A DNA stretch of 43,372 bases from Bacillota bacterium (lineage in GTDB: Bacteria; Bacillota; DTU014): contig JAAYAB010000178.1 in assembly GCA_012719595.1 (NCBI GenBank), positions 1 to 43,372 of the forward strand, read 5' to 3'. Positions 1 through 43,372 of the stretch are shown piece after piece. The number at the start of each line of letters is the position of its first letter. Positions within the stretch are counted from its first letter, which is position 1. The position numbers were made by a program, and so were the translations under genes. The notes beneath the pieces were generated by a model. The model was not told where the DNA came from and ran no database searches. It was given only the letters and a program-made list of their open reading frames with translations.

Positions 1-2307
1 CTGCCTGTCTTGGTCTCTGCAGAACGGTTACAGCAGATCGTGGACTCTATTGAGAGAGATCGCGACAAGAAACTCTTCTACGACAACTACCTGCCGCTCT
101 CTCTGGAGCCTATCGGTCCGGACTACGAACGGGTAGAGATCGCTGACGTCGACAGCCGCTCGTTCTTAGGCGACTACGCTCTCAGGTCTCCCGGCGAGTC
201 GCTCACGACCGCCAAGGAGAGGGAGCTGTTCGCCGCATTGGTCGATACCATCGTCAAGAACAGGAGCGATGTTGACCGGAGGAGCCTGCTGCGGGCTTCC
301 CACGTATCGAAGCTGCTTGAATCTATGAAGCAGGGCGTTGTCATGATGCTCAACCCCAAGGCCTCCCGTTGGGATATCGAAGACATGACGGCGCTCATCA
401 AAGAGACCGGCTACACGCCCTTTGACGTGCAGGATGACCACATAGCCAATGACCTGGATCCTCCGAAGCCCAAGGTCGAGGTGTTCGCGATTCCGATCGA
501 ATACAGGCTGGACGGCCGCGACCTGGTTGTGACGGTTCCGCTGGATGAGATCCAGTATCCTGCTGACGTGTTGGACGCCAGCGGCAACCACGTTTCCTAT
601 CCGCTGCATTCGGTATCGTTGCTCGACTACTTCGGCGCGGCCGACCAGAGCGAAGAGGGGTACATCTTTGTGCCCGACGGCTCAGGAGCGCTGATCTACC
701 TCAACAACGGAAAGCTGTATGCAGAATCGTATCGGCGTCCAGTGTACGGTCCTGACTATGCAACACAGCGGTCCTGGGACGCGCCTACTTCTGAACAGAT
801 TCGCCTCCCGGTCTTTGGGATCAGACGGGGCGATATGAGCCTGGTCGGGATCATCGAAGATGGGGCAGCCAATACCAGAATCAAGGCAGACATAGCCGGG
901 AGAACAAACTCGTACAACACAGTCTGTGCGGAAATCATCGTGATGCCTGAAGGGCGGATCTCGCTGCCGAGCGAGCATTGGAACATCAGAAGCGCATTTC
1001 AGGCGAGGAAGTCGACAGGCAGCGTGTCAGTCCGATATGGCTTCCTCTATGGCGACAGCGCTGATTACGTTGGGATGGCGGCATACTACCGGGATTTCCT
1101 CATGTCGCAATGCGGGCTCGAGCGGGTGGCGACTCAAGGAGACATACCGTTCTTTGTCGAGCTGATCGGCGGTGTGAGCATAAAGACGCCAGTACTAGGC
1201 GCCCCGATCAGGAGGACGGTGCCCCTGACGACTTTTTCGGAGTGCCAGTCTATCATTGGAAGCCTTTTGGATGCGGGCGTCGCAAACATCAGGCTTCGGT
1301 ACTCAGGATGGCTGGAAGGTGGGCTCGACTCTACCTTCCCATACAAGGCAGAAATGGATCGGGCCCCCGGCAGCAGGGAAGAGCTGCGCCGCCTTCAGCA
1401 GTACCTCGCCGAGCAGGGCGTCAACCTCTTCCCGGACGTGTCTCTGCTGAACTCCGGCATGGATGACTTCAACAGACAGAAGGACGCCTCGCGGTTCCTG
1501 GATCGACAGGTGGCCAGGGTCTTTAGGGAAGAGATCACCGAGTACGACTACCAGAGGGGCGGAAAGGACTTCCGCTATGTGGTGTCTCCGGGCAGGCTGG
1601 AGGTGCTGGTGGATCGCTTCTTGGATGGGTATGTAGGTTACGGCTTCGAGGGCATGTCTCTGAGATACATGGGGACTCAGGTCAACTCAGACTTCAACGT
1701 CAAGGCTGTTGTGGACCGCGGTCAGGCGGAGAAGATCATACGGAATCAGCTGAACAAGTTCAGGGAGACAGGACTGGAGCTCATGGTGTCTGGAGGCAAT
1801 GCGCTGGCGCTTCCATATGCCCGCAATGTCGTCGAGGTCCCGACCACTTCGAGTAGGTACTTCATTATGGATGAGACGGTGCCGTTCTATCAGATCGCTG
1901 TTCATGGGCTCATTGACTACGCGGGTGAGCCGATCAACACCTCCGTTGACCCCGGGGAAGCGTTCCTCAAAGCAGCGGAGACAGGCTCGTCGCTTTATTA
2001 CAGGTGGGTGTATCGGGATCCGTCGATTCTGAAAGACACTGAGTTCAGCTATCTGATGTCGGTCTACTACAGGAACTTCGAGTCGTCCGCGGTGGCGCTC
2101 TACGGGAAGCTCAACAGTGTGCTTCGCGATGTGCAGGGACAGCTGATTGTCGATCACGAGCGCCTCGCAGCAGGCGTCTACAAGACGACCTATGAGAACG
2201 GGCGTGCGGTCATTGTCAACTACAACTACGACGCTGTCACGGTTGAGGGAATCGAGGTCGGTGCCCGGGATTTCGTTGCGGTGGCAGGAGGTGAACGGGA
2301 CAAATGA
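1..2307 (+). CDS. DUF5696 domain-containing extracytoplasmic protein, 5' end outside window
   Basis: Large protein of the DUF5696 family, which accompanies sugar ABC transporters in Paenibacillus-like Firmicutes; its molecular role is unknown, and it may help hold or process glycan at the cell surface. The reading frame is open from base 1 and the residues before the first TTG (L-P-V) match the paralogue at 40518-43298, so the true start and signal peptide lie upstream of the window. Shared blocks with the paralogue include EGYIFVPDGSGALIYLN, VNSDF and the C-terminal YENG...VNYN. The conserved Trp codon at 1309-1311 (Y-S-G-W-L) is the position that is TAG in the paralogue. The stop overlaps the next permease start (ATGA), so the two are translationally coupled. 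Family call firm, function unknown. Confidence 0.85.
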   Translation: MPVLVSAERLQQIVDSIERDRDKKLFYDNYLPLSLEPIGPDYERVEIADVDSRSFLGDYALRSPGESLTTAKERELFAALVDTIVKNRSDVDRRSLLRASHVSKLLESMKQGVVMMLNPKASRWDIEDMTALIKETGYTPFDVQDDHIANDLDPPKPKVEVFAIPIEYRLDGRDLVVTVPLDEIQYPADVLDASGNHVSYPLHSVSLLDYFGAADQSEEGYIFVPDGSGALIYLNNGKLYAESYRRPVYGPDYATQRSWDAPTSEQIRLPVFGIRRGDMSLVGIIEDGAANTRIKADIAGRTNSYNTVCAEIIVMPEGRISLPSEHWNIRSAFQARKSTGSVSVRYGFLYGDSADYVGMAAYYRDFLMSQCGLERVATQGDIPFFVELIGGVSIKTPVLGAPIRRTVPLTTFSECQSIIGSLLDAGVANIRLRYSGWLEGGLDSTFPYKAEMDRAPGSREELRRLQQYLAEQGVNLFPDVSLLNSGMDDFNRQKDASRFLDRQVARVFREEITEYDYQRGGKDFRYVVSPGRLEVLVDRFLDGYVGYGFEGMSLRYMGTQVNSDFNVKAVVDRGQAEKIIRNQLNKFRETGLELMVSGGNALALPYARNVVEVPTTSSRYFIMDETVPFYQIAVHGLIDYAGEPINTSVDPGEAFLKAAETGSSLYYRWVYRDPSILKDTEFSYLMSVYYRNFESSAVALYGKLNSVLRDVQGQLIVDHERLAAGVYKTTYENGRAVIVNYNYDAVTVEGIEVGARDFVAVAGGERDK

Positions 2308-3212
2308 AGAGATTCCGAATGAATCTGGAACGCCAGAAAGCCCTCTACGGCATCTTTTTCACGATGCCCTTTGTGGTAGGCTTTGTCCTGTTCTTCGTCA
2401 ACCCGTTCATCAAGTCAATGCTCATCAGCCTGAGCGACATCAGGTTCACTCAGACCGGGTACGAGCTGAACTATGTCGGCCTGAAGCACTACGAGTTCAT
2501 GCTGTTCGTGGACACCCAGTACATCCGCAAGATCGTGGATGCGTTCCTTCAGACGCTGAAGGACGTCCCGATGGTCATCAGCTTTAGCCTGTTCTCGGCC
2601 ATCATTCTGAATCAGAAGTTCAGAGGGAGGACACTGGCTAGGGTCATCTTCTTCCTGCCGGTCATCCTTTCAGCCGGCATTGTGCTGCGCATGGAGAGAG
2701 CTGACTTTGTCACACAAGTGCTGATGAATTCCGAGCTGGTCGGCGCAGGCGGACCTGCCGTGTTCAGCGACGCTGCGGTGCGGGCGTTCTTCGAGCAGCT
2801 GAGCCTTCCGTCTTCGTTCATCAGCTTCCTCATGGCGGCTGTGGACAACGTCGCAGTGATAATCAGGGCGTCCGGGATCCAGATACTCGTATTTCTCGCT
2901 GGACTTCAGTCGATCCCGGCGTCCCTCTACGAAGCCGCCGACGCAGAAGGTGCCACGGGCTGGGAGCGCTTCTGGGTGGTCACGTTCCCGATGCTGACGC
3001 CTTTGATCTTGGTAAACATCATCTTTACCATTATTGATTCGTTCACGGCTGGAAACAGCGAGATGATGAACACGATCTACGACGCAGTATCCTTGTCCTC
3101 AATGGGGTATAGCCTGAGCTCGGCGATGGCCTGGTTCTACTTCGCCTTCGTTGCGATCGTGCTTGCAGTCGTGATCAAGATTGTCTCCAAAGGAGTGCTG
3201 TACCACCAGTAG
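2304..3212 (+). CDS. Carbohydrate ABC transporter permease (MalF/UgpA type)
   Basis: Inner-membrane subunit of a binding-protein-dependent sugar importer (302 aa, normal for the UgpA/MalF group). A first hydrophobic helix lies at about residues 14-36 and further membrane helices follow. The cytoplasmic EAA loop that docks the ATPase is visible at about 209-228 (EAADAEGATGWERFWVVTFP). The start ATG overlaps the stop of the DUF5696 gene by four bases. It is followed 18 bases later by the second permease and then by the binding protein. No ATPase gene is present, as is usual in Firmicutes where a shared MsmX/UgpC-type ATPase serves many importers. Substrate cannot be read from this subunit; the neighbours suggest an oligosaccharide, possibly manno-configured. 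Confidence 0.92.
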   Translation: MKRFRMNLERQKALYGIFFTMPFVVGFVLFFVNPFIKSMLISLSDIRFTQTGYELNYVGLKHYEFMLFVDTQYIRKIVDAFLQTLKDVPMVISFSLFSAIILNQKFRGRTLARVIFFLPVILSAGIVLRMERADFVTQVLMNSELVGAGGPAVFSDAAVRAFFEQLSLPSSFISFLMAAVDNVAVIIRASGIQILVFLAGLQSIPASLYEAADAEGATGWERFWVVTFPMLTPLILVNIIFTIIDSFTAGNSEMMNTIYDAVSLSSMGYSLSSAMAWFYFAFVAIVLAVVIKIVSKGVLYHQ

Positions 3213-3230
3213 AGGGTGGGGAGGGTAACG

Positions 3231-4145
3231 ATGTTGCCGACCTTGCGCCTGAGGCGGATATGGTTTCGAAACATAAAGCACTGGCCGTGGGTGCTGGTTA
3301 GGACAGCGCTCCTGGTTGCGATCTCGTATGTCATCATCTTCCCACTGCTATCCAAGCTGTCCACGGCATTCATGACCGAGAGCGACATGTGGGACGCGAC
3401 AGTCAGGTGGATACCGAGAAGGTTCACCCTGGAGAACATCCAGCTTGTCATCGAGCTCATGTCCTACCCGCGCGCCCTGTTCAACACGGGTTTGCTGACG
3501 ACCGTGGTCAGCGTGCTGCAGGTCGCGTCGTGCACGTTGATCGGCTACGGGCTTGCGCGGCTGAGCTTCAGAGGCAGCGGCCTGATCACCGCTCTGGTCG
3601 CTTTCGTCTTGGTGGTGCCGCCGCAGGTGACGATAATACCGCAGTACTTGAACTTCAGGTTCTTCAACCTGTACGGACTGCTTCCAGAGCCGGGTATCAA
3701 CCTGATCGGCAGCTTCTGGCCTTTTGTACTGATGTCGGTCACCGGCATGGGTATCAAGAACGGCATATTCATCCTGATAATGCGGCAGTTCTTCAAAGGG
3801 ATGTCGAGCAGCCTGGAGGAGGCCGCCTATGTCGATGGCGCCGATCCTCTGCGGACGTTCCTTTCGATCATGCTGCCGAATGCGATTCCTGCACTGGTAA
3901 CGGTGTTTCTCTTTGCTTTCGTGTGGCAGTGGAACGACTTCCTGTATACCAGCCTGTTCATGAGCGGGAAGACGTTCTTGACCACGATGCTCTCACGCAT
4001 CGGAACAGGTATCCTCACGCCGTCGATCGTGACGCTGCGCAACAACACAGGAATGCTGTTGCTGATTGCTCCTTTGCTGCTGGTGTATGTGCTGATGCAG
4101 CGTCACTTCATCGAGAGCGTAGAACGGACAGGGCTGGTGGAGTAA
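3231..4145 (+). CDS. Carbohydrate ABC transporter permease (MalG/UgpE type)
   Basis: Second membrane subunit of the sugar importer (304 aa). ATG at 3231 is preferred to the in-frame GTG at 3216 because a GGGGAGGG ribosome binding site sits at 3219-3226, directly before it. An N-terminal membrane helix is seen at about residues 21-42. The EAA loop is at about 195-215 (EEAAYVDGADPLRTFLSIM), and the C terminus ends with the short RHFIESVERTGLVE-type tail typical of MalG/UgpE partners. It lies between the first permease and the solute-binding protein, and the three form one importer. The 151 bases to the binding protein hold no convincing gene. Confidence 0.92.
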   Translation: MLPTLRLRRIWFRNIKHWPWVLVRTALLVAISYVIIFPLLSKLSTAFMTESDMWDATVRWIPRRFTLENIQLVIELMSYPRALFNTGLLTTVVSVLQVASCTLIGYGLARLSFRGSGLITALVAFVLVVPPQVTIIPQYLNFRFFNLYGLLPEPGINLIGSFWPFVLMSVTGMGIKNGIFILIMRQFFKGMSSSLEEAAYVDGADPLRTFLSIMLPNAIPALVTVFLFAFVWQWNDFLYTSLFMSGKTFLTTMLSRIGTGILTPSIVTLRNNTGMLLLIAPLLLVYVLMQRHFIESVERTGLVE

Positions 4146-4296
4146 TCGAAGATCACGAGTTGGGAGGTGGTTGATTTGGGCTAGGTGCACTGCAAACGGT
4201 CGACGAGGCGTCGAACAAGCTTCTGTGGCCGATGCCAAGGTCAATCGAGAGTGACTTCACCCAGAAAGCGACTTCATTCAACTAGGAGGGATCTTC

Positions 4297-5583
4297 GTGA
4301 ATAGAGCGCTGAGGTTCAGAGTCTGCATTTCCGTTGTGCTTGCGGTATGTCTGTGTCTGACACTCTTTGGTGTTGCTAGTGCTCAGTCGTACAACCTTGG
4401 CGGGAAGACCGTCACCTTCCTTCTGCATGGTGGCTTGGTCACGCTGTTCAACACCCCCGAGATGATGGACAAGCGGCTCCAGGTCGAGAAGGACTTCAAC
4501 TGCAAGATCGAGGTCCTCGAGGTCCAGTGGGACCAGTATCCCAACACGATCACGAGGAGACTTATGTCCGGCGAGTCGGCCTATGACGTGATCTCTCACA
4601 TTGGCAGTGGCGACATAGTCACCTTGATGAGCCAGGGGGCATTGATGCCGCTCGACAATGTGCTGCCGGAAGTGTACCGGAACAACGTGCCGAGCCTCTC
4701 CAAGGACCTGATGGAGAGCCTCAGGTACAAGGGCAATCTCTACGCATTCGTCACAGGGAGCTCCTCTGCCATTGACATGATGGAGTATGTAGCCTACAAC
4801 AAAGAGATCTTCGAGTCGATGGCATTGCCGGATCCCTATGAGCTCTACCTCAACGACGAGTGGACATGGGACACCTTTACCGACATCGCAAAGAGGCTGA
4901 CCGTGGACATCGACAACGACGGGGCCATAGATCAGTGGGGCTTCGACATCTTCCCGACGATCAGCGTGGTGCTGAGCAACGACGGCCGGTATGTCAGGAG
5001 CATCGACGGCAAGATGACGTTCACGGCAGACGAGAAGAACGTCGTCGAGGCTCTGAACCAGATGGACGCCTGGTGGCAGGCGGGCATCTTCAGGGGCTAT
5101 GGGCCTGATGCGTTCGTGGCGGGCAAGACTGGGATGTTCTACATGAACCACTACGTCCTGAGAGACCTGCTGAACCCGGCAACCGGAGCCTGGGACGTCG
5201 ACTTCGACTTCGGCATCGTCCCGGTGCCCAAGGGGCCGTCGGCCACCGGTTACAGAGGTGCCGCGATGGGCTTCAACTATGCATGCCTGCCTGCCAACTC
5301 CGCAGAGCCTGAGGCTTTGATCGCACTGGTCAATGCCCTGTATCCGTGCGAGCAGCTGATCGAAGGCACGATGGAGTCCTTCAGGCAGTGGGCGCCGAAC
5401 AGAGAGTCGTATGAGGTGCTGGTCGACTCCATCACCAAGTGGGAGGGAGCTACCGACCCGTACTTCGGCCGCGTGGCTGATGGTTGGGGCGGCTTCCAGC
5501 GCGGCGACAAAGACTGGAGCTCGTTCCTGGCATCGATCAAGCCGGAGAAGCAGGCAATCCTAGACGACATCTTCGGCGAGTAG
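4297..5583 (+). CDS. Extracellular solute-binding protein, family 1 (sugar importer)
   Basis: Substrate-binding component of the importer, 428 aa. The GTG start has an AGGAGGG site 9 bases upstream. A signal peptide covers roughly residues 1-29 (hydrophobic core VVLAVCLCLTLFGVASA, cleavage likely after ASA). No lipobox Cys follows, since Gln-Ser come next, so either it is anchored in another way or a Cys inside the hydrophobic core is used. The mature part shows the family-1 layout, with an N-terminal GKTVTFLLHGG strand, a hinge around EYVAYNKEIFE and a C-terminal lobe rich in Trp and Tyr. It follows the two permeases in the same direction. The ligand cannot be inferred from sequence alone; hydrolase and phosphorylase genes downstream suggest a manno-oligosaccharide. 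Confidence 0.9.
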   Translation: MNRALRFRVCISVVLAVCLCLTLFGVASAQSYNLGGKTVTFLLHGGLVTLFNTPEMMDKRLQVEKDFNCKIEVLEVQWDQYPNTITRRLMSGESAYDVISHIGSGDIVTLMSQGALMPLDNVLPEVYRNNVPSLSKDLMESLRYKGNLYAFVTGSSSAIDMMEYVAYNKEIFESMALPDPYELYLNDEWTWDTFTDIAKRLTVDIDNDGAIDQWGFDIFPTISVVLSNDGRYVRSIDGKMTFTADEKNVVEALNQMDAWWQAGIFRGYGPDAFVAGKTGMFYMNHYVLRDLLNPATGAWDVDFDFGIVPVPKGPSATGYRGAAMGFNYACLPANSAEPEALIALVNALYPCEQLIEGTMESFRQWAPNRESYEVLVDSITKWEGATDPYFGRVADGWGGFQRGDKDWSSFLASIKPEKQAILDDIFGE

Positions 5584-5589
5584 TATACC

Positions 5590-5775
5590 ATAGATCGCTG
5601 ATTTGCGTTCGGATCCTCTGACGATGGTCTGCGCTCGGGTTTTCTAGCAATGATCTGCGTCGTGGTGTCCGACGATGGTCTGCGTTGCGGATCCGGACGA
5701 TGGTCTGTGTTCGGGTGCTCTGGATATGTTCCGCATCGGGGCATCCGGACGATCTGTGATCGGGTCCTCTCCGAC
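5590..5775. repeat. Degenerate tandem repeat, about 26-bp unit, seven copies
   Basis: Seven imperfect head-to-tail units of 24-33 bp can be read between the binding-protein gene and the next gene. Unit starts are at about 5590, 5623, 5650, 5674, 5699, 5726 and 5751. The best-conserved core is GATGGTCTGCGTTCGG and most units end in CCGAC or a variant. The array lies wholly between genes and its unit is not seen elsewhere in the window. Confidence 0.7.
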
Positions 5776-5908
5776 TTGCCTCTCGGGCTTCGATGGCTTC
5801 GACCCTCCCCTCGAGGGAGAAGACCGATCAAGGCGGGGGGAGGTTCGAGAGGACCCAATTCTCAAAAGCCCAGGATTTCGAGATTTGCAGTTGAGTGGGG
5901 GAATCGGA
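5776..5908. other. Gap before the URO-D-like gene: small stem-loops
   Basis: No gene is seen here. The stretch contains a perfect 10-base palindrome CCCTCGAGGG at 5808-5817, and a possible longer stem between CCTCCCC (5804-5810) and GGGGAGG (about 5837-5843). No T-tract follows, so a classical intrinsic terminator is not supported. A leader structure or mRNA stability element is possible but unproven. Confidence 0.35.
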
Positions 5909-6880
5909 TTGACCTCTAAAGAGCGTGTCTTGACAGCCCTGCGATGCCAGAAGCCCGATCGAGTTCCCTTCATGGAACTCGGAGTCGACTACGTGGTAGG
6001 TCAGAGGCTTTTGAAGAAAGAACGGTACGACCAAGGTGAACTGGCCGAGTTCCTCTGCTTGGATGGGATCGGCACGGGCCTTTATCCGACGATCTACGTA
6101 GAGCGGCGGACAGACGAGACAGGCCGCAGCTTCATTGTGGGCGGGCAGATCAAGGATCGCAGCGACTTGAGCATGGTCGATCCGGGCGACCCAACCGACC
6201 AGTTTCGGTACGATCAGGTCAAGAAGTTCGTCGACAAGCACGGCGACAGGTATGCGATCTTCGCAGCCACGAACATAGGGCTGGACCCGCTCCTGCTCAG
6301 CATGGGGCCGGAGAGCTTCGCGTACGCGCTCGTAGATGACCCCAAACTCGTCGAAGAGATCCTGGACATATACGCGGAGTGGAGCGCAGAGGTGGTGACC
6401 AGGCTCCAGCAGTGCGGGGTTGACATCATTTGGTTCACAGACGACATCGCGTTCAACAGCTCGATGATGTTCTCGCCGGAGTTTTTCCGCGAGGTGGCCA
6501 AACCCAGGCTCGCGAGGGTAATGGACCGAGTCAAGGTTCCGGCCATATTCCACAGCGATGGATTCATACTGCCAATCATCGATGACCTAATCGAGCTCGG
6601 ATTCAGCGGGATCCATCCCCTTGACCCCTGTGCTGTCGACATCGAACAGGTCAAAGAGAAGTATGGGTCGAGGATCTGTCTGGTTGGCAACATCGACCTC
6701 AGGTATACCTTGGTCAACGGAAAGCCACATGAGGTGGAGCAGGAAGTCAAGGACAGGGTCACGCGAATCGGGCGTGACGGAGGGTACATTCTCTCGAGCG
6801 CAAACACGATAACGAGTTACTGCAAAGACGAGAATATTCTGGCGATGAGGGATGCGCTCCTCAAGTACGGAGCAGTGTAG
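5909..6880 (+). CDS. Uroporphyrinogen decarboxylase (URO-D)-like protein, HSDG type
   Basis: TIM-barrel protein of the URO-D/methyltransferase superfamily, 323 aa. The frame is open far upstream, but similarity to the family begins at the TTG at 5909 (T-S-K-E-R-V-L-T-A-L), which has a GTGGGGG ribosome binding site about 7 bases before it; the upstream part is repeat DNA. Family motifs seen are PDRVPFMELG near the N terminus, WFTDDIAF near the middle, HSDG at about residues 215-218 and a C-terminal ILSSANTITSY. A second family member at 15897 has HSCG instead. Such proteins often occur in sugar clusters of Firmicutes; haem synthesis is unlikely here. A corrinoid- or C1-related methyl transfer is possible, but no corrinoid protein is encoded in the window. 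Confidence 0.85.
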   Translation: MTSKERVLTALRCQKPDRVPFMELGVDYVVGQRLLKKERYDQGELAEFLCLDGIGTGLYPTIYVERRTDETGRSFIVGGQIKDRSDLSMVDPGDPTDQFRYDQVKKFVDKHGDRYAIFAATNIGLDPLLLSMGPESFAYALVDDPKLVEEILDIYAEWSAEVVTRLQQCGVDIIWFTDDIAFNSSMMFSPEFFREVAKPRLARVMDRVKVPAIFHSDGFILPIIDDLIELGFSGIHPLDPCAVDIEQVKEKYGSRICLVGNIDLRYTLVNGKPHEVEQEVKDRVTRIGRDGGYILSSANTITSYCKDENILAMRDALLKYGAV

Positions 6881-6993
6881 TTGATGCGGGCTCTCCTGAC
6901 AGGGGTAAGCCCCGGCGCAACGTTTGTCCACATGGACAGCTTTGTCATCAACAAGTCAGTCATCAAGGAGTATAGCGGCGGAGGTTGAGAGCG

Positions 6994-7977
6994 ATGAGCA
7001 GAGTTGCTATCATCGGCAATGAGCTTGCCAATATCCCCTGGGAGGAGAGGCCTCAGGGTTGTTCGGATGTGGTTTGGCGCTCGACGATGAACCCGGTTAT
7101 CCCGAGAAACCTGATCCCATGTTCTAACAGCATTTTCAACAGTGCCGTGGTGCCGTTCAAGGGTGCATTTGCTGGCGTCTTCCGTGTGGACGACAGAGCC
7201 CGCAACATGAGGATACACGCAGGGCGGAGCGAGGACGCGATACACTGGCAGATCGAACACGAACCTATCCGCTTCAAATGCGATGATCCGGAGATCGGAA
7301 GGTTCGTATACGGGTACGATCCGAGAGTATGCTGGATCGAGGACAGGTACTACGTCACCTGGTGCAACTGGTACTACGGCCCCACGATAGGTGTCGCCTA
7401 CACTTATGACTTCAAGGATTTCTACCAGATAGAGAACGCCTACCTGCCCTTCAACCGCAACGGCGTGCTGTTCCCGCGGAAGATCAGAGGCAAGTATATG
7501 ATGCTGAGCCGGCCCAGCGACAACGGGCACACGCCTTTCGGCGACATATTCGTCAGTGAAAGCCCTGACATGATTCACTGGGGGCACCACCGCCATGTGA
7601 TGGGCACCGTAGGAGGTTGGCAGAGCACCAAGATCGGAGCAGGTCCGGTGCCTATAGAGACCACAGAGGGCTGGCTGCTGATCTACCACGGCGTGCTGAC
7701 GTCGTGCAACGGGTTCGTATACAGCGCCGGGGCCGCTCTTCTCGACCTTGAGGAGCCGTGGAAGGTAATGTACAGGACTGCGCCGTACATCATTTCACCG
7801 CAGACTCTGTACGAGTGCGTCGGAGATGTGCCGAACGTGGTGTTCCCCTGTGCAGCGCTGGCTGACGCACGTACGGGCAGGATCGCCGTCTATTACGGCG
7901 CAGCAGACACAGTGACCTGTGTGGCCTTTGCCAAGGTTGATGAGCTTGTTGATTTCATCAAGAGCAATTCGTTGTGA
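6994..7977 (+). CDS. GH130-like beta-mannoside phosphorylase / glycosidase
   Basis: Predicted five-bladed beta-propeller glycoside phosphorylase of family GH130 (327 aa). Typical members split beta-1,4-mannosides with phosphate to give mannose-1-phosphate plus mannose, glucose or GlcNAc. Family features seen are [20 protein letters not shown] near residues 40-65, [17 protein letters not shown] near 105-121 (containing the region of the catalytic Asp), [20 protein letters not shown], and GWLLIYHGV near 225. ATG 6994 is chosen over TTG 6985 because GGAGG ends 9 bases before it. Neighbours are a mannanase-like hydrolase, mannose-6-P isomerase and glucosamine-6-P deaminase, which fits mannosyl-GlcNAc or manno-oligosaccharide phosphorolysis. 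Family confident, exact substrate inferred. Confidence 0.82.
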
Positions 7978-7998
7978 GCTTCATGAGGAGGAATACAT

Positions 7999-8967
7999 GT
8001 GGATCGTCGCATGTTTGTGAAGGGGTTCACCTTCGGCTGGATGGGAAGAAGAGGCGAGTACCGAGAGCCGTACGCAGTGGACTCATTGAAGAAGCTGAAG
8101 GATACGGGATGTGCGTCGATAGCTTTCGCGTTCGATACACCTCAAGACACAGTGCTGTCCACCCGGGTGTACTTCGACTACGAAATGAGCCCGACAGACA
8201 AGGACATATGCTTCATCATTGACAAGGCCCATGAGATGGGCATGGAAGTCTGCCTGAAGCCTGTCATCAATCCTCGGGACGGACTGTGGCGCGCTTACAT
8301 CGACTTCCCCGACGGAGCAGACCACTACTGGAAGGCCTGGTTTGCGTCCTACCGAGCGTACATGCGCCACTATGCCGAGATCGCAGAGGAAACCGGGTGC
8401 GAGATGTACTGCATCGGGTGCGAAATGGTAGGCACGCAGAGAAAGACCGCCTACTGGCGGGAAGTGATCGATGTAGTCAGAGGGGTATATCACGGCATTG
8501 TGACATACAACGCCAACCATGGCAATGAGGACGGAATTGATTGGCTGGGAGACCTCGACCTCATAGGCATCAGCGGCTACTATCCTGTAGGCCGGCAGAC
8601 GGATGGCAGCGTAGAGGGCTTGATGGCGAACTGGCAGAAGGTGAAGGAGAAGCTCTACGGCATACACAAGAGATTCGGTCCGAACATCTACTTCGCAGAG
8701 ATCGGATGCCGGAGTGCCAAGGGATGCCTCGACATGCCCTGGGATGGTGCAACCGAGCTCCCGTATGATGAAGACGAGCAGGCGAAGTTCTACCTGACTG
8801 CGCTGAAGGCGTTCTGGGATGAGCCGTGGTTTTCCGGGTACCATTGGTGGGACTGGAGTCACAAGCTCTACAGCATAGACGAAGCCAAGACGGACAGGAG
8901 TTTCGGCATATACGGCAAGAAAGCTGAGGCCATCCTCAGAGAGTGGTATAGTAAAGAGGTGAAGTAG
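7999..8967 (+). CDS. GH113-like glycoside hydrolase (mannanase-type TIM barrel)
   Basis: Intracellular (no signal peptide) TIM-barrel hydrolase of 322 aa resembling GH113 endo-beta-1,4-mannanases. It shows FVKGFTFGW at the N terminus, KPVINPRDGLWRAYI, a probable acid/base Glu in IGCEM (about residue 142), LDLIGISGYYPV, and a probable nucleophile Glu in FAEIGCRS (about 234), followed by the WWDWS motif before the C terminus. The GTG start at 7999 has AGGAGGA 6 bases upstream, 22 bases after the GH130 gene. A cytoplasmic hydrolase next to a phosphorylase and an importer suggests final trimming of imported manno-oligosaccharides. Another glycosidase specificity in the same clan cannot be excluded. 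Confidence 0.78.
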   Translation: MDRRMFVKGFTFGWMGRRGEYREPYAVDSLKKLKDTGCASIAFAFDTPQDTVLSTRVYFDYEMSPTDKDICFIIDKAHEMGMEVCLKPVINPRDGLWRAYIDFPDGADHYWKAWFASYRAYMRHYAEIAEETGCEMYCIGCEMVGTQRKTAYWREVIDVVRGVYHGIVTYNANHGNEDGIDWLGDLDLIGISGYYPVGRQTDGSVEGLMANWQKVKEKLYGIHKRFGPNIYFAEIGCRSAKGCLDMPWDGATELPYDEDEQAKFYLTALKAFWDEPWFSGYHWWDWSHKLYSIDEAKTDRSFGIYGKKAEAILREWYSKEVK

Positions 8968-8996
8968 CGTAGTGGCATAGGGAGGAACACACGTCG

Positions 8997-10445
8997 GTGA
9001 ACGTCCTGGGACTGGAGGCGAGCACTTCCTCGGCCAAGGCTCTGGTCTATTCCACAGGGAGCGGAGTCCTTTGCAGCCGTAGTATGCCCTATGGGAAGTC
9101 CACAGGTGACGTAGTGTCACTCGACCCCGAAGGGATGTACGAACCGGTCGTAGAGTGTGCTCGTCTCGCCATTCAGGCGGCAGGTGTTCCGATCGATGCC
9201 ATTGGCCTCTGCGGCATCTGGCACAGCTTGCTGTTGCTTGACCGCAACAGATCTCCGCTGGGACGGATGATGACCTGGGCTGACCGACTGGCAGCCGACT
9301 GTGTGAACGTGCATCGTCAGGACCAACAACTCAGGGATTGGCTCTATCAGCGGTCTGGATGCTATGTCCACAGCATGTATCCTCTGTGGAAATGGAAATG
9401 CATGCGGGAGCGAATGGCGCCAGGCTTGGAGGATGCTCGGTACATCTCATCGCAGCCGGAGTACCTCTTTGAGAGAATGACTGGTGAATCCGCTGTCTCT
9501 CAGAACGTGGCCTCCGGCACCGGGCTCATGAACATACACACTCTGGACTGGGACGATTCGATCCTCGAGTTCGCAGAGCTCAGGCGAGAGAGCCTCTCGC
9601 CGATTTGGGCGTCCGAACACTTGGGCAGGCTGTCGGAAGAAGCGGCCAGGAGGATTGGGATACCCGCTGGCACGCCGGTGGTCATTGCCGGTGCGGACGG
9701 CGCGCTCACTCAGATCGGGTCGGGCGCTCTCAAGAGCGGCAGCATGACCATATCTGTAGGCACCAGCGCAGCCCTGAGGGTGGCGTTCCAAAAGCCTGTC
9801 CTGCCTGAGAACCCATCTACCTGGTGTTACTACACGGCTGAAGGCAAGTGGCTGGCCGGGGCTGCCACATCGGGAGCCGGCAACTGTGTTGAGTGGCTGA
9901 GACAGTCCATGTGCAGGGGAGTCCCGGATCTCGAGTCTCTGAACGTACTGACAGACGAAGTGGACGTCAGGAACGCTCCGATCTTTCTGCCCTTCCTCTA
10001 CGGCGAGCGATGCCCGGGCTGGCACGACAATAGGAGGGGCGGGTTCTTCGGGCTCACCCTCTCACACTCCCTCGGCGACCTGTACTACGCGATCCTCGAG
10101 GGTGTGCTCTTCAACCTGTATCAATGCTACCTGAAGCTGCTGAGCGTAGGCTGCGAACCGGAGCGGATCTACGTGTCTGGCGGCATCATTCGTTCACCCA
10201 AGTGGCTGCAGATGCTGGCAGACATCTTCCAGAGGGAGATCCTTGTTTCGAGCATAAGTGACGCCTCTACCATGGGCGCGATTGCTCTTGCGGCCAAGGC
10301 TATGGGTGAGATCAGCAGCCTGGAGCAATTCCCCGCTGAGGTAGATAGGACAGTGACTCCAGATAGCGGGAAGGCCAGCCTCTATCAGGAGAGGTTTGGC
10401 GAGTACATGGAATGGTACGAGAAGATGTCGGTGCTAGGTGCCTAG
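8997..10445 (+). CDS. FGGY-family carbohydrate kinase, gluconokinase-like
   Basis: Sugar kinase of 482 aa with the two-lobed FGGY architecture. The N-terminal phosphate-binding loop reads GLEASTSSAKALVY, the middle has GADGALTQIGSGALKSGSMT followed by ISVGTSAALR, and the C-terminal adenosine site has YVSGGIIRSPKWLQMLADIF. The GTG start follows a GGAGGA site at 8981-8986 and lies 29 bases after the GH113-like gene. It is followed by 6-phosphogluconate dehydrogenase, so phosphorylation of gluconate or a related aldonate feeding the pentose phosphate path is the simplest reading. FGGY substrates (xylulose, gluconate, others) are hard to tell apart from sequence alone. Confidence 0.85.
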   Translation: MNVLGLEASTSSAKALVYSTGSGVLCSRSMPYGKSTGDVVSLDPEGMYEPVVECARLAIQAAGVPIDAIGLCGIWHSLLLLDRNRSPLGRMMTWADRLAADCVNVHRQDQQLRDWLYQRSGCYVHSMYPLWKWKCMRERMAPGLEDARYISSQPEYLFERMTGESAVSQNVASGTGLMNIHTLDWDDSILEFAELRRESLSPIWASEHLGRLSEEAARRIGIPAGTPVVIAGADGALTQIGSGALKSGSMTISVGTSAALRVAFQKPVLPENPSTWCYYTAEGKWLAGAATSGAGNCVEWLRQSMCRGVPDLESLNVLTDEVDVRNAPIFLPFLYGERCPGWHDNRRGGFFGLTLSHSLGDLYYAILEGVLFNLYQCYLKLLSVGCEPERIYVSGGIIRSPKWLQMLADIFQREILVSSISDASTMGAIALAAKAMGEISSLEQFPAEVDRTVTPDSGKASLYQERFGEYMEWYEKMSVLGA

Positions 10446-10448
10446 AGC

Positions 10449-10600
10449 CCGGCCAGATGCATGGGACCGGGGCAGGTGTATGCGACCGGGCTAGGTGCGT
10501 GGGACCGGGTTAGGTGCATGGGATCGGGTCAAGCGCATGGAACCGGATGGGGTGAATGAGACTGAGTCGGGTGCGTAGCACCGAGTCAGGTGGATCGCAC
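10449..10600. repeat. Regular 19-bp tandem repeat, eight copies, before gnd
   Basis: Eight head-to-tail units each exactly 19 bp long, starting at 10449, 10468, 10487, 10506, 10525, 10544, 10563 and 10582. The consensus is close to CGGGTCAGGTGCATGGGAC. Units differ by several substitutions but no indels, and divergence rises toward the gnd side. It fills nearly the whole gap between the kinase stop and the gnd start. Confidence 0.88.
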
Positions 10601-10625
10601 CGACGTTGAGGCAGGGGGATGTGCG

Positions 10626-12083
10626 ATGCCAAAGAGCGACATTGGCCTGATAGGACTTGGGGTGATGGGACGGAACCTCGCCCTCAACATTGAGTCGAAA
10701 GGATACAGCGTCACCGTATACGATAGGGAGCCTGATGTCACAGAGCGGTTTGTCTCTGAGACAGCGGCGAATCGGCGTATTTCCCCTGCATACAGCTATA
10801 AAGAGCTAGTAGGATCGGTGTCGAGACCTCGCAAGATAATGCTCATGATAAAGGCCGGCGCGCCTGTCGATTCTGTTATCGATCAACTGCTTCCCCTTCT
10901 GGATAACGGAGACATAATCATAGACGGAGGCAACTCCTATTACAGAGACACCGATCGGCGTTACGACCGAGTCTCGGAGCTGGGCCTTTCATACATGGGC
11001 GTGGGAATCAGTGGCGGCGAGTATGGCGCGCTGAATGGTCCGTCGATCATGCCTGGCGGCGATGAGGAGACATACAACTCTGCACTGAAAGAGCTGCTCT
11101 CAGCCATCGCGGCCCAGGCAGAGGACGGTCCCTGCGTGACCTACATAGGGCCTCGATCCGCAGGCCACTATGTCAAGATGGTGCACAACTCGATAGAGTA
11201 CGGGGTCATGCAGGTCATTGCCGAGGCGTACGATGTGATGAGAAAGGTCCTCGGCATGAGTGCAGGGGAGATCAGCGGCACCTTCGCGGAGTGGAACCAG
11301 GAACAGAGTTCATTCCTGATGGAGATCACCGCCGAGGTGCTGGACAGGGCGGACGCTGAGACAGGCCAGCCATTGGTGGACATGATCCTCGACACTGCAG
11401 GGCAGAAGGGAACAGGCAAGTGGGGCGTACAGGACGCCTTTGACTTGGGCGTCGCCGTCCCCACTATCAGCGCGGCGGTTGAGGCCAGAATCATGTCAGC
11501 CATCAAGAGCGAGCGGATGCTCGTGTCCAGCTCGTTCGGCAGGACCGGACTGAGGGATTATGGAATTGGGGCCGTTCGAGGAGCGATCGAAGGCGCCACC
11601 GGATGCGATGCATCCTCGCTGCTGAGAGATCTGAAGGATGCGCTCTACCTCTCAACAGTGATGGCTTACGCAGAAGGAATGAAGATGCTCCAAGTGGCCT
11701 CGAGGGAATACGGCTACGGGCTCAGATGCCATGAGATCGCTCGAATCTGGAAGGCCGGATGTATCATTAGATCTTCACTGCTCCCACGAGTCCAGGAAGC
11801 CTATCTCGAGGATGCAGGCCAAGTCAGTCTGGTCACTACCAGGCAGTTCAGCGGCGACTTCAGGCGCAGAACAGGGGGCTGGCGGAGAGCCGTGATGACC
11901 GCCCTGGCTCATGGAGTCCCGGTTCCGGCCATGAGTGCCGCGCTATCGCACTTTGACAATCTGACAAGTCCATTCCTGTCTGCCAACCTCGTGCAGGCGC
12001 AGAGGGATTACTTCGGCGCGCATACCTATCAGCGGGTCGACCGCGATGGAGTCTTTCACACGGATTGGCTGAAAGGGCGGTAG
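10626..12083 (+). CDS. gnd: 6-phosphogluconate dehydrogenase (decarboxylating)
   Basis: Converts 6-phosphogluconate to ribulose-5-phosphate and CO2 with reduction of NAD(P)+. The 485-aa length is near that of the long GndA form. The Rossmann loop is GLIGLGVMGRNLALNIESKG at the N terminus, followed by IIIDGGNSYYRDT, the signature ISGGEYGALNGPSIMPGG near 128-145, KMVHNSIEYG near 183-192 (the catalytic Lys/His/Asn retained; most homologues have HNG) and the GQKGTGKW loop. The C-terminal tail FGAHTYQRVD...HTDW is typical. ATG 10626 has a GGGGGA site 7 bases before it; an upstream in-frame extension would begin in repeat DNA. It pairs with the gluconokinase-like gene. Confidence 0.96.
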   Translation: MPKSDIGLIGLGVMGRNLALNIESKGYSVTVYDREPDVTERFVSETAANRRISPAYSYKELVGSVSRPRKIMLMIKAGAPVDSVIDQLLPLLDNGDIIIDGGNSYYRDTDRRYDRVSELGLSYMGVGISGGEYGALNGPSIMPGGDEETYNSALKELLSAIAAQAEDGPCVTYIGPRSAGHYVKMVHNSIEYGVMQVIAEAYDVMRKVLGMSAGEISGTFAEWNQEQSSFLMEITAEVLDRADAETGQPLVDMILDTAGQKGTGKWGVQDAFDLGVAVPTISAAVEARIMSAIKSERMLVSSSFGRTGLRDYGIGAVRGAIEGATGCDASSLLRDLKDALYLSTVMAYAEGMKMLQVASREYGYGLRCHEIARIWKAGCIIRSSLLPRVQEAYLEDAGQVSLVTTRQFSGDFRRRTGGWRRAVMTALAHGVPVPAMSAALSHFDNLTSPFLSANLVQAQRDYFGAHTYQRVDRDGVFHTDWLKGR

Positions 12084-12162
12084 CACTGGTCGGTCTCACG
12101 CGTCGCGTTCGCCTCGCCGCTGATAGCAGAGCGCGCTGTCATGCGCCACGGTGTAGGCAGGA

Positions 12163-12179
12163 GCGCAGTGGCACTGCGC
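12163..12179. terminator. Inverted repeat between convergent gnd and EEP genes
   Basis: Perfect 8-base arms GCGCAGTG and CACTGCGC separated by one base lie in the 100-base gap between two convergent genes, just before the minus-strand stop. There is no strong T-tract on either side, so it may act as a bidirectional transcript end only weakly. Confidence 0.4.
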
Positions 12180-12183
12180 CCCC

Positions 12184-12942
12184 TCACTCTTCTTTCCAGC
12201 AAAGATCTGCGTAGATCGGGAAATGGTCAGATGGAAACATCTCGCTGAGCTTTTGTGTTATGACTCCGCCTCGTGTTGGTCTCAAGGAAGGTGAAACCAG
12301 CACGTAGTCGATTCGCACCCTGCCCTGTCCTGTGAAGCCATGCGCTGTGGGGCCAGTTTCGTCTACTGCAGCCAGTGCGTCGATGTAGCCTTTGCACTCT
12401 GTGAACTCCCGAATAACGCCCTCAACCGTATCGTTGAAGTCGCCGGTGATCACGACCCCGTCGATGTCGGCAAACGATCCAACGTGGTTCAGGATGAGTT
12501 CTGCGCTCTTCGCCCGGGCGAGTTCGCTACCGTAGTCGAGATGCGTGTTGACTGCCAGTACTCTCTTGTTGGATTCCTTGCTCTGCAGGAGCGCCCAAGT
12601 CACGATGCGCGTGCAGTGAGTTCCCCAGCTCTTGCTCCCGGGAACGTCTGGCGTTTCTGACAGTTGGAAGTCTCCGTGGTCGAGCAATTTGAAGGCGCTG
12701 GTGCGGAAGAAGATGGAGCAGTGCTCGCCGCCGAGATCTGCCTCGCGGCCACGGCCGACGTCAGTGTATTCGCTCAGCCAGCACCGCAGGTCATCGACCT
12801 GATGGGGGAGTCCTTCCTGAACGCCGAGGATGTCAGGGGCATACTCCTCCAGAACTGATCTAGCGGCAGGCCGTCTGAAGCTCCACGAATTGCCGTTGTC
12901 GCCCGGGTTGTCGTATCTCAAGTTGAAACTCATTACACGCAT
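12184..12942 (-). CDS. Endonuclease/exonuclease/phosphatase (EEP) family protein
   Basis: Cytoplasmic Mg-dependent phosphoesterase fold, 252 aa, with no signal peptide. Motifs of the family are all present: MSFNLRYDNPGD at the N terminus, the metal-binding Glu in ILGVQEG, NTHLDYGS, the ITGDFND catalytic Asp/Asn pair and the terminal SDHFPIYAD. An AGGAGGAAC site lies 7 bases before the ATG. It is the only minus-strand gene in a long run of plus-strand sugar genes, and is divergent from the CDP-alcohol phosphatidyltransferase. EEP members act on DNA, phosphoinositides or sugar/lipid phosphates; the substrate cannot be assigned here. Confidence 0.9.
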   Translation of the reverse strand: MRVMSFNLRYDNPGDNGNSWSFRRPAARSVLEEYAPDILGVQEGLPHQVDDLRCWLSEYTDVGRGREADLGGEHCSIFFRTSAFKLLDHGDFQLSETPDVPGSKSWGTHCTRIVTWALLQSKESNKRVLAVNTHLDYGSELARAKSAELILNHVGSFADIDGVVITGDFNDTVEGVIREFTECKGYIDALAAVDETGPTAHGFTGQGRVRIDYVLVSPSLRPTRGGVITQKLSEMFPSDHFPIYADLCWKEE

Positions 12943-13135
12943 CTGTTGTTCCTCCTACAGCTCTATGTGCATATCGAGGCTTAGTATTGGCTGCATAGAA
13001 TGGTGATTCCTTCTTATGCAGGTATCTGAGTTCGGCGCGGAGAACTCACAGATTCAAGGAGATTGCGCGATTCACTTCCACGGTCGTGAAGGTTACTGCG
13101 CTCTTCGGAGTGTCAGCACGGAGGTGGACCAATCA

Positions 13136-13834
13136 GTGAGCGAGCCAGTAAACGAGATCACAACGGGCGATGCGCATCTACGTGAAGACGGACCTATTCC
13201 GTGGGCTCGCACGGTCGCGGATTTACTGACAATCTCGCGGCTATTGGGTGGAATGGCGCTGGCGGTGATGCCCTGGGAGAAAACCGTCAGTTCGCTGGGC
13301 AGGTTGGTCAAGTACAACCTGCTGCTGTGGAGCACCGATACGGTGGACGGCAAGTTCGCCCGCCGCTCAAACACGCCGCCTTCCTGGATAGGCGAACGAG
13401 ACGTGGTTGTAGACTCAGCTCTGACGCTAGGCACAGGTATCGCGCTTGCCAGGTCGGGCTACCTGCCCGGAAAGCTGGTTGTCCTGTGGCTCGGCGTATG
13501 CTTGGTGCTCTACGCAATCAGGCCGGTTGCGACAACGATACTTGTTTTCATGTTCCCGCTGCAGATCACCGTGCCGGTCATCGCCATCGCTCACGGTTGC
13601 CCAGAAGTGTGGCTGTACCTCGTCTGGGTGGCTGCAGTGGCGATCATGAGCTGGAAAAGGCTCAAGTTTGTCATAGAGTCATTCATCAATGGGCTTCCGG
13701 ACCGGCAGCGGGAATGGATTTGGTCTTGGTTGCCTGTCTGGCTCAGGCTGACTTCAGAGGAGAGGGCGTCCTTTGAGTTGCCGGAAGCTTCGACTGAACC
13801 TGTCCACGACCAGGGATCAGGGTTTTCCGTCTAG
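13136..13834 (+). CDS. CDP-alcohol phosphatidyltransferase family membrane protein
   Basis: Integral membrane enzyme family that transfers a phosphatidyl or phospho-alcohol group from a CDP-activated donor to an alcohol acceptor (232 aa). The diagnostic motif is DTVDGKFAR followed eleven residues later by DVVVD, matching D-x2-D-G-x2-A-R...D-x3-D; the usual Gly eight residues after AR is displaced by one position. Several hydrophobic segments follow (LVVLWLGVCLVLYAI, ITVPVIAIAHG, LYLVWVAAVAIM). GTG 13136 is used because GGAGGTGG lies 9 bases upstream; the frame is open back to an ATG at 13016 that has no binding site. The acceptor is unknown. The gene precedes mannose-6-phosphate isomerase with only 34 bases between. 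Confidence 0.8.
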   Translation: MSEPVNEITTGDAHLREDGPIPWARTVADLLTISRLLGGMALAVMPWEKTVSSLGRLVKYNLLLWSTDTVDGKFARRSNTPPSWIGERDVVVDSALTLGTGIALARSGYLPGKLVVLWLGVCLVLYAIRPVATTILVFMFPLQITVPVIAIAHGCPEVWLYLVWVAAVAIMSWKRLKFVIESFINGLPDRQREWIWSWLPVWLRLTSEERASFELPEASTEPVHDQGSGFSV

Positions 13835-13868
13835 AATGGACGGCGCAGCTTTTCTGGAGGAAGAGATA

Positions 13869-14981
13869 ATGAAGGACGCGTCGGCTCTCAGCCGGCAGCC
13901 TCTGAAACTGTGCACTACCCGCGTTTGGAGAACATACACAGGCGGGAAGCTCATTGACGAGTGGCATGGCTCTGAGAGTCCGTTGGACAGCTACTTCCCT
14001 GAGGAATGGGTATCGTCGCTCGTCACTTCGTACAATCCTCGTGCTGGCAATGACACACGTGAGGGACTGAGTCAGCTCGAGTACAACGGCGAGAGACTGT
14101 ATCTCAAGGATCTGATCGACAGCGATCCAGTCGCCTTCCTCGGCCGCAGGCATGTCGAGCGCTTTGGAAAAGTCACAGGTGTTCTGATCAAGGTTCTCGA
14201 CTCGGCTGAACGTCTTGCCATTCAGGTCCACCCTGATAAAGCCGCTGCTAAGAGACTCTTTCATTCGGACTACGGAAAGACGGAGGCTTGGTTCATACTG
14301 GGCGGACGCACTATTGGAGCTGAGCCCCCGTATGTGTTGCTTGGGTTCAAGCCGGGGGTCACGAGACGCGACTGGCAGCGCCTGTTTGAGGTTCAGGACG
14401 TTCAAGGAATGATGGATGCGCTGCACAAGATCTATGTCAGGCCGGGCGACGTGTATCTCGTCGAAGGCGGTGTACCGCACGCCATCGGACCTGGGTGCTT
14501 CCTCATCGAGATTCAGGAACCGACGGACTACACGATCAGGGTCGAGAGGCGCACGCCCGGAGGCCTGGATCTACAAGATGAACTGTGCCACCAAGGACTT
14601 GGCTTTGATACGATGTTTGACTGCTTCCACTATGAAGGCGTCGAGAGGTCGGAACTGCTGGAGAGGTACTGCCTCACCTCGCCGCCTGCCTCCACAGGCA
14701 GCCACAACTCCAGGCAGACTCTGATCGGCCCTGACAGGACGCAGGTTTTCTCCATGGATCGCGTCGAGGTTGGTTCTGAGCTGAGCATCGACACGGAGCA
14801 CAGCTTCTCCAGCCTCATAGTCGTCTCAGGCAGCGGCAGGCTGTACTACGAGGACGGATACCTTGACGTGGTTAGGGGAGATCAGCTCTTTGTGCCGAAT
14901 GGAGTGAGAGAGTTCGTGTGCCAGAACTCCGGCGACAGCGCCATGGTCCTGGTGCAGTGCTACCCGCCGAGTTCGGGGTAG
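13869..14981 (+). CDS. manA: Mannose-6-phosphate isomerase, class I-like
   Basis: Zinc-dependent isomerase interconverting mannose-6-phosphate and fructose-6-phosphate (370 aa). Visible features are the metal-site segment AIQVHPDKAAAKRLF, YGKTEAWFIL, the EGGVPHAIGPGCFLIEIQEP block containing further ligands and the active-site TDYTIRVE with Arg, and a C-terminal cupin-like SLIVVSGSGRLYY...GDQLFVPNG. ATG 13869 is chosen because TGGAGGAAG ends 6-7 bases upstream; the open frame extends back over the preceding gene. It links the mannoside hydrolase and phosphorylase genes to glycolysis, though a mannose kinase or phosphomannomutase is not in view. Confidence 0.92.
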   Translation: MKDASALSRQPLKLCTTRVWRTYTGGKLIDEWHGSESPLDSYFPEEWVSSLVTSYNPRAGNDTREGLSQLEYNGERLYLKDLIDSDPVAFLGRRHVERFGKVTGVLIKVLDSAERLAIQVHPDKAAAKRLFHSDYGKTEAWFILGGRTIGAEPPYVLLGFKPGVTRRDWQRLFEVQDVQGMMDALHKIYVRPGDVYLVEGGVPHAIGPGCFLIEIQEPTDYTIRVERRTPGGLDLQDELCHQGLGFDTMFDCFHYEGVERSELLERYCLTSPPASTGSHNSRQTLIGPDRTQVFSMDRVEVGSELSIDTEHSFSSLIVVSGSGRLYYEDGYLDVVRGDQLFVPNGVREFVCQNSGDSAMVLVQCYPPSSG

Positions 14982-14985
14982 TCAG

Positions 14986-15003
14986 CACCCCTTGCTTGGG
15001 GTG
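14986..15003 (+). terminator. Short hairpin after manA
   Basis: CACCCC and GGGGTG arms around a six-base loop begin 5 bases after the manA stop. No T-run follows, so termination is only suggested. The following 110 bases contain two loose copies of a unit with core GCAACGGATGCCGTGAGG (about 15002 and 15062), without a gene. Confidence 0.35.
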
Positions 15004-15162
15004 CAACGGATGCCGTGAGGCCCCAACAGACGTGTTGACACTGCAGCGAGTGCATCTGGGTGGCAATGGATGCGTGAGGGCTTCGTGCTCTTGGACTATA
15101 TGGGGGCTACATGGGCTGCCATGTCAGTCACCAGGTAGTATTTTGTAAGAGGTGATAGAACT

Positions 15163-15909
15163 GTGAATCTGATAGTCAAGGAGAGCTACGATGAACTGTC
15201 CAGGTACGTGGCAGGCGAGATCGCCGCGTTGTTGCGGGGCAACCCACAGGCGGTCTTGTGCCTGCCAACTGGAAACACACCCGTAGGAACCTACCAGGAG
15301 CTGGTTCGGCTCCACAAAGAGGGGCGCGTTAGCTTCGCCCAGTGCACAGTGTTCAACCTCGACGAGTATTACCCGATTGACCCAAGTGACCCGAACAGCT
15401 ATCGGAGCTTCATGAGGAAAAACCTCTTTGATCACGTTGACATACGGCCCGGGTCTGCAAACATCCCGAATGGTGAGGCGAAGGATGCAGATGAGGAGTG
15501 CAGGCTCTACGAGCAGAAGATCCGCAACTCCGGCGGGATAGACCTGGCTCTGTTAGGAATAGGGCGCAACGGCCACATTGGGTTCAATGAGCCTGACCGG
15601 GAGCTGCTGCTCGAGACCCATGTGGTGACTCTCACGGAATCGACCCTGCAGGCCAACTGCGAACCCTTCGGTTCTATCGAAGCCATGCCCAAGCAGGCCC
15701 TGACAATGGGACTCGGGACGATCATGTCTGCAAAGCGGATCATAGTGATCGCCTCCGGTGCGAGCAAGAAGTTCGCTGTCGAGAAGATGTTGAGCTCAAG
15801 GATCACAACCGATGTTCCTGCGACTCTGTTGCAGCTGCACCCGGATGTGACCCTGGTGATAGATAAGGCTGTAGGCGTTTCGTCGGAGGGAACAAGATGG
15901 ACAAGATGA
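15163..15909 (+). CDS. nagB: Glucosamine-6-phosphate deaminase
   Basis: Converts glucosamine-6-phosphate to fructose-6-phosphate and ammonia (248 aa). Family motifs are LCLPTGNTPVGTYQEL at residues about 31-46, FNLDEYYPI (catalytic Asp), and the signature LLGIGRNGHIGFNEP near 125-139 with the catalytic His. The late ALTMGLGTIMSAKRI block, typical of NagB, is present. The GTG start follows an AAGAGGTGATAG leader. The 3' end overlaps the next URO-D-like gene by 13 bases, indicating coupled translation. With GH130 and sulfatase genes nearby this points to a GlcNAc-containing glycan; no nagA deacetylase is present in the window. Confidence 0.95.
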   Translation: MNLIVKESYDELSRYVAGEIAALLRGNPQAVLCLPTGNTPVGTYQELVRLHKEGRVSFAQCTVFNLDEYYPIDPSDPNSYRSFMRKNLFDHVDIRPGSANIPNGEAKDADEECRLYEQKIRNSGGIDLALLGIGRNGHIGFNEPDRELLLETHVVTLTESTLQANCEPFGSIEAMPKQALTMGLGTIMSAKRIIVIASGASKKFAVEKMLSSRITTDVPATLLQLHPDVTLVIDKAVGVSSEGTRWTR

Positions 15910-16979
15910 CAAGCATCGAGAGAATGACCAACATACTGGCACGCAAGCCGGTTGACAGAATCGGCTTGTATGAACACTTCTGGGGAGACACCCTGACGAA
16001 GTGGAAGTCGGCCGGGCACCTGTCAGGCAGTGAAAACCTCGCCGATCACTTCGGCTACGACATGGAGGAAGCATGGGTCTTCAACATGATGGCTGACCCG
16101 GACTTCGTGCCTGAGGTCATTGAGGAGACCGAGGAGACCATCCTTTTGAAGGACGGCAACGGAGCCTTTCTCCGAAGACACAAACTGCACGACTCCACCC
16201 CGGAACATGTCGACTTCACCGTGAAGGACAGAACTGCGTGGGAGGAGCTAATCAAGCCCAAACTCAAGCCCGACAGGAAGAGGATCAACTTCGAAGGCTA
16301 CCGCCGGGCGAAGAACCATGCCAGGGAGAAGCAGCGCTTCTTTGTGTGGTCAGGCACCAATGTCTTCGAGCTCATGCATCCTCTCTGCGGGCACGAGTAC
16401 ATGCTCATGGGCATGGGGCTTGATCCCGACTGGGTGAAGGACATGGTCAGGGTCTATGCACAGCTCACGATCGATTTGCAGGAGATCCTCTTCTCTGAGG
16501 AAGGCAAGCCGGACGGGATATGGTACTATGAGGACATGGGCTTCAAGCAGAGGCCGTTCATGTCGCCCGCAATGTACAAGGAGATCATCCAGCCAGGGCA
16601 CATCATGACGATCGACTATGCGAAATCCCTCGGCTTGCCTGTCATCATGCATTCGTGCGGGTACGTGGAGCCTCTGGTCGGAGGAATGATTGAGGCGGGG
16701 ATTGACTGTCTTCAGGTCATTGAGGTTAAGGCGGGAATGGATCTGCTGAAGCTCTACCGTGACTATGGTGACAGGCTGTCTTTCATGGGCGGAATCGATG
16801 TGCGTGAGCTCTACACCAATGACCTTAGCAGAGTGGATGCAGAGCTGGAGGCGAAGATCCCAATAGTGAAGGGCAACTACGGATACGCCCTGCACAGCGA
16901 TCACTCGATTCCGGATACAGTGAACTACGAGACCTATCGCCACTTTGTCGATAGGGGATTAGCTATGGGCACGTACTAG
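15897..16979 (+). CDS. Uroporphyrinogen decarboxylase-like protein, HSCG type
   Basis: Second URO-D/methyltransferase superfamily protein of the window (360 aa), out of frame with and overlapping nagB by 13 bases. It starts MTSIERMTNILARKPVDRIG-like, typical of the family. It contains GIWYYEDMGFKQRPFMSP in the middle, then VIMHSCGYVEPL at about residues 249-260, where His-x-Cys matches the zinc ligands of corrinoid/coenzyme M methyltransferases of the MtaA/MtbA type. The C-terminal ALHSDHSIP block is also a family feature. Its tight coupling to nagB ties it to sugar catabolism. Demethylation of an O-methylated sugar is one possibility, but unproven. Confidence 0.87.
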   Translation: MDKMTSIERMTNILARKPVDRIGLYEHFWGDTLTKWKSAGHLSGSENLADHFGYDMEEAWVFNMMADPDFVPEVIEETEETILLKDGNGAFLRRHKLHDSTPEHVDFTVKDRTAWEELIKPKLKPDRKRINFEGYRRAKNHAREKQRFFVWSGTNVFELMHPLCGHEYMLMGMGLDPDWVKDMVRVYAQLTIDLQEILFSEEGKPDGIWYYEDMGFKQRPFMSPAMYKEIIQPGHIMTIDYAKSLGLPVIMHSCGYVEPLVGGMIEAGIDCLQVIEVKAGMDLLKLYRDYGDRLSFMGGIDVRELYTNDLSRVDAELEAKIPIVKGNYGYALHSDHSIPDTVNYETYRHFVDRGLAMGTY

Positions 16980-16982
16980 ATC

Positions 16983-17040
16983 ACAAGCAGCACGATCAGA
17001 AACACGATCAGCACGCAACAAGAGACGGAGGAACAACAAC
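16983..17040. repeat. Short direct repeat and RBS before the sulfatase
   Basis: The 61-base gap contains ACGATCAG twice (near 16992 and 17003) and CAGCACG twice, then a GACGGAGGAAC ribosome binding site 8-9 bases before the sulfatase ATG. It is a small example of the repeat-filled gaps of this window. Confidence 0.45.
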
Positions 17041-18507
17041 ATGCAACGACCAAACATCCTTGTGTTCATGACCGACCAACAGCGAGCCGACACCATTCCT
17101 CCGTATTCGAGGGCGCGGATGCCAAACCTCGAGCGGTTCTGCAGTGATGGAGTGGTTTTTACTCAGGCATTTTGTCCGTCGCCTCACTGCTGCCCGTCCC
17201 GCGCGACCTTTTTCACAGGCCTGTACCCGTCCCAGCACGGAGTGTGGAACAACGTCGATGTTCCGAACACGCTTTCTCGCGGCCTCCATGAGGGAGTCAG
17301 GCTCTGGAGCTAGGACTTGAGAGATAGCGGCTACGATATGTACTATTCAGGGAAGTGGCACGTGAGCTCAGTCGAGACTCCACGAGACAGGGGCTGGGAC
17401 ATGTCTTCTGGTTCCGCAGCAGTCAGGGACAACAGCGACCGCTACTACCATACTCCCCCGGACATGCGGGAGTGGAGCCAATACCAGAGGCTGCAAAGCG
17501 GATCTCCCGATCGCGTGAGGGGAGAGGGAGAGATACTGCGGCCGGGCTACCCGCTGTACACCCACTACGGTAAACATGAGGATCTCTTCAGAGACCAGAA
17601 AGTCGTGAGCGACGCCGTAGAAGCGCTAAGGAGGCGAAAGGGAAGTGCGGACAAGCCGTGGTGCCACTTCGTTGGCACTCTGGGCCCGCATGATCCATAC
17701 TTCGCGCCGCAGAGGTTTGTCGATATGTACGACCTCGACGACATAGAACTGCCGGCGAGCTTCGGAGACCTGATGGACGATAAGCCAGGCCTGTACAGGA
17801 GGTTGAGAGGCCGGTTTGACCAATTGTCCGAGCGTGAGCACAGAGAGGCCATCAGGCACTACCTCGCGTTTTGCTCGTATCAGGACTACCTCTTCGGCCA
17901 GGTGCTCGACGCCCTTGAGGAATCGGGGCAGGCAGACAATACGCTAGTCTTGTACATCTCCGACCATGGAGATTACGTTGCGGAGCACGGTCTGTGGTGC
18001 AAAGGCCTCCCGTGCTTCAGAGGAGCGTACCACATCCCCGTCGCCATGAGATGGCCGATCGGCATGGAGGGGCCTGGCAGGACTGTAGACGCCTTCGTCT
18101 CGCTCGCAGACTTCGCTCCGACATTTCTTGAGCTCGCAGGCGCCCCGGTCGACGGCAAGATGGCGGGCATGAGCCTGGCGCCGTTCCTGTTTGGCAAGAC
18201 ACCCGATAGTTGGCGCGATGCTGTCTTCACTCAGAGCAATGGCAATGAACTCTACGGGATCCAGCGTTCCGTCATGACGAAAGAGTGGAAGTTCGTCTAC
18301 AATGGGTTCGACTTCGACGAGCTATATGACCTGAGAAGCGATCCGGACGAGACCCGCAATCTCGCTTCCAATCCTAGGTGTATGGAGGTAATCAGGCAGT
18401 TAAGTCGAAAACTCTGGCAGTTTGCTTACGACACGAACGACGTGTGTGTGAACTCATATATCGCGACCGCGCTCGCAACCTACGGACCCGGCGAGGCGTT
18501 TGCGTAG
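17041..18507 (+). pseudogene. Sulfatase interrupted by an in-frame TAG at 17311
   Basis: Type I arylsulfatase-like protein, 488 residues if read through. It has NILVFMTDQQRADT with a metal-binding Asp, the maturation motif PHCCPSRATFFTG (C-x-P-S-R, first Cys converted to formylglycine in this class) near residues 55-67, YYSGKWHVS after the stop, ISDHGDYVAEHGLW and a C-terminal ELYDLRSDPDETRNLA. A single TAG at 17311-17313 (L-W-S-stop-D-L-R-D-S-G-Y) splits it into 90 residues and a continuation in the same frame. Neither part alone has all catalytic groups. There is no signal peptide, so it would act on imported sulfated sugar. Nonsense mutation, readthrough and sequence error are all possible. 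An anaerobic sulfatase-maturing enzyme is not seen nearby. Confidence 0.85.
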
Positions 18508-18523
18508 GAAAGAGGTGGTATAC

Positions 18524-19543
18524 GTGATCGTGCGACCAGCCGAAGCCCGAGACAACGATGCGCTATGCCGGATGGAAGAGAAATCAGTACAGGGTACGCA
18601 GATCAAGTTGACCGTTCGTCGCCGCGACTACTTCTTCCGGGCGAAGCACTTCCGTGATTCAGTTCTGATGGTCGCGGAAGACAATGGCGTCCTACTCGGA
18701 GTCATGGGCATGGCCTTTCAGAGGCTTCGAGTTGGCGGCACGTTCCACAAGGGCGCACTGATCTTTGACTGGCGAGCCAACCCTGAGGTTTCAGACCGAG
18801 GCCTCAACCCCGTCATGGGCCGAATCTGGGTGGCCCTTGACGCGGTGGCCAAAGACCGCGGGGTGGAGTTTCTGTTCGGTCTGGTCAAGAAGGACAATGT
18901 AAGGTCAAAACGGATCCTTACCCGAGGCGGCGCACAGTTTGTCGGTACGCGGAAGTTCTACCTGTTTCCCGTAACCAGGCGGAGACGGGTTGCGGCTGGA
19001 GTAGAGGTCTTGGACGACTACGATTTTGCCGAAGATCGCAGATTGGTAGCAGAACATTACCGCGATTACGACTTGGTGCCCGATTGGACGTCTGGTGAAG
19101 AAACGCTGTCTCGCAAGTACTGCCGCGGCCTCATCCGGTGTGGGCAGACCAGTATTCGACTATGGGACAGCAGCGAGGACTATCAGAAGATAGCTGTTAG
19201 CATTCCATGGTACTACAGCGCAGCCAGGCCCGTCGTACAAGCCTTGCGCGGACTCCTGCCTCTGCCTCGCATCCCGGCCCCTGGAGATGTCGTTCGCACC
19301 TGGGATGTCTATGATCCGATCGTTCACAGCCAGGGCGAACTGTGCGAGGTTATGCGTGCGGCCAACAACCTTGCAATGGAGGCAAATGCCGATTACCTTG
19401 TGGTCACTGCAGATACCCGCGAGAAGGAGTTGACTGCGTTCTGCAAGCGGGCAATCGCTTCGCTCGAATACGAAATCCTGTTGAAACCGCTGGTTGAAGT
19501 GCCTGCTATCACTAAGACGTATTGCGATATCCGGTGGCTGTAG
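18524..19543 (+). CDS. GNAT-family N-acyltransferase, probable
   Basis: Soluble protein of 339 aa. The first 160 residues resemble an acyl-CoA N-acyltransferase (GNAT) domain: MIVRPAEARDNDALCRMEE at the start, VAEDNGVLLGVMGMAF as the central strands, and GLVKKDNVRSKRILTRGGAQFVG as the late helix with the usual neighbour-to-Asn motif. The second half is a less clear, perhaps second, GNAT-like region. GTG 18524 is chosen because AAAGAGGTGG lies 6 bases upstream; the preceding sulfatase stop is 17 bases before. It is followed 33 bases later by an ATP-grasp gene, and the pair probably cooperates in modifying or coupling an amine-bearing small molecule. Substrate unknown. Confidence 0.72.
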   Translation: MIVRPAEARDNDALCRMEEKSVQGTQIKLTVRRRDYFFRAKHFRDSVLMVAEDNGVLLGVMGMAFQRLRVGGTFHKGALIFDWRANPEVSDRGLNPVMGRIWVALDAVAKDRGVEFLFGLVKKDNVRSKRILTRGGAQFVGTRKFYLFPVTRRRRVAAGVEVLDDYDFAEDRRLVAEHYRDYDLVPDWTSGEETLSRKYCRGLIRCGQTSIRLWDSSEDYQKIAVSIPWYYSAARPVVQALRGLLPLPRIPAPGDVVRTWDVYDPIVHSQGELCEVMRAANNLAMEANADYLVVTADTREKELTAFCKRAIASLEYEILLKPLVEVPAITKTYCDIRWL

Positions 19544-19576
19544 CGACCGGACTTGCCGGTAGAAGGGAGTAGCATA

Positions 19577-20842
19577 ATGCGCGCATTTGTCACAGGAACG
19601 CTTACACCGACGGGGCTGTTCATCATTCGCCATCTGGCTCGTCTCGGGTATGAGGTCACGGCCGCCGGCCATCAGCGCCTCGACTTTTGCCTCTATTCGA
19701 ACGCCCTATCCCGGAAGCTCTACTTCCCCTCGGTTTGGTACGATCCTGTTGGTTTTGCTCGAGCTGTGATAAACGAGCTCCGCACAGGGAACTACGACAT
19801 CTATGTGCCCGTCTTCGAGGAAGGGTACGTGATGTCAGTCTTCCGAGAGGAACTGGCACGGTATACTCGGTGTCAGTTCATGCCGTTCGATGCTATCATG
19901 CAAGTTCATGACAAGACTCGATCCACAGCCCTTGCCCAGGAGCTGGGGATTCCGGTGCCCGAATCAACAATGATGCCTGAATCATGGGATGAGGTCGAGC
20001 GCCTGGCCAGGCAGGTCGAATACCCGGTGATAATGAAGCTGCGGAAGTCGTGCAGCGGCAGCGGTCAACGGATAGCTGAAAACCCCGACCAGCTTCTAAA
20101 GGCCTACCGCACGATAGTGAAGCAGTTCTCGATCCCAGAGTCTGAACTCCCTGTCATGCAGCGTTTCGTCAAGGGATCCCTTCTATCAAGCGTTATGCTG
20201 GCCAAAGATGGCGAAATCCTCGGCAGAGTCGTCTTTCGCGGCCTTCATGTCTATCCGATCATAGGAGGAACGAGTTGTCTCAAGGAAGTCATTGACCGGC
20301 CGGATATCGATGAGTACGATGCACTGCTGATCAAAAAGCTTAACTGGACCGGCTTCATGAGTTTCGACTACATCGAGGACAGCAGGACGGGCAAGGCCTA
20401 CTTCATAGACGCCAACCCGAGGCTGGCGCCAGGCGCGATCACTGCTTACATTGGGGGAGTCGATTATCTCCGCACGTATATCGACATGCTCTATGATCGC
20501 CCGGTGAGCACTTTGCCACGACCTCCAGTTGGACTCAGGACCAGGTGGCAGCTTACCGATGTTGCCGCTCTGTTGACGAGCGTGGGTTGTCCGGGATTCG
20601 ACTTTCGCGGCAAGCTGCGGTACTGGCGGGACTGGTTCCGACGCGGGAAGTGCTACGATGAGGTCAACAGCCTCCGTGATCCTCTGCCGGGCCTGATGGC
20701 ATGGGTCTATTCGATATTGAAGCTCCCGCTCATGATGAGCAAAGACGGCAGCGAAGTCTTCCTGCAGAGTCAGATGTTTAACCGCGAAACCTTCAACCTT
20801 GACGAGTTTGAGAAGGAAGTTGCTGCCGCCGGTGGCATGTAG
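19577..20842 (+). CDS. ATP-grasp ligase (carboxylate-amine ligase type)
   Basis: Predicted ATP-grasp enzyme of 421 aa, which would activate a carboxylate as acyl phosphate and join it to an amine or thiol. The N-terminal Rossmann-like part begins MRAFVTGTLTPTGLFIIRHL. The central domain has VHDKTRSTALAQELGIPVPE and YPVIMKLRKSCSGSGQRI (Lys of the ATP site and glycine loop). The metal-binding end is GFMSFDYIED followed by FIDANPRLAPG (Asp/Asn-x-Asn-Pro-Arg). ATG 19577 has AGAAGGGA 8 bases upstream. The C-terminal 100 residues carry an aromatic, partly hydrophobic stretch. Together with the GNAT gene it forms a compact two-gene biosynthetic unit of unknown product inside a sugar cluster. Confidence 0.83.
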   Translation: MRAFVTGTLTPTGLFIIRHLARLGYEVTAAGHQRLDFCLYSNALSRKLYFPSVWYDPVGFARAVINELRTGNYDIYVPVFEEGYVMSVFREELARYTRCQFMPFDAIMQVHDKTRSTALAQELGIPVPESTMMPESWDEVERLARQVEYPVIMKLRKSCSGSGQRIAENPDQLLKAYRTIVKQFSIPESELPVMQRFVKGSLLSSVMLAKDGEILGRVVFRGLHVYPIIGGTSCLKEVIDRPDIDEYDALLIKKLNWTGFMSFDYIEDSRTGKAYFIDANPRLAPGAITAYIGGVDYLRTYIDMLYDRPVSTLPRPPVGLRTRWQLTDVAALLTSVGCPGFDFRGKLRYWRDWFRRGKCYDEVNSLRDPLPGLMAWVYSILKLPLMMSKDGSEVFLQSQMFNRETFNLDEFEKEVAAAGGM

Positions 20843-20910
20843 ACATCTTCAACTCCTTTTCAGATCCTGTCAGGCCTAACATCAATGGCAAATAGCGGAG
20901 GCTGGAGAAT

Positions 20911-21393
20911 ATGTCTCACCTAGGTAGCAAGACTTACGTGATCGGCTCGGATAATAACGGCTATGCTCTGAAAATGGAGCTTAGGGCATTTCTAGACTCA
21001 GAGGGCGTACCCTATGAGGACCTAGGAGTCTGTGGACCCGATGACGACACGATGTATCCCGTAATAGCGGAGCGTGTCGCCCGGGCCATTCGGGACAGTG
21101 GCTACGTTAAGAACGGCATCCTGGTGTGTGGTACCGGGATAGGCATGTGCATCGCTGCAAACAAGTTCAAGGGCATATATGCGGCTGTGTGTCATGACAT
21201 CTATTCTGCTGAGCGAGCGCGCCTGAGCAACGACACAAACGTGATAGCAATGGGCGCGCAGATCGTTGGTCCTGTGCTGGCAGTACGACTTCTTTCAAGG
21301 TGGTTGAGCTTGGAGTATGTCGATGGGCGTTCTACTCCGAAGATTCTAAGGATTCGTGAGATAGAGAACCGCGAAATGAGGGAAAAGGCGTAG
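20911..21393 (+). CDS. RpiB/LacA/LacB-family sugar-phosphate isomerase
   Basis: Aldose-ketose isomerase of the ribose-5-phosphate isomerase B / galactose-6-phosphate isomerase fold, 160 aa, the normal length. It shows YVIGSDNNGYALKMEL at the N terminus (most members have SDHAG), YPVIAERVARAI, the loop VCGTGIGMCIAANKFKGI with the catalytic Cys in about residues 70-80, and HDIYSAERARLSNDTNVIAMGA. The ATG follows GGAGGCTGGAGA. A TIM-barrel isomerase and a creatininase-like protein follow. The exact sugar phosphate is not known; the change of the usual SDHAG loop to SDNNG suggests a substrate other than ribose-5-phosphate. Confidence 0.93.
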   Translation: MSHLGSKTYVIGSDNNGYALKMELRAFLDSEGVPYEDLGVCGPDDDTMYPVIAERVARAIRDSGYVKNGILVCGTGIGMCIAANKFKGIYAAVCHDIYSAERARLSNDTNVIAMGAQIVGPVLAVRLLSRWLSLEYVDGRSTPKILRIREIENREMREKA

Positions 21394-21425
21394 TAGAGGC
21401 ATTTGTTTCGATAAGGGGGATTGGC

Positions 21426-22154
21426 ATGGACAACACGCTCTCAAGAGAAGTACAAATGCAGTTCATGCGGCCGAGCCAGTTGGAACAGGCTGCGAGGAGG
21501 TTTCCGGTCGTATACGTGCCTTTCGGACTGATCGAGTGGCACGGCCGTCACCTGCCCCTGGGCAACGACGCGCTCAAAGCTCATGCCATACTCGTCAAGT
21601 GCGCGGAGCAGTTCGGTGGGGTCGTGTATCCGCCAATATGGTTCCACTCGGCTTTCAACCAGGCATACCTGGTGCCTGTGCTGACTGAGCTGTTCGATAG
21701 ACTGAAGAGAACCGGATTCCGGGTCATTATCGGTGTGTCCGGCCATAACATGCAGCAGCAGATCGATATGATCGAAGAGGCTCTAAAGCCGGTGGTGGCG
21801 GACGGGACTGTGAGAGGCATTGGCTTGTGGGAGGTAACACTGAGCCGATGCGAGGAGTCCGGCACGGACCATGCAGCCAAGTGGGAGACGTCCAATATGA
21901 TGTTCTTCTATCCGGACAGGGTTGATCTGTCTGAGCTTGGTGATGGTGAACTCAACCTCGACATGAAACCGCCCTCCGGAATCGGCGGACTGGATCCGCG
22001 GAAGCACGCGTCGGCGGAGGTGGGCAGGAGGAACGTGGAGCTAGCGGCCGCGGCTATAGGTAGAAAGGCCAGGGAGCTGCTCGAGTCTCTCCCGCCAGAT
22101 CAGCGCGACTTCAGCATCAAGGGGATCAGCCCCGGATGCTGGTGGTTTGTCTAG
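21426..22154 (+). CDS. Creatininase-family amidohydrolase
   Basis: Metal-dependent hydrolase of the creatininase superfamily (242 aa). The motif VPFGLIEWHGRHLPLGND at residues about 32-49 gives the metal ligands Glu, His and Asp; VSGHNMQQQ gives the usual GHxN; and DHAAKWETSNM carries the later Glu. Members cleave or isomerise small cyclic amides, for example creatinine and mycofactocin precursor peptides, and many in sugar clusters are uncharacterised. It starts 32 bases after the RpiB-like gene with a GGGGGA site. It may remove an amide from a sugar or the product of the GNAT/ATP-grasp pair; that link is only inferred from position. Confidence 0.88.
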   Translation: MDNTLSREVQMQFMRPSQLEQAARRFPVVYVPFGLIEWHGRHLPLGNDALKAHAILVKCAEQFGGVVYPPIWFHSAFNQAYLVPVLTELFDRLKRTGFRVIIGVSGHNMQQQIDMIEEALKPVVADGTVRGIGLWEVTLSRCEESGTDHAAKWETSNMMFFYPDRVDLSELGDGELNLDMKPPSGIGGLDPRKHASAEVGRRNVELAAAAIGRKARELLESLPPDQRDFSIKGISPGCWWFV

Positions 22155-22164
22155 AGAGACGGAA

Positions 22165-22344
22165 GCGACAGGTCACTGGGGCAGGGCTCATAGCCGCGGG
22201 TTCACTTGCACTTGGGTTCGGCTCATAGCCGCGGGGCCACTGGGGTTCGACCTATAGTGGCGGGTTCACTGGGGTTCGGCTCATAGTGGCTGGCCCACCG
22301 GGTCCAGCTGATAACGACGGGCTCATTGGAGGTTAGGCTCATGA
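22165..22344. repeat. Degenerate tandem repeat, about 29-bp unit, running into a start site
   Basis: About six imperfect units (28-36 bp) with core GGTTCACTGGGGTTCGGCTC then CATAG occupy the gap between the creatininase-like and TIM-barrel genes. Unit starts are near 22170, 22198, 22233, 22262, 22291 and 22319. The last unit aligns with the others while supplying the GGAGG ribosome binding site and the ATG at 22341. At the same place the other units have GGGGTT and CATAG. Confidence 0.7.
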
Positions 22345-23171
22345 GGATAGGCGTTTTCGTGAGCATGGAACAACTCCTGAGCGAGGGTCTAGGTGCAGTT
22401 CAGGAGATGGGTCTTGATAACTGCCAGCTCGGATGCTGGGACATGAACCTCTACACGACCGAGAACGCAGATAAGGTCGTCCGTGAGACTCAGAGAAAAG
22501 GAATTGACATCACCACGCTCTGGGCAGGATGGCCGGGCCCGAAGAAGTGGGACTTCATAGACGGTCCCCAGGTCTTGGGTCTAGTTCCTCGAGAGTACCG
22601 GCCGGAGAGGCTCGAGGCGCTGAAGCAGGCGGCGCGCTTTGCTGTGGCGATCGGGGTCTCGAGCATCACTACACACGTTGGCTTCATTCCGGAGAATCCT
22701 TCCGATCCTCTCTACCGAGAGGTGGTGGATTCAGTCAAGGAAATCGCAGAGTATTGCCGGGAGCGGAACCTGGAGTTCTGGTTTGAGACAGGCCAGGAAA
22801 CCCCGATCACGCTTCGCAGGGCGATAGAGGACACCGGGCTCGACAACCTCGGGGTGAATCTCGATCCTGCGAACTTGCTGCTGTATGGCAAGGCGAACCC
22901 GGTGGACGCAGTTGACGTGCTCGGTACGCTGGTCCGCGGTGTGCATGCCAAGGATGGGGAATACCCGACAGACGTGAGAGCTCTGGGAAGGGAATTACCG
23001 ATTGGGCAGGGAAGGGTGGACTTCCGCACCCTGATCTCCAAACTGGCTAGGCTTGGCTTCAATGGCTCCCTGACGATCGAGAGGGAGATCACAGGACCTG
23101 AACAGCGCAGAGATATCGTGAGAGGGCGGGACTATCTGCTGAAGATTCTCGAGGAGTTGTCGGCAAGATAA
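22341..23171 (+). CDS. Sugar phosphate isomerase/epimerase (xylose isomerase-like TIM barrel)
   Basis: AP-endonuclease-2 / xylose-isomerase-like TIM barrel protein (276 aa). Visible features are MRIGVFVSMEQLLSEGLGAVQEMGLDNCQLG at the N terminus, VSSITTHVGFIPE with a metal-site His, NLEFWFETGQETP with Glu, LGVNLDPANLLLYG with Asp, VRGVHAKDG with His, and LGFNGSLTIERE as the final Glu strand. ATG 22341 lies 8 bases after GGAGG; the frame is open to a GTG-like position upstream, within the repeat. It ends the run of plus-strand sugar genes. Probably an epimerase or isomerase for a keto-sugar; the substrate is unknown. Confidence 0.9.
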   Translation: MRIGVFVSMEQLLSEGLGAVQEMGLDNCQLGCWDMNLYTTENADKVVRETQRKGIDITTLWAGWPGPKKWDFIDGPQVLGLVPREYRPERLEALKQAARFAVAIGVSSITTHVGFIPENPSDPLYREVVDSVKEIAEYCRERNLEFWFETGQETPITLRRAIEDTGLDNLGVNLDPANLLLYGKANPVDAVDVLGTLVRGVHAKDGEYPTDVRALGRELPIGQGRVDFRTLISKLARLGFNGSLTIEREITGPEQRRDIVRGRDYLLKILEELSAR

Positions 23172-23205
23172 GGCGCTCGCCAGTGTGCGCAAGTGTCGCA
23201 AGTGT

Positions 23206-23234
23206 CACGCCCGCAGGACATGCCTGCGGGCGTG
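23206..23234. terminator. Strong hairpin between convergent genes
   Basis: A perfect 12-base stem (CACGCCCGCAGG with CCTGCGGGCGTG) around a five-base loop lies 35 bases after the TIM-barrel gene, in a convergent gap with the radical SAM gene. The tail ATTATGT is only weakly T-rich, but the position and strength fit a bidirectional terminator. Confidence 0.7.
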
Positions 23235-23400
23235 ATTATGTCGTGCGGGGGCGGGGGGCAAGCGTGCATCATAGTCGCAGGCTTGCCTGGTGGTCGCGGG
23301 CATGTGGGGCAGTCGCAGGCCTGCTTCGTGGTCGCGGCGGGCATGACGGGCGGCCGAGCGCTTCGCAAGCAGCCAGCATCGCAAGCAGTGCGTCAGCGTA
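23235..23400. repeat. GC-rich degenerate repeats in the convergent gap
   Basis: Two loose copies of a unit of about 40 bp beginning AGTCGCAGGC (near 23273 and 23311) and containing GTGGTCGCGG are followed by two shorter CGCAAGCAG copies near 23365-23385. On the other side of the hairpin GCAAGTGTC is repeated at about 23189 and 23198. No gene is seen. Confidence 0.55.
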
Positions 23401-23406
23401 TTGGAA

Positions 23407-24321
23407 TCAGGCCAGTCGAGTCAAACCCACTTCTCGCGCGATCCGCAGCGCCTCGCTGTACTCTTGTCGGGTGATCCGGCGGTCGAGCGGGGGATGGAAC
23501 CGCGCCTCGTAGGCCGGATGGTACTGGTCCATGATGTTGACGTAGGTGTTCGGCGAGATTTCCTCTGCAATAAACCGCAGCACGGCCTCAGTTCCGGCAA
23601 GATTCCTAGGCAGCACCAGGTGGCGAACGAGGAGACCCCGGTACGCGATGCCTGAGCTGTCCACTCTGAGATCGCCTACCTGCCTGTGCATCTCGAGAAG
23701 AGCTCGTTGAGCTGCTTCCCAGTATCCTCGCGCTCCGGTGAGGCGAGCGGCCACTGAAGAATCGCCGAATTTGACATCAGGCATGTAGATGTCAACGACT
23801 CCGTCGAGCAGGCGAAGAGCAGCAGCCGATTCATATCCTCCGCAGTTCCACACGAGAGGAACACTGAGGCCAGCTGCACATGCCAGATCAAGGGCGGAGA
23901 GTATCTGCGGGAGGAAGTGCGTCGGCGTGACCAGGTTGATGTTGTGGCAGCCCCTGTCCTGGAGGTCGATCATGATCTCAGCGAATCTCTCGAGAGACAC
24001 CTCGTACCCGTCCCTCAGGTGGCTGATGTCGTAGTTCTGGCAGAAGACGCACTTCAGATTGCAGCCAGTAAGAAAGATTGTGCCCGAGCCCCGCGAGCCC
24101 ACTAGCACATCTTCTTCACCAAAATGAGGCCCGTAGCTGGAGATCTCGATTGCATCATCTGCTCTGCAAAAACCCTTCGCACCTGCCAGCCGGTTGACTC
24201 CGCACTCGTGCGCGCATAGGTCACAGGCCTCAAGCCGCTGCCTGGCCTCTTCTGCTCTATCGAACAACGCTTCTTTCTCCCACAACCTGCGGTACGATGG
24301 TGTGACACCCACTGCCCTCAC
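23407..24321 (-). CDS. Radical SAM protein, pyruvate formate-lyase-activating-enzyme-like
   Basis: Iron-sulfur radical S-adenosylmethionine enzyme of 304 aa. The cluster-binding motif FLTGCNLKCVFCQNYDIS (C-x3-C-x2-C) is at about residues 83-100. An additional Cys-rich segment CDLCAHECGVNR lies near 33-44, followed by GFCRADD. Both are typical of the stand-alone PflA-like family seen with or without AmmeMemo partners. VVDIYMPDVKFGD and LVLPRNLAGT are other family markers. The start is a GTG at the end of a five-base repeat run rich in GAGG; a second GTG three codons downstream is possible. No glycyl-radical enzyme is in the window, so the target is unknown. Confidence 0.88.
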   Translation of the reverse strand: MRAVGVTPSYRRLWEKEALFDRAEEARQRLEACDLCAHECGVNRLAGAKGFCRADDAIEISSYGPHFGEEDVLVGSRGSGTIFLTGCNLKCVFCQNYDISHLRDGYEVSLERFAEIMIDLQDRGCHNINLVTPTHFLPQILSALDLACAAGLSVPLVWNCGGYESAAALRLLDGVVDIYMPDVKFGDSSVAARLTGARGYWEAAQRALLEMHRQVGDLRVDSSGIAYRGLLVRHLVLPRNLAGTEAVLRFIAEEISPNTYVNIMDQYHPAYEARFHPPLDRRITRQEYSEALRIAREVGLTRLA

Positions 24322-24345
24322 CTCACCTCACCTAACCTAACCCAA
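24316..24345 (-). repeat. Five-base repeat run over the radical SAM ribosome binding site
   Basis: On the plus strand CCTCA x3, CCTAA x2 and CCCAA follow each other; on the coding strand this reads TGAGG/TTAGG units, each resembling a Shine-Dalgarno sequence. The predicted GTG start lies within the last unit, so the number of units would alter spacing or frame. Confidence 0.6.
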
Positions 24346-24493
24346 CCCGTAGCCTCGTTTCCAGTCGTGTTCCGCTCCCGCAATCCACTTCAACTATTCG
24401 CTCTCGCGTTCCACTCTCGCGACACGATCATCTGCTTCTCTACCTCTAGTGTAACACGATTTGCAGTAATGCGTATTGTAGGCAGGAGGACTG

Positions 24494-24552
24494 AGTGTAA
24501 GGCACACTGGGCGATCGGGCTTAGTGTAAAGCACATCGGAGCGGTCGGGCGG
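24494..24552. repeat. Two-copy direct repeat upstream of the DinB-like gene
   Basis: Two adjacent imperfect units of 29-30 bp start with AGTGTAAGGCACA and AGTGTAAAGCACA and both end in a CGATCGGGC/CGGTCGGGC-like sequence. They lie just before the promoter at 24558. The rest of the gap from 24346 to 24493 shows no gene. Confidence 0.55.
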
Positions 24553-24557
24553 TGAGT

Positions 24558-24586
24558 TTGCTCTGGCAAGAGATTGCTGATATGAT
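24558..24586 (+). promoter_or_regulatory. Sigma-A-type promoter for the DinB-like gene
   Basis: TTGCTC (24558-24563), a 17-base spacer and TATGAT (24581-24586) form a good vegetative promoter 123 bases before the DinB-family start. It is the only plausible promoter in the gap. Confidence 0.7.
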
Positions 24587-24664
24587 AGAGGTAGTAAATG
24601 CAGTAAGGAAGCAGTTCTCCAGAGTGGGCGAATTGGCTGGCGGATCCTGGTGATCCGAATTGCG

Positions 24665-24695
24665 GATGCACGTGCATCATGCGAGCATCATGCGA
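24665..24695 (+). promoter_or_regulatory. Palindrome and 11-bp tandem repeat in the DinB-like leader
   Basis: GATGCACGTGCATC at 24665-24678 is a perfect 14-base palindrome. It is followed and overlapped by GCATCATGCGA repeated exactly at 24674-24684 and 24685-24695, just before the ribosome binding site. It may be a repressor site in the transcribed leader; the regulator is unknown. Confidence 0.5.
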
Positions 24696-24708
24696 AGGGG
24701 GTCATTCA

Positions 24709-25191
24709 ATGGACAGGTGCTTCGCTGCTCTCCTAAAGGAGTGGGAGTTCATCAGAGGCTGTTCACGCAGTTTCGTCAGTCAGATGAGCGACGAGGACTT
24801 AGACAGAGAGCTACCTAGGCTCGGACTGGACACGCTCAGAAAGCACTTTGAGGAAATGATCGACGTTCAGAACGCATACACGCGCGCGATCGGGACCGGA
24901 GTGATGGAGTTCAACCTGATCCCCAACTCGGAGTACGGCGGAGACTTGCCCGCCGAGGAACTGCTGGAACGCATGGCGTCCGCAGACCGACGGCTGGCAG
25001 CTGCTCTCGAAGCTGTGACTCCGGACGACCAGATCGAGTGGTTTGGAGAGAAACTTGACCTGTTAGGCCACCTGGCGGCATTGATCTCTCACGAGGCAAT
25101 GCACGTAGGCCAGGCAATCGCGTTCTGCTATGCTCTTGACATGCCCATTCCAGAGGTAGTTGTGAAGAACTGGGCGCTGTCCGGCAGATGA
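24709..25191 (+). CDS. DinB-family four-helix metal-binding protein
   Basis: Small protein (160 aa) of the DinB/YfiT-like four-helix bundle superfamily, many members of which bind a metal with three His and act as thiol-dependent transferases or stress proteins. Candidate ligands are His in LRKHFEEM near residue 46 and the pair in ALISHEAMHVGQ near 130-138. ATG 24709 follows GAAGGGGG by 8 bases; an earlier in-frame ATG at 24679 lies before that site. It has its own promoter and is convergent with the P-II/DUF1538 genes. Physiological role unknown. Confidence 0.85.
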   Translation: MDRCFAALLKEWEFIRGCSRSFVSQMSDEDLDRELPRLGLDTLRKHFEEMIDVQNAYTRAIGTGVMEFNLIPNSEYGGDLPAEELLERMASADRRLAAALEAVTPDDQIEWFGEKLDLLGHLAALISHEAMHVGQAIAFCYALDMPIPEVVVKNWALSGR

Positions 25192-25270
25192 GATCGGCCG
25201 AACAAGCGCCCTTACTTGCGGAAATCAGTATGGTCGGAGAGGCTGCTCCAGGCCCGGGCTGGCCACCTAA

Positions 25271-25360
25271 GCTGAGTGTGGCCCAGTGTGGCTGAGTCGG
25301 GTCAGTCCGGTTGAGTCAGGTCAGTCCGGCTGAGTCAGGCTCAGTCAGGCTCAGTCAGGA
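25271..25360. repeat. Degenerate tandem repeat with 19-bp and 10-bp periods
   Basis: The convergent gap holds copies of GTCAGTCCGGYTGAGTCAG (19 bp, near 25301 and 25320) flanked by shorter units such as GCTCAGTCAG twice. The unit is unlike that of any other gap. No hairpin terminator is obvious. Confidence 0.7.
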
Positions 25361-25370
25361 TAGACGTCGA

Positions 25371-25691
25371 TCACTCTAGATGGGTGCGGTCGGCCAGGCC
25401 GTACACGTCCACGCCCCTGATCACGAATGCGATTCCAGATCCGGGCTCTGTCAAGCGTCCCGACTCAATAACAGCTTTGAGGATCTGGTCGGTGTCCTCA
25501 GAAGACGAGACGATCATCAGGATTTCCCTGCCCGACTCTATGGTGAGCCCAAAGAAGGTCTTTGCTTCATGGGCTCCCGTTCCTCTCGCGAGGAATATGG
25601 TGCCTCCCTTGGCCCCTGCCTTCTTGGCCGCCTCCATCACAGAGTCAGCCGTACCACGTGGGAGCACAGCAAATATGGTGTTATATGTCAT
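25371..25691 (-). CDS. P-II-family nitrogen regulator-like protein
   Basis: Small trimeric P-II/GlnB-like fold protein of 106 aa. It begins MTYNTIFAVLPRGTADSVMEAAKKAGAKGGTIFLARGTGAHEAKTFFG-like, in which the ferredoxin-like strand-helix-strand and a short T-loop can be seen. The Tyr that is uridylylated in classical GlnB is not evident. ATG 25691 follows GAGGTG by 6 bases. It lies 10 bases after the DUF1538 gene and this pair is a recurrent arrangement, so it probably regulates that membrane protein in response to a small ligand. The ligand is unknown. Confidence 0.85.
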   Translation of the reverse strand: MTYNTIFAVLPRGTADSVMEAAKKAGAKGGTIFLARGTGAHEAKTFFGLTIESGREILMIVSSSEDTDQILKAVIESGRLTEPGSGIAFVIRGVDVYGLADRTHLE

Positions 25692-25701
25692 GAGTAGCAC
25701 C

Positions 25702-26472
25702 TCACCTATAGCCTATGATCGCGCCGATTAGAAGAACCGCAATGATTGGACAGGCCGATGCCAGCCCGATGAGTCCAAAGCCATCCTGCAGCGGATCTCT
25801 CCCGCCCAGGGCGTTTGCCATCCCGACGCCGACTGCGATGATAATCGGGACGGTCACTGGGCCCGTCGTCACTCCGCCTGAGTCGAATGCAGGACCAACG
25901 ATCGACTTGGGTGCGATCAGCGCAAGGATGATGGCCACTGCATATGCAGGTCCAAGTAGGTAGACCAGCGGTATCCGCATGGCGATCTTCAGAAGCCCCA
26001 GGAGAATGCCGAGCCCGACTCCAAACGCGACCGAGTGTATTACGACATTCTTGGAGACGAGTCCTGCGCTGTATTCCTCAACCTGAAGGCCGAGTGCGTG
26101 TAATGCAGGCTCGGCAAGTGTCACTCCATAGCCCATCACGAAACCCACCGAGAGCACTATCCACATCTTGCCCGTACTAGGCAGGCTCTGACCCACTTCT
26201 TGGCCAAGCGGCAGGAGGCCCATTTTGAGCCCTTGAGTGAAGAACGTAAGGCCTAATATGGAAAAGGCAATTCCGATGAGCAGTTGCTTAATATTTGCAA
26301 TTGGTGTGCGCAAGACTGCCAATTGGAAGATGAGCAGAAATGCGACGATGGGAACTATGCTGATCACAGTATCTACAACCGTTGTCCAGAAATCCTGCAC
26401 CTGCGCACTCCCTCCTATGCGCTTAACCACTGAGGCCAGCTTTGTGCGGGCAGAACCCGATGATTGATCCAA
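25702..26472 (-). CDS. DUF1538-family membrane protein (UmpA/UmpB-like)
   Basis: Integral membrane protein of 256 aa with about six to seven hydrophobic helices (for example TVISIVPIVAFLLIFQLAVL, LLIGIAFSILGLTFF, VLSVGFVMGYGV, TVPIIIAVGVGMANAL, ACPIIAVLLIGAIIGY). DUF1538 proteins have been described as components of a two-subunit cation/proton antiporter (UmpAB); here only one such gene is present, with a P-II-like partner. TTG 26472 is chosen since GAGGTGG lies 5 bases before it; the frame is open to 26499. A good promoter lies at 26582-26610 on the same strand. Ion specificity unknown. Confidence 0.85.
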   Translation of the reverse strand: MDQSSGSARTKLASVVKRIGGSAQVQDFWTTVVDTVISIVPIVAFLLIFQLAVLRTPIANIKQLLIGIAFSILGLTFFTQGLKMGLLPLGQEVGQSLPSTGKMWIVLSVGFVMGYGVTLAEPALHALGLQVEEYSAGLVSKNVVIHSVAFGVGLGILLGLLKIAMRIPLVYLLGPAYAVAIILALIAPKSIVGPAFDSGGVTTGPVTVPIIIAVGVGMANALGGRDPLQDGFGLIGLASACPIIAVLLIGAIIGYR

Positions 26473-26539
26473 TGGCACCACCTCACAGTCTATGAGCAAC
26501 TGTGCCTCTATGCATTTCCTGCAGAGCCCTGCTGCACAA

Positions 26540-26571
26540 GTTGTACAACCTGTGAGCAGGTGTGTACCTGC
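26540..26571 (-). promoter_or_regulatory. Two palindromes downstream of the DUF1538 promoter
   Basis: GTTGTACAAC (26540-26549, perfect) and GCAGGT-4-ACCTGC (26556-26571) lie between the minus-strand promoter and the DUF1538 start. Either may be a repressor site or, in the RNA, a small stem-loop. GTTGTACAAC is close to TTGTAC-type sites near 31401-31561. Confidence 0.45.
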
Positions 26572-26581
26572 CCTTGGTACT

Positions 26582-26610
26582 ACTATACCAGTGGTTAACG
26601 GTTGTGTCCA
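26582..26610 (-). promoter_or_regulatory. Sigma-A-type promoter for the DUF1538/P-II pair
   Basis: On the minus strand TGGACA (26610-26605), a 17-base spacer and TATAGT (26587-26582) form a strong vegetative promoter 110 bases before the DUF1538 start. The -10 region lies in an inverted repeat TGGTA-6-TACCA. Confidence 0.75.
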
Positions 26611-26739
26611 TCGTGTGCTCCCGTATCTCCTGGTGGCTCATCACTTCCGCACCAAACACCACTTCCAGCACTGTCGCAACTGTACGATTAACTTAACACG
26701 CTCAAAGACAGGTTTGAAGGGCCAACAGGGAGTCACTAG

Positions 26740-27447
26740 GTAGGAACTGAGAGGCGCTTCATCGAAGGAAATCTATGGGACTGCGAAGCCGGGATATCCG
26801 GCGAGGCGTTCTCGACGATTGATGGGTACATCGACATCTTTCATGAGTTTGTGCACTGCTACCAATTCGAAAAGTGTGAGATTGAGCTCAAGCAGTCGCT
26901 TGGGGTTGCAGTGGAGGCTTTAGCTGCTAAGGACTACATGTGGGAACTCAACTACCCATTCCCGTATCAAGACCGGCGAGTTCGCGATGCATACTCAGAC
27001 TTGGTGGGGACTCTGAGATCAGCGTCGAAGGGTGCCGATGCATGTGCTCACCGAGGTGAGACGCGCGCGGTCGCAGGGTGCGTGGAAGACGAACAGAGGA
27101 GCAACGCCGATCCGGCCGCGGCGCAGAACGCTGACTACCAGACGGTCTCCGAATACAGAAAAGCTGTCAGAGACCTGGTCGACACTCACTCGTTCGAGTA
27201 CATGGTCTGGCCAGAGCGGAAAGAGGGCTTCGCGAGGTTCATTGATAACGGGATTCGCGCCCGTCTCGGGCTTCCGCTGAACCTTGCCGGCGATCTGGCT
27301 GACGACTCGTCTTTGTTCACACGCGTGTCCTTCTATGCAGGCGGTGCCATACTGATAGAGTTTCTTGAAGGAGTTCGACCGGAGACGGTGAAAGACCTCA
27401 CGCGTCTGTTCGATAAGCTGATAGAGATGGGCAGCAGCCGGGCCTAA
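26740..27447 (+). pseudogene. 5'-truncated zinc metallopeptidase-like gene (open part starts at GTG 26851)
   Basis: The frame from 26851 (198 codons, GTG) lacks a ribosome binding site. Protein-like sequence continues upstream to 26740 with no ATG, GTG or TTG. That upstream part contains HEFVHCYQF, a HExxH zinc motif at 26842-26856 that straddles the GTG start. WPERKEGFARFIDNGIRARLG further down supplies a plausible third Glu ligand, as in gluzincin peptidases. The frame is closed before 26740 by TAG at 26737; the short segment before that (up to TAA 26689) also looks protein-like but has no start. The gene therefore seems to have lost its 5' end, unless a rare start such as ATT is used. No signal peptide is visible. 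Confidence 0.55.
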
Positions 27448-27776
27448 AGATGACGTCCCGTGGAGACAGATGGGTTCTCGTCCTCGAAGGCCGGGCATCC
27501 GTCGCAGCTCGAGCCGCTGACAAGAGAGCGCCGGTTGCTCGCGCCAAAGCGGGCAAGGCAGCCAAGACTGTCGAAGCGGCTGGACGCGGCGAGAAACCTC
27601 TTGGCTTGGTCGGACGGATTCTACGACTGTTTGCGCTACGCGACAAGTGAGAAATATCCGCAGCAGCAGCGCCTGCGCTGTAGTTGCGAGCCTTCTCATC
27701 GAGATCAGTAAAGCGGCGAACTTCTTCCCATCGCGAGGTTTTGCTCAGAGACTAGTCACACGACGGAGGGATGCAC
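27448..27776. other. Gap between metallopeptidase remnant and fucU-like gene
   Basis: Short open frames exist (for example 27450-27650, Ala/Arg-rich) but none has a convincing ribosome binding site, domain or conserved-looking composition. It may be decayed coding sequence belonging to the truncated peptidase. No promoter or terminator is clear. The GACGGAGGG at 27761-27770 is the binding site of the next gene. Confidence 0.4.
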
Positions 27777-28205
27777 ATGCTGAAGACAAAGTTGATTCAC
27801 CCCGACATCTTGAGGAGCTTGGGAGCTGCCGGACACGGGTCAAGGGTGTTGATTGCTGATGGCAACTACCCGTTCACGACTGCCACGAATCCCGCGGCTG
27901 ACATAGTGTTTCTCAATCTGTCGCCCGGGACAGTGAAGGTAACCGAAGTGCTCGACGCGGTGCTGAGTGCGGTGCCAGTCGAGGCAGCACACGTCATGAG
28001 GCCGGACGAAGGTGGGGAGGCGCCCATATTCTCGGAGTTCAGAGCACTTCTGGGAAGCGGCGTGCCTCTTGAGCCCCTCGCCCGACATGACTTCTACGAC
28101 GCAGCCAGACATCCGAATCTCGCTCTCGCAATAGCTACTGGTGATCAGCGCTGGTACGCGAACATATTGTTGACTATAGGCGCAGTTGCGGAATCCCAAG
28201 GATAA
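27777..28205 (+). CDS. RbsD/FucU-family sugar mutarotase
   Basis: Small enzyme (142 aa) of the RbsD/FucU family that speeds interconversion of sugar anomers or pyranose/furanose forms, typically of fucose or ribose. The N-terminal LIHPDILRSLGAAGHGSRVLIADGNYP holds the family His/Asp residues. The C-terminal RHDFYDAARHPNLALAIATGDQRWYANILLT is also typical. ATG 27777 is preferred to 27771 because GGAGGG ends 6 bases before it. No fucose or ribose operon is next to it, so the sugar is uncertain; FucU-like length and motifs are slightly favoured. Confidence 0.88.
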   Translation: MLKTKLIHPDILRSLGAAGHGSRVLIADGNYPFTTATNPAADIVFLNLSPGTVKVTEVLDAVLSAVPVEAAHVMRPDEGGEAPIFSEFRALLGSGVPLEPLARHDFYDAARHPNLALAIATGDQRWYANILLTIGAVAESQG

Positions 28206-28286
28206 GCCGCTCTGGACGCCGATCGCGTGGCGGCGACGGATGGTTCAAGCTCTTGGTCTTGACGCGGTCCGTCCATCGACTGGGCA

Positions 28287-28315
28287 TTGACACCGGTTCA
28301 TCCGTCTGATACGAT
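28287..28315 (+). promoter_or_regulatory. Strong sigma-A promoter of the ABC-2 exporter operon
   Basis: TTGACA (28287-28292), 17-base spacer, TACGAT (28310-28315): the best vegetative promoter of the window. It lies 350 bases before the ATPase gene, giving a long transcribed leader. Confidence 0.8.
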
Positions 28316-28324
28316 ATCACCAAA

Positions 28325-28337
28325 GTATACTGTATAC
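28325..28337 (+). promoter_or_regulatory. Palindromic operator-like site GTATACTGTATAC at the transcription start
   Basis: Two GTATAC boxes (each self-complementary) one base apart begin 9 bases after the -10 box, overlapping the expected transcription start. The position suits repression, for example by a GntR/YtrA-type regulator of ABC exporters; no such regulator is encoded in the window. Confidence 0.55.
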
Positions 28338-28499
28338 ACGAGGAGAGTGCATCTAGGGTTCCACTGGCGGTCAGGCGGCGCTGCACAGGCCTATCGCCCG
28401 GTTCGGTCCAAGCGATGCAAGGCGGTTGTTCCGCTACACCCTCAGGAAAAAAGCCTGGGGAGGGAGTCTCAGGATACGAGCTCTTTCCTTGGGCTTGTT

Positions 28500-28655
28500 T
28501 TATATCTGGGGGGTGGGTCGGCGGTGCCCGTTCGTGGCTGGACTGGCGGGTGCCTGGACTGACAGGCGACTGGGCTCGCGGGCGGCCTGGGCTGGCGTGT
28601 GGTTTGGCCGGCGGTCGGTTCGACCGGCGGCCGGCGACTCGGTTGGCGACTCGGA
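28500..28655. repeat. GC-rich degenerate repeats in the leader of the ABC-2 operon
   Basis: Loose, overlapping units such as GGCGACTGGGCT, GGCGGGTGCCTGGACT, CCGGCGGTCGGTTCGACC and GGCGACTCGG x2 cover about 150 bases just before the ATPase. The last unit runs into its GGAGGTG binding site. An open frame crosses the region but has no start signal or protein-like content. Confidence 0.55.
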
Positions 28656-28665
28656 GGTGACGACA

Positions 28666-29685
28666 ATGCTGGCGATCAAGACAAATGCCCTAACAAAGGT
28701 GTTCAGAACCAAGGTCAAGGAGTCCGGACTGCGAGGCAGCGTTTCGGCGCTTTTTCGGCCTCACCATCGCGATGTGTATGCCGTTCGCGGCATCGACCTC
28801 ACAGTCGAAAAGGGCGAGGTCCTGGCCTTCATAGGCCCCAACGGTGCAGGCAAGTCCACCACAATCAAAATGCTGACCGGCATCCTTCACCCGACCTCCG
28901 GCAGCGCTACGGTTCTGGGCCTTGACCCTCTTCGCAAGCGGAAGCAGCTCGCGTACAGGATTGGGTCTGTATTCGGACAGAAGTCGCAGCTGTGGTTTCA
29001 CCTACCTCCGCAGGACAGCTTCAGGCTGCTGGCAGGCATATACGAGCTGGACGAGAGGCAATACCGAGAGAGATTCGGCGCTTTGGTCGAGCTGTTCGAA
29101 CTCGAGGATCTGCTCAAAGTGCCTGTGCGCAAGCTGTCGCTGGGACAGCGGGTACGATGCGAGATCGCCGCGTCCTTGCTTCACAGACCCGAGGTGATCT
29201 TCCTTGACGAGCCTACGATCGGCCTCGACGTAGTGGCGAAGCAGCGAATCCGAGACCTGATCGCTCGTCTGAATCGGGAAGAGGGAACGACTATCTTCCT
29301 GACCAGCCACGACGCGGGAGACATCGAGCGCGTGTGCAAGCGAGTCATCATCATAAACCACGGCGAAGTCGTGCTGGATGAAAGCGTAAAGACCTTGAGG
29401 TACAGCTACCTTCAGAAGAAGATCATCAGCGTCAAGTACGCTGAGAAGACCAAGGTCGACATACCGGGCGTGGATAAGACAAGGGAATCCGAATATGCGG
29501 CGCGCATCGAGGTTTCTACAGCCAGACGCCCGCTCAGGGAAGTCGTCGCAGAGCTGATGGGGCTCGGAGAAGTCGTCGACATTACTATCTCAGACCAACC
29601 CCTGGAGGAGATCATCGCCGGCATCTACATGGACCGAGGCAGGGGAGGTGAAGCAGATGAGCCGGACACTGGCACTGGCCGATGA
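28666..29685 (+). CDS. ABC-2-type transporter ATP-binding protein
   Basis: Cytoplasmic ATPase of an exporter (339 aa). Walker A GPNGAGKST lies at about residues 57-65, the signature is LSLGQRVR, Walker B is VIFLDEPTIGLD and the switch His is in TSHDAGD. A C-terminal extension with GEVVLDESVKTLR and a regulatory-like domain is typical of the group that partners the two-permease ABC-2 family below. ATG 28666 has CGGAGGTGACG 6-9 bases upstream; the long open frame before it is repeat DNA. It overlaps the first permease's ribosome binding site and ends 26 bases into that gene, so the three genes are coupled. Confidence 0.95.
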   Translation: MLAIKTNALTKVFRTKVKESGLRGSVSALFRPHHRDVYAVRGIDLTVEKGEVLAFIGPNGAGKSTTIKMLTGILHPTSGSATVLGLDPLRKRKQLAYRIGSVFGQKSQLWFHLPPQDSFRLLAGIYELDERQYRERFGALVELFELEDLLKVPVRKLSLGQRVRCEIAASLLHRPEVIFLDEPTIGLDVVAKQRIRDLIARLNREEGTTIFLTSHDAGDIERVCKRVIIINHGEVVLDESVKTLRYSYLQKKIISVKYAEKTKVDIPGVDKTRESEYAARIEVSTARRPLREVVAELMGLGEVVDITISDQPLEEIIAGIYMDRGRGGEADEPDTGTGR

Positions 29686-30505
29686 CCGCACGGTATGGAG
29701 CATGCCGCTGCTGCTAAAGAAGCTCCGCAAGTACATGCTCGTCGTCGAGACCAGCCTTCAGAGCAATATGGCGTACGCAGCGAATTTCGCGGCGGACACC
29801 GCGTTCTACGCTGTTATCTGCTTCGTACTGATGAGCCTGTGGCGAACGATCTACGCGGGCGGTCAACCGATTCCCGACTACTCAGGCGTGCAGATGATGT
29901 GGTACTGCATCATCACTGAGATGGTTTACATGTCTCGCTGCGACGTCTTTGGCGAGCTCACACGGGCAGTGCAGAGCGGCGAGATCGCATATGCTCTGAA
30001 CAAGCCGTACGACTATCTGTTCTACCAGTTCGCACAGGGAATCGGGCTTATGCTCATCAAGCTGGCGTTCAACGGAGCAGTCGGCGCAACGATGGGCCTG
30101 CTGCTGATTGGACCCATTCAGGGATTCAGCGCGGTCACGCTGCTGCCAATAGGGCTGGCGATCCTCGGGGGTATGGTCCTCAACACCTGTCTCCAGGCTT
30201 GTCTCGGGCTGCTTGCATTCTGGTCTGAGGACAACTCGGCGTACTACTGGATATACAGCAAGCTAGTGCTCATGCTGGGCATGATGCTGCCGGTCGAGTA
30301 CTTCCCCGGCCGTTTGGAGGCGATAGTCAGGTTTCTGCCATTCCCGTACATCACCTACGGGCCTGCCAGGCTGATGGTAGCGTTCTCTTGGGAGCGGTTC
30401 CTGCAGACTGCCGCAGTCCAGGCAGTGTACATAGCGCTGTCCGTGCTGCTGGCGATCGCGGTCTACAGGAAGGGGGTTAGGCAAGTCAATGTCAACGGCG
30501 GTTGA
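29657..30505 (+). CDS. ABC-2-type transporter permease (ABC2_membrane_6-like), first
   Basis: Membrane subunit of about 282 aa with six predicted helices (NFAADTAFYAVICFVLMSLW, MLIKLAFNGAVGATMGLLLI, LGMMLPVEYFPG, AVQAVYIALSVLLAIAVY). It belongs with the permease pairs that partner a DrrA/NatA-like ATPase. ATG 29657 has GGGAGGTG 6 bases before it; GTG 29648 lies inside that binding site and is rejected. It overlaps the end of the ATPase gene by 29 bases and the next permease by 17. Substrate unknown: lipids, peptides or drugs are possible for this family. Confidence 0.88.
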   Translation: MSRTLALADDRTVWSMPLLLKKLRKYMLVVETSLQSNMAYAANFAADTAFYAVICFVLMSLWRTIYAGGQPIPDYSGVQMMWYCIITEMVYMSRCDVFGELTRAVQSGEIAYALNKPYDYLFYQFAQGIGLMLIKLAFNGAVGATMGLLLIGPIQGFSAVTLLPIGLAILGGMVLNTCLQACLGLLAFWSEDNSAYYWIYSKLVLMLGMMLPVEYFPGRLEAIVRFLPFPYITYGPARLMVAFSWERFLQTAAVQAVYIALSVLLAIAVYRKGVRQVNVNGG

Positions 30506-31295
30506 TGCGATCAGAAAACACGCGAGGCTGTTCGCTGCCTACTTCAGGTTCAACCTGGCTGCAGTGATGGAGTATAGGGCCAGCTTCCTCATGCAAGTGT
30601 TCGGGATGGCGATCAACAACGCTTCGTTCATATTCTTCTGGAAGATAGTATACCTGCGCGTTCCGGCAGTCGCCGGATACGAATTCAGAGACGTGATGTT
30701 TCTGTGGGCGCTGTCGGCAGCGGCGTTCGGAGTGGCTCATGTCTGCTTTGGCAACTGCGGCTCTCTGGGAAGGGTCATAATCCAGGGGGAGCTTGACCCG
30801 TACTTGCTACAACCCAAGGACGTATATTTCAACGTGATCTGCTCCAAGACGATCGTGTCAGCGTGGGGGGACACGGCCTACGGTATCATTCTTTATCTGC
30901 TGGTGTATGGGTTTGCTCCCGGGCGGTTTGCGCTGTTCCTTGGGTTCGTGGCACTTGGAGGGCTGCTGATCGCGAGCGCCCGGTTTGCTGCTGAGACACT
31001 GACCTTCTTCCTGGGAAACGCGTCTGCGATAAGCCGACTGCTGACCGAGTTCATGATCTCGTTCTCCCTCTATCCGGAGAAGATCTTCGGCAACAGTGTG
31101 CGGTGGATGATGTACAGCCTGGCACCTGCAGGGTTTGTCGTGTTCGTGCCCCACAGGATATACAGGTCGCTCACGCTGGCGAGTCTCCCGCTGCTGCTCG
31201 TGGCTGACGTGGTATATCTGTTCCTTGGGTACATGCTGTTCAGGGCGGGACTCAAGAGGTATGAGTCTGGCAATCTGGTGGTGACGAGGGTGTAG
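30489..31295 (+). CDS. ABC-2-type transporter permease (ABC2_membrane_6-like), second
   Basis: Second membrane subunit, 268 aa, with about six helices (MQVFGMAINNASFIFFWKIVY, WALSAAAFGVAHVCFG, IILYLLVYGFAPGRFALFLG, PLLLVADVVYLFLGYMLF). The motif GELDPYLLQPKDVYFNV is typical of the group. It overlaps the first permease by 17 bases and ends the operon; no hairpin with a T-run follows closely. The two permeases and the ATPase would make one heteromeric exporter. Confidence 0.88.
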   Translation: MSTAVDAIRKHARLFAAYFRFNLAAVMEYRASFLMQVFGMAINNASFIFFWKIVYLRVPAVAGYEFRDVMFLWALSAAAFGVAHVCFGNCGSLGRVIIQGELDPYLLQPKDVYFNVICSKTIVSAWGDTAYGIILYLLVYGFAPGRFALFLGFVALGGLLIASARFAAETLTFFLGNASAISRLLTEFMISFSLYPEKIFGNSVRWMMYSLAPAGFVVFVPHRIYRSLTLASLPLLLVADVVYLFLGYMLFRAGLKRYESGNLVVTRV

Positions 31296-31400
31296 GCTGG
31301 CGGGCCATTTCCACTTTGAGCTGCGCCGAAACATACAGGATAGCGGCGAAGGCATCTGTGGCTCGCGTGGACATACCCCCCTCGAACTACATATGCGATT

Positions 31401-31410
31401 CTTGTACAAG
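31401..31410. promoter_or_regulatory. CTTGTACAAG palindrome
   Basis: Perfect 10-base palindrome, 95 bases upstream of the paired TTGTACGTACAA-type sites and sharing their TTGTAC half. It may be a further, weaker binding site for the same regulator. Confidence 0.35.
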
Positions 31411-31504
31411 CTCTGGTGAATTCTTACAGTCGCGCATTGTGTAGCAGGTGAAATGTTGTGGAAGTTGATGCCAAGGGTGAGAGTCTCGGACCCCCAGAAC
31501 GCTT

Positions 31505-31561
31505 TTGTACGTACAACGCTGTAAAATACAGGCAGTGCGAAGGGTGACAATGTACGTACAA
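31505..31561 (+). promoter_or_regulatory. Pair of AraR-like operators around a possible promoter
   Basis: TTGTACGTACAA (31505-31516, perfect palindrome) and ATGTACGTACAA (31550-31561) have centres 45 bases apart. They match the centre of the Bacillus AraR operator, ATTTGTACGTACAAAT. A TAAAAT box (31522-31527) lies between them, without a clear -35. Two in-phase operators for cooperative looping is the known AraR arrangement. No araR or arabinose gene is in view and the next gene is 360 bases away. Confidence 0.55.
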
Positions 31562-31920
31562 TAGCGTTGCGGGTACCTTAGAGAATCACCCTTGGTGGTT
31601 TCTGGATTGTGGTTATGCGAGCTAAACCAGGCTGGGAAGATCAGCCAACAGGGTTCCAGACGCGCAACGTTCATATGTACCTGAGGGGATACCCATTGTT
31701 GCTGACGGGAATACCCATAGGCTCGCAGCCGTCAACCCGTGACAGACAGCGCTTGCTGATAGGAACTGTTGAGGTGTGGCATGACCGGCGGCGGTGCCCG
31801 TACGCGGCGGGGCACGCACGCGGCGCAGCCTGACGGATCCGGTAGCGTCGCTGCGGCCGAAAACGCCTCTGAACCGTCCTTCCTGTTTACTTTGCTGCCT
31901 CGACATTGTAACCTCACGGT

Positions 31921-33669
31921 ATGGGGATTTCACTTCGTACATACCTCCACATTCTAGCGCGCTATCTGGCACACCAGAAGGGGCGCTTTGCTGAGTTGAC
32001 TATCCTGGTACTCCTGAGTATCGGGCTGCAGATAGTCAACCCGCAGATCATGCGATTCTTCATTGACGCGGCTTCGGCGGGCAGATCGCTGAACGAGCTG
32101 CTAGTCGCGGCAATCGGGTTTCTCGTTGCTGCGCTCGTTCAGCAGGCGGTTTCAGTCGGCGCAACGTACCAAGGGGAATATGTCGCGTGGAGTGCCACCA
32201 ATGCACTGCGTGAGGACCTCGCTGCTCACAGCCTCTCACTTGACATGCAGGTCCACAACGACAAGAGCCCCGGCGAGTTCATTGAGCGCATCGAGACAGA
32301 CGCCACGAACTTCTCCAACTTCTTCTCCCAGCTGGCAGTCAGAATCGCCGGAAATCTGCTTCTACTGGTGGGGATAGTGGTTGCCCTGATCATTGTCAAT
32401 CCTCTCTTGGGAGCAGCCTTCTTCGCCTTCATCGTCCTGGCGCTGACAGCCTTGGCTCTGGTTAGGGGGATAGCCGTGCCTCATCAGAAGGCTCAGCGGG
32501 AGGCAGAGACTGAGCTGTTTGCCTTTCTCGAGGAGCGCCTGGTTGGCACCGAAGACATCCGTTCCTGCGGGGCGGTGAACTTCGTAATCAACAGGCTGTA
32601 TAGACTGCACTCAGTGATACTGGACAAGTGGTGGAAAGCCTCGCTGATGGGACTCGGGATAAGCGCGACCGGCGGCTTGATGATGATGGCAGGGTACGGC
32701 CTGGCCTTTCTGTCAGGCTACGTGCTGTATCAGAGAGGGCTGATCAGTCTTGGAACTGCCTATCTGATTCTTCACTACACGAATCTTCTTTCGCGTCCTG
32801 TGCGCGAGCTGACGCGCCAGGTAGAGAGCCTTCAGAATATCGGCGCCACCGTCGAGCGAATGGAAGAGCTCTTTTCGATGAGCAGCTCGATTCCAGATGG
32901 ACCTGGAGCGCCGATTCCGGCAGGCGAGCCGCTGTCACTCGAGTTTCAGAACGTATCGTTTTCCTATACCGAAGGTAAACCCGTGCTGAACAGCGTGAGT
33001 CTCTACCTTCCTGCCGGACGCGTCCTTGGGTTGCTGGGCCAAACTGGTGGCGGCAAGACCACGATCGCCCGCCTGCTTTTCCGCCTGTACGATCCGTCGG
33101 AGGGCTCCATACGGCTGGGTGGGGTGGATATCAGAGAGGCGAAGATTGCCGAGCTGCGGCAGCGGGTGGCGTATGTGACGCAGGACGTGCAGCTATTCCA
33201 GGCTAGTGTCAGAGACAACATCACCTTCTTTGACCGCAGTATCCCTGACGACCGCATACTCGAAGTGATCGAGTCGCTTGGCCTGATGGACTGGTACAGG
33301 ACTTTGCCTGCTGGGCTTGACACCCGGCTGCAGAGCGGGGGCAGGAGTCTGTCTGCGGGAGAGGCTCAGTTGCTGGCGCTCACCAGGGTATTCTTACGCA
33401 ATCCCGGTCTAGTGATCATGGATGAGGCGTCTTCCCGGCTGGATCCGGCTACCGAACGGCTGGTGGAACATGTACTGGATCGGCTGCTTGCCGGGCGGAC
33501 AGCGGTGATCATCGCACACCGGCTAGGCACAGTGAACCGCTCTGACGACATCCTCATCATAGATGGCGGCGAAAACGTGGAGTTCGGCGACAGACTGGAG
33601 CTCTTGGCGAGGCCCACTTCTCGGTTCTACAGACTGCGCCAGGCGGGATTGGAGGAGTTGCTCGCATGA
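31921..33669 (+). CDS. Heterodimeric ABC exporter subunit 1 (transmembrane plus ATPase domains)
   Basis: Full-length half-transporter of 582 aa. Residues 1 to about 320 form a six-helix exporter domain ([55 protein letters not shown]). The ATPase domain has Walker A GQTGGGKT at about 373-380, Q-loop YVTQDVQLF, the altered signature LSAGEAQ near 477, Walker [13 protein letters not shown] with catalytic Glu, and His in IAHRLG. The non-canonical LSAGE fits the degenerate site of a heterodimeric exporter. The ATG has no clear ribosome binding site and may follow closely on a promoter. It overlaps the second subunit by four bases (ATGA). Confidence 0.93.
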
Positions 33670-34979
33670 GTGCGGTTTCACTGCCTGCCTGGAAGGTCAT
33701 CTTTGCGACGATAAGATTCCGTCCCTGGCTGTGGATTGGCAACTTCATCGCGATGATGGTGCTCATGCTGTTCTTCCAGGTGCCGGCCCTGGTGTTGCGG
33801 GAGTTCTTCAACCTGCTGTCTGGATCGGAGCCGGCAGGCCTGAGTGTGTGGACGCTGGTTGCGCTCATGTTTGCAGGAGAGCTGGTGCGGTTGTCCGGCG
33901 TGCTGGGACTCATTCGCACGAACACGCCGTTTTTCGTCCACTGCATGGCTATGCTGAGACGCAACATGCTCCGCCATATCCTCAGCCGCCCTGGAGCGTC
34001 TGCTCTCCCGGATTCGCCTGGTGAGGCCCTCAGCCGGTTCCGCGGGGACGTGTCCGAGATACCGCTGTTTGCACTGTGGATGAACGATCTCCTGGGCCTG
34101 GTGGCGTTCAGCAGCGTCGCTCTGGTCACGATGGCGCGGATCAACGCGACTGTCACGACGCTGGTGGTGTTGCCGTTCATAGTCGTCGGGGTGATTGCAA
34201 ACCTCACGTCCAGTCAGGTGGAGCGATTCCGTAGGGAGAGCCGTCGACATGCAGGCATTGTCATGGGTTTCATAGGAGAGCTGTTTGGCGCCGTTCAGGC
34301 TGTGAAGGTAGCAACCGCGGAACAAGGGGTGCTGCTGGGCTTGCTCCCCCGCGATGCGGGCGCGCTTTACTGGAACAGCAATCCGGTCGACGATCCGGGC
34401 TCGTTCATGGTGCCGCCTCGGGCCGCATACACTGCACAGATACCTAGACTCTTCAGTGACACCCTGAGGGACAACATCCTGATGGGAATGCACGCAGACG
34501 ATGAGAGCATTCGGCAGGCTCTCGACCTTGCTGTGCTCGAGCAGGATCTCGGTTGGTTGGAGAAGGGTCTTGATACGATAGTCGGTCCCAAGGGCGTCAA
34601 ACTGTCCGGAGGGCAGCTGCAGCGCACTGCTGCAGCCCGGATGTTTGTCAGGAATCCTCAGCTGCTGGTATTCGACGACCTCTCGAGCGCCCTCGATGTC
34701 GAGACCGAGAGAGTGCTCTGGGAAAGGGTGTTTGAGCGCGAAGGAGCGACGTGCCTCGCAGTGTCCCACAGGAAAGTGGCCCTTCGCCGAGCAGACAACA
34801 TCATAGTGATGAAGGGCGGCCGCGTGGAGGCCCAGGGCAAGCTCGACGACCTGCTTGAGACATGTGAGGAAATGCGCGAGATCTGGTTCGGCGGAGGCCA
34901 GGAGGATCAGGGGCACGAGGAGGACGCCGGATCTGAACTTCGAAGCACTGAAGAAGCAAGAACAATAGGCTATCAGTAG
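33666..34979 (+). CDS. Heterodimeric ABC exporter subunit 2 with internal deletion (no Walker A)
   Basis: This 437-aa protein starts as a normal exporter subunit and ends as a normal ATPase domain, but the middle is missing. Residues about 1-218 cover the first four helices and the coupling segment [13 protein letters not shown]. At about 219-222 (base 34320-34330) it jumps to [16 protein letters not shown], which in full-length relatives comes just after Walker A. Helices 5-6, the start of the ATPase domain and Walker A (roughly 150-190 residues) are absent, in frame. Q-loop [10 protein letters not shown], signature LSGGQLQR (near 312), Walker [13 protein letters not shown] with Asp in place of Glu, and VSHRK remain. 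It is probably non-functional, or an assembly artefact. Confidence 0.88.
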
Positions 34980-35017
34980 TAGAAACAGTCCGAGCATGCT
35001 TGTTTTTCGGCAAATCC

Positions 35018-35049
35018 AGCGCTCTCGTTCGCCACAGAACGGGAGCGCT
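35018..35049 (+). terminator. Hairpin terminator after the heterodimeric ABC exporter
   Basis: A 13-base stem AGCGCTCTCGTTC / GAACGGGAGCGCT (one G-U pair) with a six-base loop is followed by TCATTATT. It lies 39 bases after the exporter stop and is a reasonable intrinsic terminator. Confidence 0.7.
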
Positions 35050-35109
35050 TCATTATTCGCAGCTCGTTGCAGGAATGCGGATATCGATGCCGAATTGACT
35101 CACTGTCGA

Positions 35110-35123
35110 GCGAACATGTTAGC
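35110..35123 (+). promoter_or_regulatory. LacI-type operator candidate upstream of the GH4 gene
   Basis: GCGAACATGTTAGC, a near-perfect palindrome centred on AACATGTT, lies 89 bases before the GH4 start and 9 bases after TTGACT (35095-35100), a possible -35 box. The same core occurs at 38091 and 38257 beside the LacI-family gene. Confidence 0.62.
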
Positions 35124-35211
35124 AACACAACCGAAGACCGGTGCAGTCGTCTCCTTGACAGCTACGGGAGCGTGCATGCCGGTCCGGGTCCAACATCTAG
35201 GAGGAGAACAG

Positions 35212-36699
35212 ATGGCATTCAAGGTTGCGTTCATAGGCGCTGGGAGCATCGGCTTTACCCGACGGCTTCTGCGAGATATCCTGTCAGTACCTGAGTTCCG
35301 CGACATCGAGGTAGCGTTTACCGATATCAACGAGCGAAACCTCGACATGGTCACGAAGCTTTGCCAGCGGGACATCGATGCGAATGGCCTGAACATCCGC
35401 ATTCAGTCTACGCTGAACCGCAGAGAGGCCCTGCGTGGTGCTAGGTACGTTTTCAATCTTGTTAGAGTTGGCGGCCTCGACGCTTTCAAGCTGGACATAG
35501 AGATCCCGCTCAAATACGGTGTCGACCAGTGTGTCGGAGACACGCTCTGCGCCGGCGGCATCATGTACGGCCAGCGGGGAATACCGGTTATGCTGGACTT
35601 CTGCAAAGACATCAGGGAAGTGGCAGAACCTGATTGCTTTTTCCTCAACTACGCGAATCCCAATGCGATGATGACTTGGGCTGCAAACCATTGCGGCGGC
35701 GTCAACACTATCGGGCTCTGCCATGGCGTCCAACACGGGCACCGCGATATTGCCAACGCCCTGGGCCTCAAGCAGGAGGAAGTCGACATCATCTGTGCGG
35801 GTATCAACCATCAGACTTGGTACATACAGATAAAGCACAAGGGCGAGGACATGACAGGCAAGCTGCTCGAAGCTCTTGAGAAGCACCCGACGTACAGCAA
35901 GACCGAGAAGGTGCGCATCGATATGCTGCGCCGGTTCGGATACTTCAGCACCGAGTCCAATGGCCATTTGAGCGAGTACGTTCCATGGTACCGGAAGCGG
36001 CCTGAAGAGATAAACGACTGGATTGACGTTGGTTCGTCATGGATACATGGCGAGACCGGAGGGTACCTCAGGGTCTGCACTGAAGGGCGGAACTGGTTCG
36101 AGACCGACTTCCCGAACTGGATGAACGCGGCGCCCCACACCTACGACCCTCGAAAGAGGAGCAATGAACACGGATCGCACATTTTGGAGGCACTTGAGAC
36201 AGGCAGGGTTTACAGAGGGCATTTCAACGTCGTGAACAACGGCTGCATCACTAACCTCCCGGACGACGCCATAGTCGAGGTGCCCGGGTACGTCGACGCG
36301 AATGGGATTTCCATTCCAAGGGTCGGGGATCTTCCACTCGGGTGCGCCGCAGTCTGCAACGCCAGCATTTGGGTCCAGCGCCTGGCCGTCAAGGCAGCTG
36401 TGGAAGGCAACGACTTGCTGCTTCGACAGGCCATGATGATGGATCCATTGGTAGGCGCTGTTTGCAATCCGCCGGAGATCTGGCAGCTGGTCGACGAGAT
36501 GCTCGTGGCTCAGGAGCAGTGGCTGCCTCAGTACGGGCAAGCCATAGCCGAGGCCAAGCAAAGACTAGCAGCCGGCAATCTCATCCCGACGAAGGAAAGC
36601 TACCAGGGAGCGGCCCGGCTCAAGGTCAGGTCCGTAGAGGAGATGGCACAGGACCGGGAGAACGCCACGAAGAACGCAGCGGCCGCAGACAAGGCATAG
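35212..36699 (+). CDS. melA: GH4-family alpha-galactosidase-like glycosidase
   Basis: NAD+- and Mn2+-dependent glycosidase of family GH4 (495 aa), acting by oxidation-elimination. The N-terminal Rossmann motif is FIGAGSIGFTRRLLRDI, followed by the AFTDINERNLD strand. Metal and active-site regions are FLNYANPNAM, IGLCHGVQHG with Cys and His, and CAGINHQTWYI. The C-terminal half has NNGCITNLPDDAIVEVPGYVD, typical of MelA-like members. ATG 35212 follows TAGGAGGAG by 5 bases; an open frame upstream is ignored. The gene is cytoplasmic and precedes a LacI regulator. Alpha-galactosidase is the best match, but alpha-glucosidase or glucuronidase activities occur in the family. Confidence 0.85.
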   Translation: MAFKVAFIGAGSIGFTRRLLRDILSVPEFRDIEVAFTDINERNLDMVTKLCQRDIDANGLNIRIQSTLNRREALRGARYVFNLVRVGGLDAFKLDIEIPLKYGVDQCVGDTLCAGGIMYGQRGIPVMLDFCKDIREVAEPDCFFLNYANPNAMMTWAANHCGGVNTIGLCHGVQHGHRDIANALGLKQEEVDIICAGINHQTWYIQIKHKGEDMTGKLLEALEKHPTYSKTEKVRIDMLRRFGYFSTESNGHLSEYVPWYRKRPEEINDWIDVGSSWIHGETGGYLRVCTEGRNWFETDFPNWMNAAPHTYDPRKRSNEHGSHILEALETGRVYRGHFNVVNNGCITNLPDDAIVEVPGYVDANGISIPRVGDLPLGCAAVCNASIWVQRLAVKAAVEGNDLLLRQAMMMDPLVGAVCNPPEIWQLVDEMLVAQEQWLPQYGQAIAEAKQRLAAGNLIPTKESYQGAARLKVRSVEEMAQDRENATKNAAAADKA

Positions 36700-36990
36700 G
36701 CGAATGGGCTAATGCCATGCCGCAAGACATGCGGACTGCGATCGTGCGGCTGCAACAATGCGGACGATACGGACTGCAACGGTGCGACAGCAATGAGGCG
36801 GACTGCAATGATCTGGGATCAGGACTAGGGCGAGCACGCACTGTGACGAGGGCGGCAGCGCGCCGCTGGGACGCCTGCCGCCCGGCTGCACGAGCAGGAA
36901 TAGCATAAGTATGTGTCCAATGTAATCCCTGGAATCGCTGCAAACAGCGCAGGTGGCGCCTGTTTTCCATTGGGCAGAAAGGAGTTCGAG
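36700..36990. repeat. Degenerate repeat in the gap between GH4 and lacI-type genes
   Basis: From about 36728 to 36815 units of 22-26 bp with the core GCGGACTGCAAYGRTGCG follow each other three to four times. The remaining gap has no gene or clear promoter. GAAAGGAG at 36977-36984 is the binding site for the regulator gene. Confidence 0.55.
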
Positions 36991-38043
36991 ATGGCCAATA
37001 TCAGGCAAGTAGCTCGAGAAGCCGGAGTGTCGATAGCGACAGTGTCAGCCGTCATGAACAACACGAAGGCGGTTAGCCCTGAGCTGACCAAGCGGGTTCT
37101 GCAGGCCATCGAGAAGCTCGACTATCGTCCAAACCTCCTGGCAAAGGCGCTGCTGGGCAAGAATTCCGGCCTGATCGCGTTCCTGGTTCCGTCTATGACC
37201 AACCCCTTCTATCCTGACCTGCTCGAGGCTGTAGAACATGCCGCCAGCGAGCGGAACTACGGCGTCTTCATTTGCACGACTCACCGACAGGTGGACCGAG
37301 TGGACTACTACAGAGAGCGCCTTCTGGGAATGAACATCGATGGCGCTATGGTCACTCTGTCAAGCGAAATCGTCAAGTCGCAGCTCGTCCAGGACTTCCT
37401 GAGCCATGGCATCAAGGTCGTAGGCATAACCGGCGGCAGGGTCATGCCTGAGATCGACTGTTACGTGCTGGACGACGAGACGAGTACCCAGACTGTGTGC
37501 AGCTATTTGTCGGGGCTGGGGCATAGAGAAGTGGTCTACCTAGGCCCTGATCCTGCCAAGAGCACTACCAGTTCCCTTCGGTATAAGGGAATCCAGAACG
37601 CGATCAAAGGACTGCTTCCGACCGTCAAGATGGAGTTGGCGACGTCGTTCTGCACCTACAGCGAAGGCTCTGCCTATCAGGCGGCGATCTCATTGCTGGC
37701 AAGCGGTCGTTCGTTCTCAGCTATCATCTGCTACAACGATCAGGTTGCCGTCGGAGTCGTCAACGCTCTCAAAGACCAGGGGCTAGACGTGCCTGACGAT
37801 GTCTCAGTAATCGGATTTGACGATACCGTTGCTTCGTACACCCGGCCTGCGCTGACCACAATGGCAGTGGATAGGAAGGGGCTTGCAGAAGCAGCGTCTA
37901 CCAGGCTCTTTACTCTCATTGAGTCCTCAAATGGCATCGAGCCTACCGTTGTGAAGATACCAATGTCTCTGGTGGTCCGCGGTTCTACGGCGGCGGGCCC
38001 GTATCGAAGCAGACCAGTCCGACCTGCAGAGATGCCAGGATAG
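36991..38043 (+). CDS. LacI-family transcriptional regulator
   Basis: Repressor or activator of 350 aa. The helix-turn-helix is at residues 3-24 (NIRQVAREAGVSIATVSAVMN) and the hinge helix lies near 46-58 (YRPNLLAKALLGKNSG). The effector-binding domain is a periplasmic-binding-protein fold beginning LIAFLVPSMTNPFYPDLLEAV and containing AIICYNDQVAVGVVNAL and DVSVIGFDDTVASYTRPALTTM. ATG 36991 follows GAAAGGAG by 6 bases. The AACATGTT-centred palindromes before the GH4 gene, after this gene and before the NHL/Yip1 operon make it the likely regulator of both flanking units; the sugar effector is unknown. Confidence 0.95.
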   Translation: MANIRQVAREAGVSIATVSAVMNNTKAVSPELTKRVLQAIEKLDYRPNLLAKALLGKNSGLIAFLVPSMTNPFYPDLLEAVEHAASERNYGVFICTTHRQVDRVDYYRERLLGMNIDGAMVTLSSEIVKSQLVQDFLSHGIKVVGITGGRVMPEIDCYVLDDETSTQTVCSYLSGLGHREVVYLGPDPAKSTTSSLRYKGIQNAIKGLLPTVKMELATSFCTYSEGSAYQAAISLLASGRSFSAIICYNDQVAVGVVNALKDQGLDVPDDVSVIGFDDTVASYTRPALTTMAVDRKGLAEAASTRLFTLIESSNGIEPTVVKIPMSLVVRGSTAAGPYRSRPVRPAEMPG

Positions 38044-38088
38044 CTGAATGCCCTGGCAGTTCCGCACCCCTCTCTTCGTGTCAGTGCT

Positions 38089-38102
38089 GCTAACATGTTA
38101 TT
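38089..38102. promoter_or_regulatory. LacI-type operator candidate after the regulator gene
   Basis: GCTAACATGTTATT contains the perfect palindrome TAACATGTTA and lies 46 bases after the regulator stop, 130-165 bases from the pair at 38235-38267. A distant auxiliary operator for looping is plausible. Confidence 0.55.
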
Positions 38103-38228
38103 TGCACCCGTGGCAGGCAATTCAGCAGCAATCATTCGGTTTGTGGTGGATTCAAGACCCTGCTCCCCCACCTAGAGTGGGTTCTTCTGAAGCCAACAAA
38201 TTCTGCTGCAGGAGTCAAAGAAGTAGTG

Positions 38229-38267
38229 TAGAATGAACTTGTTAGAAGTTCTGGTGAACATGTTAGA
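38229..38267 (+). promoter_or_regulatory. Promoter -10 with two tandem LacI-type sites before NHL/Yip1
   Basis: A TAGAAT box (38229-38234) is followed directly by GAACTTGTTAG (38235-38245) and TGAACATGTTAGA (38255-38267). The two cores are 21 bases apart, two helical turns, and would cover the transcription start. No good -35 box is seen. The second site matches the operators at 35110 and 38089. Confidence 0.6.
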
Positions 38268-38332
38268 GGCGGCATAGGCCGCCGTGCGAATGGGTGGAGT
38301 TACAGGCCGCGGGGAAGGAGTTGGGCAGACCC

Positions 38333-40513
38333 ATGCTATCAAGACATCGGATTCACGGTGCATTCATTGCCGCGGCTGTGGTTCTGGCTGCGATCAGCAT
38401 AGCGACTCTGCCTTGCCTGGCCATAGTTCCATATTAGAGCTATACCTACGACTTTCGGCGCGAAGCCACGCCGTCTCCATTGCCCTACGTCCCGGCCGAG
38501 GTGTTGGATGGGTTCTCGCTCGGTGTCGGGCCGCTGAAGGAACCGGGCGATCTGTTTGTCGACGACGCCGGCCACATCTACCTTCTGGACACGGGCAACA
38601 ACCGCCTGATATGCCTGGACTCATCGATGAATGTCACGAGAGTCATATCCCAGTTTGACAACGACGGCAAGCCGGATGGGTTCAATGGCCCGAGAGGGGT
38701 CTTCGTCACCTCTCAGGGCGACATCTACGTTGCTGATACCGGCAACGGAAGAGTGGTCATCCTTGACTCGCAGGGGCAGTTTGTTCGCCTCATAGGCGAG
38801 CCGGTGAGCGACGAGGAAGGGATCATTCCGGAGGACTATCGCTACAAGCCAATCCGGCTCGTCGTCGATGTTGCCAAGCGGGTATTTGTTGTCGTCGAAG
38901 GTGAGTATGAGGGCATTGTCCAGTTTGATGAACAGGGCACGTTCCGCAGGTTCTTCGGAGCACCCAGAGTGGTGCCGCGCCTGGCGGACGTCATTTGGTC
39001 GAAGCTGGCCACGAGGGAACAGCGTGAGAGGATGGCCCTATTCCTCCCAACCGAATACAGCAGTGTTGATCTGGATGACAGAGGCTTCATCTATGCGACT
39101 ATAGCTACAGGTGATTTGGCGAGGAGCCAGCCCATCTGGCGCCTCAATCCCGGAGGCGAGAATGTCCTCAGAGCGCTGGGCTTCATGGTCCCGAGGGGAG
39201 ACAAACCGACAACGTGGGAAGAGAACCAGCAGGGAAAGCCGCCCTCCAAATTCGTCGACATCGTGGCCAGAGAACATGGTATCTATAGTGGGCTGGACCT
39301 CAATCGAGGCAGGGTGTTCACCTACGACGCAGAGGGTCACCTGCTGTACGAGTTTGGCGCCAGGGGTTATCAGAAGGGCGCCGTGGTCAAACCGACAGCC
39401 ATTGAAGAGCTAAACGGAAGACTCCTGATCCTTGATGCTGGCACCAACTCGGTTACAGTGTACGAACCGACCGAGTACGCGATATCCATACACTTGGCGA
39501 TGGATTACTACTACCGCGGAGACTATGCGAACTCGGATCTTTGGTGGCGAAACGTTCTGCGGCTCAATGCGAACAGCGATAGAGCGTACACAGGTGTCGG
39601 ACTGACCTACATGATGAACGGCCAGTTTGCTGAGGCCATGAAGTATTTCAAGCTGGGCGACAACAGGCTGGGCTACTCCAGGGCCTATGCGTACTACCGA
39701 AGCGACGTAGTGCGGGAACACTTCTCCCTCGTCGCTACTGTGTTCGTCGGTCTCCTCGTACTCCTGTCTGTCCTGAGAAGGCTCGGCGTCTTCCGCACAC
39801 TGCGGCGAAAGGTTGGACGCGTATACAGGGCCTTTGATTTGTGGTGTCTCCGCCGCGGCGGTTGGATATCCGGAGTGTGGGAGACGACTAAGGAGACGGG
39901 CAGGGGCCTCCATTACGCCCTACACGTCATCGTCCATCCGTTCGACGGGTTCTGGGATTTGAAGTATGAGAAGCGAGGGAACGCGTATTCGGCGACGGTC
40001 ATCCTGCTGCTGGCGTGCTCCAGCTACGTCTTTCTGAGGCAGTACATGGGGTTCATCTTCAACACGTCTGACCCCGCCGCGTTGAACATATACAGTGAGT
40101 TCGCCAGTCTCCTCGTTCCATTTTTCCTGTGGTGCATCATCAACTGGTCGCTGACCACGCTGTTGGACGGCAAGGGCGGGGTGAAGGACATCTACATAGC
40201 GTCCTGCTATGCGTTGACTCCATTGGTGTTGATCAACTTCCCAATCACGGTCCTGAGCAACTACCTGATCATGCAGGAGAGCACCTTCCTGGTCGTTTTC
40301 CTTGTCTCTGGCGTGATCTGGACGGGTGCATTGCTGTTCCTGGGCACTATGGTCACCCATCACTATGACGGCATCAAGACCGTATACACGAGCGTGCTCA
40401 CGGGTGCAGGCATTATCATCGTGATCTTTGTCGGAGTGTTCTTCTTCGTCCTGATGGATCAGGTGGCTATGTTCTTCGGCGATATCATAAAGGAACTCAC
40501 ACTGAGGATGTGA
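38333..40513 (+). pseudogene. NHL-repeat / TPR / Yip1-domain membrane protein with in-frame TAG at 38435
   Basis: Read through, this is a 726-residue protein. Residues 1-31 form a signal peptide ending LPCLA. NHL beta-propeller repeats follow (about 50-345; DLFVDDAGHIYLLDTGNNR, GDIYVADTGNGRVVILD). A TPR-like pair comes next (YYRGDYANSDLWWRNVLRLN) and then a membrane part of one helix plus a C-terminal Yip1-like block of about five helices. Proteins of this kind sit beside DUF5696 and sugar permeases in Paenibacillus-like operons. TAG at 38435-38437, just after the signal peptide (P-Y-stop-S-Y-T-Y-D), separates export from the body; the next in-frame start, TTG 38480, would have no signal peptide or binding site. 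The ATG has AAGGAG 12 bases upstream, a long spacing. Confidence 0.82.
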
Positions 40514-40517
40514 ACCC

Positions 40518-43298
40518 ATGGGAGCAGTGCCCTCTAAGCAATCAGCGATAGCCGCCGCGCTTGCGGTTTTGTTGGTGGCTGTCTCCGCTGCAGCCTCCGG
40601 CAGCAATGATCTGGACAGCAGATTGAACGGATTTGAGATGCGCTCTCAAAATGAGTATCTCGAGCTTTACTACTCCGAAGACACTGCCGAGATTGCTGTC
40701 AGGGTGCGAGACAACGGGGCTGTCTGGTTCTCAAACCCGCATGACAGAAACAGTGCTGAGAAGATCGCCAAAGGCGCAGCCAAGGACAAACTTGGGGCTC
40801 AGTTCTCGTTGTCGTATTTCACTCCAAGAGACGAGTTGAAGGATCTGGACAGCTACAACGACAGCGTCAAACATCGGCAATATGAAGCGATCAATATCGA
40901 CAACGGCCTCAGGGTCGAGTATACCCTCGGCAAGGAATGGAACGACGACGCCTATCTGCCCGTGATCATGACCCAGGCGACCTTCGACGAGCTGATTGTC
41001 TCGAAGATGGCGAAACGGGACGCCGATCTGTTCCGCAACAGCTACGACCGTGTATTGATGGTCGAGGTGAGCGATGACTACCCCGCGATAGAGGTCTACA
41101 ATCTCAATCCCAACGTGCTCGGCAACTACACGCTGATCTCGCCTGGGACCACACTGACCGAGAGAAACCGCAAGAAGCTGGTTGAGGGCTTCATTGATCA
41201 GATAGTTTCGCATCGCAAGGATCTGGGCAGCAGAGCGAACATGACGCCTGACCATATTCCTGAGCTGGTGCGGCAGGAACCCGTGTATGTTCTCAAGACT
41301 GGGCTTCGGGCCTGGGATATCGACGACATGAGGGCGCTCCTCAAGGAGTCAGGCGCCTCGCCTGAAGAGATTCAGCGCGACTACGATATCTTCGGTCTCG
41401 ACAAGTCCGAGCGCAACCCTGTGGTGTTTCGTGCTGCGCTCGAGTACACGCTCGACGGCGACTGTCTCGTCGTCAGGGTGCGGGCCGCAGATCTGGAGTA
41501 CCCCAAGGACGTACCGGGTGAGTTTGGAGGGCCGGTGACGTATCCGCTTCACGCCATACGGCTCCTCGAGTACTTCGGTGCCGCCGGAGCACAAGCAGAG
41601 GGATACATCTTCGTGCCGGACGGCTCGGGAGCCCTCATATACCTCAATAGCGGCAAGGTTCAAATGCCTGCATACGGTGCATGGGTCTATGGACTTGACC
41701 GGGCACTTGATCCGCCTGCAAACCGGGACACCCTTACTGAACAGGTATACCTGCCGGTCTTTGGAATGAAACAAGGCGCGAATGCCATGGTTGCGATTAT
41801 CGAGAGCGGACGGGCAGCGGCGAGGATCAGCGCAGACATCGCCGGCAGGAGCGACTCGTACAACAAGGTGTTCGCCGCGTTCACCGTCATTCCAAAGGGC
41901 ATTACCTCCCTTGAATCGTGGACTCAATGGCGCCTGGGAGTCAGCGGTGTCCGACAGAGCATTAACATCTACCAGTCAAGACCCTTCATGGAAGACATCG
42001 TGGTAAGGTATAAGTTCCTGCAGAATGAAGACGCGTCCTATTCTGGAATGGCTCGCGCTTACCAGGACTACCTGGTGAGCAGGGGTGTGCTGAGCCGTCT
42101 GTCGGGCGGTGACGACCTTACGTTCCTGTTGGAGTTGGTGGGATCGATCGCCGTCAAGCAGCCCGTACTCGGAGCGCCGCGGGAAGTGGTCAGGCCACTT
42201 ACCACCTTTGACCAGGCTCGAGAGATTGTCGACAGGTTCGCCGCTGTTGGCGTAGACGAGGTCGCACTGCGCTTTTCGGGCTAGCTAAAGGGAGGGTTCT
42301 ATCACTCGTTTCCCGACAGGATGCGAGTGGAGAAGACGGTAGGTGATCTGGGCGCTCTGGATCGGCTGTGCAGCTACCTGGAGAGCAAAGGCGTGGACCT
42401 GTATCCGGATGTCGCGTTCCTCGAGGTCTACAGGAACACTCTGCTGGATGGCTTTGTGACTATGAGAGACGCGGCCCGTTACCTCAACAAAGACACCGCT
42501 ACATCCCACAACTTCAATCCAATCAACGCTTTGCACGAAGGGTGGAAGGCCTTGCCGATACTCTCTGTCCGCCGGCTTCCGTCTGTGATCCAAGGCTTCC
42601 TCGATGGGTTTTCCAGGACATCCGCGCCGGGCCTGTCACTCAGGCAGATGGGGCGGCAGGTCAACTCGGATTTCCGCGAGGATCCTAGCATTCTGGTCGA
42701 TAGAGAGCAGGCTGTCGCGATCCTTGAGGAGCAGATGAGGATACTCGCTGAAGATCACAAGCTCAAGCTGCTGATTGAGGGTGGAAATGACTACTCGCTG
42801 AAGTACGTTTCTTTGGTGGCAAGGGCACCGATGTCGAGCAGCGAGTACAATCTGATAGACAGGTCAGTGCCTTTCTACCAGATGGTGCTCCATGGCTACG
42901 TGAACTACGCGGGCGCCCCCCTGAACCACGCTCAGGATCTCAGGTATGAGAGGCTGAAGACCATCGAGTACGGCGCCATGCCATACTATCAACTTATCTA
43001 TGGAGAGCCGTCTGAGGTCAAACGGACCGAGGTCAATGATCTCTTTTCGATGGGATTCGAGGATTGGATACATGAGGCCGGCCAGTTCTACGCAGAGGCA
43101 AATCGGATTCTGGCTGATGTGCAGGATCAGAGGATTGTAGAACACCGCGAGCTCGCCGCTGGGCTGTTCCAGACGGTCTATGAGAACGGCCAGTCCGTTT
43201 TCGTCAACTACAATAGGGAGGACGTGGCAGTCGGGGATGTCGTCGTGCCCGGGCGTGGCTACGTGCTGGTAGAGGGGGCTCTGGCCAGTGAATGGTAA
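40518..43298 (+). pseudogene. DUF5696 domain-containing protein with in-frame TAG at 42282
   Basis: Paralogue of the gene at 1-2307, 926 residues if read through. It begins with a signal peptide (about residues 1-29, AALAVLLVAVSAAASG) and an N-terminal domain ending near LPVIMTQ. The DUF5696 region shares EGYIFVPDGSGALIYLN and VNSDF with the paralogue. At 42282-42284 a TAG replaces the conserved Trp of the Y/F-S-G-W-L motif, and the same frame continues with L-K-G-G-F for another 338 codons to TAA. The first 588 residues would lack the C-terminal third. It starts four bases after the NHL/Yip1 gene and overlaps the next permease start. Single-base G-to-A mutation, readthrough or sequence error are all possible. 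Confidence 0.88.
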
Positions 43299-43372
43299 GC
43301 GATCCGTACTGAGACTGTCACTGGGACAGAAGAGGAATCTTGGCGGGTGGCTGTTCATATCGCCCTTCCTGC
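43288..43372 (+). CDS. Carbohydrate ABC transporter permease, N-terminal fragment at window edge
   Basis: A GTG at 43288 overlaps the DUF5696 stop and opens a frame running off the window: NGKRSVLRLSLGQKRNLGG and WLFISPFL. This is the usual N terminus of MalF/UgpA-type permeases, where a basic segment precedes the first helix. An AGAGGGGG site lies about 10 bases before it. The order DUF5696 then permease repeats that at 1-3212. Only 28 codons are visible, so the call rests on the motif and the synteny. Confidence 0.72.
   Translation, partial: MNGKRSVLRLSLGQKRNLGGWLFISPFL

What the first reader, a model, noticed from the sequence alone, without database searches (positions are those of the whole stretch)
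5590..36990. Most long intergenic gaps carry a private degenerate tandem repeat
Arrays or loose repeats with different units fill at least nine gaps: 5590-5775, 10449-10600, 22165-22344, 23235-23400, 24316-24345, 24494-24552, 25271-25360, 28500-28655 and about 36728-36815. Units range from 5 to about 40 bp and do not resemble each other, so they are not one mobile repeat family. They lie almost wholly outside genes and are diverged inside each array, suggesting continuous local duplication followed by mutation. This looks like a genome-wide mode of spacer growth, or a trait of the replication/repair system of this lineage.
Basis: seen in the sequence. Interest (0 to 1): 0.78.

Follow-up and report, generated by a model that had tools for sequence, protein, structure and literature searches.

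The report
Private tandem repeats filling gene spacers
In this uncultured bacterium many spacers between genes have grown by repeated copying of a short local stretch that then mutated; this is a known kind of genome change, here unusually common compared with the organism's nearest available relative.

Summary
The arrays are real. "Most long gaps" is overstated: 8 of 18 window gaps of at least 80 bp are significant (9 counting the 28534 array), and 23% across a 517 kb sample of the genome. The window is a rich patch.

The best explanation is mutational: local tandem duplication of a 10-60 bp unit, then point divergence. Arrays are private (83 of 87 have no relative elsewhere in 830 kb). They also occur inside genes, where 31 of 34 have periods divisible by three, against 16 of 52 between genes (Fisher p 1.5e-8). 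Several fill the spacer from stop codon to ribosome-binding site, and some units contain the neighbour's stop codon or start region. One operon spacer is 240 bp with a ten-copy 16-bp array, but 24 bp in the same-family genome G001.

Array coverage of spacers is about 11-fold higher than in G001, so the lineage-trait idea is partly supported. Mismatch repair, Ku, Y-polymerases and reverse transcriptases do not separate the two genomes. A Halanaerobiaceae MAG shows the same more densely, and unique local satellites of uneven taxonomic density are published. Verdict: true, a new member of a known kind.

The parts
5596..5765 (+). degenerate array, about 25-bp unit GACGATGGTCTGCGTCGGGTATCCG, about 7 copies, starts 12 bp after the stop codon of the SBP gene (4297-5583)
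   Evidence: TRF score 79; shuffle p 0.001; copies laid out
10433..10603 (+). 19-bp array, 9 copies, fills the spacer from the FGGY kinase stop codon (10443-10445, inside the first copy) to just before the 6PGD ribosome-binding site (likely true start ATG 10626)
   Evidence: TRF scores 95 and 52; shuffle p 0.001, z 32; copies; single place in own genome
22171..22345 (+). 29-bp array, 6 copies; last copy contains GGAGG and the ATG (22341) of the downstream TIM-barrel gene
   Evidence: TRF score 111; shuffle p 0.001; copies
23235..23400 (+). loose repeat with shift of 38 bp between convergent genes, after a probable terminator hairpin at about 23206-23236
   Evidence: shuffle p 0.001, z 7.3; below TRF threshold
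24316..24347 (-). 5/10-bp repeat (CCTCA on + strand) at the start of the radical SAM gene
   Evidence: TRF score 43; shuffle p 0.001
24494..24552 (+). two-copy loose repeat, shift about 29 bp; weakest of the nine
   Evidence: shuffle p 0.003, z 4.8; not found by TRF
25271..25359 (+). 10/20-bp array GCTGAGTCAGGCTCAGTCCG between convergent genes
   Evidence: TRF score 101; shuffle p 0.001
28534..28659 (+). 16-bp array, about 8 copies, ends at the ribosome-binding site of the ABC ATPase gene (likely start ATG 28666, downstream of the longest ORF start)
   Evidence: TRF score 57; shuffle p 0.001; copies
31788..31825 (+).
   Evidence: TRF score 55; shuffle p 0.001
36731..36811 (+). 15-bp array CGGACTGCAATGATG, about 5 copies
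   Evidence: TRF score 49; shuffle p 0.001; copies

Best explanation
The arrays are the product of a genome-wide mutational process, short local tandem duplication (unit about 10-60 bp), followed by point mutation and further copy gain. It hits genes and spacers alike. Selection removes frame-breaking events in genes and lets spacers keep them, so spacers grow from a short seed, often one that includes a neighbour's stop codon or ribosome-binding site. The molecular step (inferred, not shown) is most likely replication slippage or template misalignment between short direct repeats, then unequal exchange or slippage once two copies exist. This lineage has, or tolerates, a higher net rate than its nearest available relative.
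For: Above chance: 25 of 218 gaps with TRF score >=50 against 0.4 in shuffles; 62.9 bp/kb intergenic against 3.7 coding. Same copy identity in genes and gaps (81% and 83%), and a reading-frame filter: 31/34 coding periods divisible by 3 against 16/52 intergenic, Fisher p 1.5e-8. Private units: 83 of 87 without relatives elsewhere in 830 kb. Identity spread 60-100%, with adjacent copies somewhat more alike than distant ones in most multi-copy arrays. Spacers filled edge to edge, with units that contain the neighbouring stop codon (10433, L003:16582) or RBS/ATG (22341). Overlap of 12 of 45 gene 3' ends against 2 of 51 gene 5' ends, as expected if duplications across a stop codon are harmless and those across a start are not. 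Syntenic permease pair: 240-bp spacer with ten 16-bp copies against 24 bp in G001; 60 array-free syntenic spacers differ by a median of 13.5 bp. Lower density in the same-family genome.
Against: No sister strain was available, so no duplication event was seen directly and the rate is inferred. Array gaps minus the arrays are still longer (median 166 bp) than array-free gaps of >=50 bp (140 bp), so long gaps may simply catch more arrays. Only one syntenic pair with an array could be compared. The 3'-end excess was found post hoc and depends on start-codon calls. Very similar young arrays may be lost in a short-read MAG, so density and age are biased; arrays are only mildly enriched at contig ends (1.5% against 0.9% coverage).
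Confidence: 0.8

Rival explanations
1. The arrays are functional intergenic elements (iteron-like protein sites, RNA leaders or attenuators) kept by selection at each gene.
For: Most lie between co-directional genes and some cover the RBS; many units are G-rich on the coding strand.
Against: No shared motif, no Rfam match, no convincing hairpin excess in units (mean z -0.23, p 0.19), no significant strand skew beyond other gaps (p 0.09), no preferred position in the gap (p 0.37), and the same process inside genes in frame.
Confidence: 0.07
2. Ordinary background: any bacterial genome of this size and composition shows as many, and the window was noticed because it is a rich patch.
For: Window is richer than the rest of the genome (8/18 against 34/164, p 0.036); cyanobacterial loci have similar array counts (43.5 per 100 kb noncoding); G002, G009 and G041 are as rich or richer.
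Against: G001, bacilli and gammaproteobacterial loci have about 2-8 times fewer noncoding arrays (18.1, 12.2 and 5.5 against 43.9 per 100 kb) and G001 has eight times fewer coding arrays.
Confidence: 0.25
3. Assembly or binning artefact of a 313-contig MAG.
For: Genome is fragmented; two arrays sit at contig ends (L004 start, L018 end).
Against: Copies inside arrays differ from one another, which collapse or mis-joining does not create; frame is kept in genes; arrays occur in the interior of contigs and on contigs of normal GC.
Confidence: 0.03
4. Loss of a repair function (mismatch repair, or gain of end-joining, error-prone polymerase or reverse transcriptase) causes the duplications.
For: Lineage contrast with G001.
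Against: MutS and MutL are present in both; Ku and RVT_1 absent in both; two Y-family polymerases in both. Other factors (RecJ, SbcCD, RecG, Pol I exonuclease) were not tested.
Confidence: 0.1

Closest known systems
Prokaryotic satellites/minisatellites (Subirana and Messeguer 2019, PMC6749651)
   Same: Short-unit local arrays, about 40% of bacterial satellites unique and unrelated to others, very uneven density among species, multiples of three in coding arrays; Methanobrevibacter ruminantium described as growing unrelated satellites throughout its genome.
   Different: That survey asked for at least four regular copies in reference genomes; here most arrays have 2-4 detectable copies, are more diverged, and often fill a spacer from stop codon to RBS. 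Own density at >=4 copies is 12 per Mb, in the range of its richest bacteria, though the finder differs.
Halanaerobiaceae bacterium CSSed165cm_254 (G041, L022)
   Same: Private degenerate arrays in 25 of 66 gaps, none related to another.
   Different: Denser (161 against 44-46 per 100 kb noncoding), AT-richer, different lineage.
Minisatellites among small variable segments of bacterial species (PMC2884548)
   Same: Short repeats thought to change by replication slippage between short homologies below the RecA threshold.
   Different: There a minor class (2-4% of variable loci) with >=90% identity between copies.
Marine Beggiatoaceae TAACTGA intergenic direct repeats (PMC4679880)
   Same: Intergenic direct repeats in many gaps of one genome (abstract).
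   Different: There one shared unit in all places, here a different unit in each gap.

Membership tests
Prokaryotic satellites/minisatellites of local origin | Head-to-tail copies above chance | tested here: met
Prokaryotic satellites/minisatellites of local origin | Unit of about 10-200 bp | tested here: met
   periods 9-211, mostly 11-60; the CCTCA array at 24316 is below this
Prokaryotic satellites/minisatellites of local origin | At least four copies (definition of PMC6749651) | tested here: inconclusive
   TRF gives >=4 copies in 10 of 87 arrays; alignment extension gives 4-10 in most window arrays
Prokaryotic satellites/minisatellites of local origin | Unique sequence, not transposed | tested here: met
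Prokaryotic satellites/minisatellites of local origin | Copy-number variation among strains | not testable with these tools
   no second genome of the species or genus held
Dispersed mobile repeat family (MITE, REP/BIME, TAACTGA type) | Same unit at many places | tested here: not met
CRISPR | Conserved repeats with variable spacers | tested here: not met
   contiguous degenerate copies without spacers
Structured RNA element | Match to a covariance model or excess hairpin stability | tested here: not met

The most novel reading that the evidence does not exclude
A heritable change in replication or repair in this genus (and independently in the Halanaerobiaceae MAG) makes short tandem duplication the dominant way in which spacers are born, so that many intergenic regions are expansions of gene-border sequence rather than decayed genes.
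Probability: 0.25. Interest if true: 0.6.

Novelty: new member of a known kind. Interest (0 to 1): 0.38.

Why it matters
It gives a clean case in which the origin of bacterial spacer DNA can be read from the sequence: seeds at gene borders, copies in all stages of decay, and a reading-frame filter inside genes. If strain data confirm an elevated rate, the contrast with the same-family genome would be a way to look for the gene that controls short tandem duplication in bacteria.

Tried and rejected
Hairpin-forming units as the driver: units looked palindromic by eye, but DNA folding of doubled units against shuffles and against gap segments gave no convincing excess. Coding-strand G-richness as an R-loop signal: 25 of 25 array-bearing same-strand gaps are G-skewed, but array-free gaps are skewed too and the difference is not significant. 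Preferred position in the gap: none overall. Arrays breaking the assembly: only mild enrichment at contig ends. Mismatch repair loss, Ku end joining, reverse transcriptase, Y-family polymerases: no difference between own genome and G001. A fused-protein query for more syntenic gaps in G001 was prepared but not run.

Full report
What was asked.

The observation. Tandem Repeats Finder lists arrays in six of the nine intervals at a score of 49 or more and in a seventh at 43; 23235-23400 and 24494-24552 are seen only by a more lenient self-alignment. Against 1000 dinucleotide-preserving shuffles of each interval the best off-diagonal self-alignment has p 0.001 in eight and 0.003 in 24494-24552. 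In the window 8 of 18 gaps of at least 80 bp are significant at p<=0.01, and a ninth array (28534) was hidden because the longest ORF of the ABC ATPase runs through it; the RBS-preceded ATG at 28666 is the likelier start (sequence; Pfam match begins at residue 121 of the long ORF).

Genome-wide. The window is contig C81 of a 3.0 Mb, 313-contig MAG (G000, 94% complete). I fetched 517 kb, later 830 kb, of it and called genes with a hexamer score. Of 218 gaps of at least 50 bp 25 carry an array of score >=50, against 0.4 in shuffled gaps; arrays cover 62.9 bp per kb of these gaps and 3.7 bp per kb of coding sequence. By per-gap self-alignment 23% of gaps >=80 bp (29% of those >=250 bp) are significant. 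So 'most long gaps' is too strong, and the window is a rich patch (8/18 against 34/164, Fisher p 0.036).

Privacy. With blastn only 4 of 87 arrays match anything outside themselves in 830 kb; three of these are neighbours in the same contig and one is a 211-bp unit shared by two contigs. There is no mobile family.

The key signature. In 830 kb, 34 arrays lie inside genes and 52 between genes, with the same copy identity (81% and 83%). Thirty-one of the 34 coding arrays have a period divisible by three, against 16 of the 52 intergenic arrays (Fisher p 1.5e-8). One of the three exceptions is the mis-called window array at 28534. The simplest reading is one process that duplicates short stretches anywhere, filtered by selection for reading frame in genes.

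Anatomy. Several arrays run from one gene border to the next. In the window the first 19-bp copy at 10433 holds the stop codon of the FGGY kinase gene, and the array ends just before the RBS of the 6PGD gene; at 22324-22345 the last 29-bp copy holds the GGAGG and the ATG of the downstream gene; in L003 the first of ten 16-bp copies holds the TAA stop. TRF-defined arrays overlap gene 3' ends in 12 of 45 cases and 5' ends in 2 of 51 (post hoc). This fits duplication seeded in short ancestral spacers: a duplication that includes a stop codon leaves the protein unchanged, one that includes a start may not. The best comparison is the permease pair at L003:15525-17546: spacer 240 bp with the array here, 24 bp between 63-65% identical orthologues in G001; 60 array-free syntenic spacers differ by a median of 13.5 bp.

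Comparison with relatives. The class holds only one other genome, G001, of another genus of the family. It has 5.5 bp/kb of array in gaps (11 times less), 18.1 against 45.7 noncoding arrays per 100 kb, and 0.6 against 4.7 coding arrays per 100 kb. The per-gap contrast is smaller (12% against 23%, odds ratio about 2, p 0.045 without the window). Among other material, cyanobacterial loci have similar counts, bacilli and gammaproteobacteria fewer, the phylum members G002 and G009 more from small samples, and the Halanaerobiaceae MAG behind L022 (G041) has the phenomenon in stronger form: 53 noncoding arrays in 157 kb, 25 of 66 gaps against 1 in shuffles, none related to another. The trait therefore varies strongly among lineages and recurs.

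Mechanism. Shown: local origin, divergence in place, frame filter, and, from one syntenic comparison, a longer spacer where an array lies. Inferred: slippage or template misalignment at short homologies as the copying step, followed by unequal exchange; a published strain comparison assigns short repeats below the RecA threshold to replication slippage (PMC2884548). Not found: hairpin-prone units, a significant strand bias beyond that of other gaps, or a difference from G001 in MutS, MutL, Ku, Y-family polymerases or reverse transcriptase.

Relation to what is known. Subirana and Messeguer (PMC6749651) describe short, unique, locally arisen satellites in prokaryotes with very uneven density and with multiples of three in genes, and single out Methanobrevibacter ruminantium as growing unrelated satellites throughout its genome. 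The present case is of that kind. With at least four copies and unit >=10 bp TRF gives 12 per Mb here, in the range of the richest bacteria in that list, although the methods differ. What is added is the spacer-filling anatomy, the seeds at gene borders, and the contrast with a same-family genome. The taxon is unnamed; the phylum is probably Bacillota in the wide sense, judged only from a remembered match of one relative's length (2,936,195 bp, G016) to Syntrophomonas wolfei.

Verdict.

Noticed in passing
window 31505-31516 and 31550-31561: Two copies of the palindrome TTGTACGTACAA / ATGTACGTACAA, 45 bp apart, upstream of the ABC exporter genes; resembles from memory the AraR/GntR-type operator of Bacillus subtilis.
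   Followed up: partly
window 23206-23236: Strong inverted repeat CACGCCCGCAGG-acatg-CCTGCGGGCGTG after the gene ending at 23171, a probable terminator, directly before the loose array.
   Followed up: no
L022 and L240-L259 (G041): A Halanaerobiaceae MAG with extreme density of private tandem arrays: 15 in 10.9 kb of L022, 53 noncoding arrays in 157 kb.
   Followed up: yes
L137:2968-3624 and L230:7591-8037: A 211-bp tandem unit shared between two contigs of the own genome, the only array that looks like a dispersed family.
   Followed up: no
own-genome contigs C123, C156, C30, C1, C150: The longest contigs sampled carry no or almost no intergenic arrays, while C81 (window), C9 and C137 are rich; heterogeneity among contigs p 0.04 by permutation.
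   Followed up: partly

Follow-up and report, generated by a model that had tools for sequence, protein, structure and literature searches.

An in-frame TAG interrupts one DUF5696 gene at codon 589 in the stretch of DNA analysed here, and this is most likely an ordinary nonsense mutation in one copy of a multi-copy family, or else an artefact of assembly or sequencing. Of these, we prefer a recent single-base substitution that turned a Trp codon into TAG in one DUF5696 paralogue, leaving a truncated and probably inactive product, and give this reading a probability of roughly 0.7. The window (the whole stretch, 43,372 nucleotides) is the entire contig C81 of a 2.99-Mb genome in 313 contigs, estimated to be 94% complete. 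The features discussed below are as follows:

1 to 2307, forward strand: intact DUF5696 paralogue, about 40% identical to the interrupted gene, with its 5' end on contig C244 and TGG at 1309-1311
36913 to 38043, forward strand: LacI-family regulator of the locus
38480 to 40513, forward strand: NHL/TPR/Yip1-domain membrane protein, intact, the upstream neighbour
40518 to 42284, forward strand: 5' part of the interrupted DUF5696 gene, 588 codons to the TAG, predicted to encode an N-terminal signal or membrane helix, a beta-sandwich region and the first strands of the barrel
42282 to 42284, forward strand: the in-frame TAG, codon 589, where relatives have the Trp of a Y/F-S/T-G-W-x-x-G-G motif
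42285 to 43298, forward strand: open continuation, 337 codons and TAA, predicted to encode the rest of the barrel and a C-terminal beta domain

An in-frame stop at a conserved tryptophan

Read as an open reading frame, the gene has 926 codons (40518-43298), of which the TAG at 42282-42284 is number 589, and past it the frame runs through 337 sense codons to a TAA at 43296-43298. The initial annotation was right that this part is open, although its count of 338 codons includes the stop. Judged from the sequence, the interruption is not a chance effect of open reading frames, because this frame, unlike the other two forward frames, has coding-like codon usage both ahead of the TAG and past it, and because PF18952 (DUF5696) spans the TAG as one Pfam domain (E = 3.7e-185). 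The profile match, with X at the stop, scores 617 bits over residues 284-915 and stays above the curated cut-off along the whole domain.

The TAG had been described as lying at an otherwise conserved Trp, and this was borne out: in tblastn alignments Trp occupies the corresponding position at 134 of the 139 loci compared (those of the source genome and its relatives, with 80 from named genomes), and the paralogue in the window does carry TGG at 1309-1311. An alignment of the family at the motif, which had been proposed as a check, likewise gave 99.1% Trp among 118 near-full-length members. Of the 139 loci, the five without Trp are L160 and L064 (Ala), L182 (Cys), L022 (Asn) and the window gene with its stop, L064 and L022 being very distant matches. 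Since Ala (twice), Cys and Asn occur in relatives, the Trp is, as far as the alignments indicate, strongly conserved, yet not absolutely required. L160 and L182 are otherwise good DUF5696 members without the conserved Trp.

No internal stop was found in the other DUF5696 matches of the same genome (23 matches in all, including pieces of single genes cut by contig ends), nor in any of the 57 matches above the cut-off in a survey of 38 genomes from the phylum, which scored at most three matches per genome and, in the source genome, three other copies. Three further tblastn matches contain a stop, which sits at the natural C-terminus, and in the distant match G023 one search gives one TGA where the Pfam search reports none. 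Scanning the genome contigs with the gene itself revealed no close orthologues, and the search of relatives extended to a single further genome from this family.

Apart from the stop, the gene shows no sign of decay. Where the family is at least 90% conserved, the gene departs from 2 of 83 columns and keeps 81, with one change among the 58 columns before the stop and one among the 25 after it, which is no more than intact relatives show. The earlier suggestion that the change is recent or tolerated is supported. Relaxed constraint is expected only after some time and is not required of a recent nonsense event, and the preserved sequence would be expected alike if the mutation is recent, if the TAG is an artefact or if the gene is still translated. 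An intact downstream half is also expected from an artefact or from read-through, and as the material is a single genome, the TAG could stem from a sequencing, consensus or strain-mixture error.

TAG as a terminator in the source genome

TAG acts as an ordinary stop in the source genome, since, of 473 coding frames in 586 kb, 180 end in TAG, 243 in TGA and 50 in TAA. The tally was made mechanically on frames of 100 aa or more whose codon usage is coding-like, rather than on curated genes, and covers stretches that amount to about a fifth of the genome. Among frames of at least 250 aa in the first 261 kb, TAG is the terminator of 66 out of 147. The share of 38% of coding-like frames looks high, an impression formed without comparison to relatives. 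The 586-kb screen for interrupted genes listed 42 in-frame continuations, the window gene included. Ten others were scanned with Pfam: in seven, which look like normal boundaries between genes, no Pfam domain extends over the stop, and three are without a family. Most of the 31 outside the Pfam scan have a possible start codon nearby.

Either a G-to-A change or suppression with Trp, Gln or another residue had been proposed to account for the TAG. The plain nonsense substitution remains, or an assembly or sequencing artefact, which the initial annotation had itself given as a refuting outcome, whereas suppression is unsupported because TAG is a common terminator, no CUA anticodon occurs among the 39 tRNA genes found and typed in the MAG (estimated 94% complete), PylS was not found at the family cut-off of 178 bits (best match 26) and the sequence around the TAG shows no conspicuous local RNA structure (z = -1.6).

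RF1 was not found in the MAG, in which the single release-factor match is RF2 by its SPF motif, whereas RF1 is present in 20 of 20 relatives searched. In the sister genome G001 the gene order is what we take, naming the genes from their sequences, to be DUF1385-like protein, prfA, prmC and Sua5-like protein. In the source genome, prmC is cut at residue 214 by the start of contig C233 (locus L230, 1-241), and the Sua5-like gene comes next as in G001. The DUF1385-like gene, the other neighbour of prfA in G001, was not found in the source genome. Because C233 starts inside the usual neighbour of prfA and the DUF1385-like gene is missing as well, the RF1 gene most likely falls in an assembly gap.

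Predicted fold and consequences of the probable truncation

The read-through protein was modelled from a 30-sequence alignment, with Trp put in place of the TAG solely to predict the fold (mean pLDDT 89, pTM 0.86), and in the model codon 589 comes directly after the barrel strand 582-587. The best Foldseek matches are 5opq, 5wzn and 5wzq, with TM-scores of 0.68-0.74 normalised by target, and weak profile matches to the same GH129-like chains cover the Trp region; DUF5696 is thus predicted to have a GH129-like glycosidase fold. No paper naming the family was found in the literature searched. According to the model, the stop would take away the C-terminal domain and all of the barrel beyond its early strands. 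Essential acidic residues in the matched enzymes are Asp435 in NagBb and Asp486 and Glu517 in the Zobellia enzyme (PMC5698469). As these lie well C-terminal of the segment aligned to the Trp, the 588-residue product should be without counterparts of these residues, as estimated from the segment alignment and not residue by residue.

It is likely that the conserved Trp codon became TAG by a recent single-base change in the organism or strain sampled, and that ordinary termination at UAG would give a 588-residue product with only the N-terminal beta-sandwich and the first strands of the predicted GH129-like barrel. This copy is probably inactive, because only the first strands of the barrel would remain. 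The loss would plausibly be tolerated, as the genome (G000, loci L001-L022) has some 15-20 DUF5696 genes in 3 Mb and the two permeases downstream are intact.

Genomic surroundings

The window shares exactly 141 bases with contig C290 at its end (43232-43372) and as many with C244 at its start (1-141), so C244, C81 and C290 are probably consecutive in the assembly graph. The locus reads LacI regulator, NHL/Yip1 protein and DUF5696, followed on C290 by two ABC permeases and a Melibiase_2 protein, and DUF5696 is its only interrupted gene. The pairing with an NHL/TPR/Yip1 protein upstream recurs for at least one further DUF5696 paralogue (contig C11).

At least two DUF5696 genes follow an NHL/Yip1 membrane protein, and the copies on the window contig adjoin ABC sugar permeases. 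This recurrence with one or the other partner suggests a repeated uptake module.

Alternative explanations

A sequencing or assembly artefact, or a minor-strain allele picked by the assembler while the gene is intact in the population, is unlikely, though the most probable of the alternatives. The 141-base overlaps with C290 and C244 resemble those of a de Bruijn graph that breaks at its branches, which points to variation or repeats at both contig ends, the nearer being 1.1 kb from the TAG, and the gene is otherwise undamaged. However, the bin holds no alternative allele of the stretch, and contigs of de Bruijn graphs usually need repeated k-mer support, which counts against an artefact. We consider it very unlikely that the TAG is read through or suppressed (by Trp, Gln, Tyr or another residue) so that some full-length enzyme is made. 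The open and conserved downstream frame would agree with this, as would in-frame stops with conserved downstream frames reported in bacteria (PMC7918605), but it would have to occur at a major normal stop, in a genome in which neither a suppressor tRNA nor PylS was detected, and no second DUF5696 member has TAG at this position.

Still less probable is a split gene, in which translation restarts at the ATG at 42321 and the two polypeptides assemble. This ATG, 36 bases past the TAG, does open a 325-codon frame, and the purine-rich AAGGGAGGG lies between the two, but about 24 bases separate the purine run from the ATG, more than is usual for a ribosome-binding site, and the run encodes the conserved Gly-Gly of the motif. 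Moreover, the break would cut the barrel after its early strands, and no relative is split at this position. Genome-wide reassignment of TAG with loss of RF1 was also taken seriously given the release-factor result, but was rejected on the share of frames that end in TAG together with the probable placement of prfA in a gap, and its probability is negligible.

Comparison with known systems

As one more interrupted gene, this case has little significance beyond a worked check, namely that a stop in place of a conserved residue can be explained without recoding once terminator usage, tRNAs, the release factor with its gap and a family survey are considered. A by-product concerns DUF5696 itself, an unnamed family, here beside sugar transporters, for which the GH129-like glycosidase fold is predicted. 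The GH129 and GH129-like glycosidases (NagBb 5wzn, Zobellia DagB 5opq) are its best fold matches, with a Foldseek probability of 1.00, but identity to DUF5696 is only about 12%, and DUF5696 proteins are putative glycosidases.

Pyrrolysine-type amber decoding shares with the window gene the in-frame TAG, but differs in requiring what the searches did not detect here (PylS, CUA tRNA), and in the window gene the site is Trp in relatives and TAG is a common terminator. Conserved bacterial genes with in-frame stops have been described before, and a brief tolerated read-through has been suggested for them (PMC7918605); those genes resemble the present one in a TAG inside a frame conserved downstream, whereas here the stop occurs in one genome only and no orthologue shares it. 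Bacterial nonsense pseudogenes, from which the window gene has no known difference, combine the same single in-frame stop in a conserved frame with a large paralogue set and an open downstream frame, and here too the intact relatives have a sense codon at the site and TAG functions as a stop in the source genome.
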